Below, piece after piece: positions 1 through 64,000 of a stretch of 64,000 bases of DNA. The stretch is from Zasmidium citrigriseum (Eukaryota > Ascomycota > Dothideomycetes > Mycosphaerellales > Mycosphaerellaceae), in NCBI GenBank assembly GCA_002786025.1, contig NHNW01000030.1, positions 399,411 to 463,410 of the forward strand, read 5' to 3'. Every line of letters begins with the position of its first letter. Positions within the stretch are counted from its first letter, which is position 1. The notes under the pieces are model-generated. The model had not been told where the DNA came from. It searched no databases and saw only the letters and a list, made by a program, of their open reading frames with translations. Position numbers and translations under genes: made by a program.

Positions 1-293
1 AACACATCTCGTTCGCAACGCTCTTGGTGGCAAGGATAAGGACATGCTGAGTGCGCTACTCACTCTCCCTTCGCCATATAGCCGGAGATACCGTGATGAT
101 TTGACTGTGTAAGTAAAGCAAAGGGCGCCAGCCACCGTGCAACATGTTTGAAACGCCTACTGACCTAAATCCCAGTCAGGTGATCTTTTTTGGAGAAGGC
201 CAGGGCAACGGCCGAGTGGAACTTAACAAGGACGCCAGCGCAACCGCCAACGGGAACGGTAATGGCGCGAACGGAGTCAAGGCGAAGCTATGA
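1..293 (+). CDS. PP2C-type protein phosphatase, 3' end (pyruvate dehydrogenase phosphatase / Ptc5-like)
   Basis: Only the last two exons are in the window. The coding segments are 2-108 and 176-293, separated by a 67-bp intron that starts GTAAGT and ends CCCAG, with a TACTGACC branch-like site just before the acceptor. The spliced frame begins THLVRNALGG, continues through PYSRRYRDDLTVQVIFFG and ends in an Asn/Gly/Ala-rich tail with stop TGA at 291-293. The RDD(L/I)T motif followed by a hydrophobic strand is the last conserved motif of PP2C (PPM) phosphatases, where the aspartates bind metal, and the H-L-x-R-N-A-G-G stretch before it is typical of the mitochondrial pyruvate dehydrogenase phosphatase branch. 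Expected role: Mn/Mg-dependent dephosphorylation of the PDH E1 alpha subunit in the mitochondrial matrix. The N-terminus lies upstream of the window, so the targeting peptide cannot be checked. Confidence 0.75.
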
Positions 294-630
294 TTTTCTC
301 GAAGACAGGGGGAAAAGAACTTCAGCTACAAGAGACGAAGGAGCCAGGGAAGGTGTTCTTTCGCCTGAGATCTCTCTACGGGCATTACAGCATAGCGACA
401 GGCGCATGGGTGTTTTCACAAGCGATAGAGGACAACCTCCGCTACAGAGTGCGGGCCCACAGCGGGCGACCGCTTGATTTGACAGACCTATGTGTATGAT
501 ATACTACTTCACGAATGATAAAAAAGACCGGTCTTGATGAAGCCGCCTCTCCGGTTGTAATTCAAACCTATTTTCTCGACGAAAACTTCGATTTCGAGGC
601 CATCGAGTCGAATCTCAAAGGTCCAAAACT
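294..630. other. Intergenic, tail-to-tail 3' regions
   Basis: This lies between the stop of the PP2C gene and the stop of the SDR gene on the other strand. It should hold both 3' UTRs. I see no frame with family features and no repeat here. Confidence 0.5.
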
Positions 631-1623
631 TTACGCCTTGACGGAGTCCACCACGACACCGACCTTCAACGCCGTGTAATCCTTCAAAATCTCCTCCCGC
701 TTGGCCATCATCTCATCGACGTCCCAATGGGCCCAGGTATACCGCCCCCTCAGGAAATCGGCTTCCTTGCTACAAAGCCAGACGGCGTAGTGCGCTGGGA
801 GAGTCACTGCCCGGAAAGTCAGCTACACACTTCGCAGCAGCATGAATGGCTTACGAGAATCGTATTCGAACTGATCTTCTTCTAACCCCATGATATCCCT
901 CGACCCCGGCGTGAACCCAAACGCGGGATGGAACGTGTGCACCCGGATTCCTGTACTCTGGGCTTCTTCGTGGATCGTATGGATCAGGGACGTCATGGCG
1001 ATTTTGCTGGCGTTGTAGAGGCCCATGTGCGGGACTGTGAGTTGGATTCCGGAGGTGGAGGTGTGGATTATTGTTCGCTCTGAGGGAGAGGGAGAGGGGA
1101 GGTCCATGAAGGCTTTGATCAGGGTTATGGGCCCGATGACATTGACTGCGAACGTCTCGGCGATTGTTTCGGGGGAGAAGTTGAGGACGGGGCCTGGCGT
1201 GGGGACGTATGCGGCGTTCAGTACCAGAACATCGATTGTTTTGAGCTCCGCGACGATCTCCCCGAGACGTTGCGTATCGCTCATCGAAGCTGCGAAGGTC
1301 TTCACCTCTACGCCCGCGAACTCCCGCTCGATCTCCCCTTTCGCGGCATCGAGACGTTCCGGTCGACGGGCGAGGAGGGCGATCACAGAGGCGCCCGCCT
1401 GGGCGAAGGCTTTGGCTGTTTCGAGGCCGATGCCTTCGGCTGGGAGGCGTCAGTACAGAGGATATGGGCGGAGGGTGGAATGCGTACAGCCGCCTGTGAT
1501 CAGAACGGTCTTGCCCGCGAGACTGAGTTCTGGACGGGATGGTGAGATGGAAGGGTACGAGGTGGTGTGGTAGGTCTTTGTTGGGCGGGGGAGGGCCTTG
1601 AAGCGCGAGAAGATTTCTTCCAT
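631..1623 (-). CDS. Short-chain dehydrogenase/reductase (SDR, NAD(P)-dependent)
   Basis: Three exons on the minus strand: 1488-1623, 855-1439 and 631-806, giving about 298 residues. Intron 1 (1440-1487, 48 bp, GTACGC..CAG) splits the nucleotide-binding loop; splicing gives VLITGGSEGIGLETAKAFA, the Rossmann TGxxxGIG motif. Intron 2 (807-854, 48 bp, GTAAGC..GGGCAG, GCTGAC branch) must be removed to avoid an in-frame TAG, and it joins EYDS to LTLPAHYAVWL. Other SDR landmarks are VLVLNAAYV (the NAG-type motif), a catalytic serine in STSGIQ, and YNASK, the YxxxK active site. The C-terminal segment ending in GRYTWAHWDVDEM is typical of fungal SDRs of unknown substrate. It is probably a soluble oxidoreductase. 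It is convergent with the PP2C gene and has no pathway neighbour that suggests a substrate. Confidence 0.85.
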
Positions 1624-2272
1624 GGTTGGTGGCTATGACGATTGCTGGGTTTGGGAAATGGTTGAACTACTGGTTCTGATGTCCTGGACAACATGAACCC
1701 TTTTCAATGATCTGAAGTGCATCCACGGCTCTGGATTGCAGCATGCCACGGCGACTGGAATCATCTACATCCGAGATTCTTTGGGAATCGACCCTTTGCT
1801 GGAGCATTGAGATCCGGCCCATACAGACCTAGTCTTCCCGAAACAGGCAGTGGTATAGACGCTGCTGAGTAAAACGAGCAACGTGCAGCCGCCGCTAGCG
1901 ATCCTTCAGACGCCATATGCTGCATAGACTCTCAAGATGCTACTGTGGACATCAAGCCATCGGTGCTCAAGTCGACGACCCCCGTTCCACGCGGAGAAGG
2001 CAGCCATTCGACGCCGACCTCCTGCTCAATGCCGGACTTTCGGTCAATCGAATTCCATGCCGCATTGGGCTGTCTGAACGACTGTGATTAGAAATGGAAG
2101 AAGCTCTCTGTTGTATCAATCTTCGGGAGAACACTATGCACTTCATGAGAGGCTCAGTGTTGACGTAGAAAGTAGAGAGCAGGCTCATAATCCAAACACT
2201 TGTTGCGTACAGATCGTCTCATCATTCGTTACTCATACAGACATTGCCTTTTCTTCACAGGTCGTGTGCTCG
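1624..2272. other. Intergenic region upstream of the SDR gene
   Basis: About 650 bp between the SDR start and the stop of the next minus-strand gene. It should carry the SDR promoter and the 3' UTR of the disordered-protein gene. Short chance frames are present, but none has recognisable domain sequence. Confidence 0.4.
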
Positions 2273-3691
2273 TCAAACTTGAGAAGCCTTATGAGCCATG
2301 GCATCACGATACCCATCACGATAGCCCGACTCATAAGCACCTCCCATTCTTCTAGCCTGCTCCGAACCCCTGGCCGCGTGATCATCACTAGTAGAAGTTG
2401 GTGAGGTCGTGCTGCCCAAGCCTCCCGCAGCACCAGAAGTGGTCTGCGTAGTCGATGGGTACGAGCCGCCAGACACATTTCTCGTCTCGCTAACATCTCC
2501 CTGCTTGTGGCTCAAGGCACTCGCACCAAGAGCTCCAGCACCCGCTCCAGCGCCCACAGCTCCCGCGGTGGTGCTGTGTGGATGTCTCTCAGAGAAGTCT
2601 TTGTTGTGCGTGAGGGGTGTGTCGGCTGGTGGACGGTCCATGTAGGAGATGTCTTGGCCGTGTCTGGTGGAGGTGGTATCGTATGTGCGGCGGTCGACGC
2701 CAGAATGCGTTGTGGACGCAGGGTGCGTGGTGGACTGGCCTTTGTACTGATCAGAACCGGAGACGCCTGAGACGGCAGAGTCGCGGGCGTAGTGGCTCTG
2801 GCTCTTCGACTGATCAGAATCGACACGAGGATCCATCTTGTTCAGCATGTCTGAGCGGTGTGGGCCTGCGGTGTTGGGTGCTGGGCCGGTTTCACGGCTT
2901 TGAGTTGCTTCGTAGGCACCGTACCCTGCGGCACCAGCACCGCCTGCGAGAGCGGCGTCACGACCGTAGTGATGTTGACCATGCGTGGTGGAGGGAGAGT
3001 TGTCGTAGGTGTCGTACGAGCCTGGCATGTTCGAGGCAGTTCCTGAACCAACTCGGTGGCCGCCTGCGGTTGGGACAGCCTCACGGTTTTCGAGCTGGGA
3101 GTGTGGGCCAGTGGTGAAGCCCTGTTCGTTCATGCTATTGCTGATACCGCCGCCTTGGGTGCGACGAACTTCTGGGTCGTCTGCAGAACGTCTGCTGCCA
3201 ATGTCACCCGCCTCAGCACGGCCTTGCGAAGCACCATATCCACCGGCTGGAGTCGAGCCTGCGTTGGCGGCGATTTGCTGGCCCTTGGAGCTGTAAGGAT
3301 TGAAAGGCTGTCGAGGACCATCTGAGCCAGTGCTGCTACCAAGATGCGTGTCTCTGAGCTTGTCACTGGTGGAAGAGACGTTGCCTCCACGTCCGCTATG
3401 GCCGTGCGTACCAGAGCCGGTGAGTGCTTCAGAACCGTAACCTCCAGTGACGGCAGTACCTCCTACGATGCCACTGCTTTTGCCAGTAGCAGATCCAATG
3501 GGATGCTGGAGCTCAGAAGCCCGGCCTCCCGTCACGGTGTTCTGCATCTCGCTGGATCCTCGACCTGGTTGGCCGTAATGCTGACCTTGTTGAGCAGAAC
3601 CCAGTTCTTGATGTTGTTTCTCCAACTTCTTCTGCTCGTCGTTCTTGTCCGAGCCGCTAAGCTTGTCTTCGATTTTGCTGATGAGGCCCAT
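2273..3691 (-). CDS. Intrinsically disordered Gly/Ser/His-rich protein of unknown function
   Basis: A single open frame of 472 codons if it starts at the methionine of MGLISKIEDKLSGSDKNDEQ (3691). An in-frame upstream methionine at 3745 would add 18 Lys-rich residues. I prefer the internal start because the added stretch looks like translated 5' UTR. The first 30 residues could form a short amphipathic helix. Everything after is low-complexity, rich in Gly, Ser, Thr, His, Gln and Tyr, without Cys, with loose repeats such as GGYG, GSGTHGHSG and TTSG, and it ends in an Arg/Tyr segment (ESGYRDGYRDAMAHK). I recognise no catalytic domain. The composition is that of a hydrophilic, stress- or conidiation-associated protein, which is inference only. 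The length and uniform codon use argue that the frame is real. Confidence 0.65.
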   Translation of the reverse strand: MGLISKIEDKLSGSDKNDEQKKLEKQHQELGSAQQGQHYGQPGRGSSEMQNTVTGGRASELQHPIGSATGKSSGIVGGTAVTGGYGSEALTGSGTHGHSGRGGNVSSTSDKLRDTHLGSSTGSDGPRQPFNPYSSKGQQIAANAGSTPAGGYGASQGRAEAGDIGSRRSADDPEVRRTQGGGISNSMNEQGFTTGPHSQLENREAVPTAGGHRVGSGTASNMPGSYDTYDNSPSTTHGQHHYGRDAALAGGAGAAGYGAYEATQSRETGPAPNTAGPHRSDMLNKMDPRVDSDQSKSQSHYARDSAVSGVSGSDQYKGQSTTHPASTTHSGVDRRTYDTTSTRHGQDISYMDRPPADTPLTHNKDFSERHPHSTTAGAVGAGAGAGALGASALSHKQGDVSETRNVSGGSYPSTTQTTSGAAGGLGSTTSPTSTSDDHAARGSEQARRMGGAYESGYRDGYRDAMAHKASQV

Positions 3692-3745
3692 GATGAATGA
3701 CGTTCCTTCTTCTGACTTTTTCTTTTTGACAGAGGAAATGCTCAC

Positions 3746-4302
3746 AAGTCATGGGCAGCTCAAAGATACATATAGCAATTCATGCCACTCACCGACCTAC
3801 GTCATGTCCACTGTCAAGAACAAAGGATACTCGTTCAGTTTTCCACAAACGAACGCCCTGCCAACTTTCCAGAGTCAGTTCCCTGTCGCATCACAGATGA
3901 AGAAGAGAAGCTCTCTGAGCTGTTGTGCAGATCAACCACCAAGATCTGGACTCATTGCGCAAGAAGGTCTGTCGACGCCCAATCAGATCAACGATCGATT
4001 CCCCACAGCGCAGGAACAATCAGATTGACTCTTGACTCGCCACACGTGGTACCGAATTCCTTGTACTGGGCGAGCATCTCTTGCTCGAAGCGACCAAGCA
4101 GACAACTCGCGTACACCGTCGTGCGTCATGGTCCTGCGTCACGATGTCGAATTGAGCTCTTTGTGTTCCCATGTTGGAGGTTGACAGGACCAAGCCTTGA
4201 GTTCGTCTCACCTTGATCTCTGGTGGAGCCAAGTCCGGTGGCTGCGATCACCACGACGTCAGTGGCTTCGACTTCTTGTTCACTACACCTTGTCGACCAT
4301 CT
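3746..4302. other. Intergenic region between the disordered-protein and F-box-like genes
   Basis: About 560 bp; it should contain the promoter of the disordered-protein gene and the 3' UTR of the next minus-strand gene. Nothing else is recognisable. Confidence 0.4.
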
Positions 4303-5172
4303 TCACCAGTCGTACTCCAAACCCTCCCTAAGTGGCAGATTCTGGATATGATACCTGCCAAGTGGGTGCCCAATAGGCGCATCCGACATCCTGAACATCC
4401 TCATGGATGCTTTCACAACCGCCTGAAGCGCTTCAAAGCCACTCATACCCTCCGTATTGGCAAACACCCTCCCTTGCTCTTCGACGAAGCTATTCGTCCC
4501 ATAACCCCAAGCTCCGGTTTCTCCTATTGTTGGCGCCGACATCTCGTGCCCATACGTAGAGTAATGCCTCCATCCAGTGATCTTCCTCGCCTTGAGATCA
4601 AAATAGATCATCAATCTATCCGGCCAATTCGTATATCCACAGAGCGTGATCCGCTGCATGTGATCGAACATGTCTCTGGGCGTCTGTTGAAGCCATGGAT
4701 CAAAACCTAGCGGTATTTGCATTTCTGAAATTTTCCAATCCGGCTGGAATTCGTTGTGGACAAGCCAGAATTCATTCTCAGCGTAAAAGATTGGAAGTGT
4801 TTCCTCTCGTAGCAGGCGACAGACTCTTGTGATAGGGGGTTGGACTGGACGGAACTGCTTGTCGTTTCGTTTCAGCTTTTGCGTTAGACTGCAAAGTCTG
4901 TCTCGTGGGCTTCTGTCACCACTTCCTGGGCCTTTCATTTGGTCCTCTTGACATCTGCCAATGAGATATGGCCTAGAGGCGACCAGGACGTGGAGGTAGA
5001 TTTGATCCCTCAACTCTGCTGGCAAGCCCAGGAGTGTCGGTGTATTGAGGCGACTTGCGTTCTTGTTGCCCTGGTTGGGGTTCACTGAGTAGCGCTTTGC
5101 TAACCTCTCCGAGCGTCGTAGTGCTTGGCCAGGCATCTCGTGAAGATGGTCGGAAGAGGACGCCGTGCACAT
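4303..5172 (-). CDS. F-box/2EXR-like protein of unknown function
   Basis: An uninterrupted 289-codon frame. After a basic N-terminus (RRSERLAKRYS) comes LLGLPAELRDQIYLHVLV at about residues 47-64, the 'LPxELRxxIY' motif with which the large fungal family of F-box-like/2EXR proteins begins. It is followed by TRVCRLLREETLPIFYAEN (about 115-133), the second family hallmark (conserved R, 'RxExLPIFY..N'). Such proteins are expanded in filamentous ascomycetes, and their substrates are generally unknown; a ubiquitin-ligase adaptor role is only assumed from the F-box resemblance. A methionine 12 residues in (MPGQALRRS) is an alternative start. It lies head-to-tail with the HET gene upstream, about 160 bp away. 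Confidence 0.75.
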   Translation of the reverse strand: MCTASSSDHLHEMPGQALRRSERLAKRYSVNPNQGNKNASRLNTPTLLGLPAELRDQIYLHVLVASRPYLIGRCQEDQMKGPGSGDRSPRDRLCSLTQKLKRNDKQFRPVQPPITRVCRLLREETLPIFYAENEFWLVHNEFQPDWKISEMQIPLGFDPWLQQTPRDMFDHMQRITLCGYTNWPDRLMIYFDLKARKITGWRHYSTYGHEMSAPTIGETGAWGYGTNSFVEEQGRVFANTEGMSGFEALQAVVKASMRMFRMSDAPIGHPLGRYHIQNLPLREGLEYDW

Positions 5173-5329
5173 AAACCGAATTTATCTGTAGCTGTGGTTC
5201 TAAGTTGTCTTTATGTAGCGCTGCTGTGCCGCAATCCACTTGGCTACCACGACAGCCAAGGTGTGTCTCGAAGTTTGTCTCCAAAAGGTAGGTATCGTAG
5301 GTATGGGAACGCATTGAGTCGAAACTTTC

Positions 5330-6856
5330 TCAACTTTGTCTTTGCGAGCGCTCGGTAGCAGAAAGAGACGGCCCAATCCCAAAATTTCCGGACAAGACCA
5401 AAACCAGAGCAAATATGACCCTCACGTTGGCCTTCAAGTTATCGCTGAAAGCGACCAGGAGAATGGCGGCGACCAACATAGGGTTGTCATACTTCCAGTT
5501 CGCAAGCGCCGCGAGCATGGGAAAGAGGAAACTGCCAACCATTGCCATAAAGCCGGAGAGCCTGAGGCCCCAGCGGACTCGATACGACGGACGATGAGTG
5601 AATGATATTTGTGAGTACTGAAGCCCGGGAGCGACGTAGTGATTCATCCAGTCCCCACTGAGCCACGAGGTATGTGACAGGAACCAGTGGATGATAGGGG
5701 TGCGTGTATTGGCGAGTTGTTTGTGATCAACACGGAAATATCGATTGGCTTGGTAACGGCCTTCGTAGCCCAGATCATTTTGTAGGGTGATAACCAGGTC
5801 CCGATTTGGGCCTGATGTTCTCTTACAGGCGAGCTCGAATGACCTTGTAGAGACGAAGTTCCAAGGCATGATAAGCGACAAGATCAAACGAATGGAGCCG
5901 AGAGCTCGCCTCATAGGAACTTCGATGCCCATATTCGTAAGTCGGTAGGGCGGATCGAACTCTCCGCGAGGTAAAGCAATGATATCTCCGCTAGTTGCAA
6001 ATTCATTGGGGCTGGTGGCAAGAAGCCCTCGCGGTAAGTCTGCTTCGACGGAGCTTGCGGACTGCCATGCAAACAAGGAGTCATCTGCGCTTTGTTGCAT
6101 AATGTTCTCTTGGAGGCGGACGAAAGCTCTCTGACCCTCTCCGTAGAGCAGGGGCATGTTGACCTTGAATATGCCAAGAAGGCAATAGGCAATGTCTTCT
6201 GTTCGAGTAGTGATGCGTCTCGATGCCCAGCTCATCCGGCAAGCGATACTCGCTGACCAGAGTAATGTATTATTCACCAAGTACGGTACTCCAATCTTGG
6301 TGATGTTGCTCAGCTCCTCGGCCAGACTTTGTTTGTCACCGAAATTGACGCCGTCTTGGTCATAGAACGCGACGAGGGCAGGGGCCACCAGTTCTTGCAG
6401 CGTCCAGCCTCTCGTGAACCAGCGACTCCGTGAAAGGTCAAAGTTGGGATTGCAACCTGCCGGGACATCATCTCCATCGAGAATAGAGACCTCACGCTGC
6501 TCTCTGTCCTGAGGGATACGCCTGCCGCACTTGTAGTCCGGCAAGAAGACGTAGCAAATCGACGACCTTTCGTACCAGGTAAACATTGAATTGATAGCCT
6601 CGGTGAGCTCAGCGCTACTAGTCTTGTCGATGCAGCAGGTGTCGACCCACGCCCATTCGAACCCGTGCCTTCGAGCAAGATCGCAGCAGTCCAAGATCTT
6701 CTTGTAGCCATAGCCGGTCTTCTTACGTCCGCTTGCGAAGTCTGCGAACGTCACCTCATCGTCGCCCCAGCAGTGTGAGAGGATAGCGTATTCTTTAGGT
6801 GCCTTCTCCGTGAAGAACTCGTGTAATGTTAGTGTAGTGGTGTGAATCAGCCGCAT
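5330..6856 (-). CDS. HET-domain (heterokaryon incompatibility) protein with C-terminal membrane segments
   Basis: A 508-codon uninterrupted frame. The first third has the HET signature in order: YAILSHCWGDDEVTF (about residues 22-36), WVDTCCIDKTSSAELTEAIN (71-90) and SRWFTRGWTLQELVAP (142-157), followed by the usual 'R..T.(T)EDIAYCLLGIF..N(M)PLLYGEG' block near 218-244. HET domains in fungi trigger programmed cell death on non-self recognition and are TIR-like in fold. The C-terminal quarter holds hydrophobic stretches around FMAMVGSFLFPMLAALANW and MLVAAILLVAF, then VIFALVLVLSG, so membrane attachment is likely. It starts with MRLIHTTTLTL, a common start for this subfamily. Transcription is divergent from the FAD monooxygenase gene across a 530-bp spacer. 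Confidence 0.9.
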   Translation of the reverse strand: MRLIHTTTLTLHEFFTEKAPKEYAILSHCWGDDEVTFADFASGRKKTGYGYKKILDCCDLARRHGFEWAWVDTCCIDKTSSAELTEAINSMFTWYERSSICYVFLPDYKCGRRIPQDREQREVSILDGDDVPAGCNPNFDLSRSRWFTRGWTLQELVAPALVAFYDQDGVNFGDKQSLAEELSNITKIGVPYLVNNTLLWSASIACRMSWASRRITTRTEDIAYCLLGIFKVNMPLLYGEGQRAFVRLQENIMQQSADDSLFAWQSASSVEADLPRGLLATSPNEFATSGDIIALPRGEFDPPYRLTNMGIEVPMRRALGSIRLILSLIMPWNFVSTRSFELACKRTSGPNRDLVITLQNDLGYEGRYQANRYFRVDHKQLANTRTPIIHWFLSHTSWLSGDWMNHYVAPGLQYSQISFTHRPSYRVRWGLRLSGFMAMVGSFLFPMLAALANWKYDNPMLVAAILLVAFSDNLKANVRVIFALVLVLSGNFGIGPSLSATERSQRQS

Positions 6857-7384
6857 GGTTACCTGTCACGAATAAGAGTCAGTCAGTCTCGCAGCTTCGA
6901 AAAAGACCGCTGAGTGCAAGTGAGTATCTCTCAGATCTCAGGAAAAAAGATTGGAAAGGCCATCGCATTCGCAGCAACAGCTGAACTTTGGCGGCCTCCT
7001 GGGCGCCAGCCACCCCATTTTCTGCAGTGCACCTGGTCATGATAGATGTGAGAGCCCATTCTCCTTCATCAGGAACGACAAGTCATAGACGACGGCAAAG
7101 ATGGCCAACAAGGTTCGGATGACTTGATGAGATGTCGTTCGAAGAGCGTTTTCGCTGAAGGTAAGGGCAGCTGAGACTTCTCAGGCCTCCAAACGCTAGC
7201 TCACTTTGGACCATGTATGGTCTGAAAGTCCCTCCTCTCAGCGTCAGAAAACCTCACTCCAGTCTCTCGCACCACCTAAGCAACACATAGGGCTCATACC
7301 ATCGGCCAAAGTCCACAGGTCATCTACAATGTAAGCATCACAGGTAAACTCCAATCTCCTCTCCTACCTCCCACAAATCTCACA
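6857..7384. other. Divergent promoter region between the HET and FAD monooxygenase genes
   Basis: About 530 bp separating two genes read in opposite directions, so it should contain both promoters. A C/T-rich stretch precedes the monooxygenase ATG (7350-7384), which is common upstream of fungal start codons. No other element is recognisable. Confidence 0.5.
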
Positions 7385-8662
7385 ATGTCACCCAAAATCG
7401 CCATCACCGGCGCCTCCCTCACAGCCCTCACCTTCGCCCTCTCCCTCCTCCACCAAAACCCCACCTTCAACCCCAAAACCCTCACTCTCTTCGAAACCCG
7501 TCCCCCAGCAGATCAACCCGGAGGCCAATGGTACACGCGCGGAGCCACAGCTGGCGAAAGTCCAACACGTCCACTCCTTTTGACGCCCAACTCCCTAAAA
7601 ATATTGGATGAATTGGGGATATACGACAAAATCAAAGGTAGAGGGTTTAGGATGGATCGTACAATCTATCGCGATCTCGAGGGGAAGTTTCTTGGAGCGG
7701 CGATTTTTGGTGGGGAGAGGGAGTTTGGGTATGAGGCGTTGAGGATTGAGAGGGCGGTTTTGTTTCCTGTTCTCCTGGAAGCGCTTGAGGACAAAGGTGT
7801 GGAGATTGAGTATAACACGTCCGTCACCTCTATTCTGTCTGAGGATGAGTCTGGCGTGACGTTCACCACCCCAAACCACACCCACCGAGCGAGCATGCTA
7901 ATCGGCGCCGACGGCATCCACTCCAAAACCCGCAATCACGTCCTCTCACAACGTATCGATCCCATCTACCACGGCAAGATAATGATTCCCTTCAAATTCG
8001 ATACTAACAAAGTCCGCTACGGCGACATCTTCAATCCCAGCGAACTCAGTCTCGGCCTCTCAACCCCCGCAGGCACAATGATAATGCTCCCATCATCCCC
8101 CTCAGGGACACCGTCGATGTCGTTTCGACAATTCGATTATCCTGAGCAGACTCGTGAGGGATGGGAAACCCTCGATGCGGATAAGGAGAAGCTCGGGCAA
8201 ATATTGACGGGTGATATCGAGTCCTGGGCAGGCGAGTCAGACTTTGTGAGGAGTATCCTCTCCCAAGTCTCACCTCAAGACACCCTCATCTGGCCCGTCT
8301 ACTCCCTTCCCAGACTCCCTCGCTGGGTCAGTCAAAGCGGGAGAGTCGTGATTATAGGTGATGCAGCGCATTCGCTTATTCCGGCCGCGGCGCAAGGGGC
8401 GAATATGGGCGTTGAGGACTCGTGGACTTTCGCGAGAATTCTTGTTCAGACGATTGACGATGATGAGGAGGTAAGGAGGAGGGCGTTGCTGGAATGGCAG
8501 GATGTACGAATGGAGAGGATTGAGAAAGTGCAGAAGTTGTCGTTGCAGCTGATGAATGCGAGGTTGCCGCTGGAGGAGCAGAGGAAGTTGTCGAGGGATG
8601 AGGTGTTTGATTTTGAGAGCCAGGCGGAGGATTTGGTGTGGTTGTTTGGGGGCGTGGAGTAG
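7385..8662 (+). CDS. FAD-dependent aromatic monooxygenase (salicylate hydroxylase-like)
   Basis: A single exon of 425 codons with a strong C-rich leader before the ATG. The N-terminus IAITGASLTALTFALSLL is a degenerate GxGxxG Rossmann motif (T-G-A-S in place of G-G-G-I). IGADGIHSKTR (about 172-182) is the DG motif that contacts FAD and NAD(P)H, and VVIIGDAAHSLIPAAAQGAN (about 321-340) is the GD motif with the A-A-Q-G-A-N extension of class A flavoprotein hydroxylases. R-I-E-R before the DG motif matches the conserved Arg of the family. Expected reaction: hydroxylation of an aromatic or polyketide-like substrate using NAD(P)H and O2, in the cytosol. Neighbours do not form an obvious biosynthetic cluster, so the substrate is unknown. 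The weak first glycine motif is the only oddity. Confidence 0.85.
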   Translation: MSPKIAITGASLTALTFALSLLHQNPTFNPKTLTLFETRPPADQPGGQWYTRGATAGESPTRPLLLTPNSLKILDELGIYDKIKGRGFRMDRTIYRDLEGKFLGAAIFGGEREFGYEALRIERAVLFPVLLEALEDKGVEIEYNTSVTSILSEDESGVTFTTPNHTHRASMLIGADGIHSKTRNHVLSQRIDPIYHGKIMIPFKFDTNKVRYGDIFNPSELSLGLSTPAGTMIMLPSSPSGTPSMSFRQFDYPEQTREGWETLDADKEKLGQILTGDIESWAGESDFVRSILSQVSPQDTLIWPVYSLPRLPRWVSQSGRVVIIGDAAHSLIPAAAQGANMGVEDSWTFARILVQTIDDDEEVRRRALLEWQDVRMERIEKVQKLSLQLMNARLPLEEQRKLSRDEVFDFESQAEDLVWLFGGVE

Positions 8663-9384
8663 GAAAGCATTCAGCATCGAAAGCTCAACACGACGGCAGC
8701 GACCTAGATCAGGAATGACGAGACAGTACATTGAACTTTCAATCATAGATTGACCATCATATCTACATCTCAGATCTTGCTTTATATCCGTTTTCCAGCG
8801 ACCAAGTCTCCACCTCGCAGCAGTAGACCATCAATCGTCGCTCTTGACTATTCAATATCTAGATAAAATAATACTTCTGGGATACCCATACTGGTACAAC
8901 ACATAAATGCCGTGCATCAGAATGATCTGCAGCTCAAAGAACATGAGAGTTCCAGAGGCAGCTGCGTTCCAGACAGCAGCGAGTCATCAAAGACTCACTC
9001 GCACACAAAAAACGCAGATTGGGTATCCAAGGACAATAATGCCACCCATGGGGATAACTGTAGTAGAAGGGAACGAGGCGCAACTCATCAAGTCGCGCAG
9101 CGTGGTTGTCGGGCCCAAAGCCGTCTGTACATCGCGGTGTTGGATGTGTGTTTCAGGCCAGCCCATGCTTTTGATGAGGGAAACCGGTTTGCTTTTTCCA
9201 TTTTTCTTTTTCTCCGTTGACGCCGCGCTCAGGACTTTTTTGTACACCGAAAATTCTAGTCGCGTGGAGGGCTTTTGGGGTCGTGATGTCGTAATCGTGA
9301 ATTTCGTGTCATGTAGACAAGGATGAAGGGAGTAAAGGCGTGAAGAAGATGTGCCGAGCATCTCCCGACAAGACAGGGGATTCC
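8663..9384. other. Convergent intergenic region
   Basis: About 720 bp between the 3' end of the FAD monooxygenase and the 3' end of the next minus-strand gene. It holds both 3' UTRs. The short frames present lack domain features. Confidence 0.4.
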
Positions 9385-10995
9385 TCACCGGCGCACATTC
9401 ATATTTGAACGTCCACCCAGGAGGGATGGCGGGTCCGTGAAGAGTTTGAGGAAGTTTGCCTTCTTTGCAGGCTTCTGCTCATGCTGGATCTTGGCGTAGC
9501 GCACCATGGGGCCAACAATGTCCTTCTCGTCGATGGTCGGGAATTTGGATGGCTGCTGGGGGTCGTTGAGCGACGGCATTTTCGACAATGGCTGAGTCTC
9601 GGCCAGGGGCTGGAAGAAGGGACTTTCGCCGCTGGCCTGGGCCTCAGCATTCGTCAGCTCGTGGTTGGCACGCCAGACAGCATCGATTTCGGCCCATTTC
9701 TGCTCAGTAAGCTTGTAGGTCTGCGAAGTGATGCCGTAGTGTTCGCTGATTCGTGCTGCCACGCGCATGTATTCGACACGTGCAGTTTCCCAGTCGTCTG
9801 CGAGTCGTTTGCAACTTTGTGCGTCACAAACTTCCGGGATGTAAGGTTCTGGGGTGATGTGGAAGTTTGCGTGACCCAGCTTATTTGCCCAAGGGTCCTC
9901 ACGTTCCTCGGCGATTGTCAGGGGAGGAATTTCGGACGTTGATTGAGGGATCTGCCCAGAGCGAGCATTGCGTAACGAGGCCAACGAAGCTTTTGCCGAG
10001 AGCGGTGGGGTCGGGAAACCAGGTAGCACAGGTGTGCCAGCAGGTGTGTTTGCAGTCGAAGCGGCGGCGCTGTTGGCAACAGTAGGCGACTGCAGAGGAG
10101 ATTGCAACGCCTCGGTAGAGTCGCTGAAGTACTCTGCCATCATAGGCGGCAACAATGGAGTGGAAGCATGCTGCTGGCGGTCGACGGGATCCTCCTGTGG
10201 TCGTGGTGTTTCGATGTCAATGGGTGCTGACGTAGCTTGAGAGACCGCTCGCTTTCTTGGTGGGCTGACAGAACGCTCTGAGTTTGTGGTGGCAGGCGAG
10301 AAGGGTGGCGTCATGGTGGTGCGAATGTCGGGCATAGCAGGAGCCGTGAGGGATCGGGTAGAGGGCAGTCGCAGAGAGGAAGAACGGGAGTTTGGCGCAC
10401 TGCGCAAATGGGCACCGGTAACAGAGGCCGCAGACCGGTGGCCTTGAAACCTTTTGCTGATAGAAGGGAAGTGGCGACTCAGTCGCGAGGTAAGGCTGTC
10501 AGTCGACATGACTCCTGATCTTCGGCGCTTGGCGATAGGTTCCCCAGGCAATTCGCCGTCGCTGAAGTAGTCATCGCCAGGAGTCCATTCAGGAGTAAGA
10601 GCTGCGAGGGCAGGTTCAGAGGCTGCGGCTTGGCGATGCTCGCAGAACGGGGTGTCGCAAATGCAGAGAGGTTCGTTGGCGCCATTGTCGAGTCCGAAAA
10701 CAAGTTCGTCGCGTTCAGAGGGATCCTCGACCAGGTCGTGGAGGGTTGATTTCGAAGTAGGTGCGGTGGCAGGTGAGTCAGGGTTGGTGGTAAGAGAAGA
10801 GCTCGAGCTGGGCCAGCGACTATGGCCACGAGTCGAGAAAGTAGGCGTAACAGGCGAGGACTGGCTGGATCCCGCAGAAGAATCGCGCGAATGCGCCGGT
10901 GAGAAATGATAGGGAGAGGCCATGGTACAAGAATCGTCGTCGTGCGGTTTCGAAGTGTTGAGTCTGGGGAACGAGAGCGAGCGCATTCTGCTCAT
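9385..10995 (-). CDS. Conserved fungal Pro/Ser-rich protein of unknown function
   Basis: A 536-codon uninterrupted frame. The first ~350 residues are a disordered, Ser/Thr/Pro-rich region with many SP/TP sites (possible CDK/MAPK targets) and a basic patch AKRRRSG near 155-161. A small Cys/His group (LCICDTPFCEHRQ, about 109-121) may bind a metal. The folded part is C-terminal: from about residue 390, KRLADDWETARVEYMRVAAR and YKLTEQKWAEIDAVWRANHE form predicted helices, then a short tail. This helical block is what I would expect to be conserved across related fungi; I know of no function. A second methionine 24 residues in (MASPYHFS) could be the start. Its 5' side faces an unusually long spacer, which may hold a long 5' UTR. 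Confidence 0.7.
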   Translation of the reverse strand: MSRMRSLSFPRLNTSKPHDDDSCTMASPYHFSPAHSRDSSAGSSQSSPVTPTFSTRGHSRWPSSSSSLTTNPDSPATAPTSKSTLHDLVEDPSERDELVFGLDNGANEPLCICDTPFCEHRQAAASEPALAALTPEWTPGDDYFSDGELPGEPIAKRRRSGVMSTDSLTSRLSRHFPSISKRFQGHRSAASVTGAHLRSAPNSRSSSLRLPSTRSLTAPAMPDIRTTMTPPFSPATTNSERSVSPPRKRAVSQATSAPIDIETPRPQEDPVDRQQHASTPLLPPMMAEYFSDSTEALQSPLQSPTVANSAAASTANTPAGTPVLPGFPTPPLSAKASLASLRNARSGQIPQSTSEIPPLTIAEEREDPWANKLGHANFHITPEPYIPEVCDAQSCKRLADDWETARVEYMRVAARISEHYGITSQTYKLTEQKWAEIDAVWRANHELTNAEAQASGESPFFQPLAETQPLSKMPSLNDPQQPSKFPTIDEKDIVGPMVRYAKIQHEQKPAKKANFLKLFTDPPSLLGGRSNMNVRR

Positions 10996-13900
10996 AATGT
11001 ACTGCTGGACGCAGAAGGTTGCTATAAGCTGCGATCACGAGGCATGGTGATGGGGTTGCGTCTGGAGTCCGTTACTGCTGCATATGCGCTCGAGCTGGGA
11101 TGCGTGGCTGAGGATGTTTGGCTTCAGAGTGCGACAGAGCGCGGTCGAGGGCCAGAGTCCGGGTTAAAGAGCGGCCTGATGCGCTGGCGGGGGCTGCTAT
11201 CGCGTGGTCGGTATTCGTCAGGCGCAGTTGAGACGCAGTCGAGAGGGAGCGGATGCGCTGCGCTGCGGAGGCTTGAGGCGCTGCAGCGAAGGGAGGGATG
11301 GAGGTTTGGGCGAAGGTGTGGTCGTGTCGAGAGTGTGACGACGGGCGGCGGCGCGCACGAAAACAGCAATGAGGGACGGCGTGGTGTTGACGGGGAACTG
11401 GAGAGTCGCGTGCGGTCAATGGTGGGCGCGCGAAGAGACTTTACGGGTCGGATGAGGGAGCGCAGGCCTGCTCTGTGGGAAAGTCTTCCAAAGCCGCTAG
11501 CTCGCTGCGCCGGAAGGCGGACTGGCACGCCGCTGCTGGCGAGGCTCGGTGCAATTGGTGGACCTGACGTGCGGGCGAGCTGTGCCTGGCGGATGGCCAG
11601 GCTATTTGCCGATGTTGACGCTAACTGCCCTGTTCCTTGCCAGCGCGCCCAAAGTGAAAGCGACCGATCGCGTGCAGAGGCGAGGCTGGCGGTGACGATG
11701 ATGCTGCTGCTGCTGATGAGGGCGATGGCGGATGACGCTGGGCAGCCGCTGCGAGAAGATTGATTGCGCCTGCGTTTGGAGCCGGTCAGCTGCAGCACGC
11801 CCTTTGTCCCAGTGGACGGCGTCGTCTCTGTCAAACAGACACTGCGGGCGCACAAATTGTTGTTGTTGGTGTGCAGCTGTGGTGTGTGTGGTCGGCAAGA
11901 TCCAGGTGCTCGGGATCCAGTGAAAAACCTTGTCGGCAGCACAAGGCCACATCAGAGACATCCCGCCATCCACACCCGCTAGGCCCAGCAAGGCAGGCCT
12001 TTGGCCATTTGTCACATGCTAGTCGGCCTTGCTCAGATTGATTCTGCCTCAATCCACACTGGACAAACATACTACGTACGACAGTCTTTGGGACTGGGCC
12101 GGCTAGTGGGCATCGCTTTGGGCAGGGCGAAACCGATGTCGCCGAGGCGAATGACCATTTTGCCGTTCGTATTCCACTCGCCGAGGCCTGTCATCAATCG
12201 ATCACGATAGCAATCATCAAAGGCCCATCAATTTTGAAGGGCTTTGGGCGCGGCACTCATCGTCGGACACTTGGCGGCCACGTTGCTGGCAAACGTCGAT
12301 GCAGCAGACAACGGCGACGATCGATCGTTGACAACCTGTCATTTGGGCCCTTCTTCTTACCTCAAACAAACGCTGTACAACCGTTTCATACACACACTTG
12401 GGCACTGCTTTACCCGGCTGCAGGATACAGCTTCGCGTAGACGTCGTGCGTGCTTCTTCTGAGCTCGTCATTCGCACAATTCCCGTGCTACCACCTGCAG
12501 CCGGCAGGTGAAGAAGGAAGCTGTTGGTGGCTGCAGCCGACGGTTGCTTCTACTGCAAGGGTCGCCAACGGCGATGCAGGTAAGCAGCTTTTGCCAGCCA
12601 CAACACAAACGACTGCAAGCAGAAGCGCCCGCAGCAGAAACACACACAACACAACAACGCACAATTGTCTTGTGCTCGAATCGATGTGATGGTCGTCTTG
12701 TGATGCCATGCCTGGGCCAGAATCACAGTGGGACCATCTTTAATCAAAAGTCCCAATAAAGCTTTTGTTGAAAATTCTTTCCCAGGCCCCTCCAATGTCC
12801 ATCCTCCACCTCAGCCATCAGGATCCAATTCCTTGCTCAAGCCACAACGCTCTTCCTGCATCGGAGTTACTCGCGACGAGACGGTACATGCACTTCTCTG
12901 CCGTCCTCACAAACCGCGCTTCCATTGGAGACGAGTCCGAAGCACCGCATGGCCGTCCACTGGGCAGAAAGGATTCTGAACTGGGCAGCAGGTGGAGCAG
13001 AGACTTCTTCCATCTCGTGGGCCCAGAAGAAGAAAGAAGTTCTCCAGCAAGACCCGGGTTTTCAATGTTTGGTTCGGTATGCGCCGACACGCAACGTGTT
13101 CAACAAAATTCTCTACCAACTCACATGCTGTTATGTTTTTGTTTGTCGTCGTTGTTTGTCAAATCGCCCGACTTCAGAATGTCACCAACGCCATCACTCT
13201 CACGCGGAATCCTTTCCTAAGGCCTTCCCGTTTTGAAGGCGAGAACCCAGGATCCTCCCTGTTCCCCGATGGAGTTCACAGTTCATGCACACTGCACGAA
13301 TTTCACGCCTCCACATCCACACCTTCACGACTCATGTCCTCGCAGCAAGCCTCAGGAACGGGCACAGCTCCAGCCGCCTCACGCCTTCCCATCCTCCTCC
13401 CACCGAAATTCTCCGGCGCCTTGAGGCGTTCCCCCGAGCCGTCTCTGCAGCACTCTGAAACACTTCTCTACGCCTCCAAGACATCATTGTAAGATTTTAG
13501 CATTGTCGACGGCGTGAAGTCCGTCGTTGACGCTTGGATGACTGCAAGCATTTTCCTAGGTCGTCGGCATCGACCACCACCACATCTAGGAACACGACCC
13601 GATCTAGAAACCTAGAAACTTCGCGTTACTCGATGTGGTAGATGGGCACGCAGCATGATGCCTGTAAAGTAACTTTCAACGTTTTTCTCTTTTGCTTTGT
13701 GTGCAGCGTGCACGACATGCATGCAGATGTGAAGACCATCACGAACCCGAAAAGCCTCTCGTTCTTCTCGTTCACCTAAAAGCTGACCAACAGACTCATT
13801 CGCCTCCACAAGAACTACCTTCTCGCCTTCCCGATGCAGCGTCCTGCTTCCACTTGTGTGCAGCGCTCTGTGTGTCTGTAGAAGAATCCCTGTACTCCAC

Positions 13901-14203
13901 ACAATTGTGCTCCATTGACTGGTCAACTCCTGTCGCCATCCGATGCTGTGTCCGAAAGATTTCCGCCGGTCCAGACTCGAATCCACGGTAAAGCATGACA
14001 CATGGCATTTCCATTCCAGAGTTTCCTGCCGTCGTGCGAAATGATGCGCCCCAGAGTGTTGACGTCGTCCGCTGCGGAGAGAGTGACATGTTGAGAATCG
14101 CCCCTCTTCTCAACAACATGTCGCTTCTGATCATGAGCGACGTCAGACAGGTGTCTGGTCACATGAAAGCGATCACAGCGACATGTCTTCTGTCTGTACC
14201 TCA
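10996..14203. other. Gene-poor 3.2-kb spacer
   Basis: Between the start of the Pro/Ser-rich gene and the end of pnk1. Several frames of 60-285 codons open on both strands, but they are rich in Arg/Ser/Pro/Cys, overlap one another on opposite strands and show no family motif; they look like chance frames in GC-rich DNA. A long 5' UTR or upstream control region of the gene ending at 10,995 is the simplest reading. A non-coding RNA or a small gene with many introns cannot be excluded. CAG/CTG-rich and poly-pyrimidine tracts occur, but no tandem repeat. Confidence 0.4.
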
Positions 14204-15876
14204 TCACGAGATCCAATACCTCGACCACAGCTTCTTGTCCTCCGCCGTCCCTCGAAAGACAAAGTCGACTTTCGTGATGTCTTGGAATCCCTCCTCCACG
14301 CTCGGCTCTCGATACCGGGAGGCAAAGCCACTGAACGCCATCTTCGGCAGCAGAGCTCTCTTTTCCGGGTTCATCTGTCGCAGAAAGAGAACGCAGTCAG
14401 CAACCGTACCAAACACCTTCACTCCACACTTCTCTTCGTGGAGAGCTGGACCTGCAGCGGGGATTGTTTCAAGTCGAACACCGCCCGCAGCAGGTACTGT
14501 AGCTAAAATCTCACCGCACTTTTTGGTTTTGCTTTTGAGGGGACTCTTGCTGGGACTTGACTTACCTTCCCGTCCGACAATGAGCGTACTGTGTCATTGT
14601 GCTCGCACAGCTTTGCTGACGCCGTGAAGTGGACGAGCCGGATTGGCACTTTGAGCTTTGCTGCAAGTCCCACCCAGGCCGCTCGAGTTTCCAGGTCGGC
14701 GTTCGTGTTGTCCACCACCACCGACTTCTTGTCCTCTTCGATGGCCAGCGTGGCTGCTTTGATGCATTTGTCTCTGGTTTTGAGCTGATCCTGGTTCACA
14801 CGTTCGTAGCCCATCGGTGCCAAGTGTGTCCAGAAAAACGTCGACTTGCCTGAGCCTGGACTGCCGCAGAAGAGGACGATTTCGATGTCATTTTTCTTGG
14901 TAAACATGATGGGATCGGCATCTGTCTGCGAGTCCAGGGTCTTCTCAAGGTATGCTTTCGGCTCGAATGCCCGCGTAAAAGGCTTTGCATCCTCTCCAAG
15001 CCAATACTCCTCCGGCGTCTGGAACGGTATGCCGACGTTGGCTGCAAAGTCACGATCCGAACATGAATGATCCTTGCGTATCTTCGCCGCCTTATCACTC
15101 TCTCTGCCAGCTGCATCCCCAACGAAAATACTCTTCTCGCGATCGACATCTGCCGTGCCTTCCAAACCATAGTCCCTCAGCATCTGCTCCCACATCCCCG
15201 TCCGTGGCTTGCGGTAGAGGTCCTTTTCGGTCGCGGCGTACACCGTGATGGGGAGCTCCAGCGCCTTGAACACTGCCGAGACTTTCTCTTTGAAGTTGCT
15301 GAGGCTTTTCTTGTCGCTGCCCTTTTCTGACCGCAAGCTGATGCCGCTTTGGTTGCTCACCAAGATCACTGCATAGCCGTCTGCATCGAGCTGCTTGAGC
15401 TTGCCTGGAATTGTTGCATGCCACCATTGCCAGTCGTCTGCTCCACGGGCGAAGACATTGCCCGATTTGGTCTTGATGAGGGTGTCGTCAAAGTCAAAGG
15501 CGGCAACTTTCACTGGCTTTGGCCGGGGCCGAGATGATGCATCCTCGTATCTTCCTACCAGCAATGTGTCGTGCAGAATCTGGAACTTGACTTTCTCTGG
15601 CTCCTTTTCCGATGCAGGCTTGAAGAAATTCGACACCGCCTTGTTGGTGGTGGTCGCAGTCACCTTGCGTTTGGTCGGCGGCGGCGAGATGTCCCGGTCG
15701 GTTGTGCTGGTGCGCTTTAGCGATCCAGAGGCCATATGTGCTGTTCTTCCAAGGACTCCAGGTATTGCAGAGGAAAATGCGCGAGAGGCTGTTGCGAGAC
15801 CTTTCACTGCAATCATCTGTCGGTGGTGCTGGTGATGGAAAGATCGAGGTGAGACGCGCAGCAAAGCTCGGAGCAC
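14204..15876 (-). CDS. pnk1: Bifunctional polynucleotide kinase / 3'-phosphatase (PNKP)
   Basis: Two exons, 14566-15876 and 14204-14374, with a 191-bp intron (14375-14565, GTAAGT..GCGACAG); spliced length about 493 residues. The enzyme repairs DNA strand breaks by removing 3'-phosphates and phosphorylating 5'-OH ends. The phosphatase domain carries AFDFDDTLI (126-134), the DxDxT nucleophile of the HAD family, with GDAAGR further on. The kinase domain has LFCGSPGSGKSTF (P-loop, 338-345) and VVVDNTNAD. The second exon supplies the conserved C-terminus: NPEKRALLPKMAFSGFASRY, then a GFQDITKVDFVFRG stretch and KKLWSRYW. Residues 1-47 are Arg/Ser/His-rich without acids (mitochondrial presequence-like). 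Met48 begins a form with PPPTKRK and a PIP-box-like KAVSNFFKP, which suits the nucleus. No FHA domain is present, as in fission yeast Pnk1. Confidence 0.93.
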
Positions 15877-16077
15877 CTGCCGCGAAACTCAAATCGTCGC
15901 GCTGTCACATGTCAAGAACAACGGGGGAAGACTGACCACAATATATCTTGACACGGCATGGCAAGACATGACATTATACACAGATTTCGTCTATACAAGT
16001 CTAACTCGTTACTCATGCGGTCCTGTCGCTACCCAAAAACTCCACGCTATGCAGTAGACGACCCAACGCTATGCTCA

Positions 16078-17607
16078 TTACCAAGCAAGAAATGCAGTGA
16101 CGAAAATGGCAACGGCAAGGCCGACGAAGCTGGCGCGCACCATCGGCGCTGCGGACTGGTCTTTGCCGCAGCAATTGAGAGTGTACTCGACGCCGTTGGC
16201 TTTCGCGGCGACGTGGAAGATCGAGCCGGCCATAGGGTTGCCGAAGTTGTAGTAGTCGACCAGCAGGAAGTTCGGTGGGCGATCCCATCTTTCTATAAGG
16301 GATAGGTCAGTACCTTGCTTGTTGAGGAAGGGTATGGTTGACTCACCAGTGCAGTTCACGAGTGTGGCGCCGGCTTGGCCATACGAGTTCTCTAGTCCGT
16401 TGGTGATGTTGATCTCGGCAGTGTTGGGGATCAGGATCTCGGTGTCGCCAGTATTGATGCCAATGGACGACAGATCAACGCGAGTGTTCAGGTTCTGGTT
16501 GGCCAAGTACATGTACCTGTCTCTCGCATCCTCCTCGCTGAGGTTTGGTGGACGTTGCTGTGTGCATGGAAAGCTCTGGTTGGTCGGCGAGAAGGGTGTT
16601 TCCCAGATGTGCGTGAACTCGTCCAGGATATAAGGGACTTTGGACTGGTCGGCGTTGTAGTCCATGAAGATGACCATGCGCTTACCCGTGAGAATCATCT
16701 CACCCAGAGTTGGCCATTGATCTCGGTATTGCGGGACGTAATCAGGTTCATACACGTAGGGGAGGAGTCCTGCGTTGGTGATGGCCGGCACGAAGTTTTC
16801 GACCTTGGTGAAGTCGCTGTTCACGATCAGGAACGAGAGCACGTCGTAGGGATTGTTGTCAAGCCAGTCTTTGGCGATCTCCAGTTCCGATTGCCAGGTA
16901 CCGCCATTGAGCAACTGACAGCTGGTGTGACAGTTCCAGAGGGTATTGTTCTCCCAGTGCACTTCGCCTTGTAGCATGCGAACACCATCATTCAACTGAT
17001 CTCTGATAGGCAGCAGCTGGTTGCTTGCCGCGTTATTCTTGATCACAAATGCCGAGTTATGTGCCACCACATTGGTGATGTTGCTGTACTTTCTATTGCA
17101 GAACTCCGGGAAGCCGTTGCAAGGGAGGGTATTCGAAGGGCGCGCAGAGCTGCTCGTGGAGCTCGCCGTTTGGTTGCGCGTGCTGGATGCAGTGCTATTG
17201 GACGTGATACCACCAATCTCTGTGAGCGATACGGACTTGGTGGTGCGTGTGATTTGCGAGTTCTGCGTGCTCGTGGATGTGCTCGTCAACGTCGCGATCG
17301 ACCCGTTGGTGGTCAGAGTGGTGGTGAGTGTTCGAACGGTGCTTTGTCCTGTCGGCGAGAGGTAGGTGTATTCGGAGCCGGTGAAGGCAGAGGTAGGGAT
17401 GTCGCCGGTAATCGTGGACCAGGAGTTGGTGAAGGAAAGGCTTGTCTGGCCATCGCCGGGCTCGTAGCTCGTGGAGCTGGAACTGCTGCTAGATGTGCTG
17501 GCACTGTTACTGCTGCTGGAAGTAATACTGCCGCTGGATGTGCTGTCGTCCTGTGCTCTTGCGCCGACTGCAGCAAGGCAGAGCAGCCAGAGTGCGCTGG
17601 GAAGCAT
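16078..17607 (-). CDS. Secreted PLC-like phosphodiesterase-fold protein, probably GPI-anchored
   Basis: The start is placed at 17607 because MLPSALWLLCLAAVGARA is a clear signal peptide; the open frame extends 39 codons upstream but that part lacks such a signal. A Ser/Thr-rich, heavily glycosylatable stalk (about residues 20-160, with an S-run) precedes a PI-PLC X-like TIM-barrel domain beginning YSNITNVVAHNSAFV. Other family landmarks are IRDQLNDGVRMLQGEVHW, WLDNNPYDVLSFLIVNSDF, GKRMVIFMDYNAD and PPNFLLVDYYNFG. An intron of 54 bp (16293-16346, GTGAGT..TTATAG, CTGAC branch) is a multiple of three and stays open, so unspliced reading would insert 18 residues; splicing joins VNCT to ERWDRPPNF. 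The C-terminus (GLAVAIFVTAFLAW) is a hydrophobic GPI-signal tail. Members of this family often lack full PLC catalytic residues, so activity is uncertain. Confidence 0.85.
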   Translation of the reverse strand: MLPSALWLLCLAAVGARAQDDSTSSGSITSSSSNSASTSSSSSSSTSYEPGDGQTSLSFTNSWSTITGDIPTSAFTGSEYTYLSPTGQSTVRTLTTTLTTNGSIATLTSTSTSTQNSQITRTTKSVSLTEIGGITSNSTASSTRNQTASSTSSSARPSNTLPCNGFPEFCNRKYSNITNVVAHNSAFVIKNNAASNQLLPIRDQLNDGVRMLQGEVHWENNTLWNCHTSCQLLNGGTWQSELEIAKDWLDNNPYDVLSFLIVNSDFTKVENFVPAITNAGLLPYVYEPDYVPQYRDQWPTLGEMILTGKRMVIFMDYNADQSKVPYILDEFTHIWETPFSPTNQSFPCTQQRPPNLSEEDARDRYMYLANQNLNTRVDLSSIGINTGDTEILIPNTAEINITNGLENSYGQAGATLVNCTGESTIPFLNKQGTDLSLIERWDRPPNFLLVDYYNFGNPMAGSIFHVAAKANGVEYTLNCCGKDQSAAPMVRASFVGLAVAIFVTAFLAW

Positions 17608-18551
17608 TGTTGTGGTATCCTTGGCTAGCAACAATGCTTTGCGCGAGATGGCCGGGATGAATAAACGACACCTACTCGGCGGGGACTGGATGGAATAGAA
17701 GACGTGTATAGCAAATACGTGCAAATGGAAGCTGGCGGCACCTCATCTCCCTCAACGCCTCGACCGCATCACGATGGCGACGGCGTGCATAGCTACCGAT
17801 TAGCTGAACCGTGCAAAAGTCAATGTCCGCCGCCGCGGCTTCAGAGCGCGTGGAATGACGTGAGTGGTGTCTTTGATTTCTCTGCCGCGCAAGCACAGAA
17901 GCACGTTTGCGGCTGTGGCAACGAGCTCAACGACTGTGTGATTCGTTGGGCGAACGAAGCGGCTCTCCTCAAGCTCCAGCTCTGACTCGCATTTGCACGC
18001 GATTTCTGCAGCAACAAAGTGCAGTGACAGAAGCATCGTGAAGTCAGTCCATCTGATAATGTTTTGTTGCACCAACGTGAGACCAGCGAAGATCTGCAAT
18101 TAGGCGCGTTCTGCCGAAGATAAAGTGCAGCAGAATACACAAATAGGGAGATTTTCGGTCGGAAGCAGCGCGGGATGCCGATTCCAGCGCGCGAAAGGAT
18201 TCGGGAGTGACGTCTGGCATCGTTTCTTCCTCGACGCCAACAGCTCCCATCGCTGCTCGTGCGCCGCCGCGGGACCACGCAACACTTGCCCAGGCTGTGC
18301 TGGCGTGGCCACGGCCGCAGGATGATGTCGTTTGTCTTTTTCGCCCGTTGCTCAGTGCCATGGGCGATGTGCGCCGCGTAAACCTTACCGCAACTTGATC
18401 TCTCGCATTGAGAGAGACGTGCACCGCACTCCATGTCCCAACATTCGGCTGTTCGACGACATTCCTAACTCCGTCTGCGCTCCCAAGCCAGACCTTTATC
18501 CAACACAGAAGCTCGTCGTCTTGTCAAGTCCTCCCCTACGGCGTCTTCACC
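17608..18551. other. Divergent promoter region between the PLC-like and SUR7-like genes
   Basis: About 940 bp between two start codons on opposite strands. It should contain both promoters and 5' UTRs. The last 140 bp before 18552 are C/T-rich, as expected for a fungal 5' UTR. No repeat or RNA gene is seen. Confidence 0.45.
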
Positions 18552-19602
18552 ATGTTCGGACGCGGCAAGAAAGAGAAGCGCGAGAGCGCTGCGCCGGACA
18601 CTGAGGGCCGTAGTGGTTCAGACCGCACCCTCACCAACGACTTCCAACCCTCCAAGGCCCAGATCAAGCGAGCGACCAGAACGAGATTCTGCTGGGCACT
18701 GGTATCCTCACTCCTACTCCTGATATCGGTCGTCTTCATTATCCTGGTGGAAGTCGGAGACACAAAGAACACCAGTATCCGCAACAAGATCTGGTTTATC
18801 AAGATCGATCTGTCCGACATTATCCCAGTCTCTGTGCCCAACGCGGTCCTCATCAACAGCATCGCCCAGTCACTTGGTCTGCACGACTTCTACACTGTAG
18901 GACTTTGGGGCTACTGCGAAGGATACAATGGCCAAGGCACGACAGAATGCTCCGATCCAGAAACTCTCTACTGGTTCAATCCGGTCGAGATCATTAAGAG
19001 CCAGCTTCTCGCAGGCGCAACAGGTCAGTAACACTCACCCATGATCCTAGTAACCTCATCTTGGCATTGAGCTTCACGAAACTAACACCCGCGTAGTCGC
19101 GCTGCCGGCCCAGATCAACGACATCCTCGACCTCATCAAGACCGTCTCACAATGGATGTTCGGCCTCTTCCTGACCGCCGCACCCCTGAACTTCATCCTC
19201 ATGTTCATCGTCCCGCTCTCCGTCTTCTCCCGCTGGGCCTCCCTTCCCATCGCAATCCTCACCTTTCTCGGCGCCCTCATCACCACCGTGGCCGCCATCA
19301 TTGCCACAGTCATGTTCATCATCATGCAAAACGCCATAACCTCTGCGACGGAACTCAACATCAAAGCCCAGATCGGCGCTGAGATGTTTGCATTCATGTG
19401 GGTTGCGGCCGCGACCGCGATTCTGGCGTGGTTGATCCAGATGGGCATGTGCTGTTGTTGTGCCAGCCGAAGAGACGTTAGGAGAGGAAAGAAGAGGGGG
19501 AGCAAGAAGGCATGGAGCACGGAGACACCAGGTGTGAGTGAGAAGCCAGAAGGCAGGCGAGGACTGCCAATGTTCAAGAGAACGAAGAAGCAGGAAGACT
19601 AG
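18552..19602 (+). CDS. SUR7/PalI-family four-pass membrane protein
   Basis: Two exons, 18552-19023 and 19097-19602, with a 73-bp intron (GTCAGT..GCGTAG, ACTAAC branch); 325 residues. The start MFGRGKKEKRES is followed by a cytosolic basic N-terminus, then TM1 (CWALVSSLLLLISVVFIILV). An extracytosolic loop carries GLWGYCEGYNGQGTTECS, the G-x-W-x-x-C..C motif that defines the SUR7/PalI (Pfam PF06687) family, followed by NPVEII. Exon 2 contributes three further TM segments, for example FNFIL-type TM2 after WMFGLFLTAAPL, ITTVAAIIATVMFIIM, and FMWVAAATAILAWLIQMGMC, then a basic Lys/Arg-rich tail ending KKQED. The likely site is the plasma membrane (eisosome/cortical patches) or ambient pH signalling. 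Frame in 18408-18551 upstream is probably UTR. Confidence 0.88.
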
Positions 19603-20164
19603 AGGCCATGATATAATCGTAAGATGTGAATGTTTGAATTGTACAGTCTGGTTTGCATAGCGCGGGCGTGGGTTTGGTTCGGCAGCGTGCGCGGCGTGAA
19701 TCTAGATTTGGGATGATGTACTTGCATGTAGACAGATACTGATGAATACGACAGCATGAATACTGCAGCCCTTCTTCATCGACAGAACAGGGTTCCCGCA
19801 CGAGTCAATAGTGGAAGGTGCGGTGTGCAATTCAGTGGAAGGCGCAGCACTTCGATTCGACCAGGGAAAGAGGAAGGAGGAGTCCAAAGCACCTGCAATG
19901 TGCAACCGACACATTTATCTCCTCTTCAACCTCTATCACAGCCCCAAGAAACGACGGCATATTGTACGTTTCGATCTACTTCGGATTGCCATGAGTCTGG
20001 TGCCCCCACGCTTTGATGCATTTGGAAGACATGCAGCCTCCTACGCCTCAGGTGGGGGACCGCGGCTCACTGGTGTGCATCTGGCCAGCGTGTCCAGCCA
20101 GTCTTTCTGATCGAATCTCCCAACATTTCTGACGATTCGACTGCGGACACAGTCATGGACTGCC
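19603..20164. other. Intergenic region upstream of the NLR
   Basis: About 560 bp holding the 3' UTR of the SUR7-like gene and the promoter of the NLR. Nothing else is recognisable. Confidence 0.4.
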
Positions 20165-23100
20165 TTGATGACGGCCATGGCAACACCGAAGACGGCGGAG
20201 TTCCTGGTGGGGTGGATAGCCGCGCTTCGACATGAACTGGCGGCGGCGCGATGTATGCTGGACGAAGAATTCGACGAATCCCCAGATGACTTCTCGCCTC
20301 CTTCTACGGACAGCAACGCATATACCTGGGGACGAATCGGAAAGCACAATGTAGTCATCACCTCTCTACCGGAAGGTGTCTACGGGCCTTCGGCAGCAAC
20401 GGAGGTAGCCTCACGGCTCAGTGCGTCGCTACCTCATCTTCGTTTCGGGCTCATGGTTGGTATTGGTGCTGGAGTGGCTACCAAGGACAACGACATACGA
20501 CTTGGCGATGTTGTCGTGAGCAAGCCGACCGGAACGACTGGAGGCGTGGTACAATACGACAGCCGCAAGGCCAAAGCAGACCAGGGCGAGCGGTACGATG
20601 AGCGTATTGGATCCCTCGCCAGACCCCCCACGGTTCTTCTAGGCGCTCTTGCAAAGTTGGGCTCGACGCTTGAGATGGAAGATTCGCGAGTCCCAGAAAT
20701 TCTTTCGAAAGTTTTCGAGGTACGACCGAAGATGAAGAAGACTTTCGGGTACCCAGGCGCTGCAAGAGATCCCCTTCGGAATGAGGTGGCCCAGGAACAT
20801 GATGAGCGTCACAACTCTCCAGAGGTTCATTTCGGGATCATCGCTTCGGGCCACACGCTGCTCAAAAGTACCGAAGAGCGAGATCGCATTCTGGCATGGC
20901 TCGGGAAGGAGAACATACGGCCTCTATGTTTTGAAATGGAGGCAGCTGGCCTAGTGGACACTTTCCCCTGCCTGGTGATACGCGGCATCTGTGATTATGC
21001 CGACGAGCGAAAGAACGACGATTGGCAGCGGTATGCAGCATTGACGGCCGCGTGTTTCGCGAAGGAGCTACTGGCAAATGTCGACGCAGCCAAGGTTTCG
21101 CAGGAGAATACGCTTCAGGGGCGCCTTGAGCACAGTCAGTAGGGTCAATACAACTCTCAAATTGGCACACGAAATGTTGACGGCTTTTAGTGGAAGAAAA
21201 AGTTCAACAGATCAACGATAATACAGCATTCTCATGCCAACATGCTCGGAATGAAGCCTTCGAAAAGCTGCTGGAGTGCATATCTTTAGATGATTACTCT
21301 GCTCTTTTGCATGACGTGAAGAGACGCCACCAAGCTGGGACCGCGCAGTGGGTTCTTAGCAGTCGGGAATACAACGCATGGGTCGAGAGCGCTCCAGCGA
21401 ATTCCCAGTCCTCGAGGACACTTTTTTGCTATGGTCATCAAGGTATGTTTGACGTGTGGTAGACGATGGAATCCTTCCTTTATAGACAGATGTGTCACCA
21501 AATGCTGTTGCTCCATCGATCACTTGCATGCGTTAACAAAAGAGCAGGAGCTGGCAAAACGACGATCTCTGCTTTGATTGTACACGATCTCCTCAATCGG
21601 GTCCGCACCCTTGGCCAGGCTGTCATGTATGTGTTCTTCAACTTCAAGCAACAAGAGACTCAGACTTCGGAGCATGTCTTCGCGACTCTACTCCGTCAAA
21701 TACTATACGCAAGACAAACTGCTCCCGATAAAGTGGCTCTGATGCTGGAGGGACACGTCAAAAACAATACACGCGCAAGTGTGGATGAACTACAACAGGC
21801 GCTCGAAGACACATTGGCAAGTATGGATGGCGCATATCTTGTCTTGGACGCACTGGATGAATGTCAGAGCACGACACTTAAAATAGTGATTGAGAAGCTC
21901 CGAGCTGCGATGAAAGACTCTTGCCTTAGACTACTGGTTACCTCTCGGCGGATACCAGAAATAGAGGCTCTTTTCCCAGCTGATGTGCGTTTCGAGATCA
22001 AGGCATCTACGGCAGATCTAGCATTGTATGCCCGCAAGCGAGCAAAAGCCGAATTCCATATATACCTCACGCGCGACGAGGATCTGGTACAGCGTGTCAT
22101 CGATCGAGTTGTGGAGGTCTCGGCCGGCATGTACGTCACAAATCCCAAGGATTGCACTTTCATCTTCGATGGCACCTTAGCACCACTGACTATGCCCATA
22201 GGTTCCTTTTGGCGCGTTTGATAATGGACAATCTAAGCATACAAGATAATCGCGCCGACATGGAGAAGGATCTGGAAGAGATACCTTACGGAGAGAGAGG
22301 TCTTGAACACATGCACGAGAAGGCCTTGGAGAGAATACAAACCCAGCCACGACCACGTGCGAATCGAGCTCTTGAGGCGCTGGTATGGGTCGTTTTCGCC
22401 ACTCGTCTGCTGAGTAGTCGAGAATTGGAACATGCATTGGCCTTCGCCATTGGCGACACTATCTTCAAACAGGAGAAAGTCACACCGGTTGACGTTGTGG
22501 TCTCACAGTGTGCTGGCTTGGTCACGATCGATGAGCAAAGCACTGTCCGGACTATCCATCGAGCGACTCAAGTGTATCTGGAAAACACATTGCAACAGCT
22601 TGCACCATACGGAATCCACTTCCTCCTGGCTTGCAAATGCATCACATATGCCACCATCGATCAATTGGTCACAACAGCGGCACAAGTATTGGAGAGATTC
22701 CCAAGAAGGGAGAACAAGCTTGAATTTCAATATCCACTCTTGCGTTACGCTGCCTCCTACTGGGTCGATCATGCTACGGCTGTGGAACGAAAGCGCGACT
22801 CAGAAGAACTCGAACAGTTCGTCCACATCTTGAAACGTGCCCAGCACGCTAAACATGTATTTGATCATGATTTGTTTGCGTCAATATACATGTCACTTTG
22901 GCACGTGTTGGCTGCAAACGGTCTAGTCAGCTGCTACGAATTACTGTTGAAGATACTCGATCGTTCGGACGTGGAAGATAAACATGGCGTTCAGGGTCAA
23001 ACGCCGTTTTACCTACCTGCGGTTCGTGGCTATACGAAAGAAAAATATGGCGTGCATGGTAAAACGCCGTTGCACCTAGCTGCGATCCATGGTAGTACGG

Positions 23101-23366
23101 CAGTCGTGTCCCTGCTTCTTGATACCGGCCTCGGCGACCCAGAAAGATACGACCATGATGAAGCCACGCCGCTCTGGTATGCTGCCAGGATGGGATTTGC
23201 AGACATTGTTTCGCTCCTACTACGTGCCGGCAGTATTGACGCGCAGATGCGACACAGGAAGCCTTGGGACTGGTCTGACAGTCAAACCCCTTTGCAAGTT
23301 GCTGCGAGTCGGGGACACCACGAGGTCGTTCAGATCCTTCTCGATGCTCTTAGTGAGACTACTTGA
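20165..23366 (+). CDS. Fungal NLR: nucleoside-phosphorylase-like, NACHT and ankyrin domains (PNP-NACHT-ANK)
   Basis: Four exons: 20165-21134, 21191-21442, 21548-22130, 22202-23366 (introns 56, 105 and 71 bp, all GT..AG), 989 codons to the first stop. The N-terminal domain (about 1-310) is PNP/UDP-phosphorylase-like: VGWIAALRHELAAAR, GLMVGIGAGVA, LGDVVVSKP, CFEMEAAGL and VIRGICDYAD match the form used as effector in fungal NLRs. The second intron splits the Walker A motif, and splicing restores GHQGAGKTT (405-413). LVLDALDEC is Walker B. The third intron junction gives SAGMFLLARLIMD, the usual 'GMFLxAxL' after NACHT. Ankyrin repeats start near residue 860 (KTPLHLAAIHG, ATPLWYAARMG, QTPLQVAASRGHHEVVQILL). 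Expected role: non-self or pathogen sensing leading to cell death. The frame stops in mid-repeat (SETT, stop) while coding potential goes on in another frame. Confidence 0.88.
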
Positions 23367-23809
23367 CCGATTGCTTTGGCACAGACCCATCACCTCTCGC
23401 AATGGCGGCTCGCGAGGCACACGAAGGCATTTTACAGGTTATCTTATCCTCGGTGAAACTCAACGTGGATCTCAGTCCCACCGCTTTCGAAGCAGCCAAG
23501 AGAGGGTTTGGAGCGGTATTCAGGGTATTTATGACCACAGTAAAAGTCAAGTTGGACTACCGCTCCGACAATGAAGCTTTGATGTTGCATGCGGCGGTCG
23601 CTGGAGGTCACGAGCACATGGCGAAGCTAATCCTCCACGAGCAACGTACTGATGTGAATTACCGAGACGAGGATGGATTTACACCCCTTCACAAAGTCTT
23701 TGACGCCGCACAAGATGCACGTAACGCTGAGTGTCTCAAAAATGGCTGTTTTGCTCGCATCGTGCATGCTTTGTTGGCGACTGGAAAGGGCGGCAGCCTG
23801 GACGTTTGA
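23363..23809 (+). pseudogene. Out-of-frame ankyrin tail of the NLR gene
   Basis: About 148 codons in a frame shifted relative to the exon ending at 23366. The sequence is plainly ankyrin: PSPLAMAAREAHEGILQVIL, ALMLHAAVAGGHEHMAKLIL and DVNYRDEDGFTPLHKVFDAA. The repeat spacing (about 33 residues from QTPLQVAA to PSPLAMAA) is kept only if the reading frame slips by one or two bases near 23355-23365. The only GT..AG pair that would bridge the frames (GTGAGA..CACAG) encloses 32 bp, too short for a normal intron. So this is either a frameshift that breaks the gene or a sequence error. The tail ends at a TGA (23807-23809) within a repeat, right at the edge of the damaged repeat block, so the original 3' end has probably been lost. 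Confidence 0.7.
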
Positions 23810-24690
23810 GTTTATCAAAACGTTTGTCACCTGATCACCTCAACCCTTTAGTTATCTAATCACCTCCTTAGCTCAACCCTCTGCTCTTCTAATTACCTTC
23901 TCGCACCTCTGCTTGTCAATCTATTACCCTTTTAATCTAAGCGTTAATAAGTTATTATTGTTTCTATATACGTTCGTTATATAACGCCTTCTTCTTTAAT
24001 CTATAAAGTATACTATTATTAATACGTATACCTTTTATTCTACTATATATCTATTATCTATCGCCCTTATTAAGCTACCGCCCGCCTCGCTACTCTACGT
24101 ATTACTAGCTACTACTACTATCGCCGTCGCTACTACTACTACTAATATAATATATTAACGTTATAGCAGGGCCTAGGCTCGGCTCTAGGAGGCAACACCC
24201 GTAGTAGTAGTGGCCGAACTAGCTAGCGGCTCGAAGAATCGCTCTAAATTAGAGCCTTTAGTAAAGGGTACCCCCTTTAGCTTATCTTAAAACGCTATAG
24301 AAGGCTAGAAGCGGTGTGTATGTAACCTATAGGCCGTATAGCTATAAATATCTAGCTATCCACGAAGAAGAAGCTTAGAAAAGCCGAGCTTAAAGAAGGT
24401 TAGGTAACCCGTTATAGCCTAAGGTAGGCTAATAGGATCTCCTACTATATACCTCCCCTACTTAGAGAAGTCGTGCCCTTACGATAGTAAAGGAGTGTTA
24501 AATCGCTCGTAAATTATCGCAAAAACCATCAAAACGCCTAAATTTTAAAACCTAGAGTCTAACTATCCTTCGCGTAGCGCGCGAAGAAACGCTAGTAACT
24601 ATATAATCTATTAAACCTATATACGCCTTAATCTAGCGCCCTTATCTATTAATCTATGCCCTAAAACGCTTAAATTAACTATCTATTAAT
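23810..24690. repeat. Start of RIP-damaged repeat island; no gene seen
   Basis: Composition changes over about 100 bp: CpA and TpG vanish, and TpA-rich, C/T-runs and CTAG appear. A minus-strand frame can be followed faintly into 24290-24690 from the long frame to its right, but may be untranslated. I cannot define a terminal repeat of the outer element here. Confidence 0.6.
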
Positions 24691-27600
24691 CCCTAAGGTC
24701 CTTAAAAACCCGAATCTCTAGCGTCCTTCTTACCCTTACTCTGTAGAGTTCTCCTTAGCTTAGCTAGCTCTTCGATAGGCTCTCTATTAGCTCTAAATAA
24801 CTATATATCCTTAGTAGTAGGCTTGCTAGTCTCCTTCTTGCTACGCGGCTTCTTCGTAGGCGCCTTCTTCGGCGTCTTTGCCTTCTTCTAAGACGAAGAC
24901 TAGCTCTAGCTAGTACTAGCTAAAGTACTAGATCGAGTAGTTCTACTAGTCGAAACGAGCTATAAGTTAGTCTCCTCGTTACCGAGATTATCGTTATTCT
25001 TAGAGCTAGCTCTAGCGGCCTATATAGAGGTAGCTAAGACGTTCCGAGCCTACTACGAAGGTCTAGGCTTCTTAGGGTCTAGCTATAGCTCGAGTCCTTA
25101 GCGGTAACGCTAAACTCTATACTTAAAGAAGGGTAAGTCGGCCGTATTATTTAAGTATAAGTTAGACTAGTCCCTTACCTACTAATTTCCCCTCGGCTCC
25201 TTAGCCTTACGCGTCTCCTATAATATACTAGTATTAGACGAGTAGCTCTAGTATAGTAGTAACTCCTTAGCGGCGTACTCCTTTACGGCGTAGAAATCGC
25301 CTATATCTACTAACTCTTCTTAGATTCGCTCTCTAGGAAGCACTCGGAAGCTCTTTTCTTCGATCTTAAAGCTATTATAGGCGTTAAGACGAGCGGTATC
25401 TCTACGAACAAGACTAGTAAGTTCCTCGAAGAGTTCTCTAAAGACTAGTAAGTTCTCCTAGCGAATCTTAATAATTAGAGCGCGGCGAGCTTCGTCGTCT
25501 TTACTAAATAGTACTACTATATCCTTTGTAGTCGTCTAATAGTCCTAGCTAGCTCTATTAAGTAGAGCTCTCGTAATAGGTAGAAGCTTATAGTATAGGA
25601 ACGATATAGGGTAGGCTAGTAGAGCGGTAGGCGAAGGAGGGTACTTAAGGTTATCTCTAGTAGGTAGGAAAGGCGGCGGAGATAGCGTAATATTAGCTTC
25701 TCGAACGTCTCTAACGTACTTTAGGCCTCCAAGTATATAGCTATCGTTAATAGGTAGAAAGCGAGTAGTATACTAAACCTAAGAGGTATTCGGCGAGAAG
25801 TAGATATTAACGCGTAGCGTACGTACTTTAAAGATACTAACGTTACTAAAGAGATCCCTAGTAAGCTTCTATAGAGGTACTCTAGTTACGGTAGCCTATA
25901 GGTACAGCCTACTAAAGGGTATTTCCTTATAACGAGAGATCGTTAGCTTTATAGTTATAGCTAGATTCGCTCTTATTATGTCGGTTACGACTAGCTTGTA
26001 AGTGTCCTTAGACTAGCTATTTATAAATCTATTAACGACTACTAAAGACTTATTATCGAAGCTAGCTAGAGGCTTTAGAGTAATCTTTCTAGCGCTAGTC
26101 TTCTAAGGCTTAACCGCTTCTACGCCCTAATTATTATAGCCTATATAGATAACGAAATCGCGAAGAGTATCCTCGCCCGCGGCCTTAATGTCTACCTCTA
26201 TATACTAGAAGGTAATATCTATACGATAAGACGTGTTATTCTTATATAGCTCGAAAGGTTACGGGTAGGCGATAACTCGGTAATTCTTACTCTTACTAAG
26301 GCAAACAGAAAGAATATAAAGCGCCGGATCCGCGGAGATAATCTAGCTAATTAGACTATAGTAGGAGTTTAAAATTACTAGCTCTAAGAAGAATCTAGGT
26401 ACGTAAGACCGTATCCGAGAAAGAAGAAGAGTATAAGACGAGATCTTAGCGCGTACTAGTTCTAGCTAGTTTATAGTATTAATAACCGTAGTACTAGACT
26501 TAGCTAGCTAGTTCTAGAGCTAAGGGTAGAAGCTCTTAAGAACGTAATTAATATCGGCTATCGCGGGCCAGAACGTTAGATCTATATCCGAGGGTATAAA
26601 GCTATTATATAGCGTATAACGGCGCCGAGTAGGAGCTACCTCGATCGTAGAACGAGTAAGAAGTAGCTTATTCTTATCCGGATCCTTAAGGAAGTTAAGG
26701 AAGTAGGTACTAGACTCTATACTCTTAAGCTAGTTCGTTAGAAAGCCTCGAATCTAGTCGCTATCTACTCTAGTTAAAGAGTCCTTCGGATATCTAAAGG
26801 GCTATAATACTTTCTTAAGATACTACTAGTAGGGATAAAGAAGGCGCTTCGAAATAGCCTAGAAGAACTCCCGTAGACGGTACTAAGCTCTATCGTAATC
26901 TAGGGGAGGTAGATTAACCGCCTAAGTTACTATCTATTAAAACTTCTAAGTATTAATAGTCTTATACTTAGGGCTCCTCGTAGGTAAGTATCTATACGGC
27001 TCTAACTCGTAGAAGGCTTACTTATAGTTCGTAGGAACGCTAACGGGTATAGAGTTACTATCGCTAGTATTAGGAAGCTAATCGAGGTCGATAAGCGCTA
27101 CTATTAGCGCCCTAGAATCTAGTTCTTACTAAGGCGGGTCTTCTTCTATATCTTTATCCTTAGGGTTAGGGGTAGGAAGATTATCTCGGCTAGTACTATT
27201 AATCTTACGAAGGGACTCGTTAAGATCTCCCTCGCTATCGTTATTATTCTTAGTCGATAGGAGCGCCTAAGATTCGGGTTCTAGGGCGGGCTTAAAACGA
27301 GTACTTCTTCGCGTACTACGCGAAGAATCGTTAGGTAAGGGGCCTATACTATCGAAGAGGTTATTAAGGTCGATAACGGCCTTCTTCTTACCCTTCGAGC
27401 GTAGCGCCGTAATGTTAAACTCCTCCTAAGTATCGACTATCTCTTCGTCCTTATCCTCGTTATTATCGTTACCGTTTAGGGTAGGTAGAGACTTCTAACG
27501 CTAAGGTAACTACTAAGTCTACGTCTTAGGCTCTAGCTAAGAGTCCTCGATAGAGGGCTAGATATCTTAAGGTTCGTCCTCGTTATTAGTACTAGGCGGG

Positions 27601-27735
27601 GCTACTAATAGCGTCTTCGAGCTACGGATCTATAAGTTTATAGTCCTAGACTTCTTATTAGGACTCTAGTAATATAGTAGCTTAATACGGGTAAAGGACT
27701 CCTTTAACTTCTTAGGACTCTCCTCGCTCTAAGTA
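24691..27735 (-). pseudogene. 3' half of an unidentified ~1,500-codon transposon frame, RIP-degraded
   Basis: A single minus-strand frame runs through this interval, interrupted only by TAG/TAA stops of the kind RIP makes from CAG, CAA and TGG. It begins (at the right) with an acidic, disordered linker (NGNDNNEDKDEEIVDT), then a long folded region. Readable pieces include DSLTRVDSD, STIEVAPTRRRYTLYNSFIP, IEVDIKAAGEDTL, LKPLASFDNKSLVVVNRFIN, GGLKYVRDVREAN and NLYLNNTADLPFFKYRV. It ends in a basic tail (KKAKTPKKAPTKKPRSKK). I do not recognise the family and see no RT, DDE or tyrosine-recombinase signature. The frame joins exactly to the segment at 44864-46450 if Element 1 and one copy of its target duplication are removed. 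Confidence 0.6.
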
Positions 27736-27739
27736 ATAG
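27736..27739. repeat. Target-site duplication, left copy
   Basis: ATAG immediately left of the LTR; the same four bases follow the right LTR. Removing one copy plus Element 1 restores the outer reading frame. Confidence 0.75.
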
Positions 27740-28097
27740 TATAACCTAGCGCCTATAGACCAACCTACCTATAGTCGCTAAGTAGGTAAAGGAGCTAAAG
27801 AAGGGTTATAGGCATTAGATCTTAATAGAGGGTGTAACATAGCTCTATTAGTAGGTTCGGATGTACGGAGGTATTCGTGTATATAGAGGTGCTTCCGAAG
27901 GAAGTTATAAAAGAAGAGAAGAAGTTTAGTATATAGGATTTTACTGTATCTATCTATGTCGCATATTGTACAAGAAGCTAGTCGTATGTATATAAAGTAG
28001 GTGTCGTAATTATAATAAAGGTACTCGCTACTCGGAGGTTAAAGGTAGGCGCTTATAGCCTCGGCATTTGCCGTAGAAGCTAGCTAGCTAGCCTATA
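27740..28097 (-). repeat. Element 1 3' LTR
   Basis: 358 bp, begins TATAACCTAGCGCCTAT and ends GCTAGCTAGCCTATA on the plus strand. It aligns without gaps to 44502-44859; by hand I count about 21 differences, every one a C/T or G/A transition. Confidence 0.92.
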
Positions 28098-28108
28098 TTC
28101 CCTCCCTT
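28098..28108 (-). other. Element 1 polypurine tract
   Basis: AAGGGAGGGAA on the minus strand, directly before the 3' LTR. This fixes the element's orientation. A similar tract occupies the same place in Element 2. Confidence 0.8.
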
Positions 28109-28221
28109 ACTATAAGTCTAACCCGTAGACTTACACCTTCATACCTAGAAATTAAACGCAATCCAACATAGAACAAAGGAAAATATTAATTAGAAACCTT
28201 AATCTATAGTACTATCTATAG

Positions 28222-28248
28222 CGTTTACACCCTAGCGGGGTGCGAACG
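28222..28248. repeat. Palindrome P1 (Element 1), after ORFX
   Basis: 27 bp between the ORFX stop and the polypurine tract. Right arm CGGGGTGCGAACG is intact; left arm differs from its complement only by transitions. Confidence 0.85.
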
Positions 28249-28257
28249 ATAACTAGC

Positions 28258-31200
28258 TTACTCTAGTATATTCCCGTCCTTATCTACAGCTACACCGTCG
28301 TCGTTAATGAAATTGCCTTCTAAGATAGATAACTCCTCGCCTTCTAGGAGTTCGGGAATAGGCGCCTCGAAAGTAGCTAGTAACCTACTAAAGTCCCTAT
28401 TATTATTAAAGTAGGAGTTATTACCGAAGGCCTTCTTCTCTATTCCCTAAACGACCGCCCACTTCTTATGGAATTTATTCGCAGCCGTAGTACGATACTT
28501 ACGAAGCTAGATTAACCACCTAAAGTTAGCGTTATTCGGTCTAGCGTTATAGTGCTCCTATAACATACGGTACATCTTATACTAGTTATTAATAACTATC
28601 GGATCGGACTACCGACGCTAAGTAATTAACGCATTACTAATAGGCTAGGTCGAATCTATCTTAATCGTAGCCGGAAAGCGGAAGGGAATCTTACCGAAGA
28701 TATTAGCGAATCTAGAAGGTGTTGCCTTTAGAGCTACGAGATCGCGGTAAGACGCATTTAGATTAGTCTAGCTACTACTACCGGGAATCTCAAGTGCTTC
28801 TCCTTAAGGATCTACCTTAACGAGCTAGGGGAACAAGTTGATTCGCTCCTTAGTCTACTTTTAGGCACCGTATAGTAAAGAAGGCATAGAAATTCGAACA
28901 TCGAGTTTGCCGTATAGAATAGGCTTCTAGTTAGTATCGTACTTCTTAGCGTCCTTAGGCGTCTATATCTTCTTATTAATAGTCTTAATCTTAGCTTTAG
29001 ATTATAGCCCTCGGCGCTCTTTAAGTAACTTTACCTAGGGATCCCACTTCTTACGCTTGTATATACTAGGGATAATAATAGTGTAGTTACTAGTATCTTC
29101 GGCTAGAAGAGTAAGCGAGCCCTATATTATATTCTACCTACCCTTAGGGGTGTGTATACGCTCGATATTAAAGTCTAAGTAGCGGAAGGCTTAAGCCCCT
29201 ATATTGCTCTCCTTAGTACTACTAGCTATATATTAATCCTTAATATAGTAGGAGTATAACACTAGGGTAGGGCAAGAGTCCGGGCGTAGTAGTATATAGA
29301 GGAGGTAGTAGATAGGGTTAGTCCTTATTAACTACTAAATCAATCCGTAAACTATAGTACGTCCCTATCCTAGGTTGTACTTCTCTCGAATTAAGCGCTA
29401 GTGCTATCGATACATCCGTACCTTATCTATAGTAACATCGTAGATAGTATTCCTAGCTAAGGCTAGATTATTTCTAGGGTTCTTAGCGTAGAAGGGACTC
29501 TCCTACTAGTTGAAGAGGCCTTTCAAGGTGAGGTTGCCGTTCCTCTCCTAGTTGTCCTTACTTAGTTCGCCTACTACATACGAAATAGCTAGGGCTAAGT
29601 TTAGAAAAGGAATCTTCTAGCTCGTAGGTATGTTATGTGTTTGGGCCGTAAAGCGATAGGGACCGAGAGTATTAGAAGGGACGTTAGGGCGGTAAAGTAT
29701 ATCGAACTAGTTAGGGTTCTAGCGGCGGAACCTATTAAGGTTGTCTTTAGTAGTAACTATAGCTCTAACCTTGCTCGTTAAGGTAGCGTAGTTACCTTGT
29801 TAGTTTAGCATTCCTAGGATTCTACTTATGAATAGTCGTAAGTAATTATAGTAGAGTAGGCTCGCGTGTTAGCGCTTGCCGTTCTCGTTATAATCCTTAA
29901 GATACTACCGGACTTAATTATTAGTAAACTTCGGCTTATTCTTATTAGTATAATCAATCTAAGCGATTAGGGCAGTATCTACGAATCCTAGGCACTTGTT
30001 ATAGATCTAAGACTTCTTATTGTTAGGTAATAATATACCGCTGTAATTAGATACCGTAGGGGAGTTACCGAAGGTGCTAGAGGTAGGACGAGAGAAGTTA
30101 CTAGAGCTAGATTAGGGGAGGTTTCCTAATCCAGTACGAGGAAGGCTAGAGTTAGTTTGGCTATAGCTACCGGAGCGAGGGGGGGTAGGCAATTATTACG
30201 TAGGCGTAACTTAGCTAGAAGTAGGGTTACTCTTCGGACGGTTAGGCAAGGCATTAGATATAGAGCGCTAGTAACTAGGTCGAGGAGGGTTCTAACCCTA
30301 TCCTAAGTTTAAAGGTAGTAGCTTCGTACGAGGGCGTAGATTTCTAGTAGGACCTTGTTAAGATAGAGCGGGCTTCTCTTGAATCGAAGGAGGAGTAGGG
30401 TTAGTATTAGTTCGAGGACGGCCGCTAGTAGGAGGAGGTCCTCGCTGCTTACTCTAATTTAAGGAGCTAGTATTAGGTGCGGGTGTCTAAGACTCTTCCC
30501 GGACACGAGGATCGACTAGATAAAGAAACTAATCTTCCGAGTACAGTCCGAGGTTGTTCTTCGTTAGCTAGTCTTACACTTCCGCTAAGTTGAGATCGAT
30601 AGCATTAATAAGATACTTCTTCTTACTATTATCGATAGTATCTAGATTAGTCTACTCGACCCGATAGTTGTTACTTAGGCCACCCTTACCTTTACGATCT
30701 ATAAGTCTCTAAACAAAGGCCTTACTAATACGAGGAGCGACTACCTTCTAATCCTTATAACTAAGGATAAAGGTAGTAAATTCCTTCTGTCGCTAAGGCG
30801 GTACGCTAACGTCGAGGAAGAACTATATAAAGTAACGCTTAAGGGGTAGAGATAGCTAGGAAGCTATAGCCTTCCTTAATACTATATACCGATTACGAGC
30901 CTTTTCTCCCTATATTAATACTTTGTCTAGTACCTTATACTTGCGACGATTAGGCGCTATATTGGCAGCTTTCTTAACACGGTCTACTATTTCTAGTATA
31001 CCGATAGACCGCCCCTCGATAAAGTAGTTAGCACATACGTAGATAAAGTTAGTAAAGTTAGTCTTGTTCTCGTCGCTTAGAGTCTTAAGGAAGTCGCTAA
31101 GCTGATCCAAGTTCTTGTTAAGTACGCTTAGGGAGTCGTCGGTAACCGAGGGGAATTAGCGGTCGCGGAAGTCTCTAATATAGTCTATAGACCTAAGGAG

Positions 31201-31659
31201 TTACGACACCTTAAGCTCTCCTAGCTTTACGAGACTATTAGCTAGATTAGAGCTAGTTAGTGCGGCGGGTATTAGCGCTCTACCTCTAGAGCGCGCTATA
31301 GTGTCGGAGTAGGTAGAAGGTAATAGGGTTGTCGGTAGGTATTCGGTAAAGTCGGTAAGAGTAGAACTATTAATAGAGGAAGAGCTCGAAGAAGTCGGAA
31401 GGTTCGAGGTGCTAAAGGCGGTAGTATTATCGGTGTTGTTGAAGTTAAGAGGTTAGCGGAATAGAAGGGGGCTTAAGTACCTATAGCGGTAGCTAGCTTT
31501 GCGGGCTAAGCTACTATAGTTATACGCGGCATCTTTAGCAAACTATGAATATTTGCGCTTCTAAATTACTCGTGTAGGTTCCGCGTGTTCTAATACCTCG
31601 TAACTAGCTAGCTATGCTGCAATACGTACTATATATAGCAGTTAATCGGATAGCGGCAT
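28258..31659 (-). pseudogene. ORFX: 1,133-codon frame of unknown function, 3' of pol
   Basis: From an ATG at 31659 to a TAA at 28258-28260 the frame is exactly 1,134 codons and is broken only by TAG/TAA. N-terminal part: MPLSDQLLYIVRIAA, then RKYS and FAKDAAYNYSSLARKASYR, then a Ser/Thr-rich linker. A helical block follows with LVKLGELKVS, LDQLSDFLKTLSDENKTNF, TNFIYVCANYFIEGRSIGIL and KVVAPRISKAFV. A long Pro/Ser/Gln linker (30700-30050) leads to a C-terminal domain with TALIAQIDYTNKNKPKFTNN, RFTAQTHNIPTSQKIPFLNL, NLALARNTIYDVTIDKVRMY and KPILYGKLDVRISMPSLLYG, ending in an acidic LLEGEELSILEGNFINDDG. A diverged homologue lies at the same place in Element 2. The position is that of env or extra ORFs in other LTR elements, but I see no signal peptide or membrane segment. 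Family not recognised. Confidence 0.7.
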
Positions 31660-31795
31660 ATCGAGAGCTAGTATTATGAATCCGGAAGCGAGAGGGTCTA
31701 GTTTAGTTCTTAAGCGAGAAAGGCGATAGTAGCATCGTCCCCGTATATATACGTAGCTTATAGAGTCGCATAGGTAGCTAGTTAGGGAGGTTAGG

Positions 31796-31822
31796 CGTTC
31801 GCACCCCGGCGGGGTGCGATCG
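31796..31822. repeat. Palindrome P2 (Element 1), upstream of ORFX
   Basis: Best-preserved copy: arms CGTTCGCACCCCG and CGGGGTGCGATCG around a single G. It lies 137 bp before the ORFX ATG and after cassette a. Confidence 0.9.
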
Positions 31823-32079
31823 TGAAAGCGATATCTAGAGGCTAACTAGTTAACTATAGGTTCTCTAATTTAGCTAAAAATAGGTACCCTATTAAAAGCC
31901 TGTCCTACAATCCTTAGAACATCCCTAGTATATACCTATTTATAGCGGGAGTGCCTACGGGGTTAAGCGGGGACAAGACTTAGACCTAATCGTCTAGAAT
32001 AGCGCTAAACTCTAGGCGTTATTGTCGGAGAGGAGGATCTAAGCTAGCTACTATTCGGAACGTAGCCCTCTATCGGTAG

Positions 32080-32820
32080 TCTAGTGCCTAAAACAGCACT
32101 AATTACGGGTCGGGGGAATTAATAAGGAGCATCTTACGCCTATCGATTTGTCGAATACGCGAGCTAGTTCTAATAATAAAGGTTAGGCTAGTAGCGGTTC
32201 TAGGAGTTCGTCTAGCATAGTCGTTAGTATGTCCGAGCCGATAGATTAAGCGGCGAGAATCTCGAGATCTAGGGGTAGGGTGTCTTCGCCGATTCTCTAG
32301 CTCCTATTATAGATCTACTGTCTAACGCCTCTATATATTGCCCTTAGTAGTATATTTAGCAAGTATCGTCTCCTATAGCTCGATCTCTTCTTGTAGTAGT
32401 TGTAGTTCGGCGTCGATCTCACCGGTATTAAAGCGTAGGTGTCTATTATTATCGCGTTAATTACTAGCGCCTCTCTACATAAGCTAGATAATAGGCGTTC
32501 GAGGGCGACGCTAGGCGAGGCGTAGTTTAACAATATCGATTCGGTATCGTTCTCTAAAGTCCGTAGGAATCGGTTAGGTTAACTACTAAGCGACTTCTTC
32601 TTCCCGAGCTTGAATATAGCGTAGCTAAGTCCTATTATGTTCCAAGTATTCGATTAGATCCTCAATTTCGCGTACTCGCTATCGACGAGTTTCCTGTATA
32701 GAGAGAGAGGTAGACGGCAACCGGAGGATATAGTTTCGTTCCATCTAGAGCTCTAGAGATTTAGTCTTAATAACTAATATCAATTTCCCGAATGCGGCTA
32801 TAGCGAAGGATATAATCTAT
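32080..32820 (-). pseudogene. Cassette a: coiled-coil protein gene, RIP-degraded
   Basis: Minus-strand frame between palindromes P3 and P2; limits approximate. Readable: LVIKTKSLELQ, ERNYILRLPSTS, RRQRVREIEDLIEYLE, RFNTGEIDAELQLLQEEIEL, then ETILAKYTTKGNIQ, VDLQQELENRRR and DSRRLIYRLG. The heptad-like L/I spacing indicates coiled coils. Cassettes b and c and their counterparts in Element 2 share the same order of motifs, so this is one gene family. The protein would be about 250 residues, soluble and charged. Function unknown. Confidence 0.7.
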
Positions 32821-32910
32821 ATCGTTTAGATATAAGTAGCGCGTATACCGAGAGAACATGCCTTCTAGCCGAGCGGGGTTATTATAGATCGTCTAGGGAT
32901 TCGTTTATTA

Positions 32911-32937
32911 CGTTCGTACCCCGGAGGGGTGTAAATT
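32911..32937. repeat. Palindrome P3 (Element 1), between cassettes b and a
   Basis: Left arm CGTTCGTACCCCG; right arm more damaged (AGGGGTGTAAATT). Confidence 0.8.
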
Positions 32938-33244
32938 ATAGGAGGTACTAAGCTACCCTAGTAATATAGTGCTATTGCGGAAGTAGCATTCTAGAATCGA
33001 TAACACACTTCGGAGGATCCTCGATAAAGGTAGGGAACTCGTCTTATCCAGATAGGAAACTAATAAAGTAAGACTAGGGTAGAAAGGGGAAGATACAATA
33101 TAATCTTCCCGCATTACATAGATAACGGGAATACAAATAGATATAATAAAGGAAAGAAGGAGAAGGTAGAAGTAAGCTATTTTACTAGTAGACTTGAAGT
33201 TAGAGGCTCGATATAAGTAGCAAACAGCCGCTACTATATATCCT

Positions 33245-34350
33245 ATCCATGCCCCTATCCTTAATTCCTAGGCCTAAAGTTATCTATGCCTCCCTAAGCT
33301 TAAGGCGTTAGAGTACCTATCCCGGGCTAGGCGGATAACCTTACGACAGCAATTCGATGTTGCCTTTATTATGTTAGCGGATACGAACTCGCTAGACTAG
33401 CTATAGGCCTATTATACGATCGACCTCCTTACGACGACGCTTTAGATTAGCATAGCGGCGAGAGAGATCGGCTTTATACTCTGTCTAGTTTATAACTATA
33501 CCGCGGCGGACCCTCTAGCGAATATCCGTCTATAGCTAGCTAGGGAACGAGTAGGTGCTAGGCGCTAGTATTACTAGAGGTAGGGTACCGAGACGGAAGA
33601 TAGACTAACGACTATCGAAGGCGCGAGGATTAGGCTAGGTGCGGCGGCGTTCTAGATCTTACTATATGCTAAGAGTCTAGCGTCCTTAGAAGTCGCTATT
33701 CGCGCGATACTTATTAATAATACAGGCTTGTAGATAAGTATTAGAATAACCCGCTTAAAGGGACAGGTAGATCTCGTTAAGGTTAAAGGCGGGGTTAAGC
33801 TCCCCGTTTCTCTAGTTCTGTGCGCCTATACGTAGTAGGCGGACGACGGAGATGTTTAGCTGAGTAGTAAGGATACGGGGCTCGACTGTATTGGCGTAAT
33901 ACTACTATCTCTCGGTAGTAGAGAGTAGGCGATACTAGCGACTAAGGAAGGTCTACTACTACTCGTTTATTATCTAATTGCTATCTTGAGTCTTATCGTA
34001 TAGTAGATCGTCTAGCTCCTTATCTATATCTATTAGTAGGCGGCGGGTACGAGAAATGTCGCTAATACGGCGCGAGGTAGCTTCTATGTAGGCAAGATTT
34101 CCGCGGCTAGTATAGGCATTCGAGTATAGATACTCTATCTCTTAACGGAGCTTAGTATACTCGAGGCGGATAACTTCTTTTAGAGCGCGGATATCGCTTA
34201 TGTTAGCGGTATTAGCGGAGGCGATCCTCGTACGATAGGCGTTTAGCTTTTAATAAAGCTCTCGCGGCTTTAGAGGAAGAAGGCTTAGATCCGTCGCAAA
34301 AGGTACGAGTCGTAGTACGACGCGGAGAAGGTTAATATTCGAGTAGCGGC
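33245..34350 (-). pseudogene. Cassette b: coiled-coil protein gene, RIP-degraded
   Basis: Minus-strand frame between palindromes P4 and P3; limits approximate, about 370 codons. Readable: NISDIRALKEVIRLEYTKLR, EIEYLYSN, RRISDISRTRRLLIDIDKEL, then NTVEPRILTTQLNISVVRLL, FNLNEIYLSL, IQQDLERRR, and FDSRQSIFRLG, followed by a further VRRGIVIN..EYKADLSRRYANLKRR extension that a and c lack. The counterpart in Element 2 (53990-55000) keeps ISDIRALKEVIRLE and the rest. It is the most divergent of the three paralogues. Confidence 0.7.
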
Positions 34351-34529
34351 GGGAAGTTATACTAGCGATAGCCGCTAGGCCCAATTAGGAAATTACTACA
34401 TATAATCTATTAGAAGCCTTTAGTTCTAGACCTAGTTACTCTAGTAATAACTTTAGATGCACCGACAATCTGCGAGTATTACCTAATAGCGTAGAGTCGG
34501 CGTAGGTACCGGGTAGCGGCGGTTCTAAC

Positions 34530-34556
34530 CTTTTATACCCTAGTAGGGTGCGATCG
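34530..34556. repeat. Palindrome P4 (Element 1), between cassettes c and b
   Basis: Left arm CTTTTATACCCTA, right arm TAGGGTGCGATCG; shares the GCGATCG end with P2. Confidence 0.8.
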
Positions 34557-34989
34557 TAAAAGTAACTAGCTATTCTTAACATTACTTCTCCTATAGGTGT
34601 GAGACGTAGGCAATAGATACGGGAGTAACGATTAAGAGGAGGGGTAAAGGTTTTTATACTAGAGAGCTCTAAACTAGAAGGCTCGCGGAGAAGAAGTAGC
34701 TATTACTATAAGCTAACTCCTAATTCTTCCGTCTAATTCTCCCTAGCAAAACCCCTTTTCCATTCCTTTTATACTTCTTCTAGTGCTACTCTCCTAGGAT
34801 ATAATCTTATCGTATAGTGCTATCCTTATAGGCGTTTAAGGCGGCGGCGATTAGCCTATATAATACGACTCTAGTCCTTAGCGACTCGATTGTTCTCGGG
34901 CCTCTCTTACCGAAGTAGGCTATCTAGACTAGCACGACTACGGCGGGTATTCCTTCCTTACGTGTTAAGTCGGCGAACTTAGGCGTCGA

Positions 34990-35850
34990 TCTAAGTAGCT
35001 TACTAGTTTAGAGGGTTTAGGAACAGTCGGTCAATACTATCGATATTTCTTATAATAAAGTTAGTATTAATAGGAAGTTAAGGACCGTAGGTAGTGCCGT
35101 TAGTACGGCTAGTAGTATTATTACGATAGCCTAGACGATAGATAGAGCGGCGAGATTCGTAGTAGCTAGGAGGGTAGTAAGTGCGACGACTCTCGAGCTT
35201 ACGCTATAGATCGACATCCTAGCGAAGACGGGCGTTTCCTATAATAGTATACTCGTTAAGGATACGTTCCTATAGAGTAATATCTCGTTAAAGCAGATCC
35301 AGATTAGCGCGGATCTCGTTAATATTAAAGCGAGGGCCCGGATCGTCGTCACGCTATCCTCTAGCACCTTATTCCATAAGGCGGAAGATCTAATGCTATA
35401 GACGGGAGGCCTATAGTCTTAGTTCTACTACTCGAAACATATAATCCTCGGTAACCGTAGTAGGAACAACCGTCGCTCCTAGGTGAGCGGCGAGGTAGTC
35501 GCGGATAAAGGCGTCTATAATGTCCGACATTCTATTCTATTTACCGATTAGAGTAGAGCGGATCTAATCCTAATCTATCTTAAGGTGCTCGATAGTATTC
35601 TTAATATCGCGGACACGCTATTAGCGAGCCTCTTGCTCGTAGCCGCTATTCATAGGCAAGCTAAGGATATAGTTACACTCTAACTAGAGCTCCTTAGACT
35701 TAGTCTCTAAGACTAATTCGACGGCTTCGAGATCCGATATCTTAGCGAATAGGTAAGGTAGCTATAATAGCGTAGGGTTCGGAGGCGATAGCTAGTACAA
35801 TAGCGATCTTTACTAATAGTCGGAGGCGTAGATTAAGTTACCGCTTAAAA
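34990..35850 (-). pseudogene. Cassette c: coiled-coil protein gene, RIP-degraded, absent from Element 2
   Basis: Minus-strand frame between palindromes P5 and P4; limits approximate, about 285 codons. Readable: KISDLEAVELVLETKSKELQ, NYILSLPMNSGYEQEAR, RVRDIKNTIEHLKIDQDQIR, RFNINEIRANLDLL, ERILNEYTIIGNARLRQDVD, RKLESRRTYYPPS and ESRRSIYRLGYRN. It is closest to cassette a (shared TKSxELQxExNYILxLP and QRVRxIxxxIExL). Element 2 has no equivalent: its b' cassette is followed directly by the palindrome that precedes pol's 3' end. Confidence 0.7.
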
Positions 35851-36083
35851 GTGTCGGTCGTTACGCGGTAGAAGAATAGCTAAAGGCGCGAGGGTAATAG
35901 GAAGTTATACGTAGCTAGCGCTATTCCCAATGCGGAAGTTACGGCTCGTAACTACCTTAGGGGACTACTTTATGTTCCTCGCTCCTCCCCTTTACTTATT
36001 ACTACAATCGCAATTCCGGAAGAGCTCGCGGATAGCCGGTACCTATCTATTACCGAGACTATAGCTAGTTTCCTACCGTTAGA

Positions 36084-36110
36084 CGTTCGCACCCCGCTAG
36101 GGTATAAACG
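36084..36110. repeat. Palindrome P5 (Element 1), between pol and cassette c
   Basis: Left arm CGTTCGCACCCCG intact; right arm TAGGGTATAAACG, all changes transitions. Confidence 0.88.
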
Positions 36111-36479
36111 TAAAAGTACGGGAATTGTCGATATCGTAATCCCTAGGAGCGTATAGAGATCCGGCATATAATAAAGACGTCGTAGATAGTAATAAAAGAC
36201 GTGTACGCGTAGACTATCGTCTATCTATAAGGAGTATATCGAGGAAGATAAAGACGGCGACTAGGACTACGAGCTAGCGCGGAAGCGAAAGCCTATATCG
36301 TATAAGAGCACCCCGTTAACTTCGGCTTACGCGCGATCTAGGGAGTAATAGGTTTCCAAAAGCATATAGCCCTTAGTTATAAGGCCGATGTAGTAAATAG
36401 GGTAACAAGCAAGAATTTCGAAGAAAATCTAGCTAGTCGTACCTCTAGTACTCTTCCCTTTCTTTAGAGCTTAGCCGCG

Positions 36480-39400
36480 GGAGGCTTAACTACGGATAAG
36501 CGATACCTAGCTTAGCAAACCGTAGGTCTTCTTCCTTAAGGTTATTATTATCTTCCAGTTTATCTTTATCTTCGGCCTTAAATAGTCGCGGCTAATTAGC
36601 TTTAGCGACATTAGGGGTAGGATCGTTAATATCCTCTTCTATCGTACGGAATAGGTAGATAACCTTCTTAAGAAGATAGTACGCGAAGGTCCTATCTATT
36701 TTAGTACTATCCAGTTCCTCTAGTAGATAGGAGTATAGCCGTTCTAGTTTCGAGAAGCTAGTTATGTCTCTTTCTCTAATGCGGAAGGGTCCTTTCTATC
36801 GGAAGGATAACTTATCGGATTTATTGTACTTGTCTTCGGCACGATACATAAGAACCATGTCGCTAGGCTAAAATTCCTCGAAGCTAACGTTATTGCGACT
36901 ATCGTAGTACTACTTTACAGTAGCCTTCATTCGCTTCTAGCGAGCCTAGAGTTCCTTAAGTAATCCTTCTATTCGCTAAAGTTGTTTAGCGCGATACTAT
37001 AGAAGTATTCCGCGGTTACGAACTGTACCCTAATCTCGGATAGTAGTAGTAGGGTACTCGACTTCGATAGGTAGTACCGCTTTATACCCGAACATAATAG
37101 TATAGGGAGATTAGCTAGTTCGACTATTAGTTATCGTTCGATCCGCCTAGGCAATAGTAGGAACCTATTTCCTCTATCTAGTTAGGGTGCTATTTGTAAG
37201 TTTAGTAAGGGTATCTAGCAATAGGCGATGTCTAACTTTAACTTAGGCATTCGAATGCGGATTGTATAGGGAAATACGAACTCTCTTAATACCTAGGCTA
37301 GTAAGTAGACGAGCTACTTTACTAGCGTACTACTTCGTATTATTAAGAATAATCTCTAGAGGGGTTCCATATCGATAGAAGACATCGGTATACAGCTAGT
37401 CGGCGATAATCCGGGCTATCACTTTCTTAGAAGAGTAGTTAATATACTTAACTTCGATCCACCCGCTAAGTACCTCCCTTGCTACGAGTAGGCACCTATA
37501 GGTATTAATATAGATAGGATTAGTAGCCTATCTTTCGCTAACGAAGTTCTATATAGTTGGGCGGAGTTTAGCTAGCCGAGGGTATCTATTCTAGTAGTTG
37601 TATAGGCCGCATGATTTGAAATGCTTAGAGTAAGACAGATATAGTCCTTCCTACTAGTACCTCCGCTAAATTATGTTAAACATAATATTAGTGCTACGGT
37701 AGCTATTCTTCTCGTAGAAGGTATGTAAGATTTAGTCCTATATATAAGGTCGGTCTATAATACGCTATAATAGAGTATACCTATAAGGTTATTAGAACAA
37801 GATACCGCCTTAGACTACGAACTTCCTTAACTGTAATACTAGTATACGATATCGTTAGCGTGTTATTCCTCGCGGACGGCGGCGCTTAGCTATAATCTAG
37901 GCTAGTTGTTAGGAAGTCTTATTATAATACTCCGGGTAATTAAGAATACTAGTATCCTCCTACGGAGGATTAGTTCGCTACACCGGGTACGTAAGGTAGA
38001 AGTCGTCGTCGATTATAGCCTTAATATCCTCTTCCTCTACTAGCTCCTCGTAATCTTATTCCGTAGCTAGCTTACGAGATAGGCTGTTAGGAGCAGAGTG
38101 TTTAGTTCTAGGTATATGTCGAACTTCGAAGGTAAATAGTCGGATCTAAGCAATCTATCTAGTAATAGCTGCATTCGGCAGATCCGATAAAGCCTTATTA
38201 AGTTAATGTATTAGCGTATTAGTATCTACCTCTAAGATAAAGTAGATACTAAATAACTATAGCTTTAGTTTCCGTAATGCTTTTAGTACTCTAAGGCATT
38301 CGCGTTTTCTAGTATTATACTTCTACTTAGGAGGACTAAAAAGGCTAGATTCGAACCGGACTAGATGTCGAACTTTAGGGTTCTTCGGATCGCATTATAT
38401 AAGGACTACTCTAAAACCTTCGCTAGAAGTATTAACTATAAGTACGATACCCCCTCCTTCCTTAGAGTAGTCGATTAACTTTAAAGCTAGGGCTTCGACG
38501 AGGAGACGGGCAATAGTATCCTTAGTATCCTAATGCTTCTATTCCTAGACAAACTCCGCATCCTTCCGTAGAAGTTAGAAGAGCGGCTTTCCTCGAATAG
38601 CTAGTTTAGGCACCTAGATCTGGAAGTACACAACTAGTCCTATCTAGATCCTAATATCCTTCTAGTAGGTAGGGGTGGGCTATTCTAGTATCTTTCGCAC
38701 TCGTACTATATTAGGGTGGCGACTAAACTTATTAGTTACATAGCCTACAATCTTAACCTTCTTATAAAGAAGTTGGAGCTTCTTCCTAGCTATAGTACAA
38801 CTGGCTCGTTCTAGATCCGCAAGGACTTTATCGATTGCTATAATATATTTAACGACGAATCTCCGTAGGCTAGGCTTAATATATTCCCTATTATAATCGG
38901 TCTTCGGGCCCTTAACGCTAATGTTATCTAGAAAAGGCCGAGCTCGATAGGATATATAAGCTATAAGTACTTAAGTAATAGCTCTTACGAATTAAGCAAC
39001 TAAGTTCGTAGCTCCTTACGGAAGAGTAGTCTATCGGAACAATCTAAGTAGTATATCGAAAGCCGTAATGTCTCTATAAGATTCATATAGAGTAACCTAA
39101 TTATATCTAGAGAAGATATCGATTAAGCTCGCTATCTTGCACCTAGCAAAGTCTTCCGAGAAGCTATCCGTATTAGGGGGTAAGTTAGTATCTCGAATAG
39201 TAACCTTATTAATCTTAATAGTAGTATTAATAAGCCAGTAGGTTCTCTCTAGCCCGGTGGACTTTTTCCTAACTAGGAAGTAGGGATTCCGATAGCTCGA
39301 GTAGCTAGATTCGATCGTCTGCGCCTTAAGCCGTTCGCGAATTATGCCTTCAACTATAGACCGAAGTAATAGGTTTAAACGGAAAGGCGGATATTGCTAT

Positions 39401-40070
39401 AGCGTGTATAGTATCGTCCGGATGTATTATAGCCCGATTACTTCTTCCCGAATTCTTCCTAGATGCTCGAAGCTATAGGCAATAGCTGCTTCTCTATTAT
39501 AGAGTATCTCGTAGATTATTTCTAGTTCTAGAGGAAGCAAGTCTATGCCAATCTCGATAGTATCTAGACGTTCCTAGGTTAGCCGGCTTCCTTTAGGAAT
39601 GTTAGAAAATTTCTTAATTAGATATTTCCTATCGAATTTACTAGTTCCTAGGGGAAGTGTCGCTTTATAGGCTAGGCAATCGTCTCGCTAGGTAAGGGAT
39701 CCGCTAGGTTTTAATCCGTCGGTTCTCGAACTATCTTCCTTAATAGGGCGAACTTTCTTAGCCTTCCGTTTATATATAGTGTATATATCGGCGGTTATGC
39801 TAATAGGCGAGCGAGTATAAGCTTGTCTCCTTAACCTTCGAGCCGCTTTGTTAATAGTTACTACGAGGAGAATACCCTTAACATTATCGTTATCCTAATC
39901 CTTAATGTAGAGAAATCTAGCTTTAGCGATATTAGGTAGTAATTTAGCGGCGGTAGTAACGTTAGGGTAAGAATTTTCAACTTCCCTCCCTCTTTCAAAT
40001 ACCGCGAACGCGGATACTAAAGAGCTAGAAGGTAGAGAATCCAATCTAGGAACGTAGTAGTTAATTCCCG
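36480..40070 (-). pseudogene. Element 1 pol: reverse transcriptase, RNase H, integrase (Ty3/gypsy)
   Basis: Minus-strand frame starting next to palindrome P6. RT motifs: NPYFLVRKKSTG, YWLINTTIKINKVTIRDTNL, ASLIDIFSRYN, TTLP.GATNLVA and FLDNISVKGPKTDYN (the YxDD box, here reading LDN because of a G-to-A change). Then KIVGYVTNKFSRHP and KGKPLFQLLRKDAEF-type linker, RNase H (EGFRVVLI, then FEVRHIPRTKHSAPNSLSRK), and integrase (ATNPIYINTYRCLLVAREVL, DVFYRYGTPLEIILNN, YNPHSNA, SPYTIMFGYKAVLPIEVEYP). Sequence after integrase is acidic, without an evident chromodomain. This pol type is widespread in ascomycete gypsy elements. Confidence 0.9.
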
Positions 40071-40097
40071 CGTTCGTACCCCGGTAGGGTACGAACG
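40071..40097. repeat. Palindrome P6 (Element 1), between gag-protease and RT
   Basis: CGTTCGTACCCCG, G, TAGGGTACGAACG. It sits about 550 bp after the protease motif, where some large plant gypsy elements carry an intron. Confidence 0.88.
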
Positions 40098-40099
40098 TT

Positions 40100-43000
40100 A
40101 AGAACCTAAGTTCTTCGCTAATCTCGGGGCGCGAGCCCTTTAGAGGATCTTAAGATCCTTAAGAATCCGAAGATTTATTATAAATACTATCCTAATAGAT
40201 AGTATATACTCCTACTAAGACAGGGGAGACTAGCGTAGGTATCGATTCCCCTATAATTTTAGGGCTAGCCTAGGACTACGAAGGATATTATTAGTCCGTT
40301 TGTATCTAGATATATTAGCCTAGATACTAGTGAAGTGAATAGAATTCCCTCGCCGATCGGTAATAGTTCCTTCCTACGCGCTATTGTCGTAGTTAACGCT
40401 AGTTAGTCGAACCTTTCGACACTATAGGCGTCCTAAAATAAATAGTATAGAGGGGGAAACCGAGACTAAGAAATCCTAGAAGAAGGTAATACTATGTACT
40501 ATAATCTTTAGAGCGCGAGTGACTCTACTAAACTAGTAAGGTCCGCTAGTACCGCTTATGTTAATATTTACATTACCTATAATAGGAAGCCTAAGCTAGG
40601 AAGCTAGTTTATAGCTTATAATGTAGCCCTTAGACCCTTTATCAATTAAAGCACGGACTATATATTCGATATAGCCAACCGTAGCTATTACCTAGGGGCT
40701 AGGAGCTAAGACTAAATTAGTAGTAACGCTAGAAAGATTAATCTTGGCGCTATCCTTATACAGTTCGCTAGCCTCGGGCGGTCCGGAGAATCTTATGTCT
40801 TCTTACGGAAGTTGAACGGCTATAGACACACGCTAGTTAGGTAAATTAACTTGCACTATAGCGCTAGTCTACGGTGTCTCCCTATACTTCCTAAGCTCGT
40901 CTATAAATTCGGAGTTATTAAGGATTCTCTACGACTAGTACTTCGCGAAGGTAGCGTTATAAGTTATTATATTACTAACGGTGACATTGAGCGGGGCATT
41001 TATTACCTATTTACTCTAGAACAACTTGTCGTTTCCCCCGCTATAGGCGCGGACGTAATGTGGAAATGCCTTGCTCTTAGGCTCACCTCGGCGAGCCGCA
41101 ACTAGTACGTTAAGAGGTACGGTATCCTTAAACTTATTATTACCCCTATCTATTATAGATTCTTTACGCTAGGAATAGTTCTAGTCTATAGTCTAAGTTT
41201 ATGTCCGAGAATCCTTAGTTATATCCTTAACCCTAGGCTAAAGATCCGAGTAGCGAAGTTAGTTATAGGATTCTAGAAGGTTAGCGATAGGAGTGTTGTT
41301 AGCACGAAGTTGCCGAGTCTTAGCTACTAAGGATTACTCGCGTTCCTTATTCTTAAGAATTCTAGTAGGTATAAATCGTGTCTTCGGAGCTAAGCCCGCC
41401 TTCTCCTATAAGCGGGTAGTAGTATTAGAGTAATATTCTCTATCTAGCAAGTACTTAGGAGTAATATAGAAGGATCTATGTTCGTACTAATCGAAGGTAT
41501 CCGTAGCCTTATCGATAATCTTAGAGCGTTATATATACTAGAAGGTAGGATTATATAGTTCCTTAGATTCGCTAACCCCGGCGAAGTAGACCTTAGCCGA
41601 CGATAACGTAGGTAGCGCTATAGGAGTTAAAGTAGAGTTCCTAGCAATAGAGCTATTATTACTTCTCTATTTGGCTAGAAACTTATTAGTATTAGTCCCC
41701 GCAAAGGCAATCTTCTCGGTAGGCTATTCTATTCGAATAGCTAGTAGCATGCTATATAGCTTTAGCTTGGTTCTATCCTATCGCTATATTATAGACTTCG
41801 GGTTATAACTGCCCTTAGGTCCTAAGTACTACTTATTATCTAATAGGTAGTAGTAACCGGCATTAAGGAATATCTTAAATATCTCGTAGGTGGCGCTAGT
41901 ATAACTAGGCTTACCGCAGTTCTAGCACTTGTCGGCTATAGTAGGTCCTATTAGGGGGGCTTTCCTTTACTGTATAGCGAAAACACCCGTATTATACCTA
42001 CCGGAGATATTCCTTATCTAATTAGTAGCTTAAGGGTTAAGTAGTATTACTCCACTTAGGTACTAGCGTTGTATTATAGCGATTTCTATACGGTGGAGCC
42101 GATCGGTAAGTAAGCTAATCTTAGCATTATAAGAAGCCGGAGTAATATTCGAAATGTAAAACAAGTTAACATCTAGTATAGGTTGTCTGTCTTCGATAGA
42201 CTTCTATAGGGTCTTTATTTATATAGTCGTCTCCTTTTAGGCAAGGTTGTACCCTTTATTCCCTTCGATTAGGCGTACGGCTTCGTCGAAGATCTTACCG
42301 AATTTCCGGAAGCTATACTCCCGTAAGGGATATAGGTTAAACTTCTAATATAGCTTTCGCTACAATTGATCGGGGAGTCCTTAGAGGAACAGTCGAGTAC
42401 GAGAATTGTCCTCTATATCCGCCTTCTTAATCTTCTCACTTGCGGTAATAAACTAGCGGTAGTAGCTAGACAAGTTATCCCCTATAGAACGATTAGTACC
42501 GGCAAGCTGTTCTAGGTACTAACGTGTTCCAAGGAGCATAAAGGTATTAGTCTAGGTAAATTTACGAGTAACCTCGATACGGAACTTCTTATAGTCCCCT
42601 TCCTCGTAACCTGGAACTCGAGTAATACGCGGGCGAGTTAGTAGGTCGGTGTTTAGTCGGAAGCGAGACAACTTCTTAACATTAGTTAAGTTAGGGTTGT
42701 ACTCGGCAATTAAGTTGTCGAAACGATCGATAAAGGCAGAGATATTCTTCCTATCGAAGAGAGGATTCTTACTTAAGCCTAGTATAGGCATTTTGGGCCG
42801 CAAGTTAGGAAGAACTAAAGCTAGTTACTAGATAATAGCCTAAGGATCGGCCTACTAGGTAGTACTAGTAGGAGGCCTAGTAGCCTAGCCGCTCTCTCTA
42901 CTATTACTATTGCTAGCGTTAGCACTAGTAACTAGAGTAGCTATTTGGGAACGATAAGACCTTCCGTGGTTAAGAAGTAGAGGGCGTGGAGTAGGGACTC

Positions 43001-43329
43001 TAGTAGTAGTACTTGCACTTGCTCTAGTTAGTAACTATTCCGAGGTAGGAGTCTTAACCTCTTTAGAGCTAGAAGATCTATCGGTAGCAGATACCTTTAG
43101 CTTAGAAGGACTAAGGTCTACTAGCAGGTTACGGAACTCGGGGTTAGCGTTAGGATCTTCCTATCTTAAAGGTTAATCGATTAGAGACTCTTCTCCTAAC
43201 CTAGACTCTTGTAGCGGCGAGCTACTTATAAGAGGTAACTTAGATCTGCTTAAACTACTTCCTCTAGTGAAGTATGTAGTAGAAGGCAGTTAGTCCTAGG
43301 GGCTAGTAGTCGGAATCCTAGTAGTAGAT
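40100..43329 (-). pseudogene. Element 1 gag-protease polyprotein
   Basis: The frame opens at palindrome P7 and is about 1,070 codons. The N-terminal part is Ser/Thr-rich (NPEFRNLLVDLSPSKLKVSA), then the capsid-like region begins MPILGLSKNPLFDRKNISAF and continues through DNLIAEYNPNL and RFRLNTDLLTRPRI. The CCHC knuckle reads C-x-NCGKPSYTSATYEIF at 41886-41935 (final His and Cys changed to Tyr, as C-to-T damage would do). A long linker leads to the aspartic protease region, ALIDKGSKGYIIS at 40619-40647; the expected D-T/S-G has become D-K-G in this copy. No ATG is left near the palindrome, as RIP converts ATG to ATA. Confidence 0.85.
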
Positions 43330-43356
43330 CGTTCGTACCCTAGCGGGGTATAAAAG
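43330..43356. repeat. Palindrome P7 (Element 1), at the start of gag
   Basis: CGTTCGTACCCTA, G, CGGGGTATAAAAG. The gag frame opens here. Confidence 0.85.
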
Positions 43357-43405
43357 CAAGATATAAGGATTTATTACTTGTTTAGTAACACGAGGGATAC
43401 AAATT

Positions 43406-43421
43406 GGACACGAAAGCGTCC
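43406..43421. repeat. Leader inverted repeat (Element 1)
   Basis: GGACAC-GAAA-GCGTCC, a 6-bp stem (one pair lost by G-to-A) with a 4-base loop, 50 bp upstream of P7 in the 5' leader. The same 16 bp occur at 62757-62772 in Element 2, in otherwise diverged sequence. Confidence 0.6.
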
Positions 43422-44483
43422 TTATCAATCAAAACAGGTAGAAGCAATGTTTTTGTAAGGGTTTTACAACTTGGGTAACAATAAGATATAGCCTTAAGCC
43501 GAGTATAGTAATAGGGCGTAGATATAGATAGACGGATATGAATCAAATAGTTTAAACAGCAAGTGTATAACAGAAAGTAAGGATATAGAGAAGTGTAGTA
43601 CAAAGTAATGTACAAGGGTAGTACTAGTTGTTATACGGGTGTAGTACTAGTAACGAGTTCGCTGTTACTAGAAGTATAAGGTGCTAATTAATAGTAGTTC
43701 TTCTTAGCGAGGTCTAGAGGTGAGGTTACATATTAATGCTTCCTTCTTATGCGTATAGGCCTAATAGCTATTACTATGTTAGGTAGCTACGATTTAGTTA
43801 GCGGCTTCGATCTAGACTAACAAACCTTGTCCTAGGGATCGTAGCCTTACGAGTAGTTACCCCTTTCTAAGCTCCTACCTAGAACGACTCTTCTAAATGC
43901 CTTATCTTGTAGCGGTTTCGAATCTTAATAGCCCAAAGGCAGTTAAGTCGGGGCGTAATCTCGGCCATCTATAGATAGCATCCAATTTCAATAAAGGAGA
44001 GCGTATTACTAAGGGTAGTTGTCGTATTCGCGAGAAGTAGTTATTAGGGTTTCCGCTATACCTACTTCCGCCGAGTAGTAAAGTATAGCGCTACCCGTCC
44101 GATTTCTAGAGGTTCCGAGTGTTCGTGTAGTACGTGTTCGAGCTTCGCCTATTAGATGCGTCCACCTAATAATATAATCTCTAGTTTTCCGTGTATGCCT
44201 ATTTCGTTTAACTAACTACAGACTCGAGCCTATTTCTATAGCTAAACTGTTGTATCTATTGTTCTGTGCTACTAGGTTATTCGTGCTAAAGCTCCTATAT
44301 ACCGAATATCGTATATCTCGTATTTCTTATGCTCTTATATCTTTCCTTAATATAGCTACGCTAGCGTTGCTCTTGTAAATGCTCTTACTTATGTCGAATC
44401 TGTTGGAGTGCGGTATCGCGAGGGCGTATTATCGAATGCTCGAAGGTTAGAAGTTAGAAGAAGACGAGTATATCTTCTACCCT
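43422..44483 (-). other. Element 1 5' leader
   Basis: About 1.1 kb between the primer-binding site and the leader hairpin, with no frame matching a known protein. It would be the untranslated leader with packaging signals. Confidence 0.5.
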
Positions 44484-44501
44484 CGTACTAACTACTAAAA
44501 A
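44484..44501 (-). other. Element 1 candidate primer-binding site
   Basis: Directly after the 5' LTR on the minus strand, TTTAGTAGTTAGTACGAGG; the first TAG is probably a RIP-changed TGG. The same bases flank the 5' LTR of Element 2. The matching tRNA was not determined. Confidence 0.5.
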
Positions 44502-44859
44502 TATAACCTAGCGCCTATGGACCAACCCACCTATAGTCGCTAAGTAGGTAAAGGAGCTAAAGAAGGGTCATAGGCATTAGATCTTAATAGAGGGTGTGAT
44601 ATAGCTCTATTAGTAGGTTCGGATATACGGAGGTATTCGTGTATATAGAGGTACTTCCGAAGGAAGTTATGAAAGAAGAGAAGAAGTTTAGTGTATAGGA
44701 TTTTACTATATCTATCTGTGTCGCATATTGTACAAGAAGCTAGTCGTGTGTGTGTAAAGTAGGTGTCGTAATCATAATAAAGGTGCTCGCCGCTCGGAGG
44801 TTAAAGGTAGGCGCTCGTAGCCTCGGCATTTACCGTAGAAGCTAGCTAGCTAGCCTATA
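44502..44859 (-). repeat. Element 1 5' LTR
   Basis: 358 bp, gap-free match to 27740-28097. It is the 5' LTR because the element reads leftwards. It retains more TpG/CpA (for example GTGTGTGTG near 44745) than the left copy, so the two LTRs were hit by RIP to different degrees. Confidence 0.92.
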
Positions 44860-44863
44860 ATAG
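44860..44863. repeat. Target-site duplication, right copy
   Basis: ATAG immediately right of the LTR end, matching 27736-27739. Confidence 0.75.
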
Positions 44864-46450
44864 TCTTAGCTATATTAAGGACTAGCGTCGTGTCTCGATA
44901 AGAGCTTATAGAACGACCGCGCTTCTAACTAACTTAACTTAGCTCCTTAGATACTACTTCGACATAAAGGCGAGTAGGACGAATAACGAACTAAGAGGGG
45001 TGGACTTACTAAGAAGCACTACTCTAATCCGCTTTGAACTCGGCCTAAGTCTAGCTATAAAGGGCTCTAGTCTTATAGTCTATAGTAATATAATAGTAGT
45101 TTTTATTATACTTATGCCTATCGCGAGCACTCTAGGCGGCGCTAAGCTTATTCTAGCTCTTACGGTATAGTCTATCGTTAATCTCCTATAGATACTCGTC
45201 GTCGATCTAAAGAAGACCTATCTAAGCGTTCTTACCTTCTATATACTTCTTCTTAGTAGTACGGTAATCTAGATAGATAGGCTTACGCGAGAAGGTCGTT
45301 AAATTCTTTAAGTTCTTATCGACTAGTTCTATCTTTACGCGAGCTAAGTAGTACTTATTAATAGCTACTATAACCTATCGCTAGTTCTAGCCTTCTTTAT
45401 AGGTATACTCGATTATAGGAGCTAGATTAATCGTCTCGTTCGAGGAAAGGAGGAGGCTAGGATCGCGCTTACTATTATCTATAGCTTCCTAGCGCCTATC
45501 GTTAATAAGGTACGGATAGCGGTAGAGGGGAGCAAGCGACTCGTTATTATTAATAATCTCCTAGATCTTAAGTATAGCCTCGCCTTAGCGGAGGATATTC
45601 TTCTTAGATTCCTTTACTAAAGGTAGCCTCTTAGCGTTCGTATCGATTAGTCTCTCCACTTTTAGGCGGAACTACTTAAGGTAGATAATTACGCTAGTAA
45701 GGACTAAGTCGAGGTACTCCTTAGTCTAGGCGGCCTTATTATTAATATAGCTAAAGAGATCTATCGCCGTAGTATTAAGATCGCTATTATACTCTTAAGA
45801 CAGCTTATCGAGAGTATTAGAGATACCTTAAATAAGGCCTAAGTCGTAGTTACGGAAGTAGAGGCTCGTAAAGTCGCTACGGTTCTTAACCGTATAGCTC
45901 CGAAGACTTAAAGCGAGGTTACTAAGGACCTAATTATTCTACTAGGAAGAGGTATAGCTACCGACAACTTAAGCGCCTATAGTTAGAACAACCGTAGTAG
46001 AGGAAGACTAAGCGGCCTTAGCGGTAGCTTAAGCTACTTTAACTTTAGCCTAGTTCGTAGGCGTGAATAAAGCGGTAGATAAAGAAGTAGTAGGCTAAGA
46101 ATCCTCGGTAGGTATATCTTACTACTTAGCTAGCTACTTCTTAGCTACTAGCTTAGTAACGGGCTCGGCGCCTAGCTTAGTAACGGGAGCGTTAGTAGGC
46201 AGGACGTTAGGATTCTCGATATTAGCTATCTTAAAGTAGTACTTGTAAAGAGGCGCGCTAAAAGCGAGGAATTAAGCGAGAAGCGGTAGTCGTAAAGTAC
46301 TAATAGTAGGCGTATCGGAGAGCGTATAGTAAAGCTTATAAATAAAGAGCGATTAGGTAGGAGTCTCGAGAAGCGTATACGGATATACGCGGGCGCGAGC
46401 GAGAATCGTAATATAGATAAAGGTAAGTCGCTATAGAGGTAGGCGGCGAA
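44864..46450 (-). pseudogene. 5' half of the same unidentified transposon frame
   Basis: Minus-strand frame with only TAG/TAA interruptions. Readable pieces include RLTFIYITILARARVYPYTL, YKYYFKIANIENP, an Ala/Thr/Gln-rich linker, RSYTVKNRSDFTSLYFRNYD, GISNTLDKLS, FRLKVERLIDTNAKRLPLV, INNNESLAPLYRYPYL, NKYYLARVKIELVDKN and YYYITIDYKTRALYS. The last codons before the insertion are A-K-T, and after Element 1 the frame goes on I-T-stop-S-E-E-S-P-K-K-L-K at 27735. The true start is not placed; the frame is readable up to about 46450. No known domain is recognised. Confidence 0.55.
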
Positions 46451-48530
46451 GCTAGGAGTATTATAGTAGCAAATTCTCTAAACCTCGTTACCCTAGGCAA
46501 CGGCTATATATAGTAACGAGCTTAGGGAAGGAAGGTACGTTAGTTTAGGTTAGAAGAGGCCTAGATAGCGTCGACAAGCGGTATAGACGGCTAGAAGTGC
46601 TTCTAGTATAGTATAGAGAGCGTATTATTTAGGGAAGAAGGTAGGAGAGCTTAGAGAGGCCTAATATAGGCGTTTATATATACTAGTAGCCTATACGCGC
46701 GGTTTCCTCGAGTAACTAGTAAATTAGAGCTAAAATTAGTATTCTTAGCTTATAATCTACTACCGCGCTTTACTCGAGTAAGCTTAGAAGCTAGTAAGCT
46801 ATTAGTTAATATCGTTAGCTTAGAGATAGGTCCTTCCGGATTAGGTAGGAGGTACTAGTATATACTTAGGAATTTAGGGTCTAGCTATTACTTAAAACCT
46901 CGAATCCCCGATAGTTATCTCCTTCTTCCTTACTTTAAGGAGTCGATCTACGATAAGCCCTTCTACGACTAGCCCTACTACGAGGGACTATCGTTTCTAG
47001 TTATACGTACCTAGGCGGAGGTTCTCCGATTCGTAACTACGGATCTAGTTAAGATAGCGAATCCCTAAGATTCTAGTACTAGTAGCTTTTCTCGTTAAAT
47101 TTACGACTTGTAGATAGGACCTATATTTCCTATTATCTATCTCGTCGGTGCCTATAGCTAAATTTAGCTGTATAGAGCGATTTCTAATCCTCTTTTACGC
47201 ATCTTCTATATAGTAAGGATATAAAAGTTATAATAAAATATTAAATTAACGCCCCATGTCCTTATATATTAATTAAATAGAGTTTATTATTAAAATTTCG
47301 AAAAATTAAGTAGTCTCGTAAATGTTATGCGATAAAACAACTAATTCAATACGTTAAAGGACAAATAAAATTTAAAAATTATACTAAAACCTTTCTTTAA
47401 CCTAGGTATACTCCTCCCCTACTTAGAAGAGTCCGACCTCGGACGTTCTCCGAAGAAGTATCGTTTCTAGTAGTAGGAAGGAGCTATATTATTACTATAG
47501 ATATAGGCTTATTACGTAGGGAAAGTTAACTTTCTTATCTAAAAGTAGCGGATCCTAAATACCCTCGTTAAAGCGCGTTCTAGGGTAATTATTTTGTCTA
47601 TTATAGATATTAGGTAAGGCTCCTAGGTAGAGTAAGTCGGTAAGTAGGGTAGTACTAGTAGTATTACGATTACGGTAGCGGCGCCGTTACCTATTTCTAT
47701 CCTTTATAGCTGTACGCTAGGGAAAGAAAGTAAGGAAGGCTAGTAGGTAATAGTCTTTTATACTCTAGGAAATAGGGGCTAGCTAATTAGTATCTATCGT
47801 TTCCGAGTTACGTAGCGTTATCGTCCTTAGTTCCTAGGTATATATATATAGGGGAATCCTAAGCTTATTTCCTTTCCTTAAGCTAGATACTCTACTACTA
47901 AAAATCTATAGCCTAGTAAAGCGTTCTACTAAGAGAGCCGCGACTATAGCGCTTTTACGAGCGTAAGTATTACGTAGAGTATTTAGATCGTCGAAGCGTT
48001 AATACGAGTAGTAGGCGTATAAATTATACGGTACTAGGGGTAGTAGTAAAGCCGTTATACCTACTTAGGCGTGTTAAAGTTAGCCTTCGGAGCGTTAAGG
48101 CTACGTAGTTAGTATTAGAGTATTAGTTTACTACTAGCGTTAGTAGCGAAGCGTAGAAAGATATACTAGTAGTAGGTATAAATCTTCGCGTAGTATACGA
48201 AGCTCGGTTTAGGCTTAGCGTAGTCTATACGGGAGCTCCCGGGCTAATTAGAGCTTAGCTTAGTAGCTAGTAAGTAAATAAAACAAGTTCTAAAGGAGTT
48301 TCTAACGTTCTCTATCGATAGCTTTAGGAGCTTCAAGAAGGGTAGCAGCCTATAAGAGGTAGTAGAAGATAATAGTACCTACTACGCTAGTCTATACGTA
48401 AGATAAGAACTTTAAGACCCTTAAAAGCGGTAGTATAATATTAAAAGGATTACCCTCGTATTAAGGATAGTCGTACGAGTTAAATAGCGGTAAGACCTTA
48501 CGCGTATTACTATCCTCGAGGCGGAGGTAG
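46451..48530. repeat. RIP-damaged repeat DNA of unknown type
   Basis: About 2.1 kb between the outer frame and Element 2. It includes a strongly AT-rich stretch at 47220-47400 with little CpG, unlike the rest of the island, and a short motif at 47406-47432 that also occurs near 24445. No frame could be followed with confidence. Confidence 0.5.
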
Positions 48531-48897
48531 TATAACCTAGCGCCTATAGTCTAACCCTACTATAGGTGCCGAGTAGTAAAATAGAGCTAAAGGTAGGTTA
48601 TAGGTAGTCGGTTCGTATAGGTAGTATAACATAGCTCTATTCGTCTTAAGCTAGTAACGATTCGGTAGGTAGCTATGTTAGTTTAGCGGCTATAATAAGT
48701 AGAAAGGAGGAGAGCGAGAGGTTTAGTATATAGGATTTTACTATATCTGTCTATGTCTAAAAAGCAGTATATATATGTCTAATAAAGGGAAGAAGAGAAG
48801 CCGCTTTCGTCTTAAAAGAGACGCCCGGCCAGTAGGTGCTAGCGCTAGTAGCTAGTAGCCTTAGTAGCTAATATAGCCTACCCTTAACTAGCCTATA
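48531..48897 (-). repeat. Element 2 3' LTR
   Basis: 367 bp, from TATAACCTAGCGCCTATAG to GCCTATA. Its first 124 bp match 63877-64000 with four differences, all transitions. Confidence 0.9.
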
Positions 48898-48914
48898 TTT
48901 CCTCCCTCGCTTTT
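48898..48914 (-). other. Element 2 polypurine tract
   Basis: AAAAGCGAGGGAGGAAA on the minus strand, abutting the 3' LTR. Confidence 0.75.
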
Positions 48915-49026
48915 AAGTCTAACCCGTAGACTTAACATATTATTATCGCAAAGTTAAGAACTAAAACGCCTTACAAACAAAAGAAATTATCTATGTGTCG
49001 TTTATACTATATAGTATTGCCCTTTA

Positions 49027-49053
49027 AGTTCGCACCCTAGTAGAGTATAAACT
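49027..49053. repeat. Palindrome Q1 (Element 2), after ORFX homologue
   Basis: AGTTCGCACCCTA, G, TAGAGTATAAACT; same place as P1. Confidence 0.8.
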
Positions 49054-49059
49054 ACCTAG

Positions 49060-52000
49060 CTATTATCCTAGCGCGGAACCGTATTACTAGTACCGTCTAT
49101 AAAGTTCTCCTTAAGAAAAGAGACCTCCTCGCCCTCCTCGCCTTCGATAAACTTAGTCTCGTCCTTAGGTAGGAGCTTACTAAAGTCGCCGCTATTCTCG
49201 AAGAAGCTCTTCTACTTACTAAAGATCCTCTTCTTAAGGAGCTATACTATACTCTAACGAGTAAAGAATTCGCTAGCGGCGCTATTTCGATAGCCCTTAA
49301 GGAAGTCGGTAAAGCTAGTATTCGTACTATCCTTATTCTTACTAGCTCTATACTAGTTAACGATACGCTATATTATATTCCTTTAAGTAGTAATAACCTA
49401 AGGATCGCTCTATATTATCTAATAGGTTAGAGCCTTACTAATATCCTAATTAGCTCGTATCTTAATAGTAGCGGGGAACTTGAAAGGGATTCGGCTATAT
49501 CGATTAGGGTAGCTAGATAGGGTTCTCGGCGAGGCGGTAAGCTTACGGTAGGACCGACTTATCTCGTCCTAGCTACTAGTACTATTAATCTCTAGTACTC
49601 TAGTCTATAGGTTAACTTTAGTGTACTAGGGAAAGAGGTTAGTACGATCGACGTTCGGAGGCTTGACGCTAGGCGCTCTATATAGAAGGGTTAGCTTAGA
49701 TACGCGGATATCTAGCCTCTTCTTATAGGGGATAGGCTTCTAGTCGTATCTAGTATTCGCCGTATCCTCTAGAGTCTATATAGTGTTGTCGATAGTCTAA
49801 ACTCTATCGCCTACTATCTCTAGTATATCCCTATCGAGGCGAGCTATCTATTTGTTCTAAAGCTTAGGCTAATAAAGTCTAGGTATTAGCTTAGTATAGT
49901 TCGGCGCTTTCTTAGCGAGTAAGGAGAGCGAGCCTTAAATCATAAACTCTCCTCCGCTAATAGCTTTTATCTTCTTAACGTTACTATCTATATAGCGAAA
50001 GCTAGTATTAGAGTAGTTAGTAGGCTTCTTCCCGTTCCCTATCTCCCTATACTAATCCTTAATATAGTAGGGATAGGGGTTAAGAAAGGGGGTCTTATCG
50101 CGGCGAAGTAGTATATAGAGTATATAGTATATAGGGTCTAGACGCATAAGCTACTAGGCGAGAGAAAAGAGTTAGGTACGTCCCTAGCTAAAGTTACTTC
50201 GGCCTCGAATCTTCTAGGTATACTAGTAGTATATCCGAACTTCTTCGAAGACAATATTATAGATAGACTTACTATCTTTGTTCTTATACTCGTGCTACTA
50301 GTCGAAGATACCGCTAACAATAATATTACCTTCTCTCTTCCAAGTGTTTAGTATTAATAGGTTAAGGCCGAGAGCCCTAGTAAGGGTATCGCGGAGTTTC
50401 GGGTTAAAGGTCTCCTAGTTACTAGGAATAATATAGCCGTTATACTAAGTACCTATCTTAAAGCGATAGAGGCTAAGAGCGTTAGAAGGGACCGTATTTA
50501 TTCCGTCGCTTCTAAAGAAAGTTAGATTCTCTTACCGAAAGCGATAGAGATTGCCGCGGCTACTATGTATCTTCTATAAGATATTATATAGTCCGCCGTA
50601 CTTAGTCTATATACCTATAAGGCTAGCGAGTAGCTTCCTATGCTTGGGACATAGGACCTTATTACTGTCCCTAGCCTTTACGTACTTATCTCGGTATAAC
50701 TCTAGTATCTTAATCTTCTAGTCGTCTAGTAGGATCGATTAGAGTTTAAGATCGGTATTGCTATCGATAAGGGCGATAAAGGAGGTATATATAGTATCGC
50801 TATAGTACTCGTAAAACTTAAGTATACTATTAAGGCGACTCGAGCTATCTAAAACTTATAAACCCTCGCGTACGGACTACTAAGAATAGGCGAATTAATT
50901 AGACTATCTCGAATATAGCGTCTACTAGGGAGTAGCTTTATAGGAGCGCTATAGCGTACTAGGTAGTAGCGGGTTCGACTTCTTAGAACTAATCGAATCG
51001 TTCCGAGGGCGGGACTAGTTAGAAAGCGGCTTGGGATCTAATAGTGCTAGTAGAGGATTAAGGCGGCCGCTTTAGCGAGGAGGCTAAGGGATATTCGGGT
51101 CGACTAGCTTAGGGCCTAGCTTAGGAGCTAGCTTAGGATCTAGAGGTGTAGGCTTCGACTTATCCTAGTCCTTTCTCGAAGGTGCTAGTAGAGGCGGGCC
51201 TTAGCTCGTCTTTAGCTAAAGAAACTTAGATAAGGTGAACTCCTAACCCTATAAGTTAACGAACTATCTAACTCGTAGGGAATCGAGATTAATAGCGTTA
51301 ATCTCGTTAATACGATCTATTCTCTACTCGCGAGTTAGGGTATAGAGGTTAGAATTCATAAGCTTAAACTCTTTATTAAGACCTTCTTTGCTCTTCCAAT
51401 TAATAGTACGCTAGATAATAGCCTTTAAAATTAGAGGGGCTACTTCCTTCCACGTATTAAACCTAGCGATAAAGGATTAGAGGTACTTCTATCTATCTTC
51501 TAGAGCGGCGGTATTAGTATAGTCGCAGAAGAGAATACGGCGTATATTAGTAGCACCCTAGTAGCTCTGTATTATACGAAGTATATTATAGTAGCGATTG
51601 CGGGCCTCTTTTCCGACTTTGCGAGCTTAGCTAACGATAGTAAACTTGTCTAGAAGGCTTCTAAGAATCTTCTTAGCTTCTAAACTAAAGGCTTTCTCTA
51701 GAGAACTAACGATAAGATTAATATTAACGGCTTCCGCGAGAACCTTAAGGTTTAGAATAGCGTAGACAAAGTAAGCGACTCGCTTCTAAACTCGCTCTTC
51801 CTATGTCGCGATACTAGTACTAAACTCCTATAGGGTGCCGTTAAATACCTTGTCGATTATAGTATTCGTAATATCGTTAAAGCCGAGTTAGTCGCGTCGT
51901 AGCTAGATCTATTTAGTACCGCTAAGGGCGCTACTTATATAGATACTGTCCTCTCCCTCTTAAGTAAGGGTAAGTATTATATTAGCGATAGTATCTTTAG

Positions 52001-52400
52001 GAACAGCGGTAGTAATATTAGCGCCTTCTCCTATAAGAGGAGCTATAGCGGATAGTATCGCGGAGTAGCGGGGATAGATAGTCTATATAGATAAACTTAA
52101 TAAAGTTAATAAAGAAGGTAGATTGGAAAGGGGTAACGAGGTAGCGGAGGGTACGCCGAGTAGTTATTTAGTACTAGTATAGAGAGAAAGTAGTTAGAAG
52201 TTTAGCGGGCTTATATAGCCTAGAGGACCGTAGAAATTACGGGCCCTCCCGCTATCGACGGCGTTATTATCCGTAGTAAACTATAAATAGGTACGCTTCT
52301 AAGGCACCTATAATTAATCTATATGATTCCCGAGCTCGTAATTAGCCGCTAAAGGTTAGTTTCGGAAGGGTATAGGCAGCTAAGCGGGTACGGGCAGCTA
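49060..52400 (-). pseudogene. ORFX homologue of Element 2
   Basis: Minus-strand frame of about 1,110 codons between palindromes Q2 and Q1; limits approximate. It aligns with ORFX of Element 1: KRTYL, FTTDNNAVDSGRARNFYG near the N-terminus; FNTWKEVAPLILKAII and INEINAINLDSLRVR in the middle; GDFSKLLPKDETKFIEGEEG and FLKENFIDG at the C-terminus. Conservation of the frame from end to end in two elements that differ greatly at base level shows it was a selected protein. An ATG is not visible at the matching place (a CTG is there). Confidence 0.65.
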
Positions 52401-52526
52401 GCTTAAGTAAATTAAGGGGTAGATAAAGGACTAAGGTTTAGGCGACTTTTATAGGTGGATCTAGAGCATTCTTATTGTCTCGGGGCGGCGGGGATAAGTT
52501 ATAGGAGTAGTAGGGGCAAAAACTAG

Positions 52527-52553
52527 AGTTCGTACCCCGCTAGGGTATAAACG
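52527..52553. repeat. Palindrome Q2 (Element 2), upstream of ORFX homologue
   Basis: AGTTCGTACCCCG, C, TAGGGTATAAACG; same place as P2. Confidence 0.85.
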
Positions 52554-52859
52554 AGAAAAGGGGCGTTACTAGCTTACGGATTAGGACTAGAAGCTTCAAT
52601 ATTAATCCAGATCTATCGTTAAACTTTAAAACAACTATGCGCGGTCCCGGGGTAGCTACCGATTAGGCCTCCTTATCTAGGATAGCGCTAGTCTCTAGCC
52701 TCTATCTACGTAGGGGAGGATTAAGGCTAGCCGCTATCCGATATAAGCTTTTAGCCCGCTAATCCAGTTGGCGGACAAGGTTGGCTCGTTAGTTTAGAGG
52801 GTACAGAACAGTTCTAGGGGCGCCGCCAATAGTACGGATACGAGTGTTTCCCCTAACAA

Positions 52860-53465
52860 GGGCGTCTAGGCTAGAAGTAGTGTCTAGCGTACGTTCTAGT
52901 ATATCGTTAGCGTATCTAAGCTAATATATCGAGCGGCGACTATCTCTAGAGCTAGGGATTAGGTGCTTTCGAAGATCTTCGAGTTACTATTACAGCTCTA
53001 GTTCCTAAGAAGTACGAAAATCCCCTACTAGAGTATATTCCTAAAGGATATGTTCCTATAAAGCCCGTTCTTAATATAGATGCTATAGATTCTCTTTAAT
53101 CTCTCTAATGTTAAAGCGTAGGTAGCGGTTATCGTCGCGCTAATAGCTAGCTCCCTATTACAAGAGTTAAAATATTCGTATTCGAGGTTAGCTATAGGCG
53201 AGGCGTAGTTCGACGATATTAAAGAGGTAGTACTCGCGGAAGTTAAGAGGAATATTTTATATAAGCTCCTAGGCTCGCCTCTCTTTAGAGAGCTAAATAG
53301 TACAGAGTTAAGAGTAGTCGGCTTTAAGGGACTTAATTAGATCTTCGATGTCGCGAATTCGCTATCTACGAGCTACCTATATCGTTAGTTTAGTATCTAG
53401 GAGTCGAAGGATATAGTTGCGTTCTATCTAAAGTTCTAGGGATTTAGTCTTAATAACTAGTGCGA
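52860..53465 (-). pseudogene. Cassette a': coiled-coil protein gene of Element 2
   Basis: Minus-strand frame between palindromes Q3 and Q2. Readable: LVIKTKSLELQIERNYILRL, RRQRIRDIEDLIKSLKADYS, NFREYYLFNIVELRLAYS, RFNIREIKENL, and DSRRSIY. It is the counterpart of cassette a of Element 1. Limits approximate. Confidence 0.68.
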
Positions 53466-53580
53466 GATCTTCGAGGGTAGTTATCTCTAGACAGTTTTAG
53501 CGATAGTAGTATAGACGTAGTACTCCGAGTAGTTTTAGAATAGGGCGGGCGACGATATAACTACTCCTAGGCGTTAGCCG

Positions 53581-53607
53581 CGTTCGTACTCGAGTAGAGT
53601 ATAAACT
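53581..53607. repeat. Palindrome Q3 (Element 2), between cassettes b' and a'
   Basis: CGTTCGTACTCGA, G, TAGAGTATAAACT; same place as P3. Confidence 0.8.
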
Positions 53608-53989
53608 CTCTAAAGGGCTATCCTATTAATATACTAACGGATACTAGGGAGAATCTAGAGCTCTAGTGTTAGTAGCTAAGGAATCCTCGCGGTTAGCTAG
53701 GAAGAGCTCCTTTCTTAATTCTAAATGCGGACGGATAGTAAGGGTAAGAGAAAGGGGTAATATATTATAATCTCCTAACGCTAGTAGTAGCGAAAGGATA
53801 TAAAGTAAGTATTATAAAGGAAAGGTATAAAATAAGAAAAGACAGTAGAGTAGAAGTTAATTACTTTACTAGAGAACTCCGAGTTAGAGGCTCGGTTAGA
53901 GTAGTATATAGCCTTAGCTATTAGCCTCCTTATCTATACCTCCCTCCTAGTCCTCTAGCCTAAAGCTATCTATACCTCTCTAAATTTAA

Positions 53990-55000
53990 AGCTTTAGAGC
54001 GCCTATCCTAGGCTAGGCGGATAGCCTTATAGTAGCAATTTAAGGTTGCTCTTATCAAATACGTATAAATATATTAGCTAGTTATAGCCCTACGAGGCGG
54101 TCGACTTCCTCTTAATAACGTCTAAGGTTAGCCTAGTAGCGATCGAGCTCGGCTTCGTACTCGCTCTAGTTTATAACTATTCCGCGGCGGATCCTCTAGC
54201 GGATAGATACCTATAGCTAGTTAGGGAACGAGTAGGTACTAGGCGCTAGCGTCGCTAGGGGTAGAGTACTAAGACGGAAGATAGATTAGCGAGTATCGAA
54301 GGTACGAGGGTTAGGCTAGGTATAGCGGCGCTCTAAATCTTACTACATACTAAGAGTCTAACGTCCCTAGAAGTCGCTAAGTCCGCGGTATTCGTCGATA
54401 ATACGGTCTTAAAGGCGGGCGTTAGAATTAGCGGCCTAAAGCGATAGGTAGATCTCGTTAAGGTTGAAGGCAGGGTTAAGCTCGCCGTTTCTCTAGTTCT
54501 ACGCTCTTAAGCGTAGAAGGCGGACGATAGAAGTATTTAGCCGAGAAGCTAGGATACGCGGCTTAATAACGCTAGTATAATACTACCGTCTCTTAGCGGC
54601 GGTTAGTACTCGGTTTAAGCTCTACTACTACTTATTTATTATCCGATTGCTATCTTAAGTTTTATCTAGCTATAGCTTATCTAGCTCTAGATCTATATCC
54701 TAGAGCAAGCGGCGGGTACGACTAATATTAGTAATACGGCGCTTTATCGCTTCTATATAGGTACGATCTCCGCGGCTAGTATAGGTATCGGAAGCTAGAT
54801 ACTCTATCTCCTAATAGAGCTTATCTCCTTCGAGGCGGATAACTTCCTTTAGGGCGCGGATATCGCTTATGTTAGCGGTGCTAGCGGAGGCGGCTCTCGT
54901 ATAGTAGGCGTTTAGCTTTTAATAAAGCTCCCGCGGTTTTAGAAGGGAATCGCCTCTACGTAGGTTACTAGAAAGTTCGAGTCGTAGCGTAGTAGAGAAG
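53990..55000 (-). pseudogene. Cassette b': coiled-coil protein gene of Element 2
   Basis: Minus-strand frame between palindromes Q4 and Q3. Readable: TANISDIRALKEVIRLEGDK, EIEYLASDTYTSRGDRTYIE and ISRTRRLL, matching cassette b of Element 1 nearly residue for residue. Limits approximate. Confidence 0.68.
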
Positions 55001-55218
55001 AAGTTAAAATTCGCGCGTAGGCGGGAAGTCGTACTAGCGGCACTAGTAGCGCGCTAGTCCTAAATAGGAAGTTACGATACGTAATCCGCTCTAGTTCGAA
55101 TTAATTCTTATCTAGCTGTTAGTAAGTTAAAGAAATATACTATCCGTAGTCCCCTCTAGTTCTAAAGTGTACCGATACTAGTAGGGAGCCTAGGGATATC
55201 GTAATTTAGTAGTAAATA

Positions 55219-55245
55219 GGTTCGCACCCTAGCGGGGTATAAACG
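55219..55245. repeat. Palindrome Q4 (Element 2), between pol and cassette b'
   Basis: GGTTCGCACCCTA, G, CGGGGTATAAACG. It corresponds to P5 by distance to the pol end, and to P4 by its neighbouring cassette. Confidence 0.85.
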
Positions 55246-55599
55246 TAAAAGTTAGCTATATAAGATATTAACGTACCTTCCTCTAGTACGAGCGGTAGGT
55301 AGCTCTAACCGCTAGCGGCGCTAGTAGTCAAAGCTTTCGAAATTAATCCTTAGTTAAGGTTTAATAAAGAGAGAAAGGAATCTATCTTATATAGACGCTA
55401 GGAGGCGCGCGGCGGCTATTCCTAGCGGCGGCGGTATCGATTACGCGAGGAAGGCGTTTTTATAAGGAAGGTACAATTATATACTCGAGGTCCGAGTAAA
55501 GTAGGCGTTTCTAGTCGAAGTTAACGAAGATTTTAGGCGTTGTAGCGGCGAATTAATAAATTTTTCGAGTAGGTTAGTCGTACCTTTAGTACCCCTCCC

Positions 55600-58500
55600 T
55601 TTCTAAAGAGCTTATCCGATCTAATTGTAGTTAAGGATAAGCGATATCTTCGGTATCCTTAGGCTAAGCGTAGCTAGTCTTATTCGGGCTATTATTTTCT
55701 AAAGACTTAGCTTTAGAATCCGTTTCGCTAGTATTATCGTTACTAGCGTCGTTAATCTCCTCCGGATCCGGATCTTTAGATAGGCGGTGTTCCGTTAAAG
55801 TCTAGAATAGATACACGACCTTCTTTAGAAGATAATAGGCAAACGTACTATTTATAGGCGTACTATCTAGCTCTTCTAGTAGATAGGAGTATAACTTGTC
55901 GAGCTCGCGATCTAGAAGCGGCTTCCGTTCTCGAATTCGGAATAGCCCTTTCTATCTAAATACTAATTTCTTAGATTTGTCGTACTTTAAAGCGGCTTAG
56001 TATATAAGGACGATATTACTAGGCTAGTATTCTTCGAAGGTAATGTTATACCGAGAGTCGTAGTATTCCTTAGTAGCCGCTTTTATCCTCGCCTAGCGAG
56101 CTCGAAGTTCTTAGATCGTTCCTTTAAGGCGCTAAAGTTGTTCGGCTCTATACTATAATAACGTAGCTCGGTCTCGAACTTTTCCCTAGTCCCGAGTACT
56201 CTTAGTAGGGTACTCTACTTCGATAGGAAGTATAGCCTCGTACCTAAACATTATAGCGGCTAGCGTTAATCTAGTACGGGAGTTAGTCGTCGTCCTCTTG
56301 GCCTAAGTTACTAACGGAACCTATTGCCGCCACCCCTTTATAGTCCTAGCTATTAGCTTAGATAGGGCGGCGAGAACTAGACGGTAGCCGACTTTAACTA
56401 GAGTATTAGCGTAGGGATTATACGGCGAGATCCGGATACGTTTAACGCCTATACTAGTAAGAAGTAGAGTAACTTCCCTAGCGTATTCTCGGGTATTGTC
56501 TAAAACGATCTCTAACGCGGCTCCGTATCTATAGAAGATATCCGAATATAGCTAGTCTACGATTATACGAGTCGTAATCTTCTTTAAAGGGCGATTAACT
56601 AGTTTAATCTCTAGCTAGCTACTAAGTGCCTCCCTTACTACGAGTAATAAGCCGCCGCTATTAATGTGAATAGGATTAGCGACCTATCTCTTTCTAATAA
56701 AGGCTTAATAGGTAGGCCGAAGTTTAGTATAGCGAGGGTGACTATTTCTAAAGTTGTACTCTCCGTAGGTTTTAAAGTGTTTCGAATAGGCCGGGTATAG
56801 TCTCTCCTACTAGTACCTTTAACTAATTATGTCGAATATAATGTCGGTACTCCTATAGCCGTCTTCCTTATAGAACTAACGAAGAATCTCTTCCTACTTG
56901 TAGGGTTCGTCTATTACTCTCTATAGTAGCGAGAATTTGTAAGGTTAATAAAAGAGAATATCTCCCTAGACTATAAACTTTCGAGATTTTAGCGCTAATA
57001 CTTTATACCGCTACTTATCTATACCGCGTAGGCGCTAGCGTTTAGTAGTAATCTAGGCTAGTTACTAGGAAGTCTCTAAATACTATTTAGGGTAGTCTAA
57101 TATACTAGGTTCTTCCTACGGGCGAGTAGTAACTTATATAGGATAGCTAAGATAGAAGGTATCGTCGATTATCTCTTCTAAATCTTCCTCCTCGGCTAGC
57201 TCTTCGATATCCTCTTTAGTTACCGGCTTCCGGGAAAGGCTGTTAGGCGTAGAGTGTTTACTTCCTAGAATATATCTAACTTCGAAGGTAAAGAGCTAGA
57301 TCTATACGAGCTATCTTATTATAGCCGTATTAGGAAGGTCGGATACAGCCTTATTTAGTTAATACATTAGTATATTAGTATTAACTTTAAGGATAAAGAA
57401 TATTCTAAACAGCTATAGTTTTAGCTTCCGGAGGGACTTTAACACTCCTAAGTATTCGCGCTTTCTAGAATTATGCTTTTTCTTAGGATCGCTAAATAGT
57501 CTAGATTCGTACCGTACTAGATGTTAGAGTTTAGGCTTATCGGACTCGTACTACATTAGAACCGCGCCCTAACTATCGCTAGAAGCGTCGATAGTAAGGA
57601 TAATATCCCTAGTATCCTCCGAGTAGTCGATGGATTTTAAAGCTAGGGCTTCGACAAGTAACTTAGTAATAGAGTCCTTCGTAAACTATTAGTTCTTACC
57701 CTATACGAACTCCGAATCCTTCCGTAGCAAGGTAAAGAGCGGCTTTCCGCGGGTAGCTAACTTAGGTATCTATATCCGGAAGTAAATAACTAGTCCTATC
57801 TAGACACGAATATCCTTTTAGTAAGTAGGTGTTAGCTATTCGAGGATCTTGCGAACTCTCCTAGCGTCTAGATGTTAGCTATCTTTATTAGTAACATAGC
57901 CGACAATCTTAATCTTCTTATAAAGAAGCTAGAGCTTCTTCCTAGCAATCGTAGCTCTAGAGCGCTTAAGATTAGCTAGTATAGTATTAATACTCTAAAC
58001 ATGTTCCACGATAAATCTCCGAAGGCTAGGCTTTACCTCCTCGTAGTTATAGTACGACTTCGGTCCTTTAATACTAATATTATCTAGGAATAGCTAGGCC
58101 CGATAAGAAATATATTCTATTAGTACTTAAGTAATCGCCTAGATAAACTACGCTACTAAATTAGTAGCCCCTTAAGGCAGAGTCGTCTATCTAAATAGGC
58201 CTAGTAGTATGTCGAAAGAAGTAATGTCTTAGTAGGATTCGTATAGAGTAATATTATCGTATCTAGAGAATATATCGATTAGGCTAGCAATAATACACCT
58301 CGCAAAGTCTTCCGAGAAGCTGTCCGTATCTAGCGGTAAGTTCGTATCTCGTATAGTAACTTTGTTAATCAAAATCGTAGTATTAATTAATCGATACTTC
58401 TTCGTCTCCTTCTTAGCTACTAAGAAATACGGGTTACGATAGCTAGTATAGCTAGTTTTAATCGTCTTAGCGCGTATTCGATCGTAGAGTATCTCCTCGA

Positions 58501-59229
58501 CGATAGGGCGAAGTAATAGGTTAAGCTAGTACGGAGGATATTACTAAGGCGTATATAGAACCGTTCGGATATACTAGGGACTAATTACTTCTTCCTAGAT
58601 CCGACCTAGATACTTAAAGCTATAAGCTAGTATAGCTTCCCGATTAAAGAGTATCTTATAAATTAGTTCTAACTCTAGTAGTAGCACATTAATCCCGATC
58701 TTAATAGTATCTAGTCGCTCCTAAGTTAGTTAGCTCCCCCGGGGAATATTAGAAAACTTCTTAATTAGGTACTTCCTATTAAACTTCCTAGTCCTAGGAG
58801 GAAGTGTAGCTTCGTACGCGAGGCAATTATCTCTCTATATTAAGGAGCCACTAGGGCGAGAACTATCTATTTTGGATCCGTCCTTATTAATAGGGCGAAC
58901 TTTGTTAGCCTTACGTTTGTATATAGTATATATATTAGCTAACATACTAAAAGGGGCGCCCTAGCGGTTATAGTAAGCCTTTCTTCTCTACCTACGAGTA
59001 GCCTTATTAATGGATACAGCGAGGAGAATCGAATTATTATCGTCGCTATCGCCCTAATCTTCGATATAAAGAAATTTAGCTTAGGAGGGCGAAATCTTAG
59101 AATTAGTAGCGACGACGTTATAGTATTAAAAATTTTTAACCCCTCTACCCTTATTTTGGACCGCGAATACGGTAAGGCGCAATAAAACGTCTTAGGGAGT
59201 ATAATTCTAGGAGTAATTAGGGATCCCCG
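55600..59229 (-). pseudogene. Element 2 pol: RT, RNase H, integrase
   Basis: Minus-strand Ty3/gypsy pol. RT: DITSFDILLGLF, TTLP.GATNLVA and LFLDNISIKGPKSYYN (YxDD box reading LDN). Downstream segments align with Element 1 RNase H and integrase at the same spacing. Broken by many TAG/TAA stops. Confidence 0.87.
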
Positions 59230-59256
59230 AGTTCGTACCCTAGCGGGGTATAAACT
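59230..59256. repeat. Palindrome Q5 (Element 2), between protease and RT
   Basis: AGTTCGTACCCTA, G, CGGGGTATAAACT; same place as P6. Confidence 0.85.
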
Positions 59257-59259
59257 ATA

Positions 59260-62200
59260 AATCTTTAAGATCTTCGCGGATCTCGGGGCGCGAGCCCTTT
59301 AGATTATTAAACCCATAAATCTTAGCGAGATCGGGGTCCTCGTAATTATCCTAATAGACTAGGAGAATCGTAAATACTCCTACTAATAAATAGGGAACTA
59401 GCGTAGGGAGCGGAACCCCTACAATTTTAGGTTCCTAGGCCTAAGTAAGATATTATTAGTACGCTTACGACCTTTAGAATCGGCTTGAATCGCTATAAAG
59501 TAGACCGAGTTCCCTTAGGTATCCGCAATCGAGTATTCCTAGGTACTATTGTCGCGAGCCGAGGCTATAAGGCGGACGCGGCGAATCTATAGTATACTAA
59601 GAATAAAAGGGGTCTCGTTAGCTTTAGAAATAAGGAAGTCCTATTTAATAGTAACCCTATAAACTAAGATCCTTAACCCTCTCGTAATACCTAAGAAGTC
59701 GTATAGCCCGCTAGCCCCGTTTATATTAATAGTAATATTCCTAGAGATAGGAAGGCCGAGTTTAGAGGCTAGGTAGTAGCTTATAATGTATCTTTTAGAC
59801 CCCGTGTCGACGAGAGCTTTATAGAGGACACGATTCTCTCTAATATGTACTAGAACCTAGGGGCTAGGGGTTATAGCAAATTTGTCGGTAACGCTAGAGA
59901 GGTTAACTTTGCTCCCCTCCTTATATAGATAATAAATAGGGGGAGGTAAGCGTCGTTTAGTGTCTCTAGTTATCGTAAGAGATCGTACCGAGACCGCTTT
60001 TTATTCCTTACTATTATCTTCTTCGGAATCCGTGTCGTTATCGGGCTTAATATTCTCTTTGTCGTTAGAGAGCCCGTTACTAGTAGATAACAAGCTATTC
60101 TTAGTATACGAGTTAAAGACGGAGTTAGCCTAGAACCCTTTAAGCTTGTTTATAAATTCCGGAGTATTAGCTAGGCGCTAGGAGAAGTACTTAGCGAATC
60201 CTTTCTTATACTTTAATAAGGCGCCGATAGTAGTCTCGACGGGAGCATCTATAATAACCCTCGTCTAGAATAGCTTCGGATCCCTATTTCTATACTCGTG
60301 AACGTAGTAGCCGAAGGTCTTCGTCTTAGGATCTCCCTTTCGGGCACTACGGGGAGTATTTAAAGGAGCAGCTTCCTAGGATTCCGGATTAGCTTAACTA
60401 TTATTACTACGGAGAGTAGCCGTATTATCCTTATTAGTAATATCCTTAATCCGAGGCTATAATCCTCTCTCGTTTACTTACGACTACGATTCTAGGAGAT
60501 TAGATAGGGATATATTAGACGCTCGTAGCTGTCTTGTCTTAGTAGCCTTCGACTACTCGGCCTCTTTCTTTAATAGGATTTTAGTAGGGTTGTTAAAGCG
60601 AACTTCCTTTCCTTTCGAAGAAGAAGGACTAGCTTAGGCCCGAGTAGCTACTAAAGCTTAGTATTCCGGGGTAACGCTAAAGGATCCGTGCCTATCTTGT
60701 ACCGTACTACTATTAGTAGCTAGTACCTTAGTCCGCTAAATACTATAGTAATAAATGCTAAGCTCTAGTAGAATATAGTTATTATCTTCTTCGGGTAACA
60801 TATATTAAGAGTTATATAGCGAACCCTATATACTAGCTATAGTACCCTTATTAGCTAGAGGTATCTAAGCTAGCGGCGTCTAGGATATCGTAGGCGGCGC
60901 AATAGAGTTGTCGTTAGTACGCTACTTCCGAAGAAACTCTTCGGTGTCGATACTAGGGATAATAATAGGATAATCCGGGAAAGCGGATCTAATTACTAGG
61001 AGTATACTATATAGCTTAGGCTTACTACGGTCCTAACGCTACTATATAGGAGCGGCGCTAGTACCGTCCTTTAGTCCTAGGTACTAACGCTTATTAGGTC
61101 CCACCTAACAAAAGCTAAGCTTAAGGAATATCTTAAAGGTATTATAGTCCTAACTCTAATAACTTAGGGATCCGCAATTCTAGTATAGGCTATCTATCTC
61201 TAGGCCTATTTTTAGTATAGTCCGGGACTAGTTGAAAGTATATACTCCCGCGGAAGCCTAAGGGGCAGCCTAATTAATAGTCTACGGGTATAGAGGTTAA
61301 GCTCCTAGATTTGTAGCCCTTTAGAGTATAGCTAGCTCTATCCTATTTAGTCGCTCCGTAAGGGCTTCTATATTAGTATCGTAGATAGTCCTAGGGGTTA
61401 CCTTTAATAGATTAGTATCTAGAACCGGCTGCCTCTACTTAACCGACTACTATAGTTTACGGAGATACGAAGAATATTCCCTCTATAACAAGTTAAAAGC
61501 CTTATTACCCTTAATAGTCCTTATAGTATTATTGTAGATCTTGTCGAAGTCCCTATAGGTGTCCTCTTTAAAAGGGTTAATCTAATAACGAGTGTATATC
61601 TTGCGGGCTAATAAAGGTAGTAGACTATAGAGAAATAAGCGAGTCTTTAAGTTCGGTTCCATGTCCGTATCTTTAATTCGAGAGTATCTAGTATAGAACT
61701 AGCGGTAGTAGTCGAAGAGGCGATTATCTATAGTCCGTAGTATTAACGATAACTATTCTAAATACTAGCGGGTACTAAGTAGTATAAACGTATTAGCCTA
61801 AGTAAACTCCTTAGACACCTCCTCGTAGAAAGTCTTCTAATTATGCTTACCCTGTTCCTCTAAACGATAGACCCTTTTAATTCGTTTAATACGAGGGCGG
61901 ATAATAGGATCTATGTTTAGTAGGAATCGGCGGACCTTCTTAGTATTACTAGCTTAGGGGTAGTATTCCTCTAAAAGAGTATTAAACCTATTAAGGAAGG
62001 CCGAAACGTTACTTCTATTAAAATATAGATTGTCGGCCGAGCCTAGAAAAGGCATCTTCGGGCACAACTAAGTAATAGCTAGAAGGAGTTACTAAATAAT
62101 CGTCTATAGATCCGGATTGGACCCGGGGGTCTACTCTTACTAACTTGTATCCGATATTTTTACTCTTTCCGATTACTAACGGACTAGAAGAAGTAGTCGA

Positions 62201-62680
62201 AGGTTAGGATCGGGGACTAAAGTAGCGGTACCGTATTAAGGTAGCGATCTAGTAAATTCCGGAGCTATATTACCCTTAGAGCTAGTCGAAGAATCTAAGC
62301 CGCTTAAGATACCCGGGCGATAGGTTCTAGAGGTTCTAGATCTCCTCGTAGGAGAGGTTAGTAGATTGTCGAGTTAGCGAGGGGCTTAGGCTAAGGCTCT
62401 AGGTACACTAGTTTAGTCGGATTAGTAAGACTCTTCGAGTCGAGTTTCTAGTCCTTTCGATAGGCTAAGATCGACGGGTAGGCCTCGGAACTCTAGGTTA
62501 GCGTTAGGATCCTCTTACTATAGCGGACCTTTAGTTAGTAACTCGTCCTCGGATCTAGATTAATAAGATCCGGTATCGCTTATTAGTAATTAAAAGGCGT
62601 AATCCTAGCGTTCGGAGGATAACTTAGCTTAACTAGAGCGGTTAGGGGTCGGGGTAGTAGTTTCTAGTAGGTAATTAACG
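59260..62680 (-). pseudogene. Element 2 gag-protease polyprotein
   Basis: The frame opens at palindrome Q6 in the same phase as in Element 1. The N-terminal EDPNANLEFRGLPVDLSLSK aligns with Element 1. The capsid-like region starts MPFLGSADNLYFNRSNVSAF at 62055. The CCHC knuckle is at 61150-61195. The protease LVDTGSKRYIIS at 59788-59812 keeps the catalytic D-T-G. Stops are RIP-type. Confidence 0.85.
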
Positions 62681-62707
62681 AGATTGTACCCTAGCGGGGT
62701 ATAAACT
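62681..62707. repeat. Palindrome Q6 (Element 2), at the start of gag
   Basis: AGATTGTACCCTA, G, CGGGGTATAAACT; same place as P7. Confidence 0.8.
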
Positions 62708-62756
62708 TAGAAGTAAAGAATTATTACCTGTATAGGGTAATATAGGGTTACAAAAT

Positions 62757-62772
62757 AGACACGAAAGCGTCC
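62757..62772. repeat. Leader inverted repeat (Element 2)
   Basis: AGACAC-GAAA-GCGTCC, 50 bp upstream of Q6; counterpart of 43406-43421. Confidence 0.6.
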
Positions 62773-63858
62773 TTAAATATCGTAACCGAAGAAGGTAAAT
62801 GTTTTGTGGATTTTAATCGGTAGTAATAGCTAAAAAATTAGAAACTCGAGAAATAGGGGCAAATCTCAAAACGACGTCGTAAAGATAGGACCAAAATAGA
62901 CAGGGCGAGTTTAGTATATGTTTTTCAGTTAAAAGCAAAGGGATAAACGATAGAGACAAGGTGCAAGTAGTGCGGTAGCGTAGTAGTATAGGTAGTTAGT
63001 CGAATATCGAGCGTTAGGCGTTAAGCGGTATTCTTAGAAGTCGACGATCTAAGTAATAGTAGTAGAGGCTCCACGAATAAGATATACTTACTAGCCTACG
63101 AAGGGATAACCTAAAAGCTATATTCGCTACTAGGATACTATATAGATGTTAGCTATGTTTAATCTAATTTCCTAAACCGGTTTTACGAGGATCTTTAGCT
63201 TAATAAGCGGCTACCGCCCTATTAATTCCTTAGTAATACCTAATCCTTAAAGCTCTTCCTAGATAACTTAATCTCTAGTTTCTCTATTTAATAGCTCTAG
63301 TATCTGCTAGAGCTATTATTCCGTTACGAACCGGTCCCGTTGCTAATAAAAGAAACTAGCTTATAATATTAGAAGAACGAGGGTGCGAGAAGGCGATTTT
63401 CGGGGTCTTCGCTATACCCGCTTATTTCTAGTAGCGAGGCAATGTTCCTCCCTAGAAAGAGGTCGTATATGTCTTATAGTTAAGAATCTTAGACCTAATA
63501 CTTAGCGCCTTCGTATATTAGATACCGAGTCCTCCGATTAGCGAGTAGCGATTTAACTATTAGCGATTTTAGCGATTAGCGAGTATGCCTATTACTTATA
63601 AAGGACTATAGAAGCGGGCCTGTTTCTATATCCTAACGCGAGTGTCGTAAATCGTTCGTATATACGGTATATCCGAGCGGTATATAGGTATCTATATAAT
63701 CGTAATATAGCTCTTTTTAAAGCGCTAGCGCTACTCTTATAGTCTTCTATTCTTCTGTTCCTTGTTCGAGTACTATATTCGTTACGAGTTCGCTAGTCTC
63801 GGGTATCGCGAGAGGAATCGGTTAGGTAGCTAAAGAAGATAGGTATATCTTCTACCCT
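62773..63858 (-). other. Element 2 5' leader
   Basis: About 1.1 kb between the primer-binding site and the leader hairpin, same length as in Element 1, with no recognisable protein frame. Confidence 0.5.
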
Positions 63859-63876
63859 CGTACTAACTACTAAAAA
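63859..63876 (-). other. Element 2 candidate primer-binding site
   Basis: Same sequence (TTTAGTAGTTAGTACGAGG, minus strand) next to the 5' LTR as in Element 1. Confidence 0.5.
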
Positions 63877-64000
63877 TATAACCTAGCGCCTATAGTCTAA
63901 CCCTACTATAGGTACCGAGTAGTAAAATAGAGCTAAAGGTAGGTTATAGGTAGTTAGTTCGTATAGGTAGTATAATATAGCTCTATTCGTCTTAAGCTAG
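63877..64000 (-). repeat. Element 2 5' LTR, partial at window end
   Basis: First 124 bp (plus-strand left end) of the 5' LTR, cut by the window boundary; gap-free match to 48531-48654. Confidence 0.9.

Follow-up and report, generated by a model that had tools for sequence, protein, structure and literature searches.

Palindromes at the gene boundaries of giant Ty3/gypsy retrotransposons in Zasmidium citrigriseum: a possible family-specific signal

In the prevailing view, a single LTR promoter serves all genes of an LTR retrotransposon, with frameshifting, readthrough or splicing as the means of expression. The 64-kb stretch of DNA analysed here (the window) raises the question of why a 27-bp palindrome stands at the gene boundaries of two giant elements. 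The description of two giant gypsy elements with RIP-type decay in an earlier note is supported, and an independent scan recovered all 13 of the palindromes claimed there (Table 1). Element 1 is 17,120 bp long, and all nine copies of its family (A) in which two LTRs were found have LTRs of 358-360 bp and, in their flanks, a 4-bp target duplication. Protease, RT and RNase H follow one another as in Ty3/gypsy elements, with best-model matches over the Pfam cut-off (in the A copy C90a, RVT_1 4e-7 and RT_RNaseH 1.5e-10). A Pfam match to rve lies at the expected place in Element 2 but below the cut-off (0.005 and 0.049), and none was found in an A copy. From the RIP indices we infer a RIP-competent filamentous ascomycete; the element copies here are mutated remnants. 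Detection of ORFs by shared stops across copies gave no coding frames because RIP had put the same stops into nearly all copies, and the phase of transversions and the protein similarity between family A and family B (that of Element 2) were used instead; in the pol unit S2, one codon position holds most of the transversions.

Table 1. Coordinates of LTRs, coding units and palindromes in the window (aa, amino-acid identity).
Feature	Position	Strand	Remarks
Outer-element palindrome	24566..24588	.	TCCTTCGCGTAGCGCGCGAAGAA; sequence unlike A/B
Outer-element palindrome	27305..27327	.	TTCTTCGCGTACTACGCGAAGAA; perfect
Element 1, 3′ LTR	27740..28097	-	358 bp; self-comparison; 4-bp target duplication CTAT/CTAT
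p1 palindrome	28222..28248	.	after ORFX; 124 bp from 3′ LTR
S6, ORFX	28249..31795	-	about 1,180 codons, stop-ridden, without Pfam match; A-B 29.8% aa over 1,154 columns, best frame
p2 palindrome	31796..31822	.	before ORFX
S5, cassette protein	31823..32910	-	paralogue of S3 and S4
p3 palindrome	32911..32937	.	
S4, cassette protein	32938..34529	-	A-B 50.9% aa
p4 palindrome	34530..34556	.	
S3, cassette protein	34557..36083	-	40% aa to S5, 26% to S4
p5 palindrome	36084..36110	.	after pol
S2, pol	36111..40070	-	RT, RNase H, integrase weak; Pfam RT_RNaseH, RVT_1
p6 palindrome	40071..40097	.	protease/RT junction
S1, gag-protease	40098..43329	-	about 1,090 codons; aspartyl protease match weak; A-B 37.6% aa over 1,204 columns
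p7 palindrome	43330..43356	.	before gag
Element 1, 5′ LTR	44502..44859	-	358 bp; self-comparison
Outer-element palindrome	48182..48204	.	degenerate copy, 3 transversions
Element 2, 3′ LTR	48531..48898	-	about 368 bp; start inferred from purine tract
q1 palindrome	49027..49053	.	after ORFX
T5, ORFX	49054..52526	-	
q2 palindrome	52527..52553	.	
T4, cassette protein	52554..53580	-	S5 counterpart, 47.5% aa
q3 palindrome	53581..53607	.	
T3, cassette protein	53608..55218	-	S4 counterpart
q4 palindrome	55219..55245	.	after pol
T2, pol	55246..59229	-	RT_RNaseH 2.4e-9, RVT_1 6.3e-5; 60% aa to S2
q5 palindrome	59230..59256	.	protease/RT junction
T1, gag-protease	59257..62680	-	aspartyl protease 1.5e-5 at 59644-59856
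q6 palindrome	62681..62707	.	before gag
Element 2, 5′ LTR	63877..64000	-	partial; contig ends at window edge

The 13 sites each depart from the consensus by 0-3 transversions and by at most 11 differences in total. Two extra matches in the same scan, at 33527 within unit S4 and at 27019 in the outer element, have 3 transversions but 14 differences each and are taken as chance. Against the consensus of the earlier note, 71 transitions and 17 transversions were counted over all 13 sites; transitions predominate and the close likeness of the palindromes apart from them is supported, although their fraction is only about four in five rather than nearly all. Searched unchanged, with 3 mismatches allowed at most, the consensus detects a single site (31796; expectation 0.00). 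A transition-tolerant pattern detects 50 sites in the 44.4-Mb genome, compared with 0 in a reversed control, and all 50 of these strict sites lie in or beside A elements, with no scatter unrelated to the family; allowing 3 further mismatches renders the scan noisy (321 sites vs 203 in the reversed control). The extension CTTTTACG or CTTTCACG, said to stand often ahead of the palindrome, does so at 4 of the 13 sites (p5, p4, p2 and q4). Placement at unit boundaries is confirmed by protein-level comparison of A and B, with a caveat for p6: the pol frame is open across this site (open stretch 39898-40149), which is therefore possibly within an ORF overlap. That the LTRs contain no palindrome holds in an independent scan of the window; none was found in or ahead of the 5′ LTR, and the first internal palindrome of Element 1 lies more than 1.1 kb past it. 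The outer element likewise lacks the A/B sequence, as had been claimed, but has a palindrome of its own; in twelve stop-masked frames it gave no Pfam match, and it did not match the A/B proteins.

The feature is not confined to the two elements, as had been supposed, because families C and D, which are related, as well as the outer element, possess their own palindromes, those of C and D being of different sequence and situated at gene boundaries. In 11 copies of family A, 75 of the 76 homologous boundaries examined carry a palindrome, a result that goes against the earlier note's second refuting condition (other family members with palindromes inside conserved domains); the sole loss is p3 of copy C62, where the lengths indicate that the missing stretch did not run from palindrome to palindrome. 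In four B copies, all sites inside the stretches covered are present (6/6, 6/6, 4/4 and 2/2). Family D has 50 distinct palindrome sites, many in fixed-spacing arrays, and each of its 13 D-type ORFX matches is followed by a palindrome 110-129 nt on. The order gag-pro, pol, ORFX is the same in all four families, and the number of cassettes varies (three in A, two in B and in C, none detected in D). Genes and palindromes follow a fence-post rule of n genes and n+1 palindromes in A (6/7), B (5/6) and D (3/4), family C being the exception with one palindrome short. In A, B and C, roughly 125 bp separate the palindrome after ORFX from the 3′ LTR. Cassettes and ORFX have their conserved coding start at varying distances from the palindrome, between about 135 and 340 nt. 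The centre of the palindrome measures 3 nt in A and B, 2 nt in D, and both 2 and 3 nt in C.

The palindromes and the genes that they bound evolve differently. Between A and B, transversions amount to 24% of the aligned positions for gag-pro and 28% for ORFX, yet the 27-mers at six homologous sites differ at only 1-4 of 27 positions each (14/162 overall), 11 of the 14 differences being in the outer three bases and 2 central. This argues for strong constraint on the palindromes across the A-B divergence, although gene conversion among sites could also have caused the likeness. When right arms were reshuffled among 22 sites of the four families, transversion mismatches rose from 24 to a mean of 50.4 (0/5,000 as low) and Watson-Crick pairs fell from 206 to 183.8 (P 0.0004), whereas reshuffling within families had no effect (P 0.91; 206 pairs observed vs 211.0 shuffled), which suggests that a family's sites can stand in for one another as code words; between families, both arms and all sites change together. 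Between Element 1 and family C, transversions reach 1-2% in the LTR, in gag-pro and in pol (LTR plus leader 24/1,444; third positions of gag-pro 23/991 and of pol 30/1,083) but 9-15% in patches centred on two palindromes (p7 12/139; p6 46/298). Judged from these counts, the signal appears to turn over between A and C while the genes barely do. The placement of the palindromes, the fence-post count in A, B and D, the identity of sites within a family and the coordinated change of arms and sites between families suggest that the palindromes are a family-specific, private and concertedly evolving cis signal, hitherto unrecognised, by which the genes would be read or separated.

How such a signal might be read is less certain. 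We tentatively favour the reading that the palindromes are putative binding sites of a sequence-specific dimeric factor, each internal gene being its own expression unit, much as operators achieve in a regulon. The factor would be two-fold symmetric and either element-encoded or element-specific; gag-pro, pol, cassettes and ORFX would be expressed from separate transcripts, while the LTR would still yield the full genomic RNA. Such transcripts would suit an LTR element to a host whose ribosomes as a rule translate a single ORF from each mRNA. The site after ORFX might work for the LTR when the DNA is circular, or might be a boundary, and family-private sequences would deny related elements the use of one another's factor. 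At protease/pol, A and B have the same frame relation across the palindrome; at the three further boundaries open to comparison the relation differs, indicating that most boundaries part independently read genes. With regard to the three roles proposed in the earlier note (RNA hairpins, internal promoters and recombination seams), the evidence points rather to a sequence-specific site; the within-family shuffle lends no support to pairing as the only constraint, and the A-B frames disfavour one frameshift role for all boundaries. Pyrimidine-rich stretches often precede fungal transcription starts, and one occurs 20-80 nt past the centre of the palindromes in the downstream direction (z 4.2; weak, as the 21 sites are not independent); the same signal appears again at -180 to -120 (z 3.6), which counts against a dimeric factor. 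Variation between 2- and 3-nt centres would be unusual for a rigid dimer, the distance to the coding start is variable, the site after the last gene needs special explanation, and no palindrome is present in or before the 5′ LTR. By the consensus of Zn2Cys6 and CreA sites, the CCG/CGG palindrome centre made binding of that type a candidate. Further against a dimeric factor, ORFX and the cassettes, searched against Pfam with stops read as X, gave zero matches and no recognised DNA-binding domain. The C-terminal domain of ORFX had no match in a profile search against PDB, and its AlphaFold model from a 10-row alignment was unusable (pLDDT 27). ORFX, as one copy or as a four-family alignment, found no match in a protein database that is perhaps poor in fungal proteins; it may resemble hypothetical proteins of other ascomycetes.

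Hairpins or tRNAs free cistrons in some organelle transcripts, and the palindromes might similarly form hairpins in the sense transcript that mark cuts of a polycistronic RNA or points of ribosome stop and restart. We consider this rather doubtful. The n+1 signals for n genes in A, B and D would suit excision of every unit, but the genomic RNA would not survive such cutting. As RNA, five palindromes fold with energies from -9.0 to -17.3 kcal/mol (z from -2.3 to -4.3), a 2- or 3-nt centre is natural as a loop, and arm complementarity is kept between families; within a family, however, own arms pair no better than those of sister sites, which gives no hint of compensation at individual sites. 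In p2, p3, p4 and p7 the outer pairs are broken without repair, the sense strand shows no clear excess of G·U over A·C (31 vs 25), and hairpins do not require the identity between sites that is observed. Rfam yielded 0 matches in the window at the gathering score and 0 at E up to 5 in loci L032, L033, L030 and L017, and a search of the 64-kb window found no tRNA. A hammerhead was considered as the arms in C and D end in GAAA, and was rejected: the partner core motif is absent and no model matched.

It is unlikely that the palindromes are instead seams at which reverse transcriptase jumps between templates, so that genes or cassettes are exchanged or duplicated and the arms stay alike by templated correction rather than function. 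The paralogous cassettes S3, S4 and S5 are each bounded by palindromes, their number varies by family, and A and C form a mosaic in which gag-pro (79% aa) and pol (81% aa) are common and ORFX is not (only 27% aa); templated correction would also keep arms and copies alike. However, the differences between A and C lie at the palindromes, with agreement to either side, the opposite of what a seam that swaps neighbours would leave. The loss in copy C62 did not run between palindromes, the order gag-pro, pol, ORFX is invariant, and neutral upkeep leaves the retention of palindromes at nearly every boundary across such divergence unexplained. Stimulation of frameshifting or readthrough, at least at protease/pol, where A, B and C have pol at -1 to gag-pro and D has it in the same frame with a TAG inside the palindrome, is highly improbable, since A and B disagree in frame relation at the three remaining boundaries that allow the comparison, inspection by eye showed no X XXY YYZ slippery heptamer ahead of p6, and signals before gag or after the last gene would be pointless.

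Repeated structured signals of polycistronic or multi-gene mobile units include the tRNA punctuation of organelles and the attC sites of integrons. In contrast to an integron cassette array, the order gag-pro, pol, ORFX is fixed here and only cassette number varies; no recombinase was noticed. The elements share with fungal Ty3/gypsy elements the LTRs, 4-bp target duplications, gag-protease followed by RT-RNase H and a purine tract before the 3′ LTR, and differ in their size (17.1 kb, although each LTR has only 358 bp), in having as many as four additional genes downstream of pol and in the family-specific boundary palindromes. No LTR retrotransposon with palindromes between its genes was found among the matches listed in the open-access literature, which leaves the earlier note, whose author knew of none, uncontradicted within that scope. 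A survey of fungal LTR elements attributes “complex transposons” with added domains to multiple insertions, and the word palindrome is absent from it (PMC3248453). Ogre, Burro and bdelloid rotifer LTR elements resemble those described here in large size and accessory ORFs, and the stem “palindrom” is absent from the main text of both sources (PMC6431247, PMC5408684). Hammerhead motifs of Terminons/Penelope are repeated structured signals tied to multi-gene mobile units (PMC6431247); unlike these and organelle tRNA punctuation, the palindromes have no match in Rfam (window and four loci) or to tRNA (window). The Conserved Hairpin Site of GalEa (Copia) is a palindrome-containing conserved hairpin of fungal LTR elements that replaces the primer-binding site at the 5′ LTR, and in the accessible part of the source it is not described as a between-gene repeat (PMC5445492). 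Alike in principle to the proposed factor is Tas of foamy viruses, described as an element-specific DNA-binding factor on a promoter inside the element, next to that of the LTR (PMC4929722, PMC8670036); unlike in foamy virus, palindromes here stand at nearly every gene boundary and in none of the LTRs of the window.

A wider form of the dimeric-factor reading, to which we give somewhat lower credence, is that each giant family would possess a private palindromic code word that is rewritten as a block on divergence. The retrotransposon would then harbour a regulon of its own, whose co-evolving reader, either ORFX or the cassette proteins, would bar cross-use by related elements; the outer element would count as one more user, the fifth and perhaps an unrelated one. 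An element that has between three and six separate genes, and at nearly every boundary a family-specific signal that evolves as a set, would mean internal transcription units or a new RNA-processing code. Since at least three code words (A/B, C and D) occur in related families of one genome, they would offer natural experiments on the co-evolution of site and reader, and the system also bears on how related selfish elements escape mutual exploitation.

An independent scan recovered all 13 palindromes that an earlier note had placed between the genes of the two giant gypsy retrotransposons, each at the position claimed for it. Element 1, of the A family, lies on the minus strand and totals 17,120 bp with LTRs of 358 bp; its order is 5′ LTR, p7, gag-protease, p6, pol, p5, S3, p4, S4, p3, S5, p2, ORFX, p1, 3′ LTR, in which p1 to p7 are the palindromes and S3, S4 and S5 are cassettes (extra genes after pol). 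Element 2, of the B family (palindromes q1 to q6), follows the same plan without S3 and is truncated by the contig end. The last palindrome stands 124 nt from the 3′ LTR in A, about 128 nt in B and about 124 nt in a related family, C. All nine A copies in which two LTRs were found are flanked by target duplications of 4 bp (CTAG, CTAT or GTAT). The repeat region of the window is strongly RIP-like, with (CpA+TpG)/(ApC+GpT) at 0.31 in Element 1, 0.17 in Element 2, and 0.06 and 0.09 in the two outer pieces; the value for the gene region is 1.28.

Features located in the window (coordinates of the whole window)
Feature	Position	Strand
Element 1 5′ LTR	44502-44859	minus
Element 1 3′ LTR	27740-28097	minus
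Weak palindrome match inside S4	33527	
Hydrophobic C-terminal part of S4	32956-33267	
Inverted repeat between pol and the next gene, Element 2	55303-55333	
Outer-element palindrome	27305	
Outer-element palindrome	24566	
Outer-element palindrome, degenerate copy	48182	

Ordinary ORF calling was useless because stops are common to nearly all copies, and coding frames were assigned from A-B similarity at the protein level. Amino acid identities, taken in the best-scoring frame, are 37.6% for gag-pro, 60.1% for pol, 50.9% for S4 and its counterpart T3, 47.5% for S5 and T4, and 29.8% for ORFX. Transversions in pol pile up in one codon position, starting about 300 nt after p6. Pfam confirmed protease, RT and RNase H, and integrase weakly; it gave no match for ORFX or the cassettes, among which S3, S4 and S5 are paralogues (S3-S5 40%, S3-S4 26%, S4-S5 29%). 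In both A and B, a cassette protein appears to close with a long hydrophobic stretch (C-terminal part of S4, end of T3), perhaps a membrane segment, although RIP biases codons in that direction.

The transition-tolerant 27-mer occurs at 50 sites in the 44.4 Mb genome, compared with 0 for a reversed control. The unrelated scatter that the earlier note had named as evidence against its claim is absent: none of the 50 sites is farther than 1,333 bp from A-family sequence, as located by separate DNA searches with coordinates typed by hand for the distances, and the zones within 2 kb of A-family DNA matches cover no more than 0.7% of the genome. With three extra mismatches the pattern gives 321 sites versus 203 in the control, and this count is therefore unusable alone. 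Among 11 A copies, 75 of 76 homologous places carry the 27-mer at three or fewer transversions; the sole exception is p3, lost from the copy on contig C62, and the 76 leave out p7 of the C75 copy, which is beyond the stretch covered, at a contig end. B copies retain 6/6, 6/6, 4/4 and 2/2 sites within the stretches covered. The weak match inside S4 (3 transversions and 13-14 differences in all) recurs in most A copies by common descent.

Searching this genome at the DNA and protein levels brought out further families, C and D. Family C (copy on contig C6) shares 78.7% of amino acids with A in gag-pro and 81.2% in pol, and its ORFX is 27% identical to that of A and 40% to that of B. The arms of its five palindromes, of the idealised type ATTTCGCACCCC, enclose a centre of 2 nt at two sites and 3 nt at three. 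The even-centred C core is found at 17 places genome-wide versus 0 in the control; for 14 of these, comparison of coordinates by hand showed the spacing expected relative to a C-type pol match, and the other three are C23:6870, C110:217710 and C114:1296. The ORFX of family D (copy on C60) is 26% identical to that of A, and its idealised palindrome type, GATTTCCTAGCCCG, gives 41 forward and 47 reverse matches versus 1 and 0 in the control. These amount to 50 distinct sites, many of them arrayed at spacings of 3,716, 4,261 and 3,346 bp, and 13/13 D-type ORFX matches have a D palindrome 110-129 nt past their end. On C60, one site precedes gag, one separates protease from RT, one separates integrase from ORFX, and the fourth follows ORFX. 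Genes and palindromes follow a fence-post rule, 6 and 7 in A, 5 and 6 in B, and 3 and 4 in D, the gene content of C and D being that of one copy each. Family C, with five detected palindromes, apparently five genes and only a weak inverted repeat at its inter-cassette boundary, is an exception, unless its two cassette stretches are one broken gene.

Several other features accompany these families. Coordinates suggest that A and D elements are nested in each other in both directions, with an A copy within a D copy at C90:124077-152655 and a D copy within an A copy at C100:170688-195528. In the contig pairs C109/C122 and C33/C34, matching features have identical or almost identical coordinates; these pairs are perhaps duplicated or alternative contigs of the assembly. 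The best RT match of the genome, C94:27828-28310, has no stop and lies in an open frame of 1,538 codons; one more stop-free match, C70:96741 (partial), was found among 150 scored. Between pol and the gene that follows it, both B and C carry a further inverted repeat, of the type GCTTTAACTACCGG...CGGTTAAAGC (oriented position 8834 of the excised C stretch L030+L031). The leader just upstream of p7 and q6 (upstream of 2358 in the excised stretch L017) carries extra short inverted repeats before gag: GGACGCTTTCGTGTCC is present in A and C with one change in B, and TGTTACT...AGTAACA of A and C becomes TATTACC...GGTAATA in B, altered on both sides. A CTCGCGCCCCG-type block, a half-site by purine/pyrimidine, is conserved in A, B and C, its start lying in each case 38 nt upstream of the start of p6, q5 or their C6 homologue; read in the pol frame, it may also code for LKGSRPEI.

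In gag-pro, transversions separate A and B at 24% of aligned positions; in ORFX, at 28%. Their 27-mers at six homologous sites differ at 1 to 4 of 27 positions (14/162 overall), with 11 differences in the outer three bases, two in the centre and one elsewhere. Arm pairing was examined at 22 sites (A 7, B 6, C 5, D 4) from one copy per family, with the register set by hand and the four D sites typed by hand. The 13 arm pairs of these sites comprise 206 Watson-Crick pairs, 56 transition-type and 24 transversion mismatches. Right arms dealt across all sites gave means of 183.8 Watson-Crick pairs (P 0.0004) and 50.4 transversion mismatches (0/5,000 as low as observed), P values that overstate the independent evidence, the four families being few and related. 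Dealing within families gave 211.0 and 22.6, that is, no site-specific covariation; thus, the arms co-vary between families, with one word at all sites of each. Between A and C, transversions number 24/1,444 in the LTR plus leader, 36/3,015 in gag-pro (third positions 23/991) and 36/3,257 in pol (30/1,083), versus 12/139 within 70 nt of p7 and 46/298 around p6, in zones picked after inspection of the alignments with a single C copy. The signal has been rewritten between A and C while neighbouring sequence stayed nearly static.

Because all sites of an element are alike, have two-fold symmetry and change as a block between families, our leading, if tentative, reading is that the palindromes are binding sites of expression units, in which one dimeric reader would bind every site of an element. 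Pyrimidine enrichment at 20-80 nt downstream from the centres (z 4.2; 21 sites, the first of D left out) weakly favours a promoter role, weakened by a counterpart at -180 to -120 (z 3.6, same sites), and the tolerance of one extra centre base speaks against a rigid dimer. A role as RNA punctuation seems rather unlikely: hairpins could form (five sites gave -9.0 to -17.3 kcal/mol), but pairing is not favoured as the main constraint, given that covariation within families is lacking, outer pairs are broken, and G.U and A.C mismatches are about equally frequent (31 and 25). Recombination or template-switch seams are judged slightly less probable again. Translational recoding is very improbable, since the relation of protease to pol is constant in A, B and C (pol at -1) but three other A-B-comparable boundaries have no constant frame relation, and gag-pro and pol of D share one frame with TAG triplets inside the palindrome (3151-3178 of the excised D stretch L032); such variation across sites rules out a single common recoding role. 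What probability remains belongs to roles without a name.

Among the top-ranked titles and abstract openings listed for searches of an open-access library, none describes repeated boundary palindromes in LTR elements, a weak absence as most subscription papers and preprints lie outside that body, and a term search of PMC5408684 gave no match for palindrome terms; the literature consulted in part on comparable elements further included PMC6431247, PMC5445492, PMC3248453 and PMC3441728. Beyond these elements, scanning the window for purine-pyrimidine palindromes turned up, along with numerous inverted repeats due to chance, TTCTTCGCGTA-N-TACGCGAAGAA in the outer element, a separate repeat with 12 long matches in the genome, its own included. 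At one mismatch or fewer, this palindrome occurs at 20 places genome-wide versus 0 in the control. If the outer element is a transposon of another kind, the palindrome habit extends past this gypsy lineage.
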